Assembly (NCBI RefSeq): GCF_900113925.1
Contig: NZ_FORD01000001.1
Coordinates: 1 to 64,000, forward strand
Direction of reading: 5' to 3'
DNA: 64,000 bases
Source of the DNA: Nitrosomonas sp. Nm34
GTDB lineage: Bacteria; Pseudomonadota; Gammaproteobacteria; Burkholderiales; Nitrosomonadaceae
Shown: piece by piece, positions 1 through 64,000 of the stretch
Numbering within the stretch: position 1 is the stretch's first letter
Layout: every line of letters starts with the position of its first letter
Made by a program: the position numbers and the translations under genes
The notes under the pieces: model-generated
Database searches by the model: none
What the model was told of the DNA's origin: nothing
What the model saw: the letters and a program-made list of their open reading frames with translations, nothing else

Positions 1-72
1 GCTTACACCTTTCGCGAGAAGAAACCCTCACTTAATATCAGGCTCCCTCAAGCTCTTCCAGTCGTGATTTGA
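1..72 (+). CDS. IS982 transposase, C-terminal end (partial)
   Basis: The last 23 codons of an IS982-type DDE transposase, reading [12 protein letters not shown] and ending PQALPVVI before TGA. The frame enters from outside the window. It matches the end of the copy at 56533-57408 with a few substitutions. Whether this copy is intact cannot be judged, because only the tail is visible; the two other copies in the window are both dead. Confidence 0.8.
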   Translation, partial: AYTFREKKPSLNIRLPQALPVVI

Positions 73-97
73 TGATTCTTATGTCGAACTCACGTTA
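1..97 (+). mobile_element. IS982-family element, right end
   Basis: Nearly identical to the last ~95 bp of the more complete copy at 56433-57432: the same transposase C-terminus followed by the terminal sequence CTTATGTCGAACTCACGTT (about 78-96). That sequence is the reverse complement of the left ends at 48232 and 56433. The rest of the element lies upstream of the window. The element abuts a truncated carboxylate-amine ligase gene, so it appears to have inserted into that gene. Confidence 0.85.
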
Positions 98-452
98 AAT
101 AGCCTGCATCCTTCTCCATTTTCAGATAGCGCGGCAGCGGGGTAAACAAGGCGAGTTCCTTATCAAAGGGATGAGTTCCGGCAGAACCCAGCTCCATTCC
201 CAGCATGAGACAGGTCTGTTTCACTTGTTTGACAAGTTGGATGAGGTGTTCATGGATCTCTGCAGTATTTTCTCCGACCTTGGAAATCACCTCGACAGTA
301 TTTTGGATAAACTCCGGTTTGATATAGGGTGACTCTGGGTAACACTCGAGCAAAGGCTGGATACCGTTTATCAAATTAAGGCTTTCCTTACCGAGCAATT
401 GTAGCTCGAGTTCCACCCCGACGGTTAATGGTTTTGAGGGAACGAATTCCAA
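90..452 (-). pseudogene. Carboxylate-amine ligase (GCS2/YbdK family), truncated by IS982
   Basis: Only the N-terminal ~118 residues of a protein that is normally about 370 aa remain. The family signature VGVELELQL (residues 12-20), with the paired glutamates used in ATP/metal binding, is present. So are the later motifs AGTHP and PRYLKMEK, which align with the first third of YbdK-type glutamate-cysteine ligase-like enzymes (family knowledge). The frame runs into the IS982 terminal repeat at about position 98, and the last few residues are IS-derived. The ATG at 452 lies 7 bp after the upstream amidohydrolase stop, so the two genes formed an operon. The missing C-terminus is either beyond the element outside this window or lost. 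The product is expected to be inactive. Confidence 0.82.
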
Positions 453-459
453 AGTGACA

Positions 460-1636
460 TCAGCTCAAATAGTCTTGCGCCGTCTCCCTGATGACTTCAT
501 CGAAAAAGGCAGCTCCCACTTTCAATACTTCCTCATTGAGATTAAATTCTGGACTATGTAACGGAATATATTCATGCTCATACCGTCTTGCACCAAAGCG
601 TACATAGCAACCGGGTATCTTTTGCAGATAATAAGAAAAATCTTCTGATCCCATGCTCGGATAATCGAGGGCCATTAAGCCTGTACGCCCCACCACTTTT
701 TCAGCCGCACGATGAGCAATCTGGCTTTCCCGTGTGGTATTGACAACCGGGGGATAACCTTGGGTGATATCAATATCAATTTTGGCATTATGCAGTTCAC
801 CGATGGCTTTAGCCATACGCTTTAATCCAGTATGAATATGATCACGCACTTCGGGCAAGGTACTGCGAATCGATCCCTCCAGGATAGCCTCTTCTGCAAT
901 CACATTAGGCGCACTGCCTGCGTGAACCGTACCAATTGTCACCACGGCCGGATAAACCGGGTTAATTTCCCGTGAAACCAGGGTTTGCAGAGCCGTGATT
1001 AACAAGCCCGTAATCACGATGGCATCGGTTGCTTCATGCGGGCGCGCGCCATGTCCGCCTTTACCTTTTATATGAATTTTAAAACGATCGGACTGGGCTG
1101 TGATCACCCCATCAGCCACCATGATTTCTCCCACACGATAGTGGTGAGTTACATGCCCGCCAAATATCGCACTGACGCCTTGCAAGGAACCTGATTCCAG
1201 TACCACGCGCGCTCCACCCCCTTTTTCTTCAGCAGGTTGGAAGACAAACAATACGTGGCAAGGAGGGGGTGATGTTTTCAGCAGGGCAGCCGCACCCAAT
1301 ATCATAGTCATATGTGCATCATGGCCGCAGGCATGCATTCTACCCTGCATGCAAGAGGCAAAAGGCAAATGGGTGTTTTCGTTACCAGGCAGCGCATCCA
1401 TGTCAGCACGCAAGGCAACGACTGGTGCAACAGCATTTTTACTAAAAAGCTTACCAATCACCGCATGGCCCGGGCCAGTATAGTCGTAAGAAATGCCCAA
1501 TTTGGTTAATTGCTCTATTAATACTTTGGCCAGTCTCGATTTCCTCAAAAGCTAGTTCAGGATGGCGATGCAGCTTTCGTCTAATCTCTACCATCCACTC
1601 ATAAAGATGCTCGGATTTATATTTCTCTATCATCAT
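460..1636 (-). pseudogene. M20-family amidohydrolase (hippurate hydrolase-like), frameshifted
   Basis: This would encode a zinc-dependent M20 peptidase/amidohydrolase of about 394 aa that cleaves N-acyl amino acids or related amides in the cytoplasm. The N-terminal piece (ATG 1636, with AAGGGG just upstream) contains RRKLHRHPELAFEE. The main piece in a different frame (from about 1548 down to 460) carries RADMDALP, the metal-binding HACGHDAH and late SMGSEDFSYY motifs. The two frames overlap at about 1500-1550, where FEEIETG should continue into AKVLIEQLTKLGI, so a single-base indel separates them. A sequencing error would look the same. The neighbour downstream is IS-truncated, which suggests that the whole operon is decaying. 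Confidence 0.85.
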
Positions 1637-2271
1637 TACCACCCCTTATGAATTGGCTCTTTTTTGCCAGATGACTATCGATCTGGCTTTGCTGGCAAAC
1701 AAGGCATAGTCATAGTGAGAACGATATCCAGCCTAATTTTCCGGGTTAATTACATATTTCTCCTTCCTTTCTAATGCTTAATGGCATTAATTTATTACGA
1801 TCTTTCCGAGATTTATATTTATAAGAAGCAGTTAATCGCCGAAGATAATAGAATAATTTATTTTGTAATTAAACATCTCTAGCGAACCAATCGTTATGGG
1901 CAGGCTTATGCTGTTCCATACCATTTTGTCATTTTATTAAATTCATCCTTTTTTTCGCAATGCAATTCATTATTCTTTTAACTTTCTAAATAAGGAAAAA
2001 ACAAATATAAATAAATTCTAAATAGATCTACAATATTTTCATAAAACACAAGCTACAATGTTTCAAACTGAGCTAGAGGCATGCAAGAGCAGGTTCATTA
2101 TTTTTAACTCCATATAAGCGCTTGTCATATTATATTGCTGAGTTTTTATTTGTTATACTTAATAAGGCTTTATGTACTAGTAGTTGTTAATTACGATTTT
2201 CTCATAATAACCCAAATACATAAATTATAAGTATTTCTGGGATATTTGACCTTAAAGGAGGTTATAAAGCA
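1637..2271. other. AT-rich intergenic region between divergent genes
   Basis: About 630 bp between the broken M20 gene (minus) and the AlgE-like porin (plus). It is very AT-rich with no convincing reading frame. The only clear signal is AAAGGAGG, ending about 10 bp before the porin ATG. Promoters for both directions are expected here, but I could not pick convincing -35/-10 pairs. Confidence 0.5.
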
Positions 2272-3822
2272 ATGATGAGGAATAATAAAAAAATAATCAG
2301 CATGCTGGTCTGTTTGATTATTGGATTTCACATAGGAGGAAGCACCTCTTTCGCTGCTGAAGAGCAGATAGAAAAAGGAAAAGAAGCTAAAAAATTATTA
2401 CCTTTCAGCAAGAATGATATTCTTGCACAAGTACAAAATACGGAAACACAAAACCCCAGAACACCATCAGGTATTTTAAGATATGATAAACCCAACGGTG
2501 GTTCATTCGATGTGGAGGAATCGGTAGGACGTACTCGGTTTGACTTTGATAGACTGACCGATCTTATGGAAAACCATAAAACTCCGCTTGCTGCCATGGC
2601 GCCAGATTGGCTCAACCTGGCTATTGAACATCGGACGCGCTATGATGTGTATGATCATGGCTTTACCAGAGCCATTCCGGATGGTAATGAGCAGATTCAT
2701 CAACGGACCCGGTTCTTGTTCGAATTAAAAAATATTATCGATTGGGCCAAGTTTACGCTTGAGCTAACCGATATACGTGCGCCGCTGGCAGAACATGGAC
2801 AACAGCATAATCCAACTTTTGCTAATCATTTTGATTTTACCCAACTTCACCTTGATCTATTATCCAAGAATTTTTTAGGTACAGGTTATGGTGCTACATT
2901 TGAAGTGGGTCGCATCATTCTGGAATATGGGGAATCACGCTTGGTCGGCGGACATCGTTGGGGAACCTTCACGCCTACTTTTGATGGAATTCGATTTACT
3001 TTAGGAAACGATAAAGAGAAATGGGGCCTCCATGTATTTGGCACACGACCTGTCCAGCGTGAAGTGTCACAGTTAGACTGGAATACGCCAGAAAGCTATT
3101 TCTCGGGTGTACATATTACCAACCGTGATCTACGTTGGGCTAACGTTGATGCCTATTGGTTTCAATTAAATGAAGGTAATAACCTGAGGCAGCGTAATTT
3201 ATCCACGCCAGGTTTCAGGTTGTTTGCCAAACCTACCAAAGGTTCAATAGACTATGAAATTGAGTCGATGTATCAATTTGGGGATACCTTTGATGAAAGT
3301 ATTTTTGCCCATCGGCATCATGGAGAAGTAGGATACAGCTTTGATTCAACCCCATGGCCACTCAGGGTTATCTACCTGTTTGATTATGCTTCGGGTGATC
3401 CGGATCCAAGAAAGAATTTTGACATTCTGTACGCAAAACGCCGGGTGGAATTTGGCCCCACTGGTATGTTTGGGCCTTTTTTCCCTTCCAACCTTTTTTC
3501 ACCTGTAGGTTTTCGTATGAATCTTACGCCGGTTCCCAACGTCAGACTCATGATGTCTCATCGTGCGTATTGGTTGGCTGATAAACGTGGCCCCTTTTCC
3601 GGCTCCGGTTTGCAAGACCCAACTGGCAGGGCAGGAAGCTTTCTCGGACATATGCTGGATGTCAGCGTAGGCTGGGATCCTCAGTGGAGCTTCTTAAAAC
3701 GTGTCAGCTTTGATATAGGATTTAGCCATATCTTCAAAGGTGACTACTTTGATAAAGTTCCGAATAGTCCAGGAAGCAAAGATACTAATTATGGCTATAC
3801 AATGGCAACTATTAAGTTCTAG
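2272..3822 (+). CDS. AlgE-like outer-membrane porin (alginate export domain)
   Basis: A 516-aa exported beta-barrel protein. Residues 1-29 form a signal peptide ending SFAAEE. A charged linker follows, and from about residue 110 the sequence has the alternating aromatic/polar strands typical of the alginate_exp (AlgE) barrel, including LAIEHRTRYDVYDHGF, VGRIILEYGESRLVGGHRWG and the GYTMATIKF ending with a terminal Phe. In Pseudomonas AlgE exports alginate; distant homologues are general anion or oligosaccharide porins, so the substrate is unknown here. The start is well supported by AAAGGAGG before tandem ATGs. The gene is intact although both sides of it are decayed. Confidence 0.8.
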   Translation: MMRNNKKIISMLVCLIIGFHIGGSTSFAAEEQIEKGKEAKKLLPFSKNDILAQVQNTETQNPRTPSGILRYDKPNGGSFDVEESVGRTRFDFDRLTDLMENHKTPLAAMAPDWLNLAIEHRTRYDVYDHGFTRAIPDGNEQIHQRTRFLFELKNIIDWAKFTLELTDIRAPLAEHGQQHNPTFANHFDFTQLHLDLLSKNFLGTGYGATFEVGRIILEYGESRLVGGHRWGTFTPTFDGIRFTLGNDKEKWGLHVFGTRPVQREVSQLDWNTPESYFSGVHITNRDLRWANVDAYWFQLNEGNNLRQRNLSTPGFRLFAKPTKGSIDYEIESMYQFGDTFDESIFAHRHHGEVGYSFDSTPWPLRVIYLFDYASGDPDPRKNFDILYAKRRVEFGPTGMFGPFFPSNLFSPVGFRMNLTPVPNVRLMMSHRAYWLADKRGPFSGSGLQDPTGRAGSFLGHMLDVSVGWDPQWSFLKRVSFDIGFSHIFKGDYFDKVPNSPGSKDTNYGYTMATIKF

Positions 3823-3906
3823 GTGCCAGTTTCTGTCATTACAAAAAACTTCAAACTAACTTTCGAGAGATACTTGATTCAAATATTTGGAGAAAGGGAT
3901 CGGATC

Positions 3907-4420
3907 ATGAAGCAATTACTCTGGTTTACGGATGAACAATGGTCATGGATAGAACCGCTAATAGCGCAAAACATGCAGATACTGGAACAGACTGACGACC
4001 GGCGGACTTTGAGTAGATTGCACATGTTTCATAAAGCGGCGGCAAGATACTTCCTAGCGTCATGATACTTTCCCTCAGTCAGGCCAGCGACCACAAGGAA
4101 CAAAGCAGCCGCTCAAGATTATCTTGCTGTCATACCGCTGTCGAAGAAGTTGGTAGTCGACAAAGGATATGGCAGCAAGGCGTTCTTGATTGGCTTGCAC
4201 AACGGGGAACAATGCCTATCCTTCCGCCACGCAGAGACCAGATCATCTAATCCAGTTAAGACAAGACTACCGATAAACAAACGCGAAATGCCTTTGACAC
4301 ATCTTCTGTAGAATAAACCATCTACACCACCTCACCACTTCGACCGAAACGTCAAAATCTTCCTTATAAGTTGCTGCTTCGCGACCACCGCGGAATTAAA
4401 CATCGAACTAATCTTATTAG
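3907..4420 (+). pseudogene. IS5-family transposase remnant
   Basis: A shredded IS5-type transposase. The N-terminal piece from ATG 3907 (MKQLLWFTDEQWSWIEPLI, then DDRR) is followed after internal deletion by KLVVDKGYGSKAF at about 4145. It then continues in another frame as DWLAQRGTMPILPPR up to 4250, and FDRNVKIF appears near 4340. These are the ordered landmarks of IS5-group DDE transposases (family knowledge), but several frameshifts, stops and deletions separate them. No clear terminal inverted repeats were found. It lies directly behind the AlgE-like gene and in front of the damaged DUF2490 gene. Confidence 0.75.
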
Positions 4421-4710
4421 CCAAAAAAGTAAATTTTACGTCTATTAAGAAAATTGCGGATTATAAAATCCGATTATTATGATAGTTGCTTTTCCGCAAC
4501 AATATTCCTGGCTGTGGAATTTTATCTGTCACAATTAACACTTTCTGATATTTTCTATGGTAGGCTTCGCTCTCGAAATCTCTATTTTTTGCATCAGCGT
4601 GTTGCGCGCTCAGAAACAAAAAATAAGTTATCAAATTTATTTTTGAATGAATTAATTTTTAAAACACCTAAAAACCAGAAAGCTTCTACCAACAAAGGAA
4701 GGGAAAATAT

Positions 4711-5466
4711 ATGTTTAAGAAACTTAAATTTTATGCAGTAGCAGCTGCATTTAGTATGTTATCGGCACAGGTTCAGGCTGAAGATATCCATCAGGAATTT
4801 GGAGTCTGGGGTCAAATTATGGCTAATATCAATGTAGGCAACGTAACCGGTAACGAAAATTTAAAAAATTGGCGACTATGGCTTGAAGGTCAGGGGCGTT
4901 TTGCCAATGATCCGATTCAGTTTTCTCAAGCCATTATCCGCCCAGGTATTGGTTATGCCCTTAATGATAAGATTACTATTTGGGGTGGTTATGCCTGGGT
5001 TCCGACCTCTAAACCATTTGCCAACCCGAATGGAGGGAGAGATTTTGATGAGCACTGAATCTGGCAACAACTCATCTATAATGATTCTTTCTCATGGGGT
5101 AAATTACAATGGCGTAGCCGCTTTGAGCAGCGTTTTTTTGATCAGGATATTCCCGAACCTGGTCCCAATCATGTAGCTTATCGGTTCCGCCAGTTAGTAA
5201 AATTTTCGTTTCCAATGGCCCAAATTCACGAGAATCTAAGTTTTATAGTGCAGGATGAATTGTTTATCAATATGGCCACTGCTCATAAGGGCTGGATTAC
5301 AAAAGGCTTTGATCAGAACAGGGGCTTCGTTGGGTTAGGCTGGAAATTCAATAAAATGGCCACGGGGGAAATTGGTTATATGAATCAGCTTATTAATAGA
5401 CCATGGAGCGCCCGACCGGATCAAATGGAGCATAATCTGATCGTCAATCTGTTTCTAACCCTCTAA
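4711..5466 (+). pseudogene. DUF2490 family outer-membrane protein with in-frame stop
   Basis: One continuous frame of 251 codons, interrupted once by TGA at 5056-5058 (codon 116) between FDEH and IWQQL. Homologues read ENRIWQQL-like sequence here, so a CGA-to-TGA change of an arginine codon is likely. Residues 1-23 are a signal peptide (VQAED). The remainder has the DUF2490 pattern NWRLWLEGQGRF, then RPGIGYALND, then WGGYAW. It is probably a beta-barrel protein of unknown role. A ribosome-binding site (AAAGGAAGGG) precedes the ATG, and the last strand ends NLFLTL. Apart from the single stop it looks intact, so it is a recent pseudogene or a sequencing error. Confidence 0.8.
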
Positions 5467-5481
5467 GAAACTAAATATTCA

Positions 5482-5512
5482 CCCTTATGCCTGGGTAATT
5501 CAGGTATAAGGG
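5482..5512. terminator. Hairpin between convergent DUF2490 and ychF
   Basis: Inverted repeat CCCTTATGCCTG / CAGGTATAAGGG with a 7-nt loop, one internal mismatch and AT-rich flanks. It sits midway between the ends of two convergent genes. It is a plausible bidirectional terminator, but T-runs are weak. Confidence 0.5.
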
Positions 5513-5556
5513 AATTCTATTATGTAATTTTCAGGCGATGGTAAAAGAGAAGTAAT

Positions 5557-6648
5557 CTACACATTGAAGCGGAAATGAATGACATCACCATCATGAACAA
5601 TGTATTCCTTACCCTCTAGGCGCATTTTCCCAGCCTCTTTAGCACCTTGCTCACCGTTATAAGCAACAAAGTCATCATAAGCGATGACTTCGGCACGGAT
5701 AAAACCTCTTTCAAAATCAGTATGAATTACACCAGCCGCTTGGGGAGCAGTATCTCCTTTGTGAATGGTCCATGCTCGCACTTCCTTGACACCGGCAGTG
5801 AAATAAGTCTGAAGCCCGAGTAGCTGATAAGCAGCACGAATCAAGCGGTTTAGGCCCGGTTCTTCCAGATGAATATCAGCCAGAAATATTTGCTTGTCTT
5901 CATCGGACAGATCTGCGATTTCTGCTTCGAGAGCCGCACAGATTGCTACAACAGGGGCTCCTTCCTGTGCCGCATATTCATGAATACTTTGCAGTAATGG
6001 ATTATTTTCAAAACCATCATCCGCAACATTTGCGACATATATAACGGGCTTTGAGGTCAGCAGACACAATGGCTTTACTAGCGGTTGCTGCTCTTTCTCT
6101 AAAGTCAGACTGCGCGCGGGCCGGCCTTGATCAAGATGGGTATGTAATTTTTCCAGTAGACTCACACATCGGATACTTTCCTTGTTACCTGATTTAGCCA
6201 GCTTGGCTTCTCGTTGTAGTGCCTTCTCCACTGTTGCCATATCAGACAATGCAAGTTCAGTTTGAATAACTTCAATATCCGAAATGGGATCGACCTTTCC
6301 TGCCACATGAACTACGTTGTCATCAGCAAAACAACGCACCATATGCACAATACCATCCGTTTCACGGATATTTGCCAGAAATTTGTTGCCTAGTCCCTCA
6401 CCTTTAGAGGCACCCGCTACCAGACCCGCAATATCAACAAATTCCACAATAGCAGGTTGTACTTTCTGGGGCTTAACAATTTCACTCAGTTTTTTGAGAC
6501 GCGGATCGGGAACTTCGACAACGCCAATATTCGGATCAATCGTACAAAAGGGGTAATTTTCCGCAGCAATACCGGCTTTGGTGAGTGCGTTAAAAAGTGT
6601 GGATTTACCCACATTAGGGAGACCAACGATACCGCACTTCAGGCTCAT
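5557..6648 (-). CDS. Redox-regulated ATPase YchF (OBG family)
   Basis: A 363-aa protein, the usual length for YchF. The P-loop GLPNVGKST is at residues 9-17 and VDIAG forms the G3 region. YANVAD-type sequence replaces the NKxD specificity motif, which is why this OBG protein prefers ATP (family knowledge). A central coiled-coil segment follows, and the C-terminal TGS domain contains [16 protein letters not shown]. It binds ribosomes and affects translation and oxidative-stress responses. It is the last gene of the prs-rplY-pth-ychF group, 60 bp after pth. Confidence 0.97.
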
Positions 6649-6708
6649 AATCTGATTATTATTGAAATTCTAGTAAACGGGAAAATACACAGAATAAAAA
6701 GTATAACT

Positions 6709-7287
6709 TTATAATTCTTTTTGTTTTGTGTGCAATTTATGCATGGCAGCAGTATAGTCACCACTTGCAATGAGCGGCCAAATAACCAGACTTCGCTGAA
6801 TAGCGTCATCAATCAATAAAGCTTCTTCTTTTCGAGGTGGATGCAATACATAATCCACTACCTCATTTTTATTCCCTGGATGGCCGACTCCAATTCGCAG
6901 TCGCCAGAAATCCTGGGTGGCCAGACGTGTGATAATATCCTTTAAACCATTATGACCTCCTGCACCCCCACCTAATTTTAATTTGGCAGTTCCAGGAGGT
7001 AAATCCAGTTCGTCATAAACGACCAATAACTGGTGAGGGGAGATCTTATAAAAACGTGATAAAGCTGCCACGGCCATTCCACTTGCATTCATGTATGTCT
7101 GCGGTTTAAGTAGCCAGAATTGCTCATTATCAAACACAACATTTGCACACAGACCATGGAACTTAACTTCAGATTTGAATGTGATGCTCAATTGTTCTGC
7201 CAAACGACAGAGCCAGTGAAATCCAGCATTATGTCGCGTAGCAGCGTATTTTTCTCCAGGATTACCCAGTCCTACAATGAGTTTCAT
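6709..7287 (-). CDS. Peptidyl-tRNA hydrolase
   Basis: 192 aa, normal length. It recycles tRNA by hydrolysing the ester between peptide and tRNA on drop-off products. The sequence has the N-terminal GLGNPGEKY, the catalytic His in RHNAGF (His19) and the catalytic Asp in VVYDELDLPPG, followed by the glycine-rich GGGAGGHNGLKDI loop. It lies between rplY and ychF, as in most Betaproteobacteria. Confidence 0.97.
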   Translation of the reverse strand: MKLIVGLGNPGEKYAATRHNAGFHWLCRLAEQLSITFKSEVKFHGLCANVVFDNEQFWLLKPQTYMNASGMAVAALSRFYKISPHQLLVVYDELDLPPGTAKLKLGGGAGGHNGLKDIITRLATQDFWRLRIGVGHPGNKNEVVDYVLHPPRKEEALLIDDAIQRSLVIWPLIASGDYTAAMHKLHTKQKEL

Positions 7288-7367
7288 TGTTTACTCGGTT
7301 TGATTGCACAACAATAATTTTCTATCAATCCAGATACGTTCATCAGCGACTTCTTAAGTTGGAAAAG

Positions 7368-7403
7368 GGAAATACAGAAGAGATTAGCTTATCCTGTATT
7401 TCC
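7368..7403 (-). terminator. Hairpin between rplY and pth
   Basis: A perfect 10-bp inverted repeat GGAAATACAG / CTGTATTTCC around a 16-nt loop, in the 152-bp gap after rplY. In the minus direction it is followed by CCTTTTCC. It could be an attenuating terminator behind rplY; the T-run is weak. Confidence 0.4.
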
Positions 7404-7439
7404 GATTTATGCTGGATATTTATTTGACCTATTTAAGAA

Positions 7440-8036
7440 TTAACTCGTACTACTTTCTTCAGCCGCACCCCGCTGAACAATGAGAATAGCCACTGGTAAG
7501 TTATCACCTTTGAGCAATGCAGGAATTTCCACATTCTCAGGTAACTGGAGATCGCTTAGATGCAAAGTACTGCCTGCAGCCATTTCTGATAAGTCAACGG
7601 TAATATATTCAGGCAAATCTTGAGGAAAACACGATATATCTACTTCAGTGAGCACATGACTAACCATGCCCCCTGCTAGTTTTACTCCGGGTGAAAGTTC
7701 AGCATTAATGAAATGCAGCGGGACTTTCATGTGTATCTTTTTATCCGTATCAACGCGCTGAAAATCTACATGAAGTACCTGTGGTTTGTAAGGATGCATT
7801 TGTACATCACGCAACAATACTTGCTCCTTGACACCATCGACCTTTAACGATAGAACAGAGGCGTGAAACGCCTCCAGTTTGAGCTTATAGAATAAATTAT
7901 TATGGTCTAATTCGATAGATTGTGCAGCTCCCTCTCCACCATAAACCACCCCAGGAACTTTACCCTCCACACGCAGGCGGCGGCTCGCACCTTTGCCCTG
8001 CAATGTACGCTTATTAGCATCAATTTCAATTTGCAT
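7440..8036 (-). CDS. 50S ribosomal protein L25/general stress protein Ctc
   Basis: 198 aa, the long L25 (TL5/CTC) form. Residues 1-90 are the 5S rRNA-binding L25 domain ([20 protein letters not shown], then HVDFQRV). Residues about 100-185 form the beta-rich TL5 C-terminal domain ([12 protein letters not shown]). The C-terminus is acidic/serine-rich. It follows prs by 63 bp and is presumably co-transcribed with it. Confidence 0.96.
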
Positions 8037-8099
8037 TTCAATTCTCCAAAATAAGATTTATCCGCGACCAGATAAACCAAAAATAAAAACTATCATTAT

Positions 8100-9050
8100 T
8101 TATTCCATAAATAATGAGCTCAATGAACTCTCATTACTTATGCGTACCAGGGACTCACCCAGCAAGCTTGCAACACTTAACTGACAAATTCGATCACATG
8201 CTTTGGCATTATCACGTAATGGAATCGTATCAGTAACTACTAATTTATCCAGTTTAGACTCTGAAATGCGCTCCACTGCGTTACCAGAGAGTACTGCATG
8301 CGTAGAATAGGCAACGACACTTGCAGCCCCTTCCTCTTTTAAAGCTCTGGCAGCTTCGCATAGCGTATTCGCCGTATCTACCATGTCATCTATGATGACA
8401 CAAGTACGCCCCTCAACTTCACCGATGATATTCATTACGATAGATTCATTTGGCTTAGGGCGACGCTTATCGATAATCGCAAGATCGCACTCTAAGCGTT
8501 TTGCCAAATGTCTCGCTCGTACCACCCCGCCCACATCAGGCGATACGACGGTCAGGTCTTGATAATTATGTTTCCAAATATCGCCTAGCAATATAGGCAT
8601 ACCGTAAATATTATCCACGGGTATATCGAAAAAACCCTGGATCTGATCAGAGTGCAAATCCATTGTCAAAAGTCGATCTACTCCAACAGTGGTAAGCATA
8701 TTCGCAACTACTTTGGCTGTAATTGGCACACGCGCCGAGCGCGGCCTTCTATCCTGGCGCGCATAACCAAAATAGGGAATTGCAGCGGTAATACGTCCTG
8801 CTGAAGCACGCTTTAAAGCATCTACAATGACCAATATTTCCATCAGGCTGTCATTGGTAGGTGCACAAGTAGATTGCAAAACAAACACATCCTTGCCACG
8901 CACATTTTCAAGAAGCTCTACCATGATCTCGCCATCACTGAAACGAGAAACCGTTGCTCGTCCTAAATGAATATTGAGATACTTGACCACGTCCTGGGCC
9001 AGTTGTGGATTGGCTGTGCCAGTAAAAACCATCAAGCTATCATAAGACAT
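8100..9050 (-). CDS. Ribose-phosphate pyrophosphokinase
   Basis: 316 aa, class I PRPP synthase, which makes PRPP from ribose-5-phosphate and ATP for purine, pyrimidine, histidine, tryptophan and NAD synthesis. It shows the ATP-loop sequence YARQDRR, the substrate-binding [17 protein letters not shown] and the PRPP-binding motif [13 protein letters not shown]. Its position between tRNA-Gln and rplY is the classic betaproteobacterial arrangement. Confidence 0.97.
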
Positions 9051-9195
9051 GGCTAATAGTTCCCTGCTATGAACTGGATACTGAAAAACACAGAACCCCT
9101 TGGTAATACAAAGCTTGCCACATAATTATAAATTTATATGCTCTGATTTAAACCAGAAAACCGGTTACTTGAAATCGCTTCTGATCTATGAATAC

Positions 9196-9270
9196 TGGCT
9201 GGGGAGGTAGGGATCGAACCTACGAATGCCGGAATCAAAATCCGGTGCCTTACCACTTGGCGACTCCCCA
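9196..9270 (-). tRNA. tRNA-Gln (anticodon TTG)
   Basis: Read on the minus strand, it forms a complete cloverleaf. The acceptor stem is TGGGGAG/CTCCCCA, the anticodon stem-loop is CCGGA-TTTTGAT-TCCGG with TTG at positions 34-36, and the T-arm contains GGTTCGATCC. Discriminator G and an encoded CCA end at 9196. It sits between ispE and prs, its usual place in this lineage. Confidence 0.97.
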
Positions 9271-9276
9271 AATTCA

Positions 9277-10119
9277 TTACTCTTCTAAAAATTTTTGCAA
9301 TGGGTGATAACTCAACCCCTCTGCAACAAAACCACTCATTCCCTCGGGCAATTGCTGAAAAGCATACTTCGCTGCCCGTTCGTTTGCAAATTCTGCAAAT
9401 ACACAAGCACCCGAACCACTCATTGCGACCAATGTCGTGTTATTTAATTGCTTCAGCCACTGCAAATATCTTGCCACAACTGGATACATCTGGCAAACCA
9501 CTGTTTCAAGATCATTACGTCCCTGCCAGGGGGAAAAGGGCGGTATTGTGATAGGATTTGTATTCCGTGTCAATTCCTTGCTTGAAAAAATTTGTCCTGT
9601 TGAAATATGTACCGAGGGTGTTAACACCAAATACCAGGCTGGTGGTAAAGCAATCGATGAAAGTTTTTCGCCTATCCCTTCTGCAAAGGCATTCTCACCA
9701 TAGATAAATACTGGAACATCCGCACCCAACTCTAACCCTAACTCCATCAAGCGCGCCCTATTCCAATTCAATCCCCATAAACGATTAAGTACAAGCAAGG
9801 TCGTTGCTGCATCGGAACTGCCTCCTCCTAACCCGCCCCCCATCGGAATGTGTTTTTCCAGAAATATTTCTACTCCAAGATTTATATGGCTTCTTTGCTG
9901 CAGCAATTTTGCCGCACGCACACACAAATTATTTTCTTCTGGTACGCCAGGAGTAGGCGTACGCAATTTGATAACAAAATCATCTCTTAAAACAAAACTC
10001 AGCTGATCCGCAAAATCTATCAACCTAAAGACCGTTTGCAATAGATGATATCCGTCTTCCCGGCGTCCCACCACATGCAAAAACAAATTAAGCTTGGCAG
10101 GTGCGTGAAAGGTTTGCAT
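9277..10119 (-). CDS. 4-diphosphocytidyl-2-C-methyl-D-erythritol kinase
   Basis: 280 aa GHMP kinase of the MEP isoprenoid pathway, phosphorylating CDP-ME at the 2-hydroxyl. The N-terminus APAKLNLFLHVVGRREDGYH is the substrate-binding signature, PMGGGLGGGSSDAA is the GHMP ATP-binding loop, and MSGSGACVF is the C-terminal glycine motif. It starts 44 bp after lolB. Confidence 0.97.
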   Translation of the reverse strand: MQTFHAPAKLNLFLHVVGRREDGYHLLQTVFRLIDFADQLSFVLRDDFVIKLRTPTPGVPEENNLCVRAAKLLQQRSHINLGVEIFLEKHIPMGGGLGGGSSDAATTLLVLNRLWGLNWNRARLMELGLELGADVPVFIYGENAFAEGIGEKLSSIALPPAWYLVLTPSVHISTGQIFSSKELTRNTNPITIPPFSPWQGRNDLETVVCQMYPVVARYLQWLKQLNNTTLVAMSGSGACVFAEFANERAAKYAFQQLPEGMSGFVAEGLSYHPLQKFLEE

Positions 10120-10163
10120 GTTTGCTTGAATTTTCTATTATATCTTTTAGAAAGAGAACGCTA

Positions 10164-10802
10164 TTAATCTTTTATATCCCAGCTATCAATGACCAATTTC
10201 AGTTTCAGGTCTATACGGCTAAGTTCCAATACTCTTGGAAGATGATTGTATGCAGGAATAAGCTGCGAAAAATAATCCAAATAAGTAATTTTCCAGCCGT
10301 CTTGTCTGATTGCTATCGTCCGGCCATTCCTATCTAAATCCTTTTCAGACACAGTAAATGGAAAATGGGTACCCTGCACCCAGAATTGTAACCCGGAAAG
10401 TGGTAATCGCCATCCCAAGACATCTTCTGTCAGATTTTCCACATTACTTGCATAATAAGTTTCTGGCTCGGAAGTAATCAGACTCACACCTTCCGGGCCT
10501 TGCTCAATCTGAGCGACAGTTTGTCCTAAGGGTGAAAATAGCATTATCTGATCGCTGATCTCGGTATGCTGCCAGCGTACACCGCCTGAAAACCCATGCT
10601 TATCTGCTTTGACTGAAACTCTCCCAACCAGATCAAAATTAGCAAAGACTTCCTTTGAAATTTCTTCGCCAGGTTGAGTCACAATAGTAGTAGTAACGAC
10701 CTCGTGGCTTTCAAATAAGGCACAACCTGCAAGCATCGAAACGATACAAAGCAGTAGCTTCCCTACAAAAAATTCAATATTTTTTCTAATGCTATTGACC
10801 AA
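10164..10802 (-). CDS. Outer-membrane lipoprotein insertion protein LolB
   Basis: About 212 aa. The N-terminus is a lipoprotein signal with MLAGC (Cys27). The rest has LolB features: FDLVGRVSVKADKHGFSGGVRWQH at residues about 55-78, then ALSPLGQT-like IMLFSPLGQTVAQI, and a C-terminal region containing YLDYF and PRVLELSRIDLKLKLVIDSW. It accepts lipoproteins from LolA and inserts them in the outer membrane. The start is a TTG; no ATG leaves room for the signal peptide. It lies upstream of ispE as usual, but the usual TPR neighbour is displaced by the min operon. Confidence 0.93.
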   Translation of the reverse strand: MVNSIRKNIEFFVGKLLLCIVSMLAGCALFESHEVVTTTIVTQPGEEISKEVFANFDLVGRVSVKADKHGFSGGVRWQHTEISDQIMLFSPLGQTVAQIEQGPEGVSLITSEPETYYASNVENLTEDVLGWRLPLSGLQFWVQGTHFPFTVSEKDLDRNGRTIAIRQDGWKITYLDYFSQLIPAYNHLPRVLELSRIDLKLKLVIDSWDIKD

Positions 10803-10949
10803 GGGATATCAAACCTGCTCTTTTTCACGTAACCGATAATTAGCCATCCAAATTTCTGCTATTTATTATTTATAGTCGCTTCAAAACATACATTATTGCT
10901 TGATTACCATGCAACTGTTTAGATTAATTAAAAATCATTCTTGAATACT

Positions 10950-11228
10950 TCATGAATACTCTTGCTGCTTGCTGCTTTGAGTTTCTGGCAATACGATATT
11001 CAGCTCGAGCGTCTCTTGATTTTCATCCTGTTCAAATTTAACTGAGATGGCGTCCTGTTCCACTTTGACATATTTACGAATGACTGCCAGTAACTCTTCT
11101 TGTAATTGGGGAAGGTAAGAAGGTTTGTTACGATAATAGCGTTCGTGTGCCACAAGAATTTGTAGTCTTTCTTTAGCAACAGTAGCTGTTTTGGGTTTAG
11201 ATGATCTAAAATAATCCAGCAGACTCAT
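10950..11228 (-). CDS. Cell division topological specificity factor MinE
   Basis: 92 aa. It has the N-terminal membrane/MinD-interacting segment LLDYFRSSKPKTATVAKERLQILVAHER and a C-terminal dimerisation domain. It stimulates the MinD ATPase and drives the pole-to-pole oscillation. Its ATG overlaps the minD stop codon by one base, which indicates translational coupling. Confidence 0.96.
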   Translation of the reverse strand: MSLLDYFRSSKPKTATVAKERLQILVAHERYYRNKPSYLPQLQEELLAVIRKYVKVEQDAISVKFEQDENQETLELNIVLPETQSSKQQEYS

Positions 11229-12037
11229 TATTTCCCTCCAAAAAGCTTCCTGAGAAACCCTTTTTTACTATCAATAAAACGATGAGGTCTTTTTTCCCCA
11301 AGATAGCGCGCCACCACGTCAGCATAAGCTTGGCCTGCATCACTCTTCTCATCCAAAATCACAGGCGTACCTGAATTAGAAGCATTTAAGACTGCTTTTG
11401 ATTCTGGAATAATGCCTAACAAGTGCAAAGATAATATTTCTTGCACATCTTCCAGACTTAACATTTCTCCTGCTTCAACCCGATCGGGATCATAGCGAGT
11501 TAATAATAAATACTCTTTGATGGGTTCCATCGCCAACTCTGCTCTCCGTGATTTGCTTGCCATAATACCCAGCATCCGGTCCGAATCTCTAACAGAAGAT
11601 ACTTCTGGATTGGTCACGACAAAAGCATCATCAGCAAAGTACATCGCCAAGTGAGCCCCCTTTTCAATACCAGCGGGCGAGTCACACACGATATATTTAA
11701 AATCTTTAGAAAGCTCTTCTAATACTTTTTCTACCCCCTCTAAAGTTAAAGCATCTTTATCACGTGTTTGTGAAGCAGGCAGAATATAGAGTAAATTACA
11801 ATTCTTATCGCGAATCAATGCTTGATTAAGGTTTGCCTCTCCATTAATCACATTGACGAAATCATAAACAACCCGTCGCTCACAACCCATAATAAGATCA
11901 AGATTGCGTAAACCCACATCAAAATCAATCACGACTGTTTTATGCCCTCTTTTTGCCAATCCCATGGCAATAGCAGCACTTGTGGTGGTCTTACCTACTC
12001 CCCCTTTGCCCGACGTTACGACAATAATTCTTGCCAC
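11228..12037 (-). CDS. Septum site-determining ATPase MinD
   Basis: 269 aa ParA/MinD-type ATPase. The deviant Walker A GKGGVGKTTTS lies at residues 10-20, followed by IDFDVGLRNLD and CDSPAGIEKGA. The C-terminal amphipathic membrane-targeting helix is GFLRKLFGGK. It recruits MinC to the membrane and prevents polar septa. It lies 24 bp after minC and overlaps minE. Confidence 0.97.
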   Translation of the reverse strand: MARIIVVTSGKGGVGKTTTSAAIAMGLAKRGHKTVVIDFDVGLRNLDLIMGCERRVVYDFVNVINGEANLNQALIRDKNCNLLYILPASQTRDKDALTLEGVEKVLEELSKDFKYIVCDSPAGIEKGAHLAMYFADDAFVVTNPEVSSVRDSDRMLGIMASKSRRAELAMEPIKEYLLLTRYDPDRVEAGEMLSLEDVQEILSLHLLGIIPESKAVLNASNSGTPVILDEKSDAGQAYADVVARYLGEKRPHRFIDSKKGFLRKLFGGK

Positions 12038-12061
12038 TTAATTCTCCTTCGCTGAAATATC

Positions 12062-12796
12062 CTATCCTAATTCTTTTATTATTAAAGCATGATTCTGCAA
12101 ATAGATTTGCACTGGTTTTTTTTCAACCGTTCCCTTAAGATCTTCACTTGTCTTATAATCTCCAGCTATTGAAATAAGCTCAGCTTGCAAATCAAAACAG
12201 AATATCCTTGCATTTGTGTCACCTTGCACCCCTGCAAGCGCTCTACCTCTCAATGTATTGTAAACATGGATATTACCTTCAGCCATGATTTCAGCACCCG
12301 CACTGACCTGAGCCAATATAATCAAATCGCCCGACACATAAATGCGTTGACCCGAACGAACAGGCTGAGTTATCAGCGTCGCTGCATTATTCACAACCAC
12401 TTCCTTAACGACCGTTTGAGAAGTTGGCACAGATGTTTTGGATATTTCAGCAGCGATACTTTGCGTGTTATCTACTGGAATAAATATCGAGTTTGCTTGC
12501 GCATTCTGAAACTCATTCCCGCCTCGTATGCCTATAGGGAATAAGCCACTCTTACGAATAAGCTCCACTAATTTCACAACATCTATTTCATCATTATGAT
12601 GATTTAATTCATGCAAATCAAAGACAATGGGTGAATTTCTGAAGAAATCCGGCGCTTGAGATATTTTTTGTAGCAATCGTTGCTCAATTACAACCAAATC
12701 ATTGGTGTACAAAACCAGGACTGGCACAAAAAAAGTACTACTCTTAATTTCCAGCACTGACTGGATTTCATACATTTTTTTTGTATCTATTGACAT
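12062..12796 (-). CDS. Septum site-determining protein MinC
   Basis: 244 aa. The N-terminal domain (about 1-110) inhibits FtsZ assembly. The C-terminal beta-helical domain shows [34 protein letters not shown]-type repeats (about 142-175) and [16 protein letters not shown], which bind MinD. It is the first gene of the minCDE operon. Confidence 0.95.
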
Positions 12797-13529
12797 CTGT
12801 TGTTAAATCAGAGAGTTAATTTAATAGTAGAAGATATCATGGATATCAATTTATTTATTGACAACAATTATGCATTATACCTTTCAAACGTAAGGAACAA
12901 ATATTTTTGCTCAGCATTTGAACAAATTCGCTTCCATAACCCTACTGCTATCTATGGCAACCAGGAAATTAATCTAATCAAAGCAGTTCATTCAGGGTAA
13001 AAATCCGCTCTCCCTCTCCCCTTGACAGACTGTTTAAAAACTACTTTACCTCGCTGTTGCAGTATTGAAAAACAGGCTCAAAATAATCATTTATTAGGAA
13101 TAAGCCATGTTTTTTTGGTCTGCCTTTGCCTATTATCTTAAATTCCTCAGTTGAAATCTTTTAAATTGCTCAAGAACCCTACTGATTAAGGCACTTTGAG
13201 AGATTTATAGCCTCACCAATCAGGTGAGATTTTAATAAAATGATCAAAACAAAGCATTGTCACACCTTGCTTTCCGCTTATTTACTGTTACTTAGGAGCA
13301 ATTAATATTTTTGACCGGGAACTGTTGATAGAATTAGATTACAGCTATTTTCATCCTAAATTCCAACAGAGGAATTGGATTATCGATCGTCTTAAATACG
13401 TTATTTCACAGCCTGATAAACCAGAATTATCTATTTACTCAATTGTCCAAAAGTTAATACCGTATTTTCAGGTTTTGATACAGGCTCCATCAGCTTAAAA
13501 AGACAAGCATACTTGATAAAGGAAAAAAT
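12797..13529. other. Long intergenic region with an unrecognised broken frame
   Basis: About 730 bp between the divergent minC and slp-like genes. A plus-strand open stretch of about 85 codons ends at TAA 13496-13498 (FDRELLIELDYSYFHPKF, later QPDKPELSIYS). It has no in-frame ATG, so it looks like the 3' part of a lost gene; I do not recognise the family. The slp-like gene has AAAGGAAAAAAT just before its ATG. Nothing else convincing was seen. Confidence 0.4.
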
Positions 13530-14084
13530 ATGAAATTACGTTTATCAATAGTCAGTTTATTTTTTCTGCTAAATGGATGTACTAGCCTGCCACCTGCCGC
13601 CATAAGAAATATTCCTTTTGTTGATTTGTCCTACCAGACAGTCAATCAGGATATCAATGCTTATAAGGATGTGCCCATTCGTTGGGGTGGGGTGATTATT
13701 GACGTAGAAAACGAAAAAGATTTCAGCTTGGTGCAAATTTTATTTTATCCTCTCGATAAGAAAGGTTATCCCTATATCAATAAAAAAAATGAAGGTCGTT
13801 TTGTCATTGAAAGCAGTGATTTTCTCGACCCGGCTGTTTATAAAAAAGATACTGAGATAACAGTCACCGGGACAATCAAAGGAAATATTGAGCGAACTAT
13901 TGGTAATAAAACCATACAAGTGCCACTTATTTCAGCAACGGCAATCTACTTATGGCCCAAAGAGTATCGATACAATTATTATGGTCCAGGTAGATACGGA
14001 TATTACCCACCTTATCCTTTTGGCTTTTACGGCGACCCCTATTACTACAGAGGATTCTACTGGCCTTATCCTTACCGGTGGTAA
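13530..14084 (+). CDS. Slp family outer-membrane lipoprotein
   Basis: 184 aa. The lipobox is LLNGC (Cys17), and the body matches the Slp (starvation-inducible lipoprotein) family: PIRWGGVIIDVENEKDFSLVQ, YPLDKKGYP, GRFVIES, FLDP and TVTGTIKG. The last ~40 residues are unusual, a Tyr/Pro/Gly-rich tail (YYGPGRYGYYPPYPFGFYG) that may be surface-exposed or disordered. The family is linked to stationary-phase and stress responses of the envelope; the molecular function is unknown. It is a single gene, closed by a bidirectional hairpin. Confidence 0.88.
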   Translation: MKLRLSIVSLFFLLNGCTSLPPAAIRNIPFVDLSYQTVNQDINAYKDVPIRWGGVIIDVENEKDFSLVQILFYPLDKKGYPYINKKNEGRFVIESSDFLDPAVYKKDTEITVTGTIKGNIERTIGNKTIQVPLISATAIYLWPKEYRYNYYGPGRYGYYPPYPFGFYGDPYYYRGFYWPYPYRW

Positions 14085-14253
14085 AGAATTCTAAGTATAT
14101 TTTCCAGTTAATTTTGTAATTTATTTTTATTGATATTTCTTCTTTCCCGCATAGCTGCAGCGCTTTATCTCGCTTCTGAAAACAAACCCTTCGCGTTGAT
14201 AAAACTCGAGCGTATTAAACATATCAACATTTATCCAGCAAATGATAAAAATC

Positions 14254-14272
14254 AAGCAGCCTATAGCTGCTT
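14254..14272. terminator. Bidirectional terminator between slp-like and TPR genes
   Basis: AAGCAGC-CTATA-GCTGCTT hairpin followed by TTTTAATT on the plus strand and GATTTTT on the minus strand, between two convergent genes. It fits a Rho-independent terminator serving both directions. Confidence 0.6.
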
Positions 14273-14302
14273 TTAATTAAAATACGCTACTTAAAAACCA
14301 AA

Positions 14303-16021
14303 TTACTGCATTAATCTTTTCATGGTATCTAATAATATTTCATTATCTGGATGTGCCTCAAGTGCAGAACGCCAGACCTTCTCAGCATCCTCTTTTGCCC
14401 CCTTAACCCAGAGCACTTCGCCCAAGTGAGCGGCAATTTCTGGATCAGGACGAGTAGTGAATGCAAGATTCAAATAATTAAGACCTTCTCTAAAATTTCC
14501 CATCCGATAGTACACCCATCCTAGACTATCCATAATGTAAGGATCTTCAGGAGATAACTCAACTGCCTTTTTGATTAAAGCTAATGCCTCCGGTAAGCGC
14601 AATCCTCGCTCTGCAAGACTGTAGCCTAATGCGTTATAGGCATGAGCATTATCTGGCTTCAACTCGATCAGTCTACGCAAATCTTTTTCTACGATATCAA
14701 ATTTGCCTATTTTGTCTGCCGCCAAAGCCCGATCGTAAAGAAGTTCGGGCTGATCCGGAATCTTTTCCAGACTTTTGTCTAGTAACTTAAAAACTTCATA
14801 ATGCGCATTAACCTCTCGTAATAATTGTGCCTCTGCCAAAACTAATTGGGCGCGCTGCTGCTCATTCTCCGGTGTTAATTGATGCAAATGCTGGCGGGCG
14901 CGATTAATTCCTTCTTTCTTAAGTAGCAAAACTGCAATACGGATTTGAGCAGGTAAATACCGTTCCCCTCCACTTACTTGTTGATATGCTTTAAGAGCAG
15001 CGTCAGGGCGTTCAGTCACCTCATAAATGCGCGCTAAATTGAAATGGAGATTATTCGCATCTTCATAACCCAGCTCCAAAGCTTTCTTAAAGTTTGCTTC
15101 AGCACTATCGAAATCATTTAATTCAAGAGATAATAAACCCACTGCAAGCGCGATGTCAGCATTAAACGGATTCTCCGTCATTAATTTCTGGAACTGATCG
15201 CGTGCCGAAAGAAAATTTTTATCTGCCATCAGCATGCGAACATAAGCAATTCGCATATCATTGGCTTTAGGATATTTCGCGAGATAATTTTCATAAAAAG
15301 TCATCGCTTCAGCATTAGCCATTTTCTGCAAAATCCGACCTTGATGAATCGCGGCAATTTCCCAATCAGGACGTAATGCCAACGCTTTTTTCATTTCATC
15401 AAGCGCAAGATCAAGCTGATTAGCATTCCAGGCAGCCTGGGAAATTGCGAAATGTGCTTCCGGCAAATCAGAGTAAGGTACCGCAAGCTGTTGCAATAAC
15501 TTCAATGCTGCTTTCTTGTCATCGTGACGTGACAGTAGCCTGCTTAAGTGCATAAAAGCTTTATCAACGGTTTCTTTATCAGATGATAACAGTTTCACAA
15601 GATGAGGACGTGCCTTGTCAAGTTTGCCAGTACTCACAAACAAGGCTGCAGCAGCCTGACGTGCATTGATTGAATCTGGCTCCAGTTCAATCCATAAGGC
15701 AACAGCTTTCTCTGCTTCATCAGGCTGACGGGCACGAAGCGCTACCTCTGTAGCACGCTCGGCAATACGTGGATCCCGTGTCTCTTTGGCAAGCTTAGAA
15801 TATCGTTCAACAGCCACCTCAAGATTATCGCGTTGCAATGCTGTCTCAGCGAGCAAAAAATCAAATAATAACTCGCTCGTCAATTCTTGATGGGGTAATT
15901 TCAATTGCCCCTGTTGGTTTTGACTAGCCAGTTCCTCTGCTTGCGAATTTTCGACTTTTGGTATTTGGGTACATCCAGCTAGACCGAGTAAAAACAATAT
16001 CCAATGCATTCTAAAATTCAT
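14303..16021 (-). CDS. Tetratricopeptide-repeat lipoprotein
   Basis: 572 aa. The signal peptide has a lipobox LAGC (Cys17). From about residue 50 to the end it is a solenoid of TPR motifs, for example YNALGYSLAERGLRLPEALALIKKAVELSPEDPYIMDSLGWVYYRMGNF spread over residues about 455-510. In many Betaproteobacteria this type of protein is encoded just upstream of lolB (family knowledge). Here minCDE and an slp-like gene separate them. It probably acts as an envelope assembly scaffold; the exact partner is unknown. Confidence 0.88.
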   Translation of the reverse strand: MNFRMHWILFLLGLAGCTQIPKVENSQAEELASQNQQGQLKLPHQELTSELLFDFLLAETALQRDNLEVAVERYSKLAKETRDPRIAERATEVALRARQPDEAEKAVALWIELEPDSINARQAAAALFVSTGKLDKARPHLVKLLSSDKETVDKAFMHLSRLLSRHDDKKAALKLLQQLAVPYSDLPEAHFAISQAAWNANQLDLALDEMKKALALRPDWEIAAIHQGRILQKMANAEAMTFYENYLAKYPKANDMRIAYVRMLMADKNFLSARDQFQKLMTENPFNADIALAVGLLSLELNDFDSAEANFKKALELGYEDANNLHFNLARIYEVTERPDAALKAYQQVSGGERYLPAQIRIAVLLLKKEGINRARQHLHQLTPENEQQRAQLVLAEAQLLREVNAHYEVFKLLDKSLEKIPDQPELLYDRALAADKIGKFDIVEKDLRRLIELKPDNAHAYNALGYSLAERGLRLPEALALIKKAVELSPEDPYIMDSLGWVYYRMGNFREGLNYLNLAFTTRPDPEIAAHLGEVLWVKGAKEDAEKVWRSALEAHPDNEILLDTMKRLMQ

Positions 16022-16443
16022 CTGAATTAAACCAATAAAATCATTAAGACTAAAATAAATTAAACCAGTTCTTATACTACGGCATATTTAAGCGTTATCA
16101 CAGTATAGCTAACGATCACAATGTGTAGGCGTATCTTTGATACGCCATATAACACATTAACTTATGCATTTAAAATTTGCCGTCATCTCATTCCATTTCC
16201 AAATCAAAACTGGCTTTGCCGGCTTCACCTTACCATATTATCTATATTGTCTGCGACTTGCCTTCGTGTCATTTTTGATTTGGAAATGGGATGACAGTAA
16301 GAAAAGCAAGCAGAGGGGACCCAGAAAACAAACTATACCGGCTAATAAGCAAGTTCTAGAGCTCTACCTATGGAGTAGCTCATTTATTAAAAAACATATT
16401 CAGTGTTTTCCTTAAAAAGAATCTCTCAAGATTGATTACGCGA
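16022..16443. other. Intergenic region with hairpin and MITE-like element
   Basis: Separates the end of the secretion operon from the TPR gene. It contains a perfect hairpin GGCGTATC-TTT-GATACGCC at 16128-16146 without a T-run, and the ~100-bp inverted-repeat element described separately. No coding frame was recognised. Confidence 0.5.
16193..16289. repeat. MITE-like inverted-repeat element, copy A
   Basis: Bounded by a perfect 17-bp inverted repeat CCATTTCCAAATCAAAA / TTTTGATTTGGAAATGG. The core (GGCTTTGCCGGCTTCACCTT, later TGTCTGCGACTTGCCTTCGTGTC) is nearly the same as at 43275-43371. There is no coding potential. Both copies are intergenic. Confidence 0.7.
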
Positions 16444-17091
16444 TCATTGAGAATTTTGTGTAAATGGATTAGTGCTATCTGCTGGCTGGCTTGGGGAAAG
16501 AGGATTAGAACCTGCTGTAGCCTTATCACTAGCAAAAGGATTGGTAGCGGGAGCACCTTGCACACCCGATTTAGGTGTTTTTGATCGCTGTGAATCTGTT
16601 CCGCCCGTCCCCCCGCCAGCATGAACAAACTTCCAATCCTGATAACTTTTTGCTTCTGAAAATGTGGAATATTGTTCTGGAAAATTTGTGCGCTTGAGCG
16701 GGATTTTGTCCGATTTACTATATATACCTGTAATTCCCGACCCTGCTTGCTCAATTAACCCCCAATCATGACTGTTGGTCATTGGGTCAAGGAAAATTTT
16801 TCTGAGATGACGTTTGGCTATCAATGAACTCCTATCCTCGAGTAATTGCTCTAGTGATTCTGGGTACCGTTTCGCTTTTCCACTGGAATTGAGGTAATAC
16901 GATTCAATTGCACGCCTGAATTGATCCCCCACATGGAGTAGCTCCATTTCTTTTTCTCGCTGGGATTCAATTTGCCACATTGGACCAACACCTGCCAGTC
17001 CCACCCCTGCCAGCGCAACCGCAAATAACGTCCAGAGATAGATATAACCTTCTTCTCCACAGGGATAGCTAGCGCGGTTCTTTTTTACCAT
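16444..17091 (-). CDS. Type II secretion pseudopilin-like protein lacking Glu+5
   Basis: 215 aa, last gene of the secretion operon, overlapping the preceding pseudopilin by 7 bp. The N-terminus has the prepilin layout: a short basic leader, Gly, then a hydrophobic helix (EEGYIYLWTLFAVALAGVGLA). The residue at +5 after the Gly is not the usual glutamate. The body carries REKEMELLHVGDQFRRAIESYY and DPMTNSHDWGLI, as in other pseudopilins of hybrid T2SS loci. The C-terminal ~60 residues are low-complexity (Gly/Ser/Thr/Pro, with NPF repeats) and probably disordered. It is probably a minor pseudopilin, possibly at the tip; that position is inferred. Confidence 0.75.
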   Translation of the reverse strand: MVKKNRASYPCGEEGYIYLWTLFAVALAGVGLAGVGPMWQIESQREKEMELLHVGDQFRRAIESYYLNSSGKAKRYPESLEQLLEDRSSLIAKRHLRKIFLDPMTNSHDWGLIEQAGSGITGIYSKSDKIPLKRTNFPEQYSTFSEAKSYQDWKFVHAGGGTGGTDSQRSKTPKSGVQGAPATNPFASDKATAGSNPLSPSQPADSTNPFTQNSQ

Positions 17092-17474
17092 TTATCGTAA
17101 AATGTTCCATCTAATGCCTGCTTATCAGAGCTACTGTGTAGATCATATACGCCTTCAACCTCCTCACCAGGCGGAGGAATTTCAATCCATGTTAAAGCAC
17201 TGTCGGTAATTGGATCAATCGGAATAGCACGAATATAACGCTCTTCCACCAATTGCTCCAGATTAAGCGGATAAACTCCCCTATCAGCATAGAATTTATC
17301 AATCGCATCACGCACGATACTCAGATTTTGTCGCAATACAGCCTCTTTAGCCCGATCGACTGAATTGAAATATCTCGGGGCAACAATACTGAGTAAAGTA
17401 GCAATCACTGCCATGACGACCAATAACTCAATGAGGGTAAAACCGGCGCGCCGGTAAAAATCAAGTATTTTCAT
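17085..17474 (-). CDS. Type II secretion pseudopilin (GspG/GspH-like)
   Basis: 129 aa. The prepilin peptidase site is RAG|FTLIELLVVMAVIA, with the standard Glu at +5. It continues with PRYFNSVDRAKEAVLRQNLSIVRDAIDKFYADRGVYPLNL, the conserved N-terminal half of T2SS/T4P pilins, and ends in a short beta domain (GTFYDKW). It begins one base before the upstream pseudopilin ends. The operon has several pseudopilins and gspG at its head is the likely major one, so this is probably a minor one. Confidence 0.85.
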   Translation of the reverse strand: MKILDFYRRAGFTLIELLVVMAVIATLLSIVAPRYFNSVDRAKEAVLRQNLSIVRDAIDKFYADRGVYPLNLEQLVEERYIRAIPIDPITDSALTWIEIPPPGEEVEGVYDLHSSSDKQALDGTFYDKW

Positions 17475-17999
17475 TTACCACTGATTATAAGGAATCCCGT
17501 TCAGCCCCTTTTGACTGGAGCGCGAATAGATATCAAACACATCGTCGCCTTCTTCCGGATTATCGGGTGGGCTCTCGTAGCTACGCTTTCCCCACGTGTC
17601 AGCGTCAGGTACATCCATATCTTCATCGGCAAACATAGGATCACGGGGTAAACGTCGCAAAAAATAAATCATATTTTTTTTAGGATCCTTTATATTGGGC
17701 ACACCTTTCGCCAGATCTTCCAATTTGCGGGGATAACCCACCTCATCTGCTTTCTTTTCCACTCGTCCCTCATCCGCAGCCTGTTTATAAGCATCGATTG
17801 CAGTACGAATTTGCCGCAAGGCAACACGTAATTCTTGTTCCTTCTCACGCTTAACAGCAATCTCACGTAACGGCATCACTGCAGTAGCTAAAGTAGCGAC
17901 GATAGCCACCACCACCATCAATTCGACCAAAGTGAATCCACGAGAGGTTGTTATCAATCCTGAGCTTCGTTTTCGCATACTACTATTGGATCTCGACAC
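17475..17999 (-). CDS. Type II secretion pseudopilin
   Basis: 174 aa. The cleavage site is TSRG|FTLVELMVVVAIVATLATAVMP, with a longer than usual basic leader of about 21 residues. The body has REKEQELRVALRQIRTAIDAYKQAADEG, RRLPRDPMF, DTWGKRSY and DVFDIYSRSSQKGLNG. This LPRDP/WG/DV-YS pattern is found in GspG-like pseudopilins. It overlaps the secretin gene end by 17 bp. An in-frame Met at residue 8 is an alternative start. Confidence 0.85.
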   Translation of the reverse strand: MSRSNSSMRKRSSGLITTSRGFTLVELMVVVAIVATLATAVMPLREIAVKREKEQELRVALRQIRTAIDAYKQAADEGRVEKKADEVGYPRKLEDLAKGVPNIKDPKKNMIYFLRRLPRDPMFADEDMDVPDADTWGKRSYESPPDNPEEGDDVFDIYSRSSQKGLNGIPYNQW

Positions 18000-20274
18000 T
18001 TACGGGAGGAGGCAAGCTCACTTCAACCGGATTTCCTTTGTCGTCTTGTGCTGTCAAACTTTGAACAGCAATTTCTGCAGTCCCCGGATTGGGACTGACC
18101 GCTTTGAAACGTAAGACCGTTGTCATTCCACTTGGTTCTTCCCTCCCCAGCTTAATAGTCCGAACTCCAGATTTTTCACCGCCATCCAGCGCTTCCAGCA
18201 GGTCCTTATCGTATGTCAGATTAAGTTCACTCACCAGATTGGTTTTCTGGGTAACCAGTCTCACCGTTGCGGTAAATTCTCGATCCATGGGCACAGTGGT
18301 CGGGGCTAACAAGGTAAGTGATGGAGAAGCTCCACCAGTTTGTTGCGCAGCCGCTGCAGCAAATGGATTAGGAGCAGATTCAGCCGTTGACGTTGACGGT
18401 GTCGGCTGTGCTCCTCCAAAAACAGAGCGAGCACCTGATGCCGGCCCGGAAGGGGTCAAGGCCAGGGATTGTGGCAATGTCTTACGAATAGATGTCTGCA
18501 ATCTTCCAGCCGCATTGGCCGTGCCAGAATAAAACTCGCTCTCCAGTTTGGTCGGCTGCGTGACGTTACGTACAATGCGCGGAGTGATTAACAATATAAT
18601 CTCCGTCTTTTGACGATTCAGACTTTGATTCCCAAATAGCCTGTTCAGGATCGGCGTATCGATCAATCCCGGTATCCCCCCCAGGCTTCTTTTATCATCG
18701 TCGTTAATCAAGCCCGCCAACACATGCGTTTCACCATCGTTTGAGGACAGTAAAGTCTCTGCTGTCCGTGTTCCCACGACAGGGAACCGACTCCCCGCCG
18801 TTGTACCTGCTTCGAAACCCGTTATCGAACTTACTTCAAGCATCACCTTGATGGCCACTTCGTTATTCGGAGAAATGACAGGTTCAACTTCCAATTTCAA
18901 TCCTACATCGATAAAAGTCACCGATTGAGATACGGTAGCCGCAGTTCCCGTGACATTGGAAGTGATGATAGGTTGTCTGCTACCAATCAGAATTTTAGCT
19001 TTCTCGCGATTCTTGACACGAATACGCGGATTAGCCAGCAGGTCATTAAAGGTAAGATCTTTTCTTAAATCAATCACGACCTGGTTGCTGACCGAAAAAT
19101 TCTTTAAGCCAAAGGTCATCTGATCAAGTGCAGTTGTAGCCGCTGCCGCAATGGGATTACCGCTTGCGTCAGTGCCACCGGGATTAGGAGTGTAAGTAAT
19201 ACTTCCTGGAAAATTAGGCCCAAGCTTGGCTACATTGTTGCGGTTAACTTCCAGGACTTCTACATCAAGCATGACCTCTGGATCAGGAAAATCATTGATG
19301 GCAACCAGTCGTTCTACCAAACGAATCGCTTCCAGCGTATCGCGCATCACAAAAAGATTGAGTTTCTCGTTAACGTAAATATCCTTAGCTTTGACCAATC
19401 CGCGGATCATCGAAACCATCTGTTTGACGTCGGTATTGACCACATGGAAACTGCGCACCACAAGCTCTTGATATTCTTTTTGTTTGGCCGGCGTATCCGG
19501 ATAAATCAATAACGAATTATCATTCAATATTTTGTAAGCAAGCTGATTAGTGACTAACAGCAATTTTAAAACATCTTCAATTCTATTATCGCGTACAAAA
19601 ATAGACGTTTTCGACTCCTGCTGAACACTTTTATCAAAAATAAAATTGATCCCTGCGGTGCGTGATATCAGCTCAAAAATCGTTTTCAAACTGGCATCGC
19701 GAAATTCCATTGTGATAGGTTTATCAAAAGTGGTCATTAATGCCAGTCCAGGTTCTTCAGCCCGGCTAAGACGCTGATTGATCTCCCTAATTAACAGGCG
19801 CGCATCTGCATTCATCGGATTTTCCTGTAACACCGCGCGCACGGCCGCCTCAGCACCTTCCACATCATTTCGAGCGAGCGACTCTCTGGCTTGATGAATA
19901 AACAATTGTTGATGCCGATCCAGATACAGCCCTTCTAATCCTGCTTTGGCGCGCTCGCTATTAGGAGTAATTTCCTGCACATGGCGGTATTGCTGTTCAG
20001 CAACATCAAAATTCCCCGCTGCCCGCGCATTTTCCGCCTCATTGAGTATTTGATTGGCGATCGCCTCACGCTGTCGTGTCAATACTGTACGAATCTCTCT
20101 GTTATCAGGCTCTTCATAAGCTGCCTGCTCAAGTTTCTTCAAGCCTGCATCAAGTTGACCTTGCGCAATCAGTTGCTGGCCTTCTAGAAATGCCCGATTT
20201 CTGGTAGCTAATTGCGCGCAACTCGTTAATAGTGTCAGCAGCAAAACAATGAAGAAAAATCCAACTGATTTCAT
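17983..20274 (-). CDS. Secretin GspD-like with N-terminal TPR and C-terminal cohesin-like domain
   Basis: 763 aa outer-membrane secretin forming the channel of the type II system. Residues 1-19 are a lipoprotein signal (LLTSC, Cys19). About 20-165 are TPR-like repeats. About 185-240 form an STN domain (FRDASLKTIFELISRTAGINF), and 265-335 form a secretin N-domain. About 395-575 form the secretin core (LANPRIRVKNREKAKILIGSRQP, then VLAGLINDDDKRSLGGIPGL). After a Ser/Pro/Ala-rich linker, residues about 655-763 resemble a cohesin domain (VRLVTQKTNLVSELNLTYD, FKAVSPNPGTAEIAV). This MSHA/PilMNO-associated secretin type differs from classical GspD with N0-N3 repeats. It is co-transcribed with the PilP-like gene (1-bp overlap). 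Confidence 0.9.
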   Translation of the reverse strand: MKSVGFFFIVLLLTLLTSCAQLATRNRAFLEGQQLIAQGQLDAGLKKLEQAAYEEPDNREIRTVLTRQREAIANQILNEAENARAAGNFDVAEQQYRHVQEITPNSERAKAGLEGLYLDRHQQLFIHQARESLARNDVEGAEAAVRAVLQENPMNADARLLIREINQRLSRAEEPGLALMTTFDKPITMEFRDASLKTIFELISRTAGINFIFDKSVQQESKTSIFVRDNRIEDVLKLLLVTNQLAYKILNDNSLLIYPDTPAKQKEYQELVVRSFHVVNTDVKQMVSMIRGLVKAKDIYVNEKLNLFVMRDTLEAIRLVERLVAINDFPDPEVMLDVEVLEVNRNNVAKLGPNFPGSITYTPNPGGTDASGNPIAAAATTALDQMTFGLKNFSVSNQVVIDLRKDLTFNDLLANPRIRVKNREKAKILIGSRQPIITSNVTGTAATVSQSVTFIDVGLKLEVEPVISPNNEVAIKVMLEVSSITGFEAGTTAGSRFPVVGTRTAETLLSSNDGETHVLAGLINDDDKRSLGGIPGLIDTPILNRLFGNQSLNRQKTEIILLITPRIVRNVTQPTKLESEFYSGTANAAGRLQTSIRKTLPQSLALTPSGPASGARSVFGGAQPTPSTSTAESAPNPFAAAAAQQTGGASPSLTLLAPTTVPMDREFTATVRLVTQKTNLVSELNLTYDKDLLEALDGGEKSGVRTIKLGREEPSGMTTVLRFKAVSPNPGTAEIAVQSLTAQDDKGNPVEVSLPPPVSVEIQ

Positions 20275-20870
20275 TAAAACTTTCCAGGATTATTGTTATT
20301 GATAAGAAGCTTTTGTTTGATCCCCAATGGTAAATAGGTAAATTCGATTACATCATCATTAATCCTATCGACCCGATAATTTTTCTCGATACGTCCCCCT
20401 ACTTTTGCAATATAGAAATCATCCCCCATGGAAAGAAATACACTTGTCCGCTTTCCTTCCATAAGTTTGCCGATATATTTAAATTGCAGAGGAGGCGCTG
20501 TAGGAGGAGGCGCACGAACAGGCGCAGATTTGGCGGCTTGGTTCAAACCACCGGCACCACCGGCGCCGCCAAATGGAGACTGAGAAAGATCAGCACGGGG
20601 CGGCTTCGGTTCCCAGGAAGCAGAGGCAAAGATATCATCCGCTTCAGCACTGAATTTTCGTTGCCCCAATTGATCAACTTGTAGATGACCCATGTCACTT
20701 TTTCTGCCAGCTGTACTTACACTTTTTGATGCAGGCTTAGTGGGTAGAATGGGCTGGACAGTCTCTTCTATGTCAGCATCATTCTCCTCGATCCATATCA
20801 CTGCAAAGAGTGTTGCCACGAGCGCAGCGCCCAGAATCAACCTGCGAATATTGGTGGCCTGTTTTTCCAT
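20274..20870 (-). CDS. PilP/GspC-like inner-membrane protein
   Basis: 198 aa. It has a single N-terminal membrane segment (about 10-26, LILGAALVATLFAVIWI), a long Pro/Ala/Gly-rich periplasmic linker and a compact C-terminal beta domain (FKYIGKLMEGKRTSVFLSMG, VGGRIEKNYRVDRIND, LPLGIKQKLLI). That layout is shared by PilP and GspC/GspP, which link the inner-membrane platform to the secretin. Similarity is by architecture and context; no stronger family identification is possible by eye. Confidence 0.72.
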   Translation of the reverse strand: MEKQATNIRRLILGAALVATLFAVIWIEENDADIEETVQPILPTKPASKSVSTAGRKSDMGHLQVDQLGQRKFSAEADDIFASASWEPKPPRADLSQSPFGGAGGAGGLNQAAKSAPVRAPPPTAPPLQFKYIGKLMEGKRTSVFLSMGDDFYIAKVGGRIEKNYRVDRINDDVIEFTYLPLGIKQKLLINNNNPGKF

Positions 20871-20871
20871 T

Positions 20872-21426
20872 TCAACCGTGCAGATATAGATTCACGCTAA
20901 GCCGGGCATCCAGTTTGCCCGATTTAATATTTTCACGTTTGAGCGCGATATCAACCAAAGCTATTGCGGGGATGGTTTCCAGCATATCGGCAATAAAAGC
21001 ACGAATTTGAGGGTAGCTGCCATGAACGGGCAGAATCATTTCATAGCGAGCCAATTTTGAATCCTGCTCTTGCATCAACCGATAATCACTGCGACTTAGC
21101 TCAACTTTGTGCTTTTTAGCAATCCTGTCTAATTCCTTGATCCAGTAAGGTGAGGAGTCGATACTCGGAAAAAAATCATAAAAAACTTGTAAGGCCTGAT
21201 TATCATCTAACTTTGTGGTTACGGCAGCTTCAGCTTGCGTTCGTTGCTGCATTGAGGCGGCTTGTTCCTTAAGTTTAAGGACGTTCTCTTTTTGTGGCAA
21301 AACAGCCGCCCAGAAAAAGACGACCGAAAGGGTAAACAATCCCAAGCCTATTTTTCCGATTAGATTAAGTCGTGTTATTTGCCAGCGTATTTGAATCAGC
21401 TGTCTTTCTACGGTCAATCGATCCAT
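20872..21426 (-). CDS. PilO-like assembly-platform protein
   Basis: 184 aa. It has a membrane helix at about residues 22-44 (LIGKIGLGLFTLSVVFFWAAVLP), a coiled-coil (KENVLKLKEQAASMQQRTQAEAA) and a ferredoxin-like periplasmic domain (YEMILPVHGSYPQIRAFIADMLETIPAIALVDI). This is the GspM/PilO fold. It overlaps the PilN-like gene by 13 bp and pairs with it in the inner membrane. Confidence 0.78.
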   Translation of the reverse strand: MDRLTVERQLIQIRWQITRLNLIGKIGLGLFTLSVVFFWAAVLPQKENVLKLKEQAASMQQRTQAEAAVTTKLDDNQALQVFYDFFPSIDSSPYWIKELDRIAKKHKVELSRSDYRLMQEQDSKLARYEMILPVHGSYPQIRAFIADMLETIPAIALVDIALKRENIKSGKLDARLSVNLYLHG

Positions 21427-21956
21427 GTTGTAGCCACAGAAAAAGCAATTGGTCGATGGGGATTCTCTTGCTTCACTTTATAGTTGATCACATATGCATT
21501 TTCAAACACTTCTTCTCGCTCAATCGCTTCGACAAAATCAGTCAATGCTGCTAAATTCCTCGCTTCACCTGCAACCCGTATCGCTCGATTAGCTACATTC
21601 GGTTGCACAGATAATAATGCAATTTCCTTGCTTACCGAATATTCCAAGGAATCAAATAACGCTTCCCAAGGCAAATTGATTTGTCGCAACACTTCCTTTG
21701 CCTGTTTAAGCTCCTTTTGTGTTTCTTGAGTAATTCGTGCAACCGGCGTTCTCGGTGTCTTGTTATGCTGTTGTTGTTGCTCAAGACGATCGATACGTGC
21801 TTCCCAATGCGCCGCTTCTTCCATGACTGATTTCAGCTGATAAAAGCAGGCAATAAAGATCATGAAACCTAATCCCAGCAAAATATAATCGATATAACGC
21901 GCTTGTTGCGCTATATAAGGAAATTTCAGTTTCAGGTCACGCATGTCCTGCCTCAC
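21414..21956 (-). CDS. PilN-like assembly-platform protein
   Basis: 180 aa. A cytoplasmic N-terminus is followed by one membrane helix (about 25-42, YILLGLGFMIFIACFYQL), a coiled-coil (EAAHWEARIDRLEQQQQ) and a periplasmic ferredoxin-like domain (SKEIALLSVQPN, IRVAGEARNLAALTDFVEAIE). These are PilN/GspL C-terminal features. It overlaps the PilM-like gene by 20 bp. Confidence 0.78.
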   Translation of the reverse strand: MRQDMRDLKLKFPYIAQQARYIDYILLGLGFMIFIACFYQLKSVMEEAAHWEARIDRLEQQQQHNKTPRTPVARITQETQKELKQAKEVLRQINLPWEALFDSLEYSVSKEIALLSVQPNVANRAIRVAGEARNLAALTDFVEAIEREEVFENAYVINYKVKQENPHRPIAFSVATTWID

Positions 21957-22782
21957 TATCAGCTACACTAAAAGAAGGAAAGTGAAGTGGTACCGGTATT
22001 TTCTCAGTAGGTAAGCAGGCAAATTGCCATCCTTTATCGGTGGGCAAATTCAAATCCGGATTTTCAGGTGCAAGCAGATACACCTGTTCAATAGGTTCCC
22101 GATAGCCGGAATTAATAGCCTCTTGCTCAAGTGCAGCAAGTAACTCGGTTTCAATCGAATGCACGACACGCTGATTTCGTATTCCCTTCCACTCGCTGTT
22201 GGAAAATAAAATCATACACAGCCGCTCTGGCTCGATGACTACAAACCAGAAGCGCTTATCATTAAACGATTGACACCATTGATCGAAAGCAGTTGTCAGA
22301 TAAGGTTCGATTCGTCTTAATTTCATGCGATGACGAGAAACCAGTGCTTCAAACTCACTGTATAGATCACGGGTGATCGCAGCACACAGTGTACCTTGAT
22401 AGGGATCCTCATCACTTATACTCACAATCCAATCATCGACTCGTTCTCCGTAGACTTCCCGCATGCGAAAATTGGCATAAGCAAATAACTCGGCCGGGCC
22501 AGTAATTTCTTGCTGAGGTGAAACCACCACATAACGTATAAAATGATTGGAAAGCGTGATGATCAGCTCAGCACCCTTCAAACTTGATGCCATATTTTCT
22601 TTTTCAATCATTTGCTCAAGCTGTTGTAAGGATCTCTTCCACATGGCGGTATCTTGTAGATATCCATGTACTTGTGAAATTCTGGGCGATTGTCTGGATT
22701 TCGTGCCCCGGAACGTTCTCACCATATCCACACGACCAGGCGCAAAAAAAACCTGAATCCGATCACGCCACAATAGTGACAC
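21937..22782 (-). CDS. PilM/GspL-like cytoplasmic protein
   Basis: 281 aa, an actin-like cytoplasmic component expected to bind the PilN-like protein and dock the ATPase. The frame is open further upstream into gspE. However, a GTG at 22782 is preceded by AGGAGG with a 7-base spacer and gives the N-terminus VSLLWRDRIQVFFAPGRV, which reads as a natural start, so I chose it. It overlaps the gspE 3' end by 20 bp. The sequence is divergent: AELIITLSNHFIRYVVV resembles the phosphate-1 region of the PilM/ASKHA fold. Function is inferred largely from operon position. Confidence 0.75.
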   Translation of the reverse strand: MSLLWRDRIQVFFAPGRVDMVRTFRGTKSRQSPRISQVHGYLQDTAMWKRSLQQLEQMIEKENMASSLKGAELIITLSNHFIRYVVVSPQQEITGPAELFAYANFRMREVYGERVDDWIVSISDEDPYQGTLCAAITRDLYSEFEALVSRHRMKLRRIEPYLTTAFDQWCQSFNDKRFWFVVIEPERLCMILFSNSEWKGIRNQRVVHSIETELLAALEQEAINSGYREPIEQVYLLAPENPDLNLPTDKGWQFACLPTEKIPVPLHFPSFSVADSEAGHA

Positions 22783-24454
22783 GATTAGCCTCCTGCAGAC
22801 TGGTCTGTCCTGTTTTAACCATCTCAAGTGCAGCTTCACGTAAAAAACGGGTACCATTCTGTTTAGCTGCTTCTTTGATCCGGCGAATCGTAGCCTGCGC
22901 AATAATCAATTCACGAATCTCATCATTTAACAGCAGTATCTCGGCAATCGCACTCCGCCCCCGATAACCACTGCCACGACATTGGCCACATCCTTTGCTG
23001 AACCGGAAGTGATAATGTTCTACTTCTTCTTGAGGAATGCCAGATTCCGCAATCAGTTGATCCGCAGGATGCTCATCAATGATGCATTGAGGACATAACA
23101 AACGCACCAATCTTTGCGCCACAATGCCGTTCAGGGCTGAAACGAAACTATAGGGATCTACTCCCATATGAGAAAATCTTCCGATCACATCAAATACATT
23201 ATTAGCGTGCACCGTGGTAAAAACAAGGTGACCGGTTAGTGCAGCCTGTATCGCAATCTGGGCTGTTTCGGCATCACGGATTTCACCCACCATAATTTTG
23301 TCTGGGTCATGCCGTAAAATAGAGCGCAATCCTCGCGCAAAGGTAAGCCCTTTTTTTTCATTGACCGGAATCTGAAGAACACCGGGTAGCTGATATTCGA
23401 TCGGATCTTCAATCGTGATAATTTTGTCATCGCCGCGATTTACTTCTGAGATGGCGGCATAAAGGGAAGTGGTCTTGCCGCTTCCGGTAGGCCCGGTTAC
23501 CAGCAGCATGCCATAAGGTTCCGAGCTCAACCGGCGGATGCTCGTAATGGCTGTCTGATTGAATCCCAGCTGGTTCAATGTCAAACCTTCTACATGATCG
23601 GTAAGCGCCTCTCTATCTAAGATCCGTAACACCGCATCTTCACCAAAAATACTCGGCATGATCGATACACGAAAATCAATCTCTCGTCCTTGAATGGAAA
23701 CTTTAAAGCGACCATCCTGAGGAATTCGGCGCTCTGCAATATCGAGATCAGACATCACCTTGATACGCGAAATCACCTGCTCGGCCAAATCATGGCCTTG
23801 CATCACACCAATGGTGGTCAATACCCCGTCAATTCGGTATTTTATCGCTAATGACCCCTGCATCGTTTCCAGATGAATATCGCTTGCCATCGATTTATGG
23901 GCATCATATAAGGTAGAGTGAACCAGCCTCACGACCTTACTTGTACCTTCATGGATGGTCTTTAACGACAAATTTTCGATACCCGCCTGCGCCACTCCCT
24001 GCTGTTCCGCTGGCAACACATTATCCATCGCCCGCATATTCTTTTCTTGCTGGGAGAAAAATGCTGATAGATCAGCCGGATGCACTAAATACCACGTCAC
24101 ACCGACTGCAATATATTCATCTGCCCAAGCATGTAAATTAGGTAAAAATGGATCGGCTACCGCAAGCAAGTACTCTTGATCTTTATGGAATAAAGCACAT
24201 TCCTGTTTGACTGCTTCTGCAAAGGGTAAAATCTCAAAAGCAGGATGCAATTTATGCAAATCTTCCATCTGGATCACCGGCATCTGCAGGAGTTGACCCA
24301 ATTCGACCATTAGCTCACTGGATGAGTAGCCATATACTTCCTCTAATATTTTGATGACAGAGCTTTTTTGGGCTAAAGCCTGTTGGCGCGCCTGGCCAAG
24401 CTGATGTATATCGATAGATGGCTTTGTAACAGCCTGAGAATTCGCTTCAATCAA
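22763..24454 (-). CDS. Type II secretion ATPase GspE
   Basis: 563 aa. The N-terminal GspE/MshEN domain (about 30-150) is followed by the secretion ATPase core. It has Walker A GPTGSGKTTS, the Asp box ITIEDPIEYQLPG, Walker B-type KIMVGEIRDAETAQIA and a His box (GHLVFTTVHANN). A tetracysteine zinc site is formed by LLCPQC and GCGQCRGSGYRGR. It powers pseudopilus assembly at the inner membrane. It shares its start region with the gspF stop (4-bp overlap). Confidence 0.93.
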   Translation of the reverse strand: MIEANSQAVTKPSIDIHQLGQARQQALAQKSSVIKILEEVYGYSSSELMVELGQLLQMPVIQMEDLHKLHPAFEILPFAEAVKQECALFHKDQEYLLAVADPFLPNLHAWADEYIAVGVTWYLVHPADLSAFFSQQEKNMRAMDNVLPAEQQGVAQAGIENLSLKTIHEGTSKVVRLVHSTLYDAHKSMASDIHLETMQGSLAIKYRIDGVLTTIGVMQGHDLAEQVISRIKVMSDLDIAERRIPQDGRFKVSIQGREIDFRVSIMPSIFGEDAVLRILDREALTDHVEGLTLNQLGFNQTAITSIRRLSSEPYGMLLVTGPTGSGKTTSLYAAISEVNRGDDKIITIEDPIEYQLPGVLQIPVNEKKGLTFARGLRSILRHDPDKIMVGEIRDAETAQIAIQAALTGHLVFTTVHANNVFDVIGRFSHMGVDPYSFVSALNGIVAQRLVRLLCPQCIIDEHPADQLIAESGIPQEEVEHYHFRFSKGCGQCRGSGYRGRSAIAEILLLNDEIRELIIAQATIRRIKEAAKQNGTRFLREAALEMVKTGQTSLQEANRVTIVA

Positions 24455-25635
24455 TTGATACTTCCTGCCAACTCAAAAATAGGCATATACATTAAAATAA
24501 TGATACCACCAATCACTGTGCCGATAACTGCCATCAATAGCGGCTCGATTAACTTAGTTGTCCACTCGACCCAGCGAGCGATTTCTTCATCATGAAAACC
24601 ACCGATCCGCTCCATCATGTCCCCCATGAGCCCGGTTCGCTCACCTACTCGTAACATCCGGCTTCCTACGGGCGTCGTCAGCTCTGCTATTTGCATTGCG
24701 CTCGAGATAGTTTTACCTTCACGGATATGGTTTGCTGCTGCGATGACCCTTGGCCGGAAATGCGGCTGTAAAAGATTGCTCACCATTTCCAATGCTTTTG
24801 TGATCGGAATGCCACCTCGCAATAACATTCCCAGCGTTTTATAAAACCGGGCGAGCTGATAAATCCGCATCCGCTCACCGATCGCTGGAATTTTCCATAA
24901 CAACTGCATTAAACGCGCTCGAAATGCAGGTCGGGTGAAACTGTAGGTAACTAGCGCCAGCATAGCGGTAAAGATGCCCGCTATCATCCAGCCACTTTCA
25001 TGCACCAAGCGCCCCCATTTGATCAGCATAACGGACAACCAGGGTAAATCCGCACCGATATCCTCATAGATGGCACTGAATTTAGGCACAACAAAAAGCA
25101 GCAAAAAAACGGCTACCAGCAGTCCAACGACTAACAGCAGAACAGGATATATGGATGCACCCACCAGCTTTTTACGCGCCATGTCCATTTGTGTCTGATA
25201 GGTGATATACCGCGTCAAGGCTTCTGGTAAATCACCTGTTCGTTCACTCGCCCTAACCGTGGCAATATACAGAGCAGGAAATATCTGAGAATAAGTCTCC
25301 AATGCTTGCGAAAAGGTCATCCCTTCATACAGGCGCGCAAGAATTTCCTGGATAATCTTGCGTACGCCACTATCCTCTTCTTTCTCAATAAGTGTCTCGA
25401 TACTTTCTACCAGGCTAAGGCCTGCTGTTAACAGAGAGAGAAGCTCCTGACTGAAATGGGTGAGCGGAAAACGTGTTCTGGATTTGGGAAACCAACCCGC
25501 GAAGTTCCGTTGCACACTCAGCACCATCCCGCCTTGAGCAGCTATCTGCTGTCGAGCCTCCTGTTCGTTAGCTGCATCCAGTTCGAGAGATATTGTACCT
25601 TGTTTGGCGAGAATCGCTTTTACAGTATAACGCAT
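24451..25635 (-). CDS. Type II secretion inner-membrane protein GspF
   Basis: 394 aa. It has two T2SSF domains (about 60-190 and 265-390) and three hydrophobic segments (about 165-190, 215-235 and 362-385). The signatures are LSLVESIETLIEKEE, GMTFSQALE and LLRGGIPITKALEM. It forms the platform on which GspE acts. It lies 9 bp downstream of gspG and overlaps gspE. Confidence 0.93.
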   Translation of the reverse strand: MRYTVKAILAKQGTISLELDAANEQEARQQIAAQGGMVLSVQRNFAGWFPKSRTRFPLTHFSQELLSLLTAGLSLVESIETLIEKEEDSGVRKIIQEILARLYEGMTFSQALETYSQIFPALYIATVRASERTGDLPEALTRYITYQTQMDMARKKLVGASIYPVLLLVVGLLVAVFLLLFVVPKFSAIYEDIGADLPWLSVMLIKWGRLVHESGWMIAGIFTAMLALVTYSFTRPAFRARLMQLLWKIPAIGERMRIYQLARFYKTLGMLLRGGIPITKALEMVSNLLQPHFRPRVIAAANHIREGKTISSAMQIAELTTPVGSRMLRVGERTGLMGDMMERIGGFHDEEIARWVEWTTKLIEPLLMAVIGTVIGGIIILMYMPIFELAGSIN

Positions 25636-25644
25636 GGATTCTTT

Positions 25645-26079
25645 CTACCAGTTGGCAATATCGGCAGCATCCCCTGTACCGCCTGGCTGCCCATCTTTTC
25701 CTAAAGAAAAAAGATCAAACTCTGCATGCTCACCCGGATACATGTATTGGTAGGGTTTTCCCCAAGGATCAGGTGGAGGTGCTTTACCAAGATAAGGACC
25801 TTGCCATTTTATCTCATTACCAGGTCGTGTCACGAGTGCACTTAATCCTTGCTCAGTAGTGGGATAACTGCCCACATCCAGACGATATTGATGCAAGGCT
25901 TTTTCAAGCGAATCAATTTGTGCTTGCGCCATTTTGACTTCTGACTTCCCCACCTGCGAGAAATATTTGGGGCCAACATAGGCAGCCAGCAAACCTATGA
26001 TGACCATCACAACCAGTAACTCAAGCAATGTAAACCCACGAATACCACTTTTACGCGAATTTTTATAGTAATACTCCAT
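25645..26079 (-). CDS. Major pseudopilin GspG
   Basis: 144 aa. Cleavage is at RG|FTLLELLVVMVIIGLLAAYVGPKYF. The body is canonical for GspG: YRLDVGSYPTTEQGLSALV, then KWQGPYL, PPDPWGKPYQY and a terminal calcium-binding loop region FSLGKDGQPGGTGDAADIANW (split here by reading as SLGKDGQ and DIANW). It is first in the operon, so the promoter should lie in 26080-26300. It is the best evidence that this locus is a type II secretion system and not type IV pili. Confidence 0.95.
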   Translation of the reverse strand: MEYYYKNSRKSGIRGFTLLELLVVMVIIGLLAAYVGPKYFSQVGKSEVKMAQAQIDSLEKALHQYRLDVGSYPTTEQGLSALVTRPGNEIKWQGPYLGKAPPPDPWGKPYQYMYPGEHAEFDLFSLGKDGQPGGTGDAADIANW

Positions 26080-26664
26080 TATTAACCTCTCAACTGTTAC
26101 TATTTTGATTTGTTAGATAAACAGTGCAATTACAGACAATGATATGCCATTTAGCATCAATAGTGCGCGAAAGACACAGTGTATCCTAGAAATATTAAAC
26201 CAGATTTTTCATTATAAAAGTTTCCGGTAAGTAAGAAATAAGCGTGAATTTAATTAACAAATCTAATCCTTTTAACCAATCAGCATTTCCCTACTTAATA
26301 TTTTCAGAGGATATAAAGACTATTATTCATTATGTCAATTTTAGTCAATCACATCATAATGAAAAATGGGTAGAGACATAAAAGAAATTTTTTATTGTCC
26401 TGTAATTTGTCTTGGTTCGTACCGACACCTTAATAGAATGACATAGTTAACTGATCTGAAAGCATAAGATGCACAACTACTCTTTCGGTTCTATTTAGGT
26501 AATATGAGTGAGTAATTATCCGTTCCATTATAAAAATGATACCACAGTGAACTCAAACTGGAGGCTAAGGTCTACTTTTACTAGAGCAATCGTTGCTCGC
26601 TAAAAAATAAATCTTACACATAGTTCGGCTCTACTAATTTCCATTTTTAAAAAAGGAAAAGAAT
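26080..26664. other. Intergenic region between divergent gspG and exported-protein gene
   Basis: About 585 bp, AT-rich, expected to hold promoters for the secretion operon (minus) and the 26665 gene (plus). AAAAAAGGAAAAG precedes the ATG at 26665. No repeat or reading frame was recognised. Confidence 0.45.
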
Positions 26665-27198
26665 ATGAACAACAAATATTTAACTCACCTGTTGTGTTTT
26701 GTTTTATTGATCTTTTCCGTAACTCTGCCCTCGTACGCCGAGAAAAAAAATGTTGAGGAAAACAGTACTGTCAGCAATATGGAAGAGCTGCGTGATAAGG
26801 TCTCTGCGAATAAAAAATTAGTAGTCTCTAATAATATAAGTCTGACCGCAGAAGAAGCGAATAAATTCTGGCCTGTCTACGATGCCTACCAGAACGATCT
26901 ACATGAGATCAATCTGCGACTGGCAAGGCTGATAGACGACTATGCCACCGCCTTTAATAAAGGTGCGGTCCCAAATGAGAAAGCGACTCAATTGATTGAT
27001 GAAGCCATTGCCATCGAAATGGAGGAAGCTAATTTAAAGCGGAAATATGTACCCAAACTTAGCGCAGTCCTTCCTGGTGCAAAGGTTGCACGTTACCTCC
27101 AAATCGAGAACAAAATTCGCGCCATCGTACGGTATGAACTCGCAGAAGCCATTCCATTAGTTTTAGTAGAGGAAAGTAAAGGTACTCCAAAAAATTAA
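26665..27198 (+). CDS. Periplasmic helical protein of unknown function
   Basis: 177 aa. It has a signal peptide of about 25 residues (ending LPSYAEKK) and then a mostly helical body (MEELRDKVSANKKLVVSNNI, LTAEEANKFWPVYDAYQ, LNEAIAIE-like repeats). The pattern recalls Spy/CpxP-type or LTXXQ-like periplasmic proteins, with the recurrent phrase EEANKFWPVYDAYQ, but no family can be assigned with certainty. It is followed by a glycine-zipper protein gene after 54 bp, probably in the same transcript. Confidence 0.7.
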   Translation: MNNKYLTHLLCFVLLIFSVTLPSYAEKKNVEENSTVSNMEELRDKVSANKKLVVSNNISLTAEEANKFWPVYDAYQNDLHEINLRLARLIDDYATAFNKGAVPNEKATQLIDEAIAIEMEEANLKRKYVPKLSAVLPGAKVARYLQIENKIRAIVRYELAEAIPLVLVEESKGTPKN

Positions 27199-27252
27199 GT
27201 TTCAGGTCATCATTATGAATTAATCCTAAGTTAATCCGAAGAGGCAAAGAAT

Positions 27253-27699
27253 ATGCTCCAGAAATTTATAGCATTAACAGCAATAGGTGCATTCTTTCTC
27301 AGTACACCGGCAAGTGCACAATTAACCATTTATCCTGCAAAGGGACAATCCGTAGAACAACAGCAGATTGATGAGGGTGAGTGCTATGCTTGGGCCAAGG
27401 GCCAATCAGGCTATGATCCCATGCAAGCCAGCCAATATGCAGCGTCCGGGCAGCAGAGCGTGGGTGGCGAACGAATAGGTGGGGCTGCTCGTGGAGCAGC
27501 AGGTGGCGCTGCAATTGGTGCCATTGCGGGTGATGCTGGCAAAGGGGCTGCAATAGGTGCAGTCAGCGGAACGATGTTAGGAGGTGTAAGGCAACGCCAG
27601 AAGCGTGCGAGTAATGATCAGGCTGCGGCACAGCAACAACAGCACTTTCAGCGTGCCTATGCTGCCTGCTTTGAAGGCCGGGGTTATACGTTAAAATAA
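27253..27699 (+). CDS. Glycine-zipper exported protein
   Basis: 148 aa. A signal peptide ends at PASAQ. The middle (about 75-115) is a glycine zipper (GGAARGAAGGAAIGAIAGDAG) of the type that inserts in outer membranes, and the end has a charged Gln-rich stretch and AYAACFEGRGYTLK. Two cysteines (positions about 43 and 140) could pair. The role is unknown; similar proteins are linked to envelope integrity. A smaller glycine-zipper lipoprotein gene lies at 31071. Confidence 0.8.
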   Translation: MLQKFIALTAIGAFFLSTPASAQLTIYPAKGQSVEQQQIDEGECYAWAKGQSGYDPMQASQYAASGQQSVGGERIGGAARGAAGGAAIGAIAGDAGKGAAIGAVSGTMLGGVRQRQKRASNDQAAAQQQQHFQRAYAACFEGRGYTLK

Positions 27700-27761
27700 A
27701 AAATGTATTAACTTATGACGTATCTTCATAGCTATTAAATCATGCCGACAGGCTTCACCTA

Positions 27762-28805
27762 ATGAGGAACGCCCAAGCCCCAGTTATCAGCATTGTGAGT
27801 TGGATATTGCTCGGTTTACTGACAATAGCAACGGGTAGCTGGGGTGTTCTTGCTCTTGCTTTTTCAGGTCCATACAGCGATATAGTACGTAACATCCTGG
27901 CCGCAGCATTTGGGATTGCATCGCTATCAACTTTAATCGCATTAAGCTTTCGACGCTGGCGATGGCAAGCGCTTATTGGCTATTATTATGCGTTATTCTT
28001 AATATTATTAATGTGGTGGAGCACTATTTCACCCTCCAATGAGCGCAACTGGCAAACAGATGTTGCAGTATTGCCATACGCTACCATAGAAGGCAATCTC
28101 ATCACAGTACACAACATTCGTAACTTTAACTACCGCAGCGAGACTGATTATACCCCTGGATACTATGACAAAGGTTTTGACTTAAACAAACTGGAGGCAG
28201 TGGATATCGTGGCATCTTATTGGATGGGGCCTGCCATAGCACATATATTCTTGAGCTTCGCCTTTGCCAGTGATAACTATCTCGCCATATCCATCGAAAC
28301 ACGTAAGGAGAAAAGTGAAGATTATTCCTCTATCAAAGGTTTCTTTCGACAATATGAGCTTATCTACGTGGTCGCTGATGAACGCGACATTATACGATTA
28401 CGCACCAACTATCGTGAAAATCCACCAGAAAACACATATATTTATCGAGTGAATGGCCCCATCGAAAATGGTCGCCGCTTATTCCTTGAATATATGCGCA
28501 GAATCAATGAGCTAAAGACCAAACCCGAGTTTTACAACACGCTCACGACTAACTGTACAACCAGTATCTGGCTGAATAATCGCGTCAATCCGCCGCAGCT
28601 ACCTTTCGACTGGAAGATTCTTGCAAGCGGCTACCTGCCGGAATTGTTATATGAACACGGTAAATTAAAAACTGACGGCCTGACTTTTCCTGAATTACAA
28701 CAGCGCTCTCATATCAATGCCCGGGCACAGGCAGCTGATGATGCTGTAGATTTTTCGCGTCTTATTCGAGTGAGTGATACAAATACTCTAACCACGACAC
28801 CTTAA
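27762..28805 (+). CDS. DUF4105 membrane protein
   Basis: 347 aa. The N-terminus has three hydrophobic helices (about 9-32, 43-62 and 72-88), followed by a soluble domain of the DUF4105 family. Conserved elements are NERNWQTDVAVLPYATIEG, HNIRNFNYRS, IAHIFLSFAF, YRVNGPIENGRRLFLEY and the TTNCTTSIW segment, whose Cys is the predicted catalytic-type residue of a papain-like fold (family knowledge, function unproven). ATG at 27762 is 62 bp after the glycine-zipper gene. Confidence 0.83.
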   Translation: MRNAQAPVISIVSWILLGLLTIATGSWGVLALAFSGPYSDIVRNILAAAFGIASLSTLIALSFRRWRWQALIGYYYALFLILLMWWSTISPSNERNWQTDVAVLPYATIEGNLITVHNIRNFNYRSETDYTPGYYDKGFDLNKLEAVDIVASYWMGPAIAHIFLSFAFASDNYLAISIETRKEKSEDYSSIKGFFRQYELIYVVADERDIIRLRTNYRENPPENTYIYRVNGPIENGRRLFLEYMRRINELKTKPEFYNTLTTNCTTSIWLNNRVNPPQLPFDWKILASGYLPELLYEHGKLKTDGLTFPELQQRSHINARAQAADDAVDFSRLIRVSDTNTLTTTP

Positions 28806-29270
28806 GACACACATTAGATAAGTGCTGACTGTGTGCTAATTTGCGGCTAATGATACAACTTACCAAAACTTTACACATCAAGCGATGCTTCTCTTTCCCT
28901 ATGTATCAGGATACCTTTCGCCCGTAAACAAAAATACACATTTAAACCTTAAACGTTTGGCATAAACAATCCAAAAATATTTTTATTTTCTTGCCATAAA
29001 GACCGTTTTTACGTGTTAGCACGTATATTTTTAGCTCGAAGATTTTAATAAGCTATAGCAGTATCAGAATTGAATAAATTAAGAGAGTTTATTCTCCTGT
29101 TGTTTCATGCTAAAAAGGCAAGTGGTACGTTTTTTCAGCTACTTACTGCTGAGATTGATTTCTAATTCAAAGCATCAGGAGTAAGTAACTTGTCATTAAG
29201 CGGCATGAGCAAAGCCGAATGGCCTTAATCAAGTGTCCAGTTTTGTTCAATTACAACTAATCATAAAATC
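28806..29270. other. Intergenic region holding palindrome promoter site 1
   Basis: 465 bp with no recognisable frame. It carries the palindrome-N15-GATTTT element at 29010-29046 that is described separately. The remaining sequence shows nothing else. Confidence 0.5.
29010..29046 (+). promoter_or_regulatory. Shared palindromic promoter element, site 1
   Basis: TACGTGTTAGCACGTA (29010-29025), then 15 bp, then GATTTT followed by AATAAGC. The 16-mer is identical, in gene orientation, to site 4 (47019). It is directed at the hydrolase lipoprotein gene at 29271, about 245 bp upstream of its ATG. Function as an activator or sigma-factor site is inferred from conservation and fixed spacing. Confidence 0.65.
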
Positions 29271-30602
29271 ATGATGACAAGTGCTTATTATCTGAGCAAA
29301 AAAAATAGAGGATTAATTTTCTTTCTCTCAATCACTTTTTTCTTATCGGGTTGTGTCAGTAGCATCAGCAAGGGTGTAACACAAGCTCTTCTGGAAAAAG
29401 CTGAAACTGAAGATACGCGCATCTGCATCGTTGAGGGCATGCCTTTTGAAGGGATTAAACCAAACCTCATCAACAAACAGGGAGAGACCAAAGTCGCGAT
29501 GGTGCATGGTGTAGGGGATCATATACCAGGCTATTCCACCGAATTTTTGAATAAACTAGCCAAAGAATTAAACTTAAACAGTCGTTCGGGCGATTCCAAG
29601 AATATCACTTTGGTTTCACCTTTGTATCCTGACAAAACTCTGGGTAATTTGCGCGCAACCCAACTGCTGAATGAAGCTACCGGTGAGAAGTTAACGTTTT
29701 ATGAACTCGCCTGGTCGAGGCTTTCTCTTCCAGAGAAAGCGCTGCTGAGATTTGACACTTCAGGAGAAATTGATTTTCGCAGAGCCACAATCAATCGTAA
29801 GCTAAAGGAATTCACCAATGACACCACGCCCGATCCAATTATTTATTTAGGCAGCAGCAGACAACTTATTCTGGCCGCATTTGCGCAATCATTCTGTTGG
29901 ATGGCAACACAATACTGGCAAGATCTTCCCAAGGATGGGGAACATATCTGCCGAGGCTTGGGCGATGCGCATGTCGACAAAATAGAACGCGATGACTATG
30001 TCGTGATTTCACATAGTCTCGGTAGTCGTATCACCATTGATGGTTTCCAGCGTGTTGCCGATATGCTGGAGCACCCGGAAAAGTATAGAAGTTTAGCACA
30101 AGACGAACAGACTAATTCCATGCCTGTTTCTGTAGCAACCTCCAAAGCAATAATAGCACTCCGTGAAAAACATGTCCCCGTTTTCATGCTATCCAATCAG
30201 CTTCCACTCCTGCAATTAGGCAGAGAGCTTCCGGAGGTGGTGGGGCAGAAAGCAGCCTATTGTAAACCAGAAGGTGCGCATTATACGGAGCGCATGCTCA
30301 CCGACACATCCATTATCGCTTTCAGTGATCCCAATGATTTATTAAGTTATGGCATACCCAATCAGTTCAGCGAAAAATATCTGGATTCACGATTATGCCC
30401 AAGCATCACCAATGTCACGATCAACGTGGCCAAAATTATTGATGCCTTTGATATCAAAGGCTTTGCTAATCCACTGGAAGCCCATGTAGGATACTTCATT
30501 GATGATCGGGTGGTCGCACTGATTGCCAATGGCATCGGCAATCCGCATACCTCGCCGCTTATTAAAGAGAGATGTGAATTTACCAAAATAGGCGATAAGT
30601 GA
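29271..30602 (+). CDS. Alpha/beta-hydrolase fold lipoprotein
   Basis: 443 aa. A lipobox LSGC (Cys28) follows a hydrophobic signal. HGVGDH at residues 79-84 resembles the oxyanion-hole/first-strand motif, and SHSLGSR (nucleophile Ser249) is the nucleophile elbow, so it is probably a serine hydrolase or esterase. Aspartates in SDPNDLLSYG and the late His in EAHVGYF are plausible triad partners. The substrate is unknown. It begins an apparent three-gene plus-strand run with the Rap1a-like and glycine-zipper genes (spacing 16 and 44 bp). Confidence 0.78.
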   Translation: MMTSAYYLSKKNRGLIFFLSITFFLSGCVSSISKGVTQALLEKAETEDTRICIVEGMPFEGIKPNLINKQGETKVAMVHGVGDHIPGYSTEFLNKLAKELNLNSRSGDSKNITLVSPLYPDKTLGNLRATQLLNEATGEKLTFYELAWSRLSLPEKALLRFDTSGEIDFRRATINRKLKEFTNDTTPDPIIYLGSSRQLILAAFAQSFCWMATQYWQDLPKDGEHICRGLGDAHVDKIERDDYVVISHSLGSRITIDGFQRVADMLEHPEKYRSLAQDEQTNSMPVSVATSKAIIALREKHVPVFMLSNQLPLLQLGRELPEVVGQKAAYCKPEGAHYTERMLTDTSIIAFSDPNDLLSYGIPNQFSEKYLDSRLCPSITNVTINVAKIIDAFDIKGFANPLEAHVGYFIDDRVVALIANGIGNPHTSPLIKERCEFTKIGDK

Positions 30603-30618
30603 ATGAATTATTTAACCG

Positions 30619-31026
30619 ATGAAGGAAAAAATCATGCCTCTTACCATTTGTCAAAAATGCTTCATCACAATTATTATGGCAGGTTGCCTAACAACACAAT
30701 CTCAGGCTGCTACAAAAGATAATTTTCTGGCAAGAAATGCACAGGATATCATCGAGTTATGCACAGTCTCACCAACAGATCCCCTTTACACAGAAGCCAT
30801 CCACTTCTGCCATGGCTACCTGGTGGGCGTTTATCAGTATCAGCAAGATTTTTACAGTAGCCCTGAACTCAGCCCTCTGGTTTGTCCCCCGAACCCTAAG
30901 CCGTCACGCAACCAAACCATAGCAAATTATGTCGGATGGATGAAAGCTCATCCAGAATATCTGAAGGAGCGAGCCGTTGATACCGTAATGAAATATTTGA
31001 TAGAAAAATTTCCATGTAAAGAATAA
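30619..31026 (+). CDS. Rap1a/Tai-like exported protein
   Basis: 135 aa, or 130 from the internal ATG. A signal peptide ends near SQAATKDN. The body has the Rap1a/Tai pattern: ELCTVS, FCHGYLVGVYQYQQ, LVCPP, YVGWMKAHPEYLKERAVDTV and a final KFPCKE. Four cysteines are available for disulfides. Named members are periplasmic immunity proteins against type VI amidase effectors (Serratia Rap1a), but many homologues stand alone. No type VI gene is visible here, so an immunity role is only a possibility. Confidence 0.72.
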   Translation: MKEKIMPLTICQKCFITIIMAGCLTTQSQAATKDNFLARNAQDIIELCTVSPTDPLYTEAIHFCHGYLVGVYQYQQDFYSSPELSPLVCPPNPKPSRNQTIANYVGWMKAHPEYLKERAVDTVMKYLIEKFPCKE

Positions 31027-31070
31027 CGGTTACTGCTCATTTCATTCAATACTTTTTAGGAGCCAATAGT

Positions 31071-31346
31071 ATGAGAAAAATTCTGTGTTTAGTCATTGCA
31101 GTAGTCGTGGCAATGGGTATAGTGGGATGTGCAGGCATGACTCAGTCAGAACAGAGAATGATGACCGGAACGGCAGGAGGCGCAGCAACCGGCGCTGTAA
31201 TTGGCGCAATAGCAGGTAATGCAGGGATGGGCGCTGCCATTGGCGCAGGCGCGGGCTTGTTAGGGGGTTACGTTTATGATAAGCACAAACAGTCTGAGGA
31301 ACGTGCTTACCAAAAAGGCTATCAGGAAGGGCAGCAAAGGAGATAG
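31071..31346 (+). CDS. Glycine-zipper outer-membrane lipoprotein
   Basis: 91 aa. The lipobox is GIVGC (Cys20). The glycine zipper is at residues about 34-66 (GTAGGAATGAVIGAIAGNAG), and the end is the charged DKHKQSEERAYQKGYQEGQ. It resembles OsmB/YmgG-type lipoproteins. AGGAG lies 10 bp before the ATG. It converges on the minus-strand gene ending at 31352. Confidence 0.82.
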   Translation: MRKILCLVIAVVVAMGIVGCAGMTQSEQRMMTGTAGGAATGAVIGAIAGNAGMGAAIGAGAGLLGGYVYDKHKQSEERAYQKGYQEGQQRR

Positions 31347-31351
31347 TGTTT

Positions 31352-31978
31352 CTAGTATGTCCCTTCGCTGACCATGACGAGCCGGTCATCCCGGACGACA
31401 AAGTGCTTTATGACCGTGAGCGTTGGGCAGCACATCGCGTCTTGTGAGCGATGCATCGTCATCACAACTGTAATGTGATCACGCTCAATCGCTAACGAAT
31501 GCACCTTCACCCGATCGCCCAGAAAAACAGTGTCAGTATTCGTCCAACCTTGAATATTTTCAACATCTTCAATTAACAGTGCAAGTTCGTAGAACGTACC
31601 CGTTCCGCCCAAAGTAGTGATCACCACGACTACGCCCACCGTTTTGCCGTTCAGCACACCGAATGCCCGCTTATCGGCAAGTTTCACCACTACTTCAGAC
31701 ACGGAATCTGGAGCAGCTGAGGCACGAAATTCGTCCTGAGTAAGGATCACAGGTCCAATCTGATATACCTTAGATTTGAAGATAATCGATTTGAGATTTA
31801 CAGCAGACACATCGACCTGTTTAGCTTCAAAGCGGTCAAGTATATTTTCATCCTTGATTTGATGGCACTCCATATCCTCTAGGCCAGTTGATAGATAAGA
31901 TGCTTGACCTTGAAGTACGATGGATAATATCGCAACCCAGATTAAAGTAGATTTTGGAATTTTTTTAGGGAGTAGCAT
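31352..31978 (-). CDS. Exported protein of unknown function
   Basis: 208 aa. An N-terminal hydrophobic segment (about 11-27) looks like a signal peptide. The remainder is rich in short beta-strands (VGPVILTQDEF-like, KTVGVVVVITTLGGTGTFYELALLIEDVENIQG, DRVKVHSLAIERDHITVVM). Two adjacent cysteines occur in MCCPTLTV. No family is recognised. It converges on the glycine-zipper lipoprotein with a 5-bp gap. Confidence 0.65.
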   Translation of the reverse strand: MLLPKKIPKSTLIWVAILSIVLQGQASYLSTGLEDMECHQIKDENILDRFEAKQVDVSAVNLKSIIFKSKVYQIGPVILTQDEFRASAAPDSVSEVVVKLADKRAFGVLNGKTVGVVVVITTLGGTGTFYELALLIEDVENIQGWTNTDTVFLGDRVKVHSLAIERDHITVVMTMHRSQDAMCCPTLTVIKHFVVRDDRLVMVSEGTY

Positions 31979-32122
31979 GAAACCTCCTCAATCGTTATTT
32001 TATACTCCCGAATCCGTTGAATGCCGTCGGGTTATACGGCAGTCCAGATAAAAAAAGTACACAAAGAAATGCGCCTTACCCTGGTCTGCGGCAGCTCTTA
32101 CCTACCGTTCCGCCAGCTTATC

Positions 32123-32872
32123 TCACTTGTTTTTCTCTTGGATCAAACTGTCAAGAAAATGATTCAGACGACTATATTCCGATGACGTTTTTTTAGTCAG
32201 CAAGTCTACTAACATACCACCGAATGCAGCTCGAGCAGCGTCTTTGATAAACATGGGCTCCAGGCTCGCCGTTTCGCCTACCACGACAGATTCGGCTGCG
32301 GAGGACCATACAGGTTCACCGCTGATGGTGTCCCATAGTTGCAGGGAAAGTCTCATGACAGCAGAACGGGTCTGCAAAATCACGAATGGAGTAACCGGCG
32401 CATCCAAACGGTCCGTCATAGTTTGTGAAATGTATGCCAATCTGGGCTGAAGTACGTACCGTGCTTCTATACTCTTCCCGACTTTTTGAAGTAATTCCCG
32501 ATTCAGGATATGACTTTGATCAACGCCTTGGCGCAAGCGGGTATACTCTTCTGTCAGGCCGTGACGGTTAATCAGGGCGATTGTTTGCTGTGCATCCATT
32601 ATCTTCCAAGTGGGAACGATTTTTTTAATGGATTCCGCAAGATATAGGCTCAATACGGCTTCATCACCCCGAGAGGATGTCGACGCTAAGGGTGTGAACA
32701 GCGCCACCACTTCCCCTTCCAAGCCTGTTGGATTCGAGGAGGAAGAAAATAGCGTCGATGTGGTGCGTACTAACCATCTAGGCTGGACGCTTCCACACCC
32801 TGCCATAAAAAGGATGAGAAAGATCAGCCCTGCTACCCTAATCTTTGTCTGGAAACTAAAGATGTGAACCAT
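32123..32872 (-). CDS. Lipoprotein of unknown function
   Basis: 249 aa from the ATG at 32872; a longer frame starts at 32920 but its extra residues are hydrophilic. The lipobox is LFMAGC (Cys26). The body has the Curli/GNA1162-like pattern of lipoproteins that assemble in the outer membrane (ESIKKIVPTWKIMDAQQTIALINRHGL, VLQPRLAYIS, SLQLWDTISGEPVWSSAAES, FIKDAARAAFGGMLVDLL). This pattern is only suggestive. It stands alone, with about 130 bp upstream and downstream. Confidence 0.68.
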   Translation of the reverse strand: MVHIFSFQTKIRVAGLIFLILFMAGCGSVQPRWLVRTTSTLFSSSSNPTGLEGEVVALFTPLASTSSRGDEAVLSLYLAESIKKIVPTWKIMDAQQTIALINRHGLTEEYTRLRQGVDQSHILNRELLQKVGKSIEARYVLQPRLAYISQTMTDRLDAPVTPFVILQTRSAVMRLSLQLWDTISGEPVWSSAAESVVVGETASLEPMFIKDAARAAFGGMLVDLLTKKTSSEYSRLNHFLDSLIQEKNK

Positions 32873-33050
32873 ATCATCAATGCCTACGCCGCGGATGGAT
32901 GCTGATCGCTGTAGATCCATAATGAACTTTATTCATCCCTTATCTTAAATAGACCAAGTCTGAAAAAGATTAATTCTGCACTTATCCAGTTTGCCCAACA
33001 GTCCATTCAGATTGTGGCACCGCTTCGCTCATAAAATTTAGCTAAATTCA

Positions 33051-33509
33051 TTAGCTCGGTTGACCTTGACCTATTTTTTCTTTACGAGCAAAGTAAAAAT
33101 AGGCGCCCACCACAAAGAAATTAGTGATCACCGCGATGATATTCCATAGGATCACGGGTCTTGAAAGGATCAACAACCCGTAGTAAACCCATAAAATTTG
33201 GAAAGTACCCATAATGGCAGCCATCCTCGGATTCATGCCTTTACTTGACCTTCGTTTAAGCATCCCGATCAAATCCGGCAAAGCGGCAAAAGTTGTTCCT
33301 AATCCTGCTAGAAAACCGACAACTTCTGATCTGTAAAAACCAGGGAATAACAAGCTATCCACATCACGTATGGCAAATTCTCCGCAGCCAGTAAGCATGA
33401 GCACGCTGAAAAAGAAACAAAGCAAATGGCCTCTCTTAGGAGAAGCCCTATCCACCTCTGCTTTAGAGGGTACTGAAGCTTGCCACAAACCCGATTTATG
33501 CTTTTCCAT
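33051..33509 (-). CDS. SemiSWEET-like sugar transporter domain behind a lipobox leader
   Basis: 152 aa. Residues 61-145 form a single three-helix SemiSWEET unit (VVGFLAGLGTTFAALPDLIG, then RRSSKGMN, then FQILWVYYGLLI and IIAVITNFFVVGAYF). The usual PQ is PD here (PDLIG). SemiSWEETs are normally about 85-95 aa and dimerise. This one has 60 extra N-terminal residues that end in a hydrophobic stretch and LTGC (Cys42), a lipobox. The start is firm: GGAGG lies 6 bases before the ATG. The N-terminus predicts processing as a lipoprotein, unusual for this family. It is adjacent to the GH13/GH63 operon (36 bp), which suggests a shared sugar. Confidence 0.75.
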   Translation of the reverse strand: MEKHKSGLWQASVPSKAEVDRASPKRGHLLCFFFSVLMLTGCGEFAIRDVDSLLFPGFYRSEVVGFLAGLGTTFAALPDLIGMLKRRSSKGMNPRMAAIMGTFQILWVYYGLLILSRPVILWNIIAVITNFFVVGAYFYFARKEKIGQGQPS

Positions 33510-33545
33510 TCATTCCTCCGTCGTTATATCCGCTGTCTCCCGAAT

Positions 33546-35029
33546 TCAGCTCGACCAATTACGCTCACAGTGGAAAAGGTGATAACCCCATGGTTCTAAT
33601 TCTACGTACAAACCTGATACTTGAAGTTCATCACCCGACCGATCAAATACCCTTGTCTGCAACGGATCGCTCAACTGCCAGGGATGTCCGACGAGATCCG
33701 TCCACGGCAATCTCACCCTCGCTTTAGAATGGCTTGCTGAGAGATTAACGATAATCAGGTGGCGATCAGTATTTTTTTGCCAGCACCAGGCGACCACATT
33801 CAGGTAGCTATCATTGTCCGGCCAGCCGATTCGTTCGCACAGTCTCCATTCCCCCTCCTGAAAGTCTTGGCTGCGGAGGACTTCAAGAAGGGTGTAGTAA
33901 AACTTCTGAAAATTCTGGTCCACGGTTTCATCGGGGCGGCGGCGCAGGAACACGGGCAGTCTTACACGGCGTCCCTCGAATTGTCCTTCGTGAAACAGCC
34001 TCGCACCAGGCAATGTCGCAAACGTTATTGCAGCAGCCCGTGCTTGCTGATCAGTAAACGTCGCAGCAGCGCGCGGTTCGTCGTGGTTCTCAATAAAACG
34101 AACGAGCTTTTCCTGATAGGGCAGATCGGCGCAGAGATGCAGGTAAACGCTCTCGGCAGTATCATGCTCAAGGCGATCATAAAGACGCTTGTCGTAGCAA
34201 TAGTTGAAACCTTGCTGCTGCAGTGCCCATTCCCTATCCCAATAAGCCTCGGCAATAAACAGGAACTGTGGATGCTTCTTTTTCACAGCTGGAATCACTT
34301 GCAGCCAATAATCAACTTCTGGAACTCGACCCGCGCGATCACCCCATGTTCGGTGGAAAATGGTATTCATCAGCAACATGGCCATGTCGCAGCGCACACC
34401 ATCGCACTGGTCCGCAATATCATTTAATGTTGCGATGACAACATCGCGCAGGCCAGCGTTGAACGCATTCAGTTGAAGCACATCTTCCCAGGCGGGAAAG
34501 TAAGGGTCACGCCCACAAGCATACACACGGCTGTTGACGGACACAAATGAGTGAGGATCATGTATCAGATCTTCCTGAGTTCCCTGAATGAAGTATTCCG
34601 GGTGCTCAAGGGCCCATAAGTGATCATGAGCAACGTGGTTCGGCACAAAGTCAAGAATCAAACGTACCCCTCGCTCAGCGAGTTTGCTTCTGGCAATCGC
34701 TAATCCTTCCGTTCCTCCCAGGTGTTGATCCACCATATAGCGACGCACGCAATAAGGTGAGCCCACATTGTCCTCCGGCAAAAAATCAGGGAGGGCCAGG
34801 CGAAAATCTGCAAGCAGACCTTCGTTGCGCATCGATATGGCAATGCTAGCAGGGCTCCGTTCCCACACGCCCATCAACCAGACCGCATCGAATCCGAATG
34901 AAGCAATCTGATCCCACTCGCTATCAGGGACTGACGCTAGTGTATACTGTCGTGCCGACTTACGGGCCAACTCACCTAGCCACACCCAGGTGTTGATTTC
35001 ATAGATCAGCGGGTACTTCGGCCAGGCAT

Positions 35030-35033
<4 letters not shown>
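33546..35033 (-). CDS. GH13 alpha-amylase family glycosidase
   Basis: 495 aa, with no signal peptide, so cytoplasmic. All four GH13 conserved regions are present: DFVPNHVAHDH (region I), GVRCDMAML (region II with nucleophile Asp), FIAEAYWDREW (region III with acid/base Glu) and FIENHDEPRA (region IV). A C-terminal beta domain follows (NVVAWCWQKNTDRHLIIVNLSASHSKARVRLP). Specificity is not clear; alpha-amylase, trehalose- or glucosylglycerol-acting enzymes are all possible. Its ATG overlaps the GH63 stop codon by 4 bp. Confidence 0.87.
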
Positions 35034-37789
<2,756 letters not shown>

Positions 37790-37862
37790 CTGATTCTCCG
37801 CTTTATCAAGCTATACCGATAACTTAGCCAAGTTACTCAAGCAACCAGTATTGCCTATGCTA

Positions 37863-38924
37863 TTATTCCAACTTCGGAGAAAACTTACATTGCTGGCAGC
37901 CTGCCTTTGTCGGAACAGATACCGCCTTCTTCCAATAGGGCAGCAAGCGATAGGTAGCATAATCTTTTTTTGCGACGAGCCATGTACTCAGATCACGATT
38001 GATTAGGCTGGAAAGAAGCTGAATGTCAGCTTGCAGCGTCTCGCGCACAATAGCAGTCATCCTAGGAGACAGCGGCACCGGCGATGCCTGAATCGTATTC
38101 CAAGTAACCAATCGGCTGATCCGGCTGCGACGCTTTGAACCATCCTGATTGTAATGGGATAGACGACGCTGCAGGGTATCGATTACTTTTCCACGGCGCA
38201 TCACTGGCAGATAAAGTAACTGCTGCAGCCAGCGATACCGATACATACGGCTCTGGTATTTTCGCTCAAAGCGGGTCTGTCCGTCGTAATCGACGTGAAG
38301 GAACTCGAGGGCACGCTGATAGACACCCAGCGGGTCGGCCGCGAGATCATCGAAAACGATCACATGCGTTCGTTCGCGTCCTGTGATGGCGTAGAGTTGC
38401 TGAATTTGTGCACCAAATTTTGCGATCTCACTGTATGCCAGTAACCGGGTATCAAGACATCGCTTCGGGATATTCTCCCCTCGCGCTCGCGCCGGCTGAA
38501 GCGCCCACGCTTTCTCAAAATCCGGTTCGTCCTCTTGCAGCAGATATCGCAAACGCTGATGATACGATGGTAGCATGGTAAGCGGATCGCGCACTAAAAC
38601 GATAAACCGTGCATTAGGGTTAAATTGTTGAATTCGTTTGATAGCGTCGGGCTGATAGAGGTATGTCACGGTACCCTCACCTACGGCGCGACAATCAGCA
38701 GTAAAATGAGCGAAATAGCGGTCTAGATAATCCCGCCGCAATTCATTCTCGGATAAATCATGATCAAGCTGACTAAAGAAATAGGTCTCTTTGGGTTGCG
38801 AAAAGCATATCTGCGAGTTTCGTGCGAGGTATCGACAGAAAGATGTTGTACCGCAACGCGGTGCACCTATGACGAAGAAATCAGGAAAGCGTGAAAGTTG
38901 AGTCACCTGCTGATTATTTTTCAT
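37863..38924 (-). CDS. PAPS-dependent sulfotransferase
   Basis: 353 aa from ATG 38924 (AAAGG upstream); a GTG two codons earlier is also possible. The 5'-phosphosulfate loop is IGAPRCGTTSFCRYLARN (about residues 21-38), followed by KETYFFS. The 3'-phosphate site is FIVLVRDPLTMLPSYHQRL. The remainder is a typical sulfotransferase domain with a His-rich core. It transfers sulfate from PAPS to a carbohydrate or other small molecule; the acceptor is unknown. It is first in the operon with GH63 and GH13, directly downstream of palindrome site 2, which hints at a sulfated sugar. Confidence 0.85.
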   Translation of the reverse strand: MKNNQQVTQLSRFPDFFVIGAPRCGTTSFCRYLARNSQICFSQPKETYFFSQLDHDLSENELRRDYLDRYFAHFTADCRAVGEGTVTYLYQPDAIKRIQQFNPNARFIVLVRDPLTMLPSYHQRLRYLLQEDEPDFEKAWALQPARARGENIPKRCLDTRLLAYSEIAKFGAQIQQLYAITGRERTHVIVFDDLAADPLGVYQRALEFLHVDYDGQTRFERKYQSRMYRYRWLQQLLYLPVMRRGKVIDTLQRRLSHYNQDGSKRRSRISRLVTWNTIQASPVPLSPRMTAIVRETLQADIQLLSSLINRDLSTWLVAKKDYATYRLLPYWKKAVSVPTKAGCQQCKFSPKLE

Positions 38925-39285
38925 AACCACACCTTTCTACTAAATTTATTGGAATATGATATGGGAATAGGTTATTCAAATATGCTGGTTAAGAAAATAC
39001 GTATAAATACGTAGAAGTATTCTATAGGAAGAATCAACAAACTTATTCTGATTCAAATCACATACTTCAGTTTTTTAATGAAAACAGCATTATCTATCCC
39101 ATCTCACTGATAATCCTAAATTTTCTATAGGTATACTTCTTTGCATCTAACATCCATGCAGTATTACCAGCGCTGGGTTCAAATATGTTTTCGATGCGCT
39201 TAATACTGAAGTACCCAGCCTTAGCAGACAGCTGCAGCGCAAGGCTTTTAAAGAAGTTTCAGATAAATCATGACTCCCTAATGTC
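38925..39285. other. Intergenic region upstream of the sulfotransferase operon
   Basis: About 360 bp holding palindrome promoter site 2 (38977-39013). The rest is AT-rich with no frame I can support. It also contains the end of the minus-strand channel gene transcript. Confidence 0.45.
38977..39013 (-). promoter_or_regulatory. Shared palindromic promoter element, site 2
   Basis: TACGTATTTATACGTA in gene orientation (38998-39013), then 15 bp, then TATTTG followed by AATAAC at 38982-38977. It is directed at the sulfotransferase-GH63-GH13 operon, 52 bp from the -10-like element to the ATG. The most compact of the four sites. Confidence 0.65.
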
Positions 39286-40221
39286 TCAATAAATATTTCC
39301 ACCGAAACGATATTGCCAGTTAATTCCAGCTGCGTTGAAATCACTACCCGTACGAACTGAGACGCCTGTATTGAAGAAAAGTTTGACCGAGTTATGCCGA
39401 CTCACAGGCAAAGAAAGCGTTACACCTGCCCGTGAGTTTTCTAGCTTGCTGCCACTTTTCACTCCGTCCACAATAGTCTGTCCGCCGGCGAAAAAAGTAC
39501 CATCCACCGCAAACCAGATACCATTGCCAAAACTGTAGATAATGTGCCCCTGCAGAGAATAAACAGGATCCTGCTCGCGCACTCTGCTACCAAGAAAATC
39601 ATTGTTTGCAGTATAAAATTGGATACTTCCGGCAAGCTCCAATATGAAAGGTCCCAAACTCTTTGAAATGCCAATCTCCGGCCTGATCGACCAGCGGTTA
39701 TTGCCGATATTGAGCAGCTTATCTTCATTGTACTGCCCGCTGGGTGCGGTCACTTCTACGCTCGCACCAATAACCGTATCTTGCCGATAATTTACAAAAT
39801 CTTTCATAGAAAGTGCAGGCGCGCCAAAGAAATTGACTGCAAAGCGGAATCTTGTGTCGGCAGGCCCAAATATTTCCCGATCGCGAGATTGGTCCGTAAC
39901 TGTGGCACTGCCTGATGCCCAAGAGAGCGGCTGCACTACATCGAATTTTGCTGATTTACCAAAGAAATCCAAGGAGCGAGCATAAGCAAAAAACGTTGAA
40001 TGGATTTCAACCTTGGTATTCTCAATCGGCAGGGCTGGATCGGTACCTACCCCGCCTCCGATAAAGTTATAACCAGTAACCAGAAAATTTAGTCCTACTG
40101 GCGCATTAGTATAAGTGCGCGGCTCGATGACCTGCCCGTTAGCACTTAGAGCAACCAATGCAAGCACCATTGCCGCAAAACGAGTTAACCTCAGACTTTC
40201 AAACCTATAAAGCCTACTCAT
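39286..40221 (-). CDS. Outer-membrane channel, MetA-pathway phenol-degradation type (transporter)
   Basis: 311 aa from ATG 40221; a TTG start 16 codons earlier is possible but adds only a basic leader. A signal peptide ends ALSANGQV. The remainder is a repetitive beta-barrel with the family's hallmark sequences: LNFLVTGYNFIGGGVG, FAYARSLDFFGKSAKFDVVQPL, VTAPSGQYNEDKLLNIGNNRW, GISKSLGPFILELAGSIQFYT and a C-terminal NWQYRFGGNIY. It is probably an outer-membrane channel; the substrate is unknown. There is no obvious operon partner. Confidence 0.8.
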   Translation of the reverse strand: MSRLYRFESLRLTRFAAMVLALVALSANGQVIEPRTYTNAPVGLNFLVTGYNFIGGGVGTDPALPIENTKVEIHSTFFAYARSLDFFGKSAKFDVVQPLSWASGSATVTDQSRDREIFGPADTRFRFAVNFFGAPALSMKDFVNYRQDTVIGASVEVTAPSGQYNEDKLLNIGNNRWSIRPEIGISKSLGPFILELAGSIQFYTANNDFLGSRVREQDPVYSLQGHIIYSFGNGIWFAVDGTFFAGGQTIVDGVKSGSKLENSRAGVTLSLPVSRHNSVKLFFNTGVSVRTGSDFNAAGINWQYRFGGNIY

Positions 40222-40399
40222 CCGAGTCTGTACCAATAGATTGAAAACAGCGCGACCAGATGGCTTCAAGACAATGGATTAAGCTAGTTTTTAAGTTAAT
40301 TACCCCAAAGAACGGGGCATTACCTCGTCCTAATATAAATTTGATCTTCCAATATACTTAATCTATTTAATGAAAGTAGCAGCCTCTTCCACCAACTAC

Positions 40400-41182
40400 T
40401 TAATAAGGCGCTGCTACAGGCACATACGAAACGCCATTTCCCCCGTAAGCCTGAGTGTACCAGGTAGAACCACATTGGTGGTAGGTCACCCCTTGCACCA
40501 CAGTTGTGTAGGGAGAACAGGGCAGGCTAGCATAACCCGATGATGGAGGCGCACTGTAGACGACGGTAGAGGATGGCGTCGCTGTTGATTGACCCGCTGC
40601 ATACCCGACTACTCCGCCCACTACTGCAGCACCAATCGCCAACGCTGCAACTTCACCGTCATCCCAGTCGTCATCATCATGGTAGTGCCCGTGTTCATCA
40701 TAATAGTGCCCCGCATAACTCTCCCTGGTGTCTGCTCTGGCTTGAGTTCGTTCCGTCCGTTCCCCTGCTCGCTCAGTCCGTTCTCCCGCCCGCGCGGTTT
40801 GTTGCTGCTGGCGAATATCGGTACGTTCCGTATAACCTGCCTGGCGTCCTTCCCGGGTCTCTGCCCGGCCCGTCGCCCTTGTCTGCGCAGCTTGCGATCG
40901 GCTGGCTGTTCTCGATGCAGAAGCTGCTGGAGCGCCCGATCTTGCTGCTGCTCCTCGGGATGAGCTGTACGAAAAGCTGCCGCTTGCGGCAGCACCACTA
41001 CGGGAAAAACCAGCACCGGTTGCCCTCGCACCACCACCGCCCGCTCTTGCGCCGCTGGCAGATGCTCTTCCACCTCCCCCACCTCCCCCGCCTACACGCG
41101 CGGCAGTCTCATGCACGGTGCCAATCAAAAAAATGAATGCGATCGTGATAATGGTAATGAACAAGTAAGGTTTGGTGTTCAT
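40400..41182 (-). CDS. Low-complexity exported protein (Arg/Ala/Gly- and Asp-rich)
   Basis: 260 aa. A membrane segment (about 7-24) is followed by Gly/Ala/Arg-rich low-complexity sequence including tandem AGERTER heptads (about 131-144). Then comes an acidic/His segment (HYHDDDDWDDGEVAALAIGA), a short glycine zipper and a Tyr/Pro/Ser-rich tail with YTTVVQGVTYHQCGSTWYTQAYG. The last part resembles the domain of YXWXQ-type small exported proteins. Function is unknown. It overlaps the DUF2092 gene by 4 bp (ATGA) and is therefore translationally coupled. Confidence 0.72.
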   Translation of the reverse strand: MNTKPYLFITIITIAFIFLIGTVHETAARVGGGGGGGGRASASGARAGGGGARATGAGFSRSGAAASGSFSYSSSRGAAARSGAPAASASRTASRSQAAQTRATGRAETREGRQAGYTERTDIRQQQQTARAGERTERAGERTERTQARADTRESYAGHYYDEHGHYHDDDDWDDGEVAALAIGAAVVGGVVGYAAGQSTATPSSTVVYSAPPSSGYASLPCSPYTTVVQGVTYHQCGSTWYTQAYGGNGVSYVPVAAPY

Positions 41183-42045
41183 TTCTGTTCTCCTGTTTCT
41201 GCCGGGCTGGCTGACCCTTGAAGCACAGTTTTAGGCAATTGCGCGACAAAGGCAATCTTCCGCGCCTCCTTAGGTGGGGTAAATGTAAAGAGGGTATTTT
41301 TGACTTTAGGGTCCAGATTCCAGTTGGAGAATTTCGCCCGGTAATCTGGTTGGCCTTCTACATTCTTGTAAGTCAACACGATCTGAAGCGGCAACGGTTT
41401 AGCTCCTTCGGCAATCCATACTTGATAATCGACCGTTTCCGTGCGCCCTGCCACATGATGAACGGGTTTCCCATCCATAACCGTCTCTTCTACATAATCG
41501 AGTGTTTGAGTGCGGCGATCGAGCTCTTCCGGAAGCCGGCTTGTAACGAGCAGGGCGAGCGGCAATGTCATGCCGAGATCTCTAAGGAAATACATAACTG
41601 CTTCATCAATGCCGCCGAGTTTGGTTGCCTGGGCATAAACGTTCTCAGACGGAGTAAACACAGTGATTTGCCTGCCGTCGTACAGAACAAGATGTCTCTC
41701 GCCATCACTATGCTCCGCTTCTATGTGCAACCCATTAGGGCGGTTCACAATGACTTTACGGTTCTCGCCAAATTCAATCTTTTGACCGGATTCTTGTAGC
41801 ACTTCATAACTCGATTTGATGTTAACGCTGTATTTCTGCGCCTTTGCCAGAAATTCGGCCATGCGGGTAAGCGCATCCTTGGCTGTTGCTTGCTCCTTGG
41901 CTATTTGTAAGCCTATTGATGAATTTTTTGAAAGTTCTGATTCCTCCTGTGCTTGCTTCTGTGCCCAAGCCACTGGCGTAGTCAGGATTATCAAATACAA
42001 CAATGATAATGCTGCCCCTATTCTCATTTGTCTTTTGCTCTTCAC
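41179..42045 (-). CDS. DUF2092 exported protein
   Basis: 288 aa. A signal peptide ends TPVAWAQ. The body matches the DUF2092 family: RMAEFLAKAQKYSVNIKSSYEVLQ, then LHIEAEHSDGERHLVLYDGRQITVF and VDYQVWIAEGAKPLPLQIVLTYKN. These are LolA/LolB-like beta-folds of unknown function, often co-encoded with the low-complexity protein immediately downstream (context seen here). It follows the SYLF gene after 36 bp. Confidence 0.85.
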   Translation of the reverse strand: MKSKRQMRIGAALSLLYLIILTTPVAWAQKQAQEESELSKNSSIGLQIAKEQATAKDALTRMAEFLAKAQKYSVNIKSSYEVLQESGQKIEFGENRKVIVNRPNGLHIEAEHSDGERHLVLYDGRQITVFTPSENVYAQATKLGGIDEAVMYFLRDLGMTLPLALLVTSRLPEELDRRTQTLDYVEETVMDGKPVHHVAGRTETVDYQVWIAEGAKPLPLQIVLTYKNVEGQPDYRAKFSNWNLDPKVKNTLFTFTPPKEARKIAFVAQLPKTVLQGSASPAETGEQK

Positions 42046-42081
42046 AGGCTATCTCCTTTAACTATATAGGTTGCACTCCCC

Positions 42082-42651
42082 TCATGGTGTAATCCTGGTA
42101 ATTTTTGACCCCTGCAAACCCAAGCCGGCCATTAAACCTTGCTGCCCATAGATGAATGCATAGACATCATCCTTGAGTGTCGTACTCGTTAATGTTCTGG
42201 CCATCCCAGCATCTACAACGACGACACTCGGACCTACCCCGACTTCAAATCCCGAGCTCTTTTCGAGATAATTAAGTGCCGCATCATTCATGAAAAACAT
42301 TGCATAACTAAACGTCTGTGCTCCTGCTTGCAAACCGTATGAGGCAGCTACAATGTTATAGTAACCAGTTGTCCTTCTCCCCTGACGCATAGCACCTTTT
42401 CCATATTGCCCCCCCGCGATAAATCCTGCTTTAATAATATGCGGAAATATCAGAATACCTTTCGCACGTGCTGCCAGATCTCTTGCCTCAGGCGTCGTTT
42501 GAAAAAGCTGTGCTAAAGCAATATCGACTTCACGATCAATTTCAGCTGCAGCCGATGAATTAGCTTCCTTACCGCCAGTAGATTCACAACCTACTAACAT
42601 CGATACTGAAACTGTAATCAAAATCAAGTAGATGATTAAGTTGGCTCTCAT
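42082..42651 (-). CDS. SYLF-domain (YSC84-like) lipoprotein
   Basis: 189 aa. The lipobox is LVGC (Cys22). The SYLF/YSC84 domain fills the rest: ARDLAARAKGILIFPHIIKAGFIAGGQYGKGAM, FNDAALNYLEKSSGFEVG, GPSVVVVDAGMAR and YAFIYGQQGLMAGLGLQGSKITRI. SYLF domains bind lipids or membranes. It lies in the operon with DUF2092 and the small protein upstream. Confidence 0.85.
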   Translation of the reverse strand: MRANLIIYLILITVSVSMLVGCESTGGKEANSSAAAEIDREVDIALAQLFQTTPEARDLAARAKGILIFPHIIKAGFIAGGQYGKGAMRQGRRTTGYYNIVAASYGLQAGAQTFSYAMFFMNDAALNYLEKSSGFEVGVGPSVVVVDAGMARTLTSTTLKDDVYAFIYGQQGLMAGLGLQGSKITRITP

Positions 42652-42694
42652 ATTGGCTCTCCTATCGAGTTTGATTTGGTTTTCATACTGATCC

Positions 42695-42904
42695 CTATAA
42701 TTTAGCCACTCTGCGCTTAAGTTTTTCCACTTCAGCTACAACCTTGCAATCAAGATCAAATCCATGAGTGCAGGCACGCTTTGCTTCGAAGTAAAACGCA
42801 GCATTGCTAATCATCGCTTCACGAATCTCAAAGCTGGAGTTATCTCGCAGTCCAATACCGGTATCGTTTGGGTGTTTAACGACGTTTTTTTCCTGTTTAG
42901 CCAT
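42695..42904 (-). CDS. Small conserved cytoplasmic protein
   Basis: 69 aa. The frame is open further up, but the ATG at 42904 has GGAGGA six bases before it and gives MAKQEKNVVKHPNDTGIG. Motifs are EIREAMISNAAFYFEAKRACTHGFDLDCKVVAEVEKLKRRV, with two Cys. No family name. It is the first gene after palindrome site 3, upstream of the SYLF/DUF2092 operon. Confidence 0.62.
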   Translation of the reverse strand: MAKQEKNVVKHPNDTGIGLRDNSSFEIREAMISNAAFYFEAKRACTHGFDLDCKVVAEVEKLKRRVAKL

Positions 42905-43080
42905 GTTTTTGTCCTCCATTATCAAAGATGAGGAACACGAAGCGAACAAGTCAAATACACATACTAAACGTTATCGTTACTAACTAGTAAGTCTGTATTC
43001 CTAATCACATCTATAAAAGACTTTGATCTATAGAAAACCAAAAACGCTTTTTATTACGAGGTATATTTCAGCAGATTACC

Positions 43081-43117
43081 GAAATACCATCATTAAAAGA
43101 ATACGTATAAACACGTA
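43081..43117 (-). promoter_or_regulatory. Shared palindromic promoter element, site 3
   Basis: TACGTGTTTATACGTA in gene orientation (43102-43117), then 15 bp, then TATTTC at 43086-43081. It is directed at the small-protein/SYLF/DUF2092 operon, about 180 bp upstream of the first ATG. Confidence 0.62.
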
Positions 43118-43274
43118 GGAAGTTTTATTGATAAATAATCAAAAAAGACTTTTTGGATTTAAGCCATGCATTGCAATACTTCAAGAAACTGATTACATTT
43201 CTGCCTTCAGTCGCAGAATACATTCAGCTAGCAGCAATGTATTTTTAGAAAGAGAGTAAATCTGCAAAGTTATT

Positions 43275-43371
43275 CCATTTCTAAATTAAAACCGGCTTTG
43301 TCGACTTCACCTTGCCATATTTATTTATACTGTCTGCGGCTCGCCTTCGTGTCCTGTTTAATTTGGAAATG
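43275..43371. repeat. MITE-like inverted-repeat element, copy B
   Basis: CCATTTCTAAATTAAAA at the left and TTTAATTTGGAAATG at the right, with the same core as copy A (CGGCTTTGTCGACTTCACCTT, TGTCTGCGGCTCGCCTTCGTGTC). Several substitutions separate it from copy A, so the two are old or independently inserted members of one family. Confidence 0.65.
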
Positions 43372-43490
43372 CAATTAACTGCTACCGATGCAGATTATCT
43401 GTTAATAGACTGGTTTTACGTCTGTGTTGTGGTAACAAATAGCCATCTATAGCCTTAATCAATTCTTATGGCATGCATTGATATTCAAAC

Positions 43491-44288
43491 TTATTCCATA
43501 CTTTTTCTTAGGTCTACCAGTACCCGATCCACGGAATCGACCCGGATCAGTCCTAAGCGAGGGTATTCGATATCGAGGATCACATAGACTGTGATCGCGA
43601 TGATTGCGGCGAATACCACCATATGGGTTAAGCTATGCTTTGCGATGCCTGCTGTGGTATAGCCAGCCAATCCCGCGCTGATTAAAGCCAAACTAAATAG
43701 CATTACATAGATGATTGTCGGGGGGTGCATCTCTAACGCCACAGTAGTACGTTGCGTAGCGATATCGAACATTTCATTCAACGCCGTTAACAACAGATTG
43801 GTCGTTGGCACCGAGCTTGTTACTTCGCAGGCTTTTACAGCTGCAGACCAGATTTCGCCTTGCAGCGCATTCGCGCGAACCAAAGCTACTTCCGTGGCCT
43901 TCAGATCGGGTAATTTTTGATAAATCTCCAGGCGGGCATCCAGGTATTGCCGGAACAAAGCGCGCAGTGCCGGCTGCATCTCGACTGCCAACAGATCCAG
44001 GCGGAGATAAGCTGTCCCGATGGCATTTGCCTCAGTGATCACCATCTCTTTCCGGTCATCAAATCGTGAAATGGCTCCGGAAAAGGTAAAAGCAATGAGT
44101 AATCCTAACAGTCCAAAGATGGCACCATCGAGTAGCCCCGCGGAAGTGTGTTCACTCTCCGTTGCCAGAAGCCATCGAACACCTATATATCGACCAATCC
44201 CAAAAACAAGCAGCAGGCCAATGAATAACCCTAGTGCAGAGAAACCGGAAACATGAGCAATGTCAGTAGCAAAGTGAACGAAATTCAT
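43491..44288 (-). CDS. Bestrophin-like/DUF4239 membrane protein
   Basis: 265 aa. Two helices at the N-terminus (about 15-35 and 52-72) and two at the C-terminus (about 190-212 and 217-238) flank a soluble helical region. Characteristic phrases are ARFDDRK-like SRFDDRKEMVITEANAIGTAYLRLDLL and SRVDSVDR-like RVDSVDRVLVDLR. This matches the bestrophin-like DUF4239 family, possibly an anion channel. It lies alone between intergenic regions. Confidence 0.75.
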   Translation of the reverse strand: MNFVHFATDIAHVSGFSALGLFIGLLLVFGIGRYIGVRWLLATESEHTSAGLLDGAIFGLLGLLIAFTFSGAISRFDDRKEMVITEANAIGTAYLRLDLLAVEMQPALRALFRQYLDARLEIYQKLPDLKATEVALVRANALQGEIWSAAVKACEVTSSVPTTNLLLTALNEMFDIATQRTTVALEMHPPTIIYVMLFSLALISAGLAGYTTAGIAKHSLTHMVVFAAIIAITVYVILDIEYPRLGLIRVDSVDRVLVDLRKSME

Positions 44289-44489
44289 CTCTCAATGTAC
44301 CCGACATAATATAATCTTCCATTTCCATTCCCGTAAGGCAAGATTTTTCGCATACTATTCCCCAGCGGTTGCTACAACAGCAAAGTTCAGTGAATTACAG
44401 TGTTTAGTTTAGTCATATAAGATAATTCCCATAAGCTAAAGCATATCATGCTACGTCGTTGTAGATCATATGGTTGTCAGATAACTTTC

Positions 44490-45281
44490 TCAGGATTTTG
44501 GCTTGTCAACCAGTACTTTCGCAATTTTCCTCTGTTTGTTATAAAGGAGTGTAGCTGAAACCTTCATCTGCTCAATAGATGCAATCATGCCGACATCTGC
44601 CGCAAAAAATCTATATTGAGTATCATTAAGCGAAGCAGGACCTACTTTTCCATTGAAAGTCCATTTAATCAAAACGGCATCGAAACTGCCTGCCGGTACT
44701 GTGACTTTATAGGCGCCGAGGTAGCGGTAGCCGATATCCAGTATACCCGTATGAATTTGTTTGTCCGGGTTGCTCAATTCAAAAACCTTCATTTCAGTTT
44801 GTATCTTGCGCTGCTCGCCCGGAGCGAGCCCTTTCAGCATAAAAGGTTTGGGAGGCGAATACTGTATAAAAACATTTTCCTCGTTATCGGTAACCCCAGT
44901 AACAACGTAATTTCCATCCTTCTTTCCAAGAATATAATAGATGAATCTAGCTCCTGTATCATATCGCCAGGCAGTCTTATTGGCGTCCTGTTTCAGCAAG
45001 GCAGGCCGATGGTGCTCGATGTTATCTGTATCCGGCCCGCTCACGAGCCGGTAATTTCGATTGCCAGCGCTCAGATTCAGATACCGGTTAGTATCAACCA
45101 GTGCCGGTGCAGGAATAGCTTGCCCGACAACTTCCTTTCCCAGATATTTCTCAATCGCAAGACGATCCTGCTCTTCCAAAGGAAGAATGCGCGAGCCATT
45201 CTCTGCCGACTGAGCGAAACTTCCTAGAAGCACAAGAATCATAAATACAAACAGAGAAGACCACTGTATCAGTGTTTTCAT
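44490..45281 (-). CDS. Exported protein of unknown function
   Basis: 263 aa from ATG 45281, which has AGGAG 8 bases upstream; the longer frame start at 45368 has no such site. A signal peptide ends GSFAQSAEN. The body is beta-rich (LPLEEQDRLAIEKYLGKEVVGQ, VTVPAGSFDAVLIKWTFNGKVGP, MKVSATLLYNKQRKIAKVLVD). The VPAGSFDAV segment recalls DUF3108-type lipoprotein-carrier-like folds, but this is weak. Confidence 0.65.
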   Translation of the reverse strand: MKTLIQWSSLFVFMILVLLGSFAQSAENGSRILPLEEQDRLAIEKYLGKEVVGQAIPAPALVDTNRYLNLSAGNRNYRLVSGPDTDNIEHHRPALLKQDANKTAWRYDTGARFIYYILGKKDGNYVVTGVTDNEENVFIQYSPPKPFMLKGLAPGEQRKIQTEMKVFELSNPDKQIHTGILDIGYRYLGAYKVTVPAGSFDAVLIKWTFNGKVGPASLNDTQYRFFAADVGMIASIEQMKVSATLLYNKQRKIAKVLVDKPKS

Positions 45282-45401
45282 TGGTTTAACTCCTGGTTGA
45301 TAGGCCAAAAATTCTTGGTGATGAATTCGATTATCCTTTATCCTCCACTGATTACAATTCACAAACACTTCTTTTTTACGGTTTCGTCAAACCAATTGAA
45401 G

Positions 45402-45695
45402 CTAGGTAGGGGGTGATGATTTTTCCTCATTGAGGAGTGCCCGCTCAGTAATCTCTTTATAAAGATGCACCGCCTGTGCGTATACTTCTTGATATTCCGC
45501 ATGCCGCTCAACGAGAGGTTTAATCTCTTCAGCTCGCTCAGTCAAAGTTAGTTGGAGAAAGTCGATATCCCTCTGCGACAATTGCTCTCCGCGGTCAACC
45601 CTTTCCTTGATTTCAAGGGCTCTTGGTAGTGTCTGCGTGGTAAATCTCTCCAAAAGCGCCATCGCGACGCCAAGGTCTTTCTCATTCTCGCTCAT
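45402..45695 (-). CDS. Small helical protein of unknown function
   Basis: 97 aa with no signal peptide. It is helical and charged (LERFTTQTLPRALEIKERVDRGEQLSQRD, LQLTLTERAEEIKPLVERH). AGGAGGA lies upstream of the ATG at 45695. It follows the 341-aa gene after a 190-bp gap that includes an imperfect hairpin. Confidence 0.6.
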   Translation of the reverse strand: MSENEKDLGVAMALLERFTTQTLPRALEIKERVDRGEQLSQRDIDFLQLTLTERAEEIKPLVERHAEYQEVYAQAVHLYKEITERALLNEEKSSPPT

Positions 45696-45885
45696 GTTCT
45701 CCTCCTGATAATGGATTTAAAAAAATCACTCTGGTAGTCCTAGCGGGAACAACTGTTGTGCCCGAATCATATGAGACTTTGCTCCAACCAATGCTTCAGC
45801 CAAAGGTACGACATTCTTGCGTTTTTACAGTAAAAATACGCACACTGATATGGGCAGCAATCGGAGTATGCAACCAAAGTCACCC

Positions 45886-46911
45886 TTACAGGTAGCGCTT
45901 CGCTTCTTGCCAGATATTCGCTGGCTCGGGTATATCCGTTCGTGCAATATGTCCCAACAGGACGATTCTTCGTTCCGCCGTCCCTGAAAAAATCTCTGTT
46001 AAAACAATTTCCTTGCATGATGCCGTTGATGAATCTTGAATCTTGATTCCCATGGAATCAAGGTGTAACCGGATCTCACGAGATGCCAGCCATGCTGCAG
46101 GATAGCTCAAAATATCGATAACGCTTGCCAGACTCTCTTCCAAACCAAGATGATCGGTATGGAATTGTCCAAGCTCCCGCTCAATTGCCTCAATTTCCGC
46201 TTCCAAGGTGGCTAAATCAGGATGCTGCTGTTCGTGATCGGCCGACATCAGATCGAGTCCCCAATTTCCTGCTTTCATGGTATTAAGTTTTTGTTTCAAG
46301 AGATGCCATTGATGATCCAATTCCCTCCGTTTGCTCCGCTCGCACGCGATACGCTCCAGTGCCTTTTCGATGAGGAAATCGAAGGCGCGTTTCTTAAGCT
46401 CTCGGCGGGTATCCATCTCATTGCTGGTAGGCCCAAGATAACGATGATGGGAAAAATTAACGGTCACTTGCAGCACATCACGGCGCAAGCTGTCACCCAC
46501 AAGTTCCATCCCGAATCCCTTGCGTTCCTCCATATCCATACTTAGCAGTCCAAAAATCTGCTCAGGAAGAGGTTCAGTCAAATTTGCCAGGTAGTTGCGC
46601 AGAGTCTTGAAACTTCCTAAAACTTCGCGCAGATGATCAGTCGAAACAAAGAATGTACGGAGTAGCGGATCAAGACCAAATGCCCGCGAACTGATTTCTA
46701 CTGGCGCAGGCAAGGCATCAACAAGAGCAATCACATGAGCAACAGCGAATTCAACGGGCTGATGAAGCCGTTTTCGATACTGTCCAATGGCACGGATACG
46801 CTGATCCGTACCTTCTACCGCGCGATCAATGGCTTGCTCAATCAAGTCTTCAGGCAAACCTTTCTGTTGCTCGGACGTGCCTGTGAAAAGCGAACTCAGA
46901 AAACGCAACAT
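45886..46911 (-). CDS. Coiled-coil protein of unknown function
   Basis: 341 aa, cytoplasmic (no signal or membrane segments). Helix-rich: an N-terminal region with EDLIEQAIDRAVEGTDQRIRA, a central stretch of basic heptads (about 195-215, ALERIACERSKRRELDHQWHLLKQKLN) and a second coiled-coil (about 235-262, LATLEAEIEAIERELGQFHTDH). The C-terminal ~70 residues (IRLHLDSMGIKI, IVLTEIFSGTAERRIVLLGHIAR) look like a small beta domain. I recognise no family. It is directly downstream of palindrome site 4 in the divergent gap. Confidence 0.65.
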   Translation of the reverse strand: MLRFLSSLFTGTSEQQKGLPEDLIEQAIDRAVEGTDQRIRAIGQYRKRLHQPVEFAVAHVIALVDALPAPVEISSRAFGLDPLLRTFFVSTDHLREVLGSFKTLRNYLANLTEPLPEQIFGLLSMDMEERKGFGMELVGDSLRRDVLQVTVNFSHHRYLGPTSNEMDTRRELKKRAFDFLIEKALERIACERSKRRELDHQWHLLKQKLNTMKAGNWGLDLMSADHEQQHPDLATLEAEIEAIERELGQFHTDHLGLEESLASVIDILSYPAAWLASREIRLHLDSMGIKIQDSSTASCKEIVLTEIFSGTAERRIVLLGHIARTDIPEPANIWQEAKRYL

Positions 46912-47230
46912 ATGCCGCCTAATTTATAAAGTTGCCGCTATTAATAGGAAGATTAAATGCTCATTTTTAACCAATCATGTTTTAGAAATAGCTTATTAGA
47001 ATACGCAAATTAAAAAAATACGTGCTAACACGTAAGAATAAACCCGTTCCTTCGTCAGGCCGAATATTTCACCAGGCAGGCAGCGGCAAGATACCTGAAT
47101 ATGACTGTCTCACATAAGGATAGATCGTTCTTATAGTTAATTAGATTGCTTTAGCTAAGCAATCTATATAGGATTATCTGGTGTCGTGGAAAATGGACCC
47201 TTATGCGAAAATTTCTAGGAGACTGCGATC
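46912..47230. other. Divergent intergenic region with palindrome site 4
   Basis: About 320 bp between the coiled-coil gene and the DUF3313 gene. It holds the palindrome at 47019-47034, with its T-rich spacer on the minus-strand side. No reading frame was recognised. A plus-strand start is supported by AGGAGA near 47218. Confidence 0.5.
46998..47034 (-). promoter_or_regulatory. Shared palindromic promoter element, site 4
   Basis: TACGTGTTAGCACGTA in gene orientation (47019-47034), then TTTTTTTAATTTGCG (15 bp), then TATTCT followed by AATAAGC. The same AATAAGC tail occurs at site 1. It is directed at the coiled-coil gene, about 87 bp from the -10-like element to its ATG. Confidence 0.65.
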
Positions 47231-47941
47231 ATGATGATACAACGAGCAATATTGATTGGAGTATGCGCGGCAATGCTTACGGCATGTGCCACTACTGAAC
47301 AGGCGGGAGGGTTTGGGAAGGCTGAACCATCCGGATTTTTGAATGATTATTCAATGCTCCATCCAGCAGCAAATGAAACTGAGGCATCGCTGGTTTATTT
47401 TACGCCGGATAAAACCAAATTCAAATCTTATACGAAAATCCTGCTGGAGCCAGTACAAGTCTGGCGTGGAGAGAAATCGAGCGCTAAAAATATCGATATG
47501 GAAGATGCAAATCATTTGTCGCAATTTCTCTGGTCCCGTGTCGATGAAGAATTGCGTAAGGATTATACTATGGTTCAGCAACCTGGCCCCGGAGTGTTGA
47601 GGGTTCGCATCGGCATCACGGAAGCTGGGAAAGGGATCCCGGTACTAGATAACGTCACAGCAATGCATCCAGGCTCCCTTATTGTGTCTAAAGGAAAAAA
47701 AGCACTCAGTGGAACGGAAAGCTTAGTCGGCAAATCTTCCATCGAAATGGAGGCAACAGATAGCCAAACTGGCGAATTGCTGGGTGCTGGCGTTGATCGC
47801 CGTGGAGGAGGTAAATACGCCTGGAAGTCATTGAACCGGTGGGAAGATGTCGAGCAAGCTTTTACTTATTGGGCGAAAAAAATCCGATGGCGTGCTTGCA
47901 CAATGCGTGGTGATGCTGTATGTGAGAAACCGGGAGATTAA
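47231..47941 (+). CDS. DUF3313 lipoprotein
   Basis: 236 aa. The lipobox is LTAC (Cys19). The body matches DUF3313: SGFLNDYSMLHPA, YFTPDKTKFKSYTKILLEPVQVWRG, LWSRVDEELRKDYTMVQQPGPGVLRVRIGITEA and GKYAWKSLNRWEDVEQAFTYWA. Function is unknown, and it is outer-membrane or periplasm-facing. It ends before a strong terminator. Confidence 0.88.
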   Translation: MMIQRAILIGVCAAMLTACATTEQAGGFGKAEPSGFLNDYSMLHPAANETEASLVYFTPDKTKFKSYTKILLEPVQVWRGEKSSAKNIDMEDANHLSQFLWSRVDEELRKDYTMVQQPGPGVLRVRIGITEAGKGIPVLDNVTAMHPGSLIVSKGKKALSGTESLVGKSSIEMEATDSQTGELLGAGVDRRGGGKYAWKSLNRWEDVEQAFTYWAKKIRWRACTMRGDAVCEKPGD

Positions 47942-48025
47942 TCCTTTAGGGTTGAAATTCAGGTATTAAAGCTTATGGAAAGAATTTCCTAAAAACTGGT
48001 TCAAAAAATATATGAAACGCAAGAA

Positions 48026-48062
48026 GCTCTACCGGACTATCGCTATCCGGTAGGGCTTTTAT
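48026..48062 (+). terminator. Rho-independent terminator after the DUF3313 gene
   Basis: GCTCTACCGGA / TCCGGTAGGGC stem (48026-48036 and 48046-48056) with one mismatch and a 9-base loop, followed by TTTTATTTTG. Confidence 0.78.
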
Positions 48063-48231
48063 TTTGCTACTGTACAGTTGCCTGCGATGACCTAATCGAT
48101 AAACTGAGGAAAACCCAGGCACTCACTCTGCTAAAAAGATATACAACTATATATTGCTTACTAGAATGCTTATCGCATTCATACAGCTATTGGGAATATG
48201 CCATTAATATAATTTGAGAAAAACCTTAGTA

Positions 48232-49123
48232 AACGTGAGTTCGACATAAGAAAAGCTGTAAAAGAAGTCTGAATTCCTTATGATAAAGTCGTTTTGGAAA
48301 AGAATTTCACCATGAGAGGAGTCAGGTTCCAATGGATACGATAACGATTTTTTATGCGAGTGACGAATTTTGTAAAGAGTTTGAGCTACGTTGGGAGCAG
48401 CGCTTATTAGAGTCGTCGCTGAAACGGCGCTGGCAGCAAGGAGCGCTGTGTCTAAGCGAAGTCATGAACCATCATGGTAGGGCTTCATCTATCCGGTTAT
48501 TGGACGTTTAAGCACTATTACCTGAATGACGTGTTGAGGTATCAACAATGTTTTTCCAAGGTTGGTGAGTTACCATCGCTTTGTGGAGTTGCTGCCAGAT
48601 AGCCTGGTGCTTTTATGCTGTTTTCTGACCAGCCGCTTTGGGCAATGCAGTGAGATCAGCTTCATTGGTTTGACCGGGATCAGTGTGTGCCACAATCGCC
48701 GCATTGGGTCGCATAAAGTAATGGCAGAGTTTGCTGCTCGGTGAAAGGCGAGTGTGGATTGGTTTTATGGGTTCAAGTTGCACCTGGTCATCAATGACCA
48801 GGAAGAATTGTTGGGAGTCAAAATCACGGCGGACAATGTGGATGACCGTGACCCGGTACCCGAGTTGACGCGCTCCTTATTTGGAAAGCTCTTTGGTGAC
48901 CGGGGTTATATCTCACAGTCACTCTTTGAGCAACTTTGGGAGCAAGGCGTGCAGCTCGTCACCAAGGTACGCAAGAACATGAAAAACAAGCTGTTGCCAC
49001 TTTTTGACAAGCTGCTGTTACGTAAACGCTCCATCATTGAGGCCGTCAATGACCCATTGAAGAATATCTCGCAAATCGAGCATTCCCGCCATCGCAGCCC
49101 AGTTAACTTCTTTGTTAATCTGA
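48232..49123 (+). mobile_element. IS982-family element, degenerate and 3'-truncated
   Basis: The left end AACGTGAGTTCGACATAAG is present at 48232. Sequence runs in parallel with the copy at 56433-57432 up to about 49123, where it stops abruptly in the transposase C-terminal region. The right terminal repeat is absent. The transposase frame is broken. Confidence 0.82.
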
Positions 49124-49200
49124 TATGCAGAACTTCCGTTAATATATGTTTACATTCTACTAACTTATTGCCAGAAATATCAGAGCTAGAGTTAGCCTAG
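48332..49200 (+). pseudogene. IS982 transposase, frameshifted and truncated
   Basis: ATG 48332 begins MDTITIFYASDEFCKEFEL. An extra base near 48467 shifts the frame. A second piece starts about 48562 (RFVELLPDSLV) and ends after a small deletion near 48740. A third piece ([38 protein letters not shown]) is intact until about 49123 and then runs into host sequence. Catalytic motifs HNRRIGSHKV and GDRGYISQ remain visible, but no functional enzyme is possible. Confidence 0.8.
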
Positions 49201-49222
49201 AGCCTGCAGAAGTGCGTGAGAG

Positions 49223-50782
49223 TTATGAACAACCTGCTTCCTTTAACCAAGTGGAGATATTACCTACATCCACCAATATACCATCCGGTCCGAGGTAGTA
49301 AACGTGGCCATCTACCGAGGAAAATCCTACATATGCGTTGGTATTTTCATAATATCGATAAGTATAGGGAGATGACTCGAGCGTAACTGCTCCACGAGGA
49401 GAAAAAAGGTTGGGATAAAAACCTTCGGCCCAGTTGAGAAAGCAATTAATTGCTGGATCAGCTAGCCATTGCTTGAGATTAGTGTAGTAGCTTAAAAAAT
49501 GTGAATAATAACTTATTTTATAGTCATCTGCTGGGCCGCCATGTAGGGTCCCCTTCCAATATGCTCGTTCATTTTCTACTGTAAAAAGTCCGGAGCCACT
49601 GCTACCACTTTCAGTACCGCCAAACTCATGCTTTACCGTATTAAGTTTACGGACTTTTCCATCATCTCCTTGAACTAGCGTAGAAAATTCAGTGACTTTT
49701 CCAAAGCTGACCATTGTATGATCTGTATTAGGATGATGTACTGACCATACAGGATCTCCGACTTGAATGTCGGTATCCCAGCCGCTGAGAATGGTTGCTG
49801 GAGGGAGATCTCTTAATTTAAGAAATGAAACATCTTGCATAGAATCGCTCCACAGCAATTCTGCACCAGAAGTTATGTGCTCCCGGAAATCCACCGTATC
49901 CTCACCACACGTTATTGCTTGAAAATACCAGCGAAACTCTGCTGAGTCAGCTTCAGTCTGACTCGATAGACAATGGTTGGCAGTGATGAACCAAGGAGTA
50001 AATGTACCTCCCACATCGGCTAATAGTGTGCCTGTACAGGCAGAAGATGTCTTACTCTCCTTATCTATAAAATAAATTAACGCCGTTGAAGCTGCTGCAG
50101 CTTTCAAAGCAGGGTATTCCGCATTTCCTGCCCAGCAAGCAAGATCATATTGCTCGCTCTCCGTTAATTTTAAACTTCTAGAGGTCGCATGAGAATGACC
50201 AACTTCTCTTAGACTGATTACAATTAGATTTATAGTATCAATTTTAAAATTGAGCATTTCAGGCGAGGAGCCTTCAACAAATATCTCTAGATCGGCACTA
50301 TTGCCATTAGTGCTCGGCAACCAAATTTCCTCATCATAAATACTGCTATTATTAATCGACTCAATTGGTGAGCTATCTAAATTACCCTGCACGCGAAAGC
50401 TGATCATTGGTATAGTACCTTCAAAAGTAAGGTGCAGCCGGAGGCGTTTGATTTGTTCATTAGCAAACACACGAAAGCGGGCAACATATCCGCCTTTAAT
50501 TGATTCCCAATGCAACAGAGATGCCGTTGTAGGTGAGGGTAATGACAATATTATACCCGTCTTGTTCCCGGTAATACTGGCAGGGTCAACCGAAATATCC
50601 GCAAGATTGATAATGTAGGCTTGTTCTCCAGTGCCCACAAAAACTGATGCATCATGAGTAGTTGTGCTCCTACTAGTGATCAGGTTGTATTGTTTAGATT
50701 CTACCCGCACCGCACTGGCCGAAGTTGCCCATAATAATGTTAGAGATACAGTAGCAGCAATTTTTAATATATTATTTTTCAT
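49223..50782 (-). CDS. Secreted trypsin-like serine protease
   Basis: 519 aa. A signal peptide ends TSASAV (about residue 24). The N-terminal ~170 residues are a beta-rich region without known domain. The catalytic domain (about 220-430) has the triad TANHC (His270), an Asp in MQDVSFLKL and a Ser in GSSGSGLF, and several cysteines. The C-terminal ~75 residues (NWAEGFYPNLF, YTYRYYENTNAYVGFSSVDGHVYYLG) are a separate repeat-like domain seen in other exported proteins of nitrifiers, from memory. It could be a substrate of the type II system in this window; that is inference. It stands alone. Confidence 0.85.
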   Translation of the reverse strand: MKNNILKIAATVSLTLLWATSASAVRVESKQYNLITSRSTTTHDASVFVGTGEQAYIINLADISVDPASITGNKTGIILSLPSPTTASLLHWESIKGGYVARFRVFANEQIKRLRLHLTFEGTIPMISFRVQGNLDSSPIESINNSSIYDEEIWLPSTNGNSADLEIFVEGSSPEMLNFKIDTINLIVISLREVGHSHATSRSLKLTESEQYDLACWAGNAEYPALKAAAASTALIYFIDKESKTSSACTGTLLADVGGTFTPWFITANHCLSSQTEADSAEFRWYFQAITCGEDTVDFREHITSGAELLWSDSMQDVSFLKLRDLPPATILSGWDTDIQVGDPVWSVHHPNTDHTMVSFGKVTEFSTLVQGDDGKVRKLNTVKHEFGGTESGSSGSGLFTVENERAYWKGTLHGGPADDYKISYYSHFLSYYTNLKQWLADPAINCFLNWAEGFYPNLFSPRGAVTLESSPYTYRYYENTNAYVGFSSVDGHVYYLGPDGILVDVGNISTWLKEAGCS

Positions 50783-50889
50783 TATTAATTCTCTCTCCCC
50801 TTTATTAAAAACTGAATCTCCTTGAGAGGAAAAACAAAAAGGTTCATTTATTAAAGCCGCACGATTATAGAAAATAGCTGTTTATTTTT

Positions 50890-51090
50890 TTAACAGCAGC
50901 GACTGATTTTCCCATTTCCCCCAAACCGTGCTTCTTGTCGTTCCCGGAAAAAAGCTTCATAAGGCATGACTGCCTTATCAGGATGCACCTCTTTCATATG
51001 AGCAACATATACGCTGTATTCAGGCACACCGATCATTAAGCGCAAGCTTTGCACTAGATACCTCATTAGGCTGGTAATTTTATTTAACAT
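50890..51090 (-). CDS. YbdD/YjiX family protein
   Basis: 66 aa. The family pattern is clear: LMIGVPEYSVYVAHMKEVHPDKAVMPYEAFFRERQEARFGG. These small proteins are encoded next to cstA/yjiY carbon-starvation transporters and assist their function. The gene is separated from cstA by 56 bp and is in the same direction, so they form an operon. Confidence 0.93.
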   Translation of the reverse strand: MLNKITSLMRYLVQSLRLMIGVPEYSVYVAHMKEVHPDKAVMPYEAFFRERQEARFGGNGKISRCC

Positions 51091-51146
51091 ATAAAAACCT
51101 CAATTCTGGTAAGTTATGGAAATTAATAAGGATTGGCAGAAGGTAA

Positions 51147-53165
51147 TTAGACGAGTCCGGATCTGCATACAAGCCATACCGTTCTTAAGCCAAAAAACAA
51201 CATGCTGATCAATATGCACATGAACATAGCTGCCAGCCCTGCATCGAGATAATCATTGAAAATCACCTGCTGCATCTGGGAGGCGGATTGAGCGGGTGCA
51301 AGCAGATTTCCTGCACTGAGCGCCTCCTCATATGATGTGGCGTGGGCGAGAAAGCCAATTCTGGGATTAGCATCAAATATCTTATGCCAGGCGGCAGTTA
51401 AGGTTGTACAGGCAATCCAAACGGTCGGCACAATAGTGATCCATGCATACCGGTCTTGTTGCATTTTGAACAGAATGCAGGTACACAAAATGAGCGCAAT
51501 GCAAGCAAGCATCTGATTCGTAATCCCGAATAACGGCCATAAGGTATTGATGCCCCCTAGTGGATCAATCACCCCCTGATAGAGGAAATATCCCCAGCCA
51601 CTGACACATAACGTGGTGGCAATGAGATTTGCACCAATGGAGTCAGTTCGTTTCATGGCAGGGATAAAAGTACCGAGCAGATCCTGCAACATGAATCGAC
51701 CAGCACGGGTGCCTGCATCGACCGCGGTCAGGATAAAGAGCGCCTCAAACAGGATTGCAAAGTGATACCAGAAAGCCATCATTGCCTGCCCACCGGTAAA
51801 ATTGGACAGGATTTGAGCCATGCCAACAGCCAAAGTAGGGGCTCCGCCAGTACGAGAGATAATAGTGTTTTCACCAACATCTTTGGCAGTCTGGGTCAAC
51901 ATCTCGGGCGTAATATAAAAGCCCCATTGTGAAATCGTTTGCGCAGCAGACTCGGCAGTAGTACCGATTAAAGCAGCGGGACTATTCATGGCAAAATAGA
52001 TCCCGGGTTCGATAATGGAAGCGGCAACCAGCGCCATAATCGCGACAAATGACTCCATCAGCATGGCTCCATAGCCAATGAAAGTCGCTTCTTGTTCCTG
52101 CTTAAGCATTTTGGGTGTTGTACCGGATGAGATCAATGAATGAAAGCCCGAGACAGCGCCACATGCGATGGTGATAAAGAGGAAGGGAAACAAGCTGCCA
52201 GACCAGACTGGGCCCGTCCCATCGACAAACTGCGTGAAGGCCGGCATTTTAAGTTCGGGTGAAATAACCAGCACGCCCACAGCTAAACCAACGATCGTGC
52301 CGATCTTTAGGAAAGTCGAAAGATAATCACGTGGTGCCAGCAACAACCAGACCGGCAATACCGAAGCAATGGCGCCATACGCAATCAACATAAAGGTGAG
52401 CTGGACACCGTCAAAGGTAAATAAAGCGGCCAGTTCAGGGTTTTCCTGAATGGATTGTCCACCGATGATCGCAAGCATGAGCAGAATAAAACCGAGCAAT
52501 GAAACCTCACCAACCTGTCCTGGGCGGATATAGCGCACATAAATACCCATGAAGAAGGCAATCGGAATAGTCGCCGCTACGGTAAAAGTGCCCCAAGGTG
52601 ACTCGGCCAGCGCCTTGACCACAATTAGCGCCAGTACCGCCAGCAGAATCAGCATGATAGAGAATGTGCCGACCAGAGCGATCATGCCGGGGATAGGCCC
52701 AAGCTCAGATTTGATCATATCGCCGAGTGAGCGGCCATCGTTCCGCATCGAGGCAAATAGGATAATGAAATCCTGCACAGCTCCAGCAACCACCGCGCCG
52801 ATCAGCAACCACAACAAACCGGGTAAATAACCCATCTGGGCAGCCAAAATCGGCCCAACCAAAGGTCCGGCACCGGCAATGGCTGCAAAATGATGGCCAA
52901 ACAACACGTACTTGTTTGTCGGAACATAATCCAGACCATCATTGTATTTATAAGCTGGAGTCATACGTTCGGAATCAAGTCCCAATACACGTTGTGAGAT
53001 AAATAAGCCGTAATAGCGATAGCCAATCAGGTACACACAAACAGCTGCAAGCACAATCCAGATCGCATTAATGGATTCACCCTGCTGCAAGGCAATGACG
53101 CCAAGAGCAAAGGCGCCGGTAAGAGAAAGCATCAGCCAGCCAAGTTTAATACTTAATTTTTTCAT
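51147..53165 (-). CDS. Carbon starvation protein CstA family transporter
   Basis: 672 aa, about 16 membrane helices. It matches CstA/BtsT: GHHFAAIAGAGPLVGPILAAQMGYLPG near residue 95, GAVQDFIILFASMRNDGRSLGDMI, GAVSGFHSLISSGTTPKMLKQE and FEALFILTAVDAGTRAGRFMLQDLLG. Members take up pyruvate or peptides during carbon limitation. It is divergent from the sensor kinase gene across about 230 bp, suggesting that the kinase/regulator pair controls it. Confidence 0.93.
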   Translation of the reverse strand: MKKLSIKLGWLMLSLTGAFALGVIALQQGESINAIWIVLAAVCVYLIGYRYYGLFISQRVLGLDSERMTPAYKYNDGLDYVPTNKYVLFGHHFAAIAGAGPLVGPILAAQMGYLPGLLWLLIGAVVAGAVQDFIILFASMRNDGRSLGDMIKSELGPIPGMIALVGTFSIMLILLAVLALIVVKALAESPWGTFTVAATIPIAFFMGIYVRYIRPGQVGEVSLLGFILLMLAIIGGQSIQENPELAALFTFDGVQLTFMLIAYGAIASVLPVWLLLAPRDYLSTFLKIGTIVGLAVGVLVISPELKMPAFTQFVDGTGPVWSGSLFPFLFITIACGAVSGFHSLISSGTTPKMLKQEQEATFIGYGAMLMESFVAIMALVAASIIEPGIYFAMNSPAALIGTTAESAAQTISQWGFYITPEMLTQTAKDVGENTIISRTGGAPTLAVGMAQILSNFTGGQAMMAFWYHFAILFEALFILTAVDAGTRAGRFMLQDLLGTFIPAMKRTDSIGANLIATTLCVSGWGYFLYQGVIDPLGGINTLWPLFGITNQMLACIALILCTCILFKMQQDRYAWITIVPTVWIACTTLTAAWHKIFDANPRIGFLAHATSYEEALSAGNLLAPAQSASQMQQVIFNDYLDAGLAAMFMCILISMLFFGLRTVWLVCRSGLV

Positions 53166-53396
53166 TATTCCCTCCTAAGTTCATTGAGTACCTTTTGGTC
53201 TTGAATTGACTTGGCATTTTTGTTATCCACATAAGGATCATGTTGATGCAAAAGTCATATGTGCATTCAATAGCAAAGAAACATCTCGCACATCCTCTAA
53301 AATATGGAGGTCGTCTCCACTATTTTGTGGATGCCAACTGTGGTGTGGCGATGTTATAAAGTGACTGAGGGAATTTACGAAAATAAAACTACTAAG

Positions 53397-54764
53397 ATGA
53401 ATTTACGAAATAAAATTATCTGGTTTGCTGTCACGCCACTCATTGTGGCGCTTGGTTCAATTGCATTGACTGTGTATCACCGGGCTGCTTTATTGGAACA
53501 ACAGCAACGCCAATCTATTGAAGATGCTTACAAAGACAGTAAAGATATCGAATTAAAGAACTACAGCACATTAGCCGAACAGTCTATTGCATACCTTTAT
53601 GGCTCAGGCCGGGCAGACGCAGCCACGATGGATGAAGCAAAGATGATTTTGAGAAGCTTGAATTATGGTCCGGATGGTTATTTCTTCTTGTTCGATCTGC
53701 AGGGTAACTTCCTGATGCACCCCCGCCAACCTGAGCTCGTGGGCCAAAACTTATGGGATCTAAGAGATACTAATGGAGATCCATCGATACAGAGGTTAAT
53801 CAGTCGTGCCCTTGAAGGAGGAGGTTTGGTGGATTATATGTGGCAAAAGCCAACCAATCAGAACACTGTCCCAGTGCCCAAACGTGCTTATGTCTTTGTT
53901 CTGGAGAACTGGGGATGGGTGTTGGGTACGGGTGTTTATTTGGATGATATTAATGCAGCGTTAGCGAGGCTAGATAAACAAGCTTCTCTGAATATCTTTG
54001 ACACAATGCTTTGGATTACTTTGATTTCCTTTCTAAGTGTAATAGCTCTCGTATTAGGGCTGATGTGGAACATCAGAGGGCGTAGTATAGTGGATGCCCA
54101 ACTTAGCGCATTAGCACAACGTATCATCAAAACACAGGAAGCTGAACGCACAAGAATAGCCAGTTTATTACACGATTCTATCAAATCCATGCTGTTGGCT
54201 ATCAAAATGAAAATTGAATTAGGTATCTACCGATTAGAAGAACTTGCTCAAGAGCACCCGCAACAGCTAACTGACCCAAAGAATACATTCAGCGAAGCCG
54301 TCTCGCTAGTGGATACAACTTTGGTGGATATGGATGGAGTGATTCATGATCTCCTGCCATATAATCTTAATGCCCTTGGATTGGAAGGCGCACTGCGCTC
54401 ATGTGCACATCATTTTGACAGCGATGCAATGCAAGTTGAGTTCGACGTCCTAGGCATGATGATTGAGCTACCTTCAGCTGCGCAACAAGCGCTGCTTTTG
54501 GTTGCACAAGAAGCTATTGCCAACGCCAAGAAATACTCGGATGCCAAGCGAGTTTCTATGCAGTTGGAAAATAATTTGCGTGATGTTACGTTAGTGATAC
54601 ACGATAATGGCCACGGATTCAACATTGGTCATGTCAACGACGATCCCAAGAGGGGATTAGGTTTGCGCAACATGAAGGAGCGAATTGAAGCTGAAAGTGG
54701 GATTCTTCAGCTTACCTCATCCTCAAGCGGTACTTCGGTCATTGCCACAATTCCCCTGAACTAA
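53397..54764 (+). CDS. Cache-domain sensor histidine kinase (NarL/UhpB class)
   Basis: 455 aa from ATG 53397 (MNLRNKIIWF); the frame is open further upstream but that stretch has no ribosome site and reads as leader. Two membrane helices (about 10-30 and 195-220 of this start) flank a periplasmic single Cache domain (GPDGYFFLFDLQGNFLMHP, LEGGGLVDYMWQKP, WGWVLGTGVYLDDI). The cytoplasmic part has a HisKA_3 phosphoacceptor (RIASLLHDSIKSMLLAIK) and HATPase (QEAIANAKKYSDAKRV, GHGFNIGH, GLGLRNMKERIEA). Cache domains of this type bind small carboxylates. It is adjacent to the response regulator gene. Confidence 0.87.
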   Translation: MNLRNKIIWFAVTPLIVALGSIALTVYHRAALLEQQQRQSIEDAYKDSKDIELKNYSTLAEQSIAYLYGSGRADAATMDEAKMILRSLNYGPDGYFFLFDLQGNFLMHPRQPELVGQNLWDLRDTNGDPSIQRLISRALEGGGLVDYMWQKPTNQNTVPVPKRAYVFVLENWGWVLGTGVYLDDINAALARLDKQASLNIFDTMLWITLISFLSVIALVLGLMWNIRGRSIVDAQLSALAQRIIKTQEAERTRIASLLHDSIKSMLLAIKMKIELGIYRLEELAQEHPQQLTDPKNTFSEAVSLVDTTLVDMDGVIHDLLPYNLNALGLEGALRSCAHHFDSDAMQVEFDVLGMMIELPSAAQQALLLVAQEAIANAKKYSDAKRVSMQLENNLRDVTLVIHDNGHGFNIGHVNDDPKRGLGLRNMKERIEAESGILQLTSSSSGTSVIATIPLN

Positions 54765-54781
54765 TCTTTAGATTTATTATT

Positions 54782-55411
54782 ATGGCATCTCTCATCAATA
54801 CTCTGATCGTTGAAGATCACGATGCAATGGCTTTTGGCATTCGTGAAACCTTAAGAACAGCTGTTCCCATGATTAATTTGGTGGCTACGGCCAAAAATCC
54901 AGATGAAGCGTGGAAATCTATTAAAAATAATAAAATTCATTTCGTAATAATGGATATTTGTCTGAAGTCTGAACTAAACGGTATCAGCCTGACCTCGGAG
55001 CTTACTAAAGAATATCCTGAATTAGCTATTCTGATATACAGCGGAGAAGCGAATGAAGAACTCGTGAGACGTGCCCGCGATGCTGGTGCGCGTGGTTATA
55101 TACCAAAAGGCGGGATTAAAAATTTAATAAATGGGATTAAAAGTATTATTACAGGCGGGTATTATCTGGAAGGCGGGTTTTATCTAGACCCTTCTTTACC
55201 AAAACCAAAACAATATATAGAACATTTAACCCCTAAGGAAGAGGAAGTATTAAAGCTTATTGCCGAAGGAAAAACAAAGGAAGAAATCTGTCAAGTGTTA
55301 AATTTCCTACCATCTGTTCTGAAAACTCATGCTGACCATATTAGGAGCAAACGTAATCTTAAAAATTGGACTGAGCTCTATCAATATGGCATCAGATGTT
55401 ATCCAAATTGA
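54782..55411 (+). CDS. NarL/LuxR-family response regulator
   Basis: 209 aa. The receiver domain has the acidic pair VEDHD, the phosphoacceptor Asp in FVIMDICLKSE and the conserved Lys in GYIPKGG. A C-terminal LuxR-type helix-turn-helix follows (HLTPKEEEVLKLIAEGKTKEEICQVLN), ending with LKTHADHIRSKRNLKNWTELYQYGI. It begins 17 bp after the kinase gene, so they form a two-component pair. The DNA target is unknown; cstA is the closest candidate. Confidence 0.88.
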   Translation: MASLINTLIVEDHDAMAFGIRETLRTAVPMINLVATAKNPDEAWKSIKNNKIHFVIMDICLKSELNGISLTSELTKEYPELAILIYSGEANEELVRRARDAGARGYIPKGGIKNLINGIKSIITGGYYLEGGFYLDPSLPKPKQYIEHLTPKEEEVLKLIAEGKTKEEICQVLNFLPSVLKTHADHIRSKRNLKNWTELYQYGIRCYPN

Positions 55412-55718
55412 GCGAATCAAGTCGTATAGTTTAACCAAATGGCGCTGCCATTCTCCATAAAATCGCAACCGTGGAATTGTGTATGTATACGAGGTTAAAC
55501 CTCACTCAGAAGCAAGCTTGCGCTTGGCGGATGATGTTGTTGAGCACAACATGCTTAAAAACGTCTATATTCCACACCAGCTTGTTCTGCTGAGTTTGGC
55601 TGAAAGCTTTCGGTCGCAGCTATGGCTAATTTATCATTCAAGTGGGACACGCTAAAGCGTGTCCCTTAATTTAAATATTAGAACCATTTCAATTTTAAGT
55701 GCGTAATAAAAAATATTC
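55412..55718. other. Intergenic region with a strong hairpin
   Basis: Contains a perfect inverted repeat GGGACACGCT-AA-AGCGTGTCCC (55644-55665) followed by TTAATTT, a plausible terminator for the two-component operon. A short open stretch (about 55479-55655) lies here, but without start evidence or a family match. Confidence 0.5.
55644..55672 (+). terminator. Hairpin terminator downstream of the response regulator
   Basis: A 10-bp perfect stem with a 2-base loop and AT-rich tail. It is 233 bp after the stop codon, so assignment to that gene is uncertain. Confidence 0.45.
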
Positions 55719-56411
55719 ATGAATAACAATAAAGTATATACATTTTCTCTTCTCGTTATGCTGGTTTTAACAGGATGTGCAACTTCAACAAAAATGGCAC
55801 TTCAGGATGACAAAAAACAGCTAACTGAAATAAGCAAAACAATCCTTCTCATGACGGCGACACTCAAAAACTCATACCATGAATCTTATCAACCACGAAT
55901 GCTTATCGTGCATGTGGAAAAACCTGATGCGAAAGAATCTTCTGACAAGATAAATTTTCCAGTTGATGATAAGGCCAAGTTCCAAGAAGATGATTCCGAA
56001 GTTGCTGGTAATTCATATTTAATTCGTATGGAGCTAGATGCTGGAAACTATGAAATTCGCGGAATTACGAGCAGGGCTAAATCTTTTCTAACTCCTGGAT
56101 GGTTTTTTACTCCTCTTCATTCTCCAATAGAAATTAAAGATAAGGGAGTATTCTATCTTGGACATATTTCAGCAATTGTACGTGAAAGACAAGGAGATGA
56201 GTTCAAGGCCGGCCCAACAATTCCTTTATTGGATCAAGCGGCTGTCGGAGCTAGTGGTGGTACGTTCGATGTGGAAATTACAGATGAATTTGCCAAAGAT
56301 GAAGCATTATTTCGTTCAAAATTTCCTGCATTATCTGGCGTAAGAATCCAAAGAACTATCCTGCCTGCATTTGATCGAGCTAAAGCTCAACAGTGGTGGG
56401 AGGCACATTAA
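55719..56411 (+). CDS. Lipoprotein of unknown function
   Basis: 230 aa. The lipobox is LTGC (Cys20). The body is beta-rich with LLMTATLKNSYHESYQPRMLIVHVE, SYLIRMELDAGNYEIRGITSRAKSF, GVFYLGHISAIVRERQGDEFKAGP and QQWWEAH at the end. No family was recognised. It ends 21 bp before an IS982 copy. Confidence 0.65.
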   Translation: MNNNKVYTFSLLVMLVLTGCATSTKMALQDDKKQLTEISKTILLMTATLKNSYHESYQPRMLIVHVEKPDAKESSDKINFPVDDKAKFQEDDSEVAGNSYLIRMELDAGNYEIRGITSRAKSFLTPGWFFTPLHSPIEIKDKGVFYLGHISAIVRERQGDEFKAGPTIPLLDQAAVGASGGTFDVEITDEFAKDEALFRSKFPALSGVRIQRTILPAFDRAKAQQWWEAH

Positions 56412-56432
56412 AGGTTTTAATTTTAATTTTTT

Positions 56433-57432
56433 AACGTGAGTTCGACATAAGAAAAGCTGTAAAAGGAACCTGAATTCCTTATGATAAAGTGGTTTTGGAA
56501 AAGAATTTCATTACGAGAAGAGCCAGATTCCCATGGATACTACAACGATTCTTTGTGCGAGTGACGAATTTTTTAAAGAGTTTGAGCCGCGCCGGGAGCA
56601 GCACTTATTAGAGTCGTCGCTGAAACGGGGGCGGCAAGGAGCACTGTGTCTAAGCGAGGTCATAACCATTATGGTGGAGTTTCATCTATCCGGCTAGCGG
56701 ACGTTTAAGCACTATTACCTGAATGACGTGTTGAGGTATCAGCGGGGTTATTTTCCAGGATTGGTGAACTACCACCCCTTTGTTGAGCTATTGCAAGGTA
56801 GCCTGGTACCTTTGTGTTGTTTTCTGACCAGCCGCTTTGGGCAATGCAGTGGGATCAGCTTAATTGATTCGACCAGGATCAGTGTGTGCCACAATCGCCG
56901 CATTGGGTCGCATAAAGTAATGACAGAGTTTGCTGCCTGGGAAAAGACCCGTGCGGATTGGTTTTATGGGTTCAAGTTGCACCTGGTCATCAATGACCGG
57001 GGGGAATTGCTGGGAGTCAAAATCACGGCGGGCAATGTGAATGACCATGACCTCGTACCAGAGTTGACGCGCTCCTTATTTGGGAAACGCTTTGGTGACC
57101 GGGGCTACATTTCGCAGCCACTCTTTGAGTAACTTTGGGAGCAAGGTGTGCAGCTCGTTACCAAGGTATGCAAGAACATGAAAAACAAGCTGTTGCCGCT
57201 TTTTGACAAGCTGCTGTTACATAAACGCTCGATTATTGGAACCGTCAATGATCCATTGAAGAATAGTTCGCAAATTGAGCATTCCCGTCATCGCAGCGTA
57301 TTTAACTTCTTTGTTAATCTGATAGCCGGACTGGTGGCTCACACCTTTCGCGAGAAGAAACCCTCGCTTAATATCAGACTCCCTCAAGCTCTTCCTATGG
57401 TGTTGTGATGATTCTTATGTCGAACTCACGTT
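56433..57432 (+). mobile_element. IS982-family element, near full length
   Basis: About 1000 bp with both terminal repeats: AACGTGAGTTCGACATAAG at 56433 and its reverse complement ending at about 57432. It encodes one transposase frame with two in-frame stops, so it is not autonomous. It sits between the lipoprotein gene and pgi. Confidence 0.85.
56533..57408 (+). pseudogene. IS982 transposase with two nonsense codons
   Basis: A continuous 292-codon frame (MDTTTILCASDEFFKEFEP to a TGA at 57406-57408). TAG interrupts it after FHLSG (before RTFKHYYLND), and TAA at about 57130-57132 replaces a Gln codon between QPLFE and LWEQG. The catalytic-region motifs DSTRISVCHNRR, WFYGFKLHLV, GDRGYISQP and RKNMKN-like [11 protein letters not shown] are recognisable. 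It could be mobilised only in trans. Confidence 0.85.
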
Positions 57433-57476
57433 AGTAAAGGTATTCGGTTTTATTTGACCACTACCTCATAAGAAAT

Positions 57477-59129
57477 TCAGGTTCCTTTAGAGTTCCGATA
57501 GCGACGGATCAGTTGGTTGGTTGAACTGTCATGCCCGAGTGCAGGTTCTATCTTATTTTCCAGTTCCGGGATAATACGCTGAGCTAGTACCTTGCCCAAT
57601 TCCACTCCCCACTGATCGAATGAATTGATTCCCCAAATCGTGCCTTGAGTAAAGACTGAGTGTTCGTAGAGCGCGACAAGCTTGCCAAGCGCTTCCGGGG
57701 TAAGTCGCTCGGCAAGGATAGTGTTGGAGGGACGATTACCCTCGAAGATCCGGTGTGGCACAAGCCAATCAGGTGTACCTTCGGCCTTCACTTGTTCAAC
57801 AGTTTTGCCGAAAGCCAAGGCTTCTGCCTGGGCGAAGACATTCGACAGCAGTATATCGTGATGCCTTCCAAGCGGGTTAAGTGTTTCAATGAAAGCGATG
57901 AAATCACAAGGGATAAGGCTGGTTCCTTGATGAAGCAACTGGTAAAACGAATGCTGGCCGTTGGTCCCCGGCTCACCCCAATAGATTGGGCTCGTGTTAT
58001 AGCTAACACGGGATCCATTGAGCGTCATCTGCTTGCCGTTGCTTTCCATCGCCAATTGCTGCAGATAGGCAGGAAATCGCTTCAAGTACTGCTCATAGGG
58101 CAATACGGCAACAGCCTGGGTACCGAAGAAATCGGTGTACCACAATGTGAGTAAGCCCATCAGTACCGGCAGATTGCTTTCAAACGGGGCCGTTCGAAAA
58201 TGCTCGTCCATTTGATGAAAACCCCTGAGCATGATTCGAAAGTTAGCAGGTCCGATAGCCAACATCGTCGACAGACCGATAGCTGAAGTCATGGAATAAC
58301 GCCCTCCCACCCAATCCCAAAACTCGAACATCTGCGCCGTATCGATGCCGAATTTGGCCACTTCCTCAGCATTTGTTGAGACAGCAACAAAATGCTTGGC
58401 GATCGACTGAGTATCGCCACCGAATGCAGCGAGCAACCACTCCCGAGCCGTATGTGCGTTCGTCATCGTTTCTAACGTGGTAAATGTCTTGGAAGAAACA
58501 ATGAAAAGCGTTTCCGCTGGATCGAGATCGTGCACTGCTTCTGTAAAATCGGTGCTGTCGATATTCGATACGAAGCGAAATATCATCGCCCGGTCGCTGT
58601 AATACTTCAATGCCTCATAGGCCATCACGGGTCCTAAATCAGAACCACCGATGCCAATGTTGACAACGTTACGAATACGTTTGCCGGTATGTCCCTTCCA
58701 TTCACCGCTCCGCACGCGCTCAGAAAAATGGGCCATCTTGTCGAGTACGGCATGTACTTGTGGAACCACATTCACACCATCTACGATAATAGAAGCTTCC
58801 TTCGGAGCACGCAGCGCGACATGCAGCACTGCCCGATCCTCCGTGATGTTGATCTTCTCGCCGCTGAACATGGCCTCAATTCGCTGACGAAGTCCGCATT
58901 CTCTGGCTAATTGCAATAGCAACGTAAGCGTTTCATCGGTAACAAGATTCTTCGAATAATCCAGGTAGAGGCCCACCGCCTCAGCCGTCATGCGTTCACC
59001 ACGTTGAGGATCGTCTGCAAAGAGCGTTCGCAGCTGGAGGCGACGAACCTGTTCGTAATGAACTGTCAAGGCTTTCCATGCATTACGTTCGGTGAGGGGG
59101 AATATGTTTTCTGTCCTATTTGTCATCAT
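57477..59129 (-). CDS. Glucose-6-phosphate isomerase
   Basis: 550 aa from ATG 59129, which has AAAGGAAG 5-12 bases upstream; an upstream in-frame start is less likely. It interconverts glucose-6-phosphate and fructose-6-phosphate. Signatures are [19 protein letters not shown] (substrate binding), [30 protein letters not shown] and the PGI motif [14 protein letters not shown] near the C-terminus. It is downstream of pgm with a 118-bp gap, in the same direction. Confidence 0.95.
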
Positions 59130-59247
59130 GAGGCTTCCTTTAATTTGCCTTCTGAATAATAACGCCAATCAAAGTGATCGCGTTTATCCGCTCAGTCAGG
59201 ATCTTCTTCCAAGAATTTAGCCACCCAAACATCAAATCAAAAAATTT

Positions 59248-60891
59248 CTATGCAATACTGACTGCATCGCTCACGATTTTCTGAGCCTCTTGCAGGATTG
59301 TTCTTAAATGATTTTCGTCCTTAAAGCTTTCTGCATAGATTTTGTAAATATTCTCAGTACCGGAGGGACGAGCTGCAAACCAACCGTTGTCAGTCATCAC
59401 CTTGAGTCCACCGATAGGAGCATTGTTACCGGGTGCAGCAGTCAGCTTCGTTCTAATGAGATCACCCGCAAGCTTGGGCGCTGCAACCGCATCAGGTGAC
59501 AGTTTTGCCAGCTTTACCTTTTGTTCGGGCGTCGCAGGAGCGTCGATGCGCATGTAGTACAGTTTGCCGAATTCGGCCTGCAGCTCATCATAATGTTCGC
59601 CCGGGTCCTTGCTCGTGCGGGCAGTCATCTCAGCCGCCAGCAAATCCATGATCAGGCCATCCTTGTCCGTGGTCCATACTGTGCCATCATGCCGCAGAAA
59701 ACTCGCTCCGGCGCTTTCTTCACCTCCGAAACAGAGTGAGCCGTTGAGTAACCCGGGAACAAACCATTTAAAACCCACCGGCGTCTCATACAACTCATAA
59801 CCCAGCATATTAACCACTCGATCAATCATACTGCTGCTGACCAGTGTCTTGCCCACAGCCACCTGGTCAGACCATTTTCTATGCGTCAGTAAGTAACGAA
59901 TCGCTACCGCCTGGTAGTGGTTAGCATTTATCAATCCCACCGACGGAACCACTACACCATGCCGGTCAGCATCTGGGTCGTTGGCAAAGGCAATGCGATA
60001 TCGGTCTTTGAGATCCACGAGCCGTGCCATGGCGTATGAGCTGGAAGGATCCATCCGAATCTTGCCATCGTGATCGACCGTCATAAAAGAAAACGTGGGA
60101 TCAATCGTCGGATTGACCACATCAATGTCCAGGTGATAAACAGTATTGATGGGTTCCCAGTAAGGTTCAGCCGCACCACCGAGCGGATCGGCCGCCAACT
60201 TAAGGCCAGCAGCACGGATAGCATCCATATCGACCACATTGCGCAGATCGTTGACATACGGCATCACAAAGTCATCCTGATACGTTGTGCTCGCCTGCAT
60301 AGCGGATGCATAAGTTATCCGTTTGGCACTGACATTGCCTTGACGCAATAATGCATTCGCCCTCTGCTCGATCCATTTTGTCACCTCAACGTCAGCAGGT
60401 CCCCCGTTGGGTGGATTGTACTTGATACCGCCATCTTCTGGCGGATTGTGCGAGGGAGTAATCCCAATACCATCAGCGAAATGTTCTCTACGATCCCGGT
60501 TATAAACGAGAATTGCCCGTGAAATCACCGGAGTCGGGGTGACCCCATCGTTTTTCTGGATGATTGTCGTGACGCCGTTGGCTGCCAGTACCTCGAGCGC
60601 GGTACGCTGAGCCGGGCCCGACAAGGCATGCGTATCCTTCGCCATGTAGAGCGGGCCGTCGATACCTTGACCTTGCCGGTAATCACAAATAGCCTGCGTG
60701 ATCGCTAGAACGTGCGCTTCAGTAAATGATCCATGCAGTGACGAACCGCGATGTCCGCTTGTACCAAAATGGACTAACTGGGTGCTATCCACCAGATCAG
60801 GCCGGCGCTCATAATACTCACGCTCAAGTCTTGATAAATCGATGAGCATCTCTTTTGTAGCCGGCTTACCTGCAGCTGGTGAAATCGTCAT
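59248..60891 (-). CDS. Phosphoglucomutase (alpha-D-glucose phosphate-specific)
   Basis: 547 aa, interconverting glucose-1-phosphate and glucose-6-phosphate. Motifs are FGTSGHRGSS, the active-site phosphoserine loop TPSHNPPEDGGIKYNPP, metal-binding FANDPDADRHG and the phosphate-binding RPSGTENIYKIYAES. The start has GGAGA upstream. It is the likely first gene of pgm-pgi; a weak version of the shared palindrome promoter lies 40-80 bp upstream. Confidence 0.95.
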   Translation of the reverse strand: MTISPAAGKPATKEMLIDLSRLEREYYERRPDLVDSTQLVHFGTSGHRGSSLHGSFTEAHVLAITQAICDYRQGQGIDGPLYMAKDTHALSGPAQRTALEVLAANGVTTIIQKNDGVTPTPVISRAILVYNRDRREHFADGIGITPSHNPPEDGGIKYNPPNGGPADVEVTKWIEQRANALLRQGNVSAKRITYASAMQASTTYQDDFVMPYVNDLRNVVDMDAIRAAGLKLAADPLGGAAEPYWEPINTVYHLDIDVVNPTIDPTFSFMTVDHDGKIRMDPSSSYAMARLVDLKDRYRIAFANDPDADRHGVVVPSVGLINANHYQAVAIRYLLTHRKWSDQVAVGKTLVSSSMIDRVVNMLGYELYETPVGFKWFVPGLLNGSLCFGGEESAGASFLRHDGTVWTTDKDGLIMDLLAAEMTARTSKDPGEHYDELQAEFGKLYYMRIDAPATPEQKVKLAKLSPDAVAAPKLAGDLIRTKLTAAPGNNAPIGGLKVMTDNGWFAARPSGTENIYKIYAESFKDENHLRTILQEAQKIVSDAVSIA

Positions 60892-60931
60892 AACTCGTCT
60901 CCTTTGATCATGTTCTATCTAAAAGCTGTAT

Positions 60932-60968
60932 AAAATCATCTTTTGGATGCTGTACGCATATTGCGTTA
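60932..60968 (-). promoter_or_regulatory. Possible fifth palindromic promoter element upstream of pgm
   Basis: TAACGCAATATGCGTA in gene orientation (60953-60968), then 15 bp, then GATTTT followed by ATACAGC. The -10-like part and the spacing match site 1, but the palindrome is only partly similar (inverted repeat ACGCA/TGCGT). Low confidence. Confidence 0.3.
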
Positions 60969-61162
60969 TCGTATAGTAACTGGAAAATTCACAATATATA
61001 GAAAGATAAATAGCCTTTTTCTTTAAAAATTTAATCGATTGATATTAAAATTTATTGTCATAGGCATTAATAAACCAAAATTCCACAATTTATTTGGCAT
61101 AAAATGGGTAAGTATCCTCTCAATTCCATAATTTCTATCACTAATGTTATTAAACCTATCCT

Positions 61163-62623
61163 CTATGGGGACAATAAATTTCCTTCGAGCACCGGTTGCA
61201 CCCCCTTTAGCTGGGGTTTCGGCGAAAATTGCTCAGCCTCATCAACCCACCCCCCCCCCGTTGCCTTGTAAACGTTCACGAGCTCGTTGTAACGATCGGC
61301 CTTCGAGCGCACTGCAGCAAGCTCTACATCGAAAAGTAGATTCTCCGCATAAAGTACCTCAAGATAACTCGCATAACCATTATCGAACTTCTTTCGAGAA
61401 AGGCGAGCATATTCCTTAAGCGCCATGACACGTTTTGCCTGAGCCTCTGCTTCCTCCCGTTTCTTGACTGCACCAATGAGTGCATCATTCATCTCACGGA
61501 AAGCGTTGAGAATGGTCGCCTGATAAAAAGCGATCGCTTCGCGCTGAATCGCTTCGGCGGTTCTCACCTGTCCCGTGATGGCACCAAAAGTAAAAATCGG
61601 CCCTACAAGCCCGGCAGCGACTGTCCAGGTGCTGGCTGGTCCCGTGAGAAAATTACCGAATGCAGTGCTTACCGAGCCAAGCAGGCCCGTGAGTGTGATG
61701 GTCGGATAGTATAATGACCTGGCTACTCCTATATTGGCATTGGTGGCAACGAGATTTTGTTCCGCCTCCAGAATATCGGGCCGACGCTCGAGCAGCGTTG
61801 AAGGCAAATCAGGTGGAACTGTCGGAGCAATCAGTTCATCGATGGTACTGCCGCGCGGAATCGTTTCAGGGTTACGGCCAAGTAAAATTGAGATAAGATT
61901 CTCCTGCGCAACAATCTGTTGCTCGATACCCGGAATGGTGGCAAGTGCAAGCTGATATTGCGATTGTATCTGGGAGAGTTCCGTCTGTGACACAACCCCC
62001 CATTGATAACGGAGGTCAAAAATCCTCATCGTCTCCGCATAGTTCGCTGCGCTGGCGCGGGCAATCTCAAGCTGTCGGTCAAGCGCACGCAGGCCGATGT
62101 AACTTGCCGCCACACTGGTGACAACCGAAAGAATTACCCCCCTGCGACCCTGCTCGCTCGCGAATATTTGTGCCTGGGCCGCCTCACTCTGGCGCCGAAT
62201 ACGTCCGAACAGGTCGATCTGCCAGGACGCATTGAGTGCCCCGCGGTAAAGTGAAAAGTAAGGGTCGTGACCGGGTGGAAGAACGGCTAGTTTTTCCGTA
62301 GCACGGTTACGGCTTATACTCGCGCTATAGCCGATCTGCGGAAAGAACTGTGCGCGGGTAGCTTGCAGCGCGCCGATGAACTGATCCACCCGAGCTGCCG
62401 CCGCCTGGATATCGCGGTTTTCATTCAACGCCGTTTCGATCAGTGTATTAAGCGCTGGATCACCAAATTGGGTCCACCATCCGACATTCGTCACTTCCGC
62501 TGCTTGCGGATAATCAACCCGCCATTTCTCTGGCGTCTCAATTATTGGGCGCCGATAATCAGGTCCTACCGCACATGCGCTAAGAAGCGTGACCGCGAAC
62601 AAAGGAAGAATGATGTAGTTCAT
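61163..62623 (-). CDS. RND efflux outer-membrane lipoprotein (NodT/OprM family)
   Basis: 486 aa. The lipobox LLSAC (Cys17) is followed by AVGPDYRRP, the family N-terminus. It is a trimeric beta-barrel/alpha-barrel channel (family knowledge) with the paired OEP repeats (NENRDIQAAAARVDQF, TRAQFFPQIGYSASISRNR, LERRPDILEAEQNLVATNANIGVARSLYYPTITLTG). It forms the outer-membrane exit duct for the RND pump encoded just upstream, whose stop codon abuts this ATG. GGGAGG lies about 8 bases before the ATG. Confidence 0.93.
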   Translation of the reverse strand: MNYIILPLFAVTLLSACAVGPDYRRPIIETPEKWRVDYPQAAEVTNVGWWTQFGDPALNTLIETALNENRDIQAAAARVDQFIGALQATRAQFFPQIGYSASISRNRATEKLAVLPPGHDPYFSLYRGALNASWQIDLFGRIRRQSEAAQAQIFASEQGRRGVILSVVTSVAASYIGLRALDRQLEIARASAANYAETMRIFDLRYQWGVVSQTELSQIQSQYQLALATIPGIEQQIVAQENLISILLGRNPETIPRGSTIDELIAPTVPPDLPSTLLERRPDILEAEQNLVATNANIGVARSLYYPTITLTGLLGSVSTAFGNFLTGPASTWTVAAGLVGPIFTFGAITGQVRTAEAIQREAIAFYQATILNAFREMNDALIGAVKKREEAEAQAKRVMALKEYARLSRKKFDNGYASYLEVLYAENLLFDVELAAVRSKADRYNELVNVYKATGGGWVDEAEQFSPKPQLKGVQPVLEGNLLSP

Positions 62624-64000
62624 TTATTTATCCTCCCGTTTGACAGGCGGTTCATCTTCCGAAACATGAGCAGGAGTAGGGATTGGCTCAGGGACACGCT
62701 CATCCTTGTCATCTTGCATATCGCGGGTTTCTTGCCTATTGTGGACCTTTTTTTTGCTGGCAAACTTTGCGCTCATTGATTCCAGTAACCAGAAAAACAG
62801 CGGTACGAAGAAAATTGCAATCAATGTAGAAGCGAGCATTCCTCCAATCACCCCGGTGCCGATTGCACGCAGGCTGTTTGCGCCGGGTCCGGTGGCGATC
62901 GCAAGCGGCACACAACCGAGAATAAATGCAAAAGATGTCATGACAATCGCACGCAAGCGAAGCCCGGCGGCCTCAATAGCGGCCTCTCGTGCCGGCATAC
63001 CGTGCCGGACGCGTTCGATGGCAAACTCACAGATCAGAATCGCATTTTTTGCAGACAAGCCGACCAGCGTCACCAGACCAACCTGAAAATAAACGTCGTT
63101 CTCGAGTCCTAGCAACCAGGTCAGCAGCAGTGCGCCCAATACCGCGAAAGGAACTGTAAGCACCACTGCAACAGGAAGTGTCCACTTCTCAAACTGTGCG
63201 GCGAGAAGCAAAAACACCACGATGAGGCCAAAGATGAAAGCCGATGAAGAAGTACCACCCGCGCCTTTTTCTTCTAATGCTTGCCCTGCCCAGGAATAAG
63301 CAAAATCACCAGGCAATGTTTCGCGCGCCACTTCTTCCATCACCCGGATAGCATCTCCTGAGCTATAGCCTGGAGCCTGGCTGCCCGTAATCTTAACTGC
63401 CGGGAAAGCGTTGAAGCGCGTCACAAGCTTCGGTGAAACAATATAGCGCGTCGTAATCAGCGCCGACAGCGGGACGTTAGCACCACTGGATGAGCGCACG
63501 AACACTTTATTGAAATCCTCCGGGTTTGCCCGGTAGTTCGCGTCTGCCTGAATGATAACAAACCATACACGGCTGAACTGTGCGAACTGTCCAGCCACCT
63601 GGGAACCAAAGTAAGCCTGCATCGTGTTGAAGACATCGGCCACGTGCACACCCAGCACTTCGGCTTTATTGCGATCGAGATCGACGAAGAGCTGCTGGCT
63701 GTTCGCACTGAACGTTGTGTTCACTCCCTGCAATTCCTCGCGCTCACGCACTTTTGCAAGAAATGCTTTGAGGGCTGCATCCGTCGCGCGTGGATCACCT
63801 GATCCACGATTCTGAATGTAAAACTCGAAACCTCCAGTCGTACCCAGTCCGGGGATCGAGGGGGGATTAACAGCGAAGGCCTTACCGTCCTTGAGTGTCG
63901 CAAATTGCGCATTGAGTCGCTTCAGGGTATCGAACGACAGCAGACTTGGATCCTTGCGCTCTTCAAAAGGTTTCAACAGAGCAAACATGAGCGCAGCACT
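62624..64000 (-). CDS. RND multidrug efflux transporter (HAE1/AcrB family), C-terminal part
   Basis: Open at the window edge: codons reading SAAL precede the MFALLKPFEERKD segment in frame. About 458 residues, roughly the C-terminal 45% of a ~1050-aa pump, are visible. They comprise the second periplasmic loop (FSANSQQLFVDLDRNKAEVLGV) and the last membrane helices with VGLSAKNAILICEFAIE, which contains the proton-relay lysine (AcrB Lys940 equivalent). It ends with a hydrophilic tail (about 55 residues). The adaptor should lie beyond the window. Confidence 0.92.
   Translation of the reverse strand, partial: SAALMFALLKPFEERKDPSLLSFDTLKRLNAQFATLKDGKAFAVNPPSIPGLGTTGGFEFYIQNRGSGDPRATDAALKAFLAKVREREELQGVNTTFSANSQQLFVDLDRNKAEVLGVHVADVFNTMQAYFGSQVAGQFAQFSRVWFVIIQADANYRANPEDFNKVFVRSSSGANVPLSALITTRYIVSPKLVTRFNAFPAVKITGSQAPGYSSGDAIRVMEEVARETLPGDFAYSWAGQALEEKGAGGTSSSAFIFGLIVVFLLLAAQFEKWTLPVAVVLTVPFAVLGALLLTWLLGLENDVYFQVGLVTLVGLSAKNAILICEFAIERVRHGMPAREAAIEAAGLRLRAIVMTSFAFILGCVPLAIATGPGANSLRAIGTGVIGGMLASTLIAIFFVPLFFWLLESMSAKFASKKKVHNRQETRDMQDDKDERVPEPIPTPAHVSEDEPPVKREDK

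Follow-up and report, generated by a model that had tools for sequence, protein, structure and literature searches.

A palindrome at up to about 30 promoters of Nitrosomonas sp. Nm34 is probably bound as an operator by a FixJ-type response regulator

We analyzed a 64-kb stretch of the Nitrosomonas sp. Nm34 genome (the window) together with other genomes of the genus, and found that the palindrome TACGTRNNNNYACGTA serves, with good probability, as the operator at which a FixJ-type response regulator would activate up to about 30 promoters. Judging from sequence comparisons, the controlling protein is most likely the FixJ-type response regulator whose gene lies on contig C89 together with that of a FixL-like PAS kinase. 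The sites, the fixed geometry of their promoters, their conservation at some orthologous operons, their co-distribution with a clade of FixJ proteins and their adjacency to fixLJ were all obtained by computation.

A pattern search of the window placed the palindrome exactly where the initial annotation had put it, at 29010, 38998, 43102 and 47019. Site 1 (TACGTGTTAGCACGTA, 29010..29025, + strand) directs its promoter to the right, and sites 2 (TACGTATTTATACGTA, 38998..39013), 3 (TACGTGTTTATACGTA, 43102..43117) and 4 (TACGTGTTAGCACGTA, 47019..47034), all on the - strand, direct theirs to the left; each is a predicted FixJ-type operator. Read in gene orientation, sites 1 and 4 agree at all 16 positions, as had been described, and we also recovered the 15-bp spacer followed by GATTTT, TATTTG, TATTTC or TATTCT, and the AATAA found thereafter at three of the four sites. 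With up to three mismatches allowed, the window contained 10 palindrome matches (five places on both strands), compared with a mean of 2.78 and a maximum of 7 in shuffled sequences. An Rfam scan of the window returned one tRNA.

The presumed operon of site 1 (29271..31346, + strand) comprises a gene without a Pfam family, whose product the initial annotation regarded as a lipoprotein (29271-30602), a Rap1a-like gene (30619-31026) and a glycine-zipper gene (31071-31346). The remaining sites face genes on the - strand. Site 2 precedes a presumed operon (33546..38930) of sulfotransferase (37863-38930), GH63-type (35030-37789) and alpha-amylase-type (33546-35033) genes, and site 3 one (40400..42949) that encodes a small protein (42695-42949), a Ysc84/SYLF protein (42082-42651), a DUF2092 protein (41179-42045) and a protein without an assigned family (40400-41182). 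The first gene behind site 4 (45886..46911) encodes a 341-aa protein without a Pfam family, and its orthologues in genomes G066, G097 and G077 are likewise preceded by a palindrome promoter.

In the whole source genome (G000), the exact palindrome occurs at 30 sites, the window's four among them, against none for the reversed pattern that served as control. Once one mismatch was allowed, there were 41 places against 38 in the control; the motif is thus strict, since the excess vanishes. Random matches inside genes had been named beforehand as an observation that would speak against a regulon; within ORFs of at least 100 aa we found 1 of 30 sites in the source genome, 0 of 23 in G011, 2 of 23 in G066 and 1 of 16 in G097 (where the control gave 2 matches against the 16 exact sites), compared with 82% of random window positions. 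Family scans of the target proteins bear out the idea that sites throughout the genome stand in front of envelope and stress genes. Candidate targets include genes for phosphoketolase, transketolase, Hsp20, CBS-HPF and PAS proteins, as well as CRP-like genes, which lie behind sites L002 and L022 in the source genome and behind a site in G066.

The initial annotation had proposed KATTYK, directly after the 15-bp spacer (N15), as the -10 element. Across 109 sites in six genomes, this motif stands on only 15 of 218 sides, whereas TAnnnT at N23 stands on 95 (counted free of orientation; other offsets gave 0-19). Once the sites were oriented, TAnnnT was found at N23 in 92 of the 109 and at N22 in four more, leaving 13 without it at either offset; in the source genome, it is missing at N23 from six of the 30 sites, and two of these six carry it at N22. 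Promoter scores fall below zero at L019 and L021, one of which precedes an Hsp20 gene counted as a target. The corrected, predicted -10 position lies 8 bp downstream of the one first proposed, and in the window the putative elements are TAAGCT at site 1 (29049..29054, + strand, 23 bp past the palindrome) and, on the - strand, TAACCT at site 2 (38969..38974), TAATCT at site 3 (43073..43078) and TAAGCT at site 4 (46990..46995). The likely -35 hexamer of site 1, TATTTT (29026..29031, + strand), was placed from the promoter alignment. A candidate GATAAT at N21, which would centre the palindrome at -41.5, was dropped, the most constant positions being N23, N24 and N28 (T, A, T); the move of the -10 element to N23 brings the palindrome centre near -43.5.

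The palindrome abuts a weak -35 element with a 17-bp spacer to the -10 element, an arrangement predicted to be that of a class II-like activated sigma-70 promoter. This fixed spacing supports the earlier suggestion that an activator-type site adjoins the -35 region, and the alternative sigma factor suggested with it is not required, because the -35/-10 distance is the usual 17 bp. Were the palindrome itself the -35-like element of a dedicated alternative sigma factor, its very strict sequence and fixed spacing would be explained; we consider this very improbable, as the element shows two-fold symmetry and, downstream of it, there is a distinct -35/17/-10 set of ordinary appearance with TAnnnT at N23. 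With one half-site and the promoter fixed and the other half left free, the six motif-rich genomes yielded 58 matches and the remaining 79 genomes 2. The exact second half was present in 32 of 37 such matches, compared by hand in the four rich genomes with complete palindrome listings (G000, G011, G066 and G097), which also argues against a sigma-factor element.

The candidate regulator gene fixJ (C89:64749-65369) and the gene for the FixL-like PAS histidine kinase (C89:65366-66865) were found in a survey of LuxR-type and Crp-type HTH families. A nitroreductase gene adjoins fixJ in the source genome. The FixJ protein has Pfam Response_reg and GerE domains, that is, a receiver joined to a LuxR-type HTH, and among PDB sequences it matches StyR (1.1e-48) and FixJ (1.2e-45); the kinase part of the adjacent PAS kinase best matches FixL chimera structures. 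fixL and fixJ overlap in all seven neighbourhoods inspected, and within the 5 kb examined in G062, FixJ had no adjacent FixL. The proximal haem histidine of the PAS domain (H200 in BjFixL, H77 in DosP) aligns with tyrosine in G000, G077, G078, G097 and G011 and with histidine in G066, so that, unlike in haem FixL, the ligand position is not conserved in five of the six rich genomes. The half-sites, TACGTR, fit the TAMGTA half-site of published FixJ sites, and the FixJ found here is predicted to bind them; in the parts of the sources available to us, published FixJ sites have the core GTAMGTAG and the 16-bp form TAAGTAATTTCCCTTA (PMC4999443), and the FixJ site of Rhodopseudomonas palustris fixK is GTACGTAG (PMC13327599). 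The promoter of the site at fixLJ is directed at the neighbouring CBS or PAS operon and not at fixL.

Across 85 Nitrosomonas genomes, FixJ proteins 100, 99, 95, 90, 85 and 84% identical to that of the source genome accompany 28, 31, 29, 17, 23 and 21 strand hits of the motif, one of 73% identity accompanies 6, and the 78 remaining genomes have 0-3. In each of the motif-rich genomes (G000, G011, G066, G077, G097 and G078), an exact site adjoins fixLJ; these six probably form one clade, so that the co-distribution represents few independent events. Among motif-poor genomes, lone sites are no commoner than reversed-control sites, and only their position beside fixLJ is therefore informative. Compared by hand, seven of the 26 distinct palindromes listed there lie within 3 kb of fixJ (in G006, G041, G062, G071, G080, G085 and G088), against about 0.05 expected by chance (computed with 25 sites), a figure that gives no literal probability because several fixJ-side sites resemble a single inheritance. 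Many other Nitrosomonas have FixJ and lack the motif, which implies that specificity or the regulon must have changed; the sole visible difference in the recognition helix among eight proteins compared is SFRTVE versus SHRTVE/SYRTVE. In a set of 80 fixJ loci, the exact palindrome occurred in none, and a one-mismatch search of L126-L132 found palindromes upstream of fixL in L127, L128 and L129.

CRP/FNR proteins, too, typically have 16-bp two-fold operators near -41. The palindrome might be bound by a different transcription factor of the same clade, whether LuxR-type, CRP/FNR-type or of another family, with fixLJ merely one target; the palindrome adjoins fixLJ just as it does other targets, and CRP-like genes (L002, L022) themselves stand behind sites. 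We think this unlikely, as the fixLJ-side site recurs where a genome has one to three sites, the FixJ of 73% identity accompanies an intermediate site count, and the half-site fits the FixJ core as given in the parts of the literature available to us (PMC4999443, PMC13327599). The CRP-like protein was rejected as controller because none of the four HTH_Crp_2 matches in G011, a genome with 23 sites, is related to the CRP-like target.

The FixJ reading can be put as a sequence of steps, in which we infer that FixJ binds, is phosphorylated and activates rather than represses, as well as the form of polymerase and the signal. The FixL-like PAS kinase would respond to a signal that is probably the redox, oxygen or energy state and phosphorylate FixJ. 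A phospho-FixJ dimer would then bind TACGTRNNNNYACGTA at about -51 to -36 (proposed target sequence TACGTGTTTGCACGTA), contact the poor -35 element and, in class II-like activation, bring the housekeeping polymerase to a -10 element (TAatcT) with a 17-bp spacer. In this way, as many as about 30 promoters, including the window's four, may jointly switch on stress, carbon-reserve and envelope genes.

As here, the operator of NarL/LuxR-type activators with 7-2-7 sites has two-fold symmetry, is about 16 bp long and lies beside the -35 region; the heptamer here is TACGTRY, unlike that of NarL, and the DosR motif also differs from the palindrome. The FixLJ systems of Sinorhizobium, Bradyrhizobium and Rhodopseudomonas share with the present one a FixJ-family receiver with a LuxR-type HTH and an adjacent PAS kinase. 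In the parts of the sources available to us, rhizobial and Rhodopseudomonas FixJ likewise have a TAMGTA core half-site in a 16-bp imperfect palindrome (PMC4999443, PMC13327599), and direct FixJ targets are few, with fixK alone conserved and four genes in Rhizobiales (PMC4999443); unlike in those systems, there are 16-30 exact sites per genome here. The betaproteobacterial FixLJ of the Burkholderia cepacia complex is induced by low oxygen and acts on a fixK gene, the direct reporter target reported in the portion of the source at hand, in which we found no description of the operator, whereas many operons carry the site here, CRP-like genes in G000 and G066 among them, in likeness to that fixK (PMC5234846). 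The low-oxygen-activated lxa locus of B. cenocepacia, alongside which the available text names the DosR dormancy regulon, has partly similar cargo in gene content (stress proteins, carbohydrate enzymes and a CRP-type regulator), but the universal stress proteins prominent in lxa are absent as a family from the 30 target proteins scanned here (PMC6127331). The nitroreductase gene next to fixJ is a further point of likeness in gene content, though as a neighbour of the regulator gene rather than as a demonstrated target. Literature searches, including a full-text search for Nitrosomonas and FixJ, gave no paper on this regulon among the matches listed.

Ammonia oxidisers must survive fluctuating oxygen and, in our view, little is known of how they switch their genes. 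Our results name a candidate regulator, define an operator exactly, map the promoters and list the targets, and they tie envelope and DUF genes of unassigned role to a stress programme. Near relatives that have the same regulator, with the scattered sites present or absent, also offer a natural experiment in the growth of a two-component regulon. A further reading, rather improbable when taken as a whole, is that in one lineage a local FixJ circuit spread through the genome until it had 16-30 direct sites, some of them made as copies of a type A promoter cassette of about 75 bp, and that its kinase swapped haem oxygen sensing for another signal; in sister species, the FixJ site is found scarcely beyond the circuit's immediate surroundings. 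Promoter identity from -35 to -1 is 0.72 for nine orthologous pairs, 0.55 within G000 and 0.74 within G066, a comparison of orthologues and paralogues that fits either copying or constraint.

A dispersed repeat or mobile element with an incidental promoter and no common regulator would leave copies that are alike beyond the promoter, as type A copies are in two of four genomes: their likeness at +1 to +25 is 0.40 against 0.30 expected in G000 and 0.47 against 0.29 in G066. We find this explanation scarcely credible, because the likeness equals expectation from 70 bp upstream and from +60, type B copies share the operator and promoter only, and sites are retained at several orthologous genes across genomes. 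A second inverted repeat beside the operator, AGGGTTAACCCT, was set aside as a binding site, being present at only 5 of 120 scanned sites, all of type B. Outside the promoter, likeness is weak or absent in G011 (0.29 against 0.27 expected at +1 to +25) and G097 (0.33 against 0.33), and in the 25 bp upstream of the palindrome the type A copies of G066 reach 0.48 against 0.27 expected.

The four palindromes in the window, at 29010 (+), 38998 (-), 43102 (-) and 47019 (-), were recovered at the positions and with the sequences described in the initial annotation. When up to three mismatches were allowed, the window contained ten matches (five places, each counted once per strand); shuffled sequences averaged 2.78 and never exceeded 7. 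In the Nm34 genome (G000; 3.80 Mb, 149 contigs), we counted 30 exact TACGTRNNNNYACGTA sites. The reversed pattern had no match, and a slightly narrower version of the original gave 29 forward matches. Permitting one mismatch yielded 41 places versus 38 for the control, and nearly all true sites are therefore exact. The initial annotation had named matches at random positions inside genes as evidence against its reading; only one of the 30 sites falls within an ORF of at least 100 aa (0/23, 2/23 and 1/16 in the related genomes G011, G066 and G097), compared with 82% of random window positions, and the matches are thus not strewn through genes. Two exact G000 palindromes (L021:3001 and L019:3001) lack the promoter layout described below and possibly reflect chance or another use.

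For promoter geometry, six genomes supplied 109 distinct sites (G000, 30; G011, 23; G066, 23; G097, 16; G082, 6; G077, 11, from parts of that genome only). Since the operator is symmetric, both flanks of every site were scanned and orientation was left unassumed. TAnnnT begins 23 bp past the palindrome (N23) on 95 of 218 sides, against 0 to 19 (mean about 5) at each remaining offset from 3 to 59. KATTYK at N15, previously taken for the -10 element, occurs on only 15 of the 218 sides and is instead part of a T-rich run that precedes the actual -10. Once sites were oriented by score, 92 of the 109 had TAnnnT at N23, another four had it at N22 and 13 lacked it; an extended -10 G at -14 is present in 65. 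The initial six bases past the palindrome, often TTTTTT or TTTAAT, are separated from the -10 by exactly 17 bp, which places the operator at -51 to -36, abutting a weak -35. Its centre would lie near -43.5, given an inferred start 7 bp past the -10.

By a typing rule of our own, derived from the same data, 61 of the 109 sites are type A (T-tract, AATCAGCATATTTCGATAATCTATT), 43 are type B (TTTAATTGCCTTCTATTTTTCGATAAATT) and five were left unassigned; the four in the window all belong to type A. Orthologous genes mostly agree in type, with phosphoketolase sites being type A and CBS operon sites type B in four genomes each, and mixed types confined to the ATP-grasp group and one other group. Likeness among type A sites extends to +1 to +25 in G000 (0.40 observed vs 0.30 expected) and G066 (0.47 vs 0.29), is slight in G011 (0.29 vs 0.27) and is nil in G097 (0.33 vs 0.33). 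Over the 25 bp upstream of the palindrome, the type A sites of G066 resemble one another (0.48 vs 0.27), and those of G011 (0.34 vs 0.26) and G097 (0.38 vs 0.30) do so more weakly. Type B sites showed no likeness past the start in G000, G011, G066 or G097. Type A could possibly have spread as a copied cassette, an idea that is only partly supported.

We surveyed two HTH families in seven genomes for candidate controllers. A FixJ-type regulator gene adjoins sites in G000, G011 and G066, and also in G006 and G041, and a FixL-like kinase gene overlaps fixJ in all seven neighbourhoods inspected. Among loci with enough upstream sequence, an exact palindrome lies within 300 bp before fixL in ten genomes (G000, G011, G066, G077, G006, G041, G080, G071, G085 and G088), and one with a single altered base in G019, G046, G059 and the loci L127, L128 and L129. 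By eye, a more degenerate palindrome is perhaps present in G010, G018 and L126, the last two having the same sequence; none was recognised before fixL in L130 or L131. In G097 and G078, a site is found ~1.6 kb before fixJ. Because the promoter on the fixLJ palindrome is directed at a divergent CBS or PAS operon, control of fixLJ itself by this palindrome can be called plausible only. The one-base variants in sister species (L127:4377, L128:4362 and L129:4384) have TCCGTG or TTCGTG as the left half, and such altered operators before fixL suggest that FixJ specificity has drifted within the genus. A AGGGTTAACCCTTATA-like sequence lies next to the operator on the fixL side of fixLJ intergenic regions (L280 near 5231, L127 near 4393) and may serve either as the divergent promoter of fixL or as an additional site. 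At L281 (G062), an operator occurs ~230 bp upstream of fixJ, with no recognisable FixL within the 5 kb examined. Another candidate, a LuxR-type HTH identified by family match, is found at 55223-55387 of the window.

The palindrome is co-distributed with one FixJ clade. We searched 85 genomes, assigned to Nitrosomonas because their nearest named fixJ matches belong to this genus, for TACGTRNNNNYACGTANNNWNT, counting strand hits, so that some palindromes were counted twice. Six genomes had 17-31 hits, and these are exactly those whose FixJ shares 84-100% identity with the G000 protein; G082 (73% identical) had six. The other 78 had 0-3 (for G098, a count of 3 whose positions are not among the matches listed); their FixJ was partial, reached no more than 67% identity, or went undetected at E 1e-45. 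A search that kept one half-site and the promoter constant gave 58 matches in the six motif-rich genomes and one each in G082 and G090. The six probably form one clade, which limits the independence of this co-distribution. Reversed-control counts in motif-poor genomes (up to 3) were of the same size as site counts, and single sites there are therefore informative by location alone; among those listed, 7 of 26 are no more than 3 kb from fixJ, against an expectation of about 0.05.

Published FixJ operators, as given in PMC4999443, include GTAMGTAG and TAAGTAATTTCCCTTA, and have a TAMGTA core and 16-bp length in common with the palindrome described here. According to the same paper, fixK is the sole conserved direct FixJ target known, and candidate FixJ sites precede four Rhizobiales genes (PMC4999443). 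Against these few direct targets, 16-30 exact sites per genome would be an unusual extent for a FixJ.

In G000, first or early operon genes behind sites include those for transketolase, phosphoketolase, an alpha-amylase/CBM48 enzyme, a PAS protein ahead of a carbohydrate phosphorylase, two Hsp20 proteins (one of which, at L019, follows a site that lacks this promoter layout), a CBS protein ahead of a ribosome-hibernation-type protein, DUF2934 proteins, a cold-shock protein plus a near copy of it, and two CRP-like proteins. Further targets include an HlyD-type protein, FecR, DUF533, peptidoglycan-binding domains and the four window operons; no Pfam family was matched by 11 of the 30 target proteins scanned. 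Targets common to four genomes are the PAS-Hsp20/DUF2934 group, phosphoketolase, the CBS operon and one small-protein group. Window site 2 (sulfotransferase) is kept in G066 and G077, and that of the gene behind window site 4 in G066, G097 and G077; G077 has all four window sites in conserved order.

The kinds of gene behind the sites point to low-oxygen or energy stress. The kinase part of the FixL-like protein best matches FixL chimera structures, and its PAS1 domain gives a weak match to the haem domains of DosP and FixL in G000 and a stronger one in G066. At the PAS1 position that we take to be the FixL haem-ligand site, Tyr is found in five of the six motif-rich genomes (G000, G077, G078, G097 and G011; e.g., L117:10367-11866) and His in the sixth, G066; both residues occur among motif-poor genomes. 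Because of this Tyr, FixL-style oxygen sensing is not supported for most of the lineage.

Two cold-shock protein genes on different contigs (L001 and L003) have near-identical operator promoters. A third CRP-like paralogue, L125 (on G000 contig C35), is 85% identical to the L002 protein and has a one-mismatch palindrome nearby, at C35:16430.
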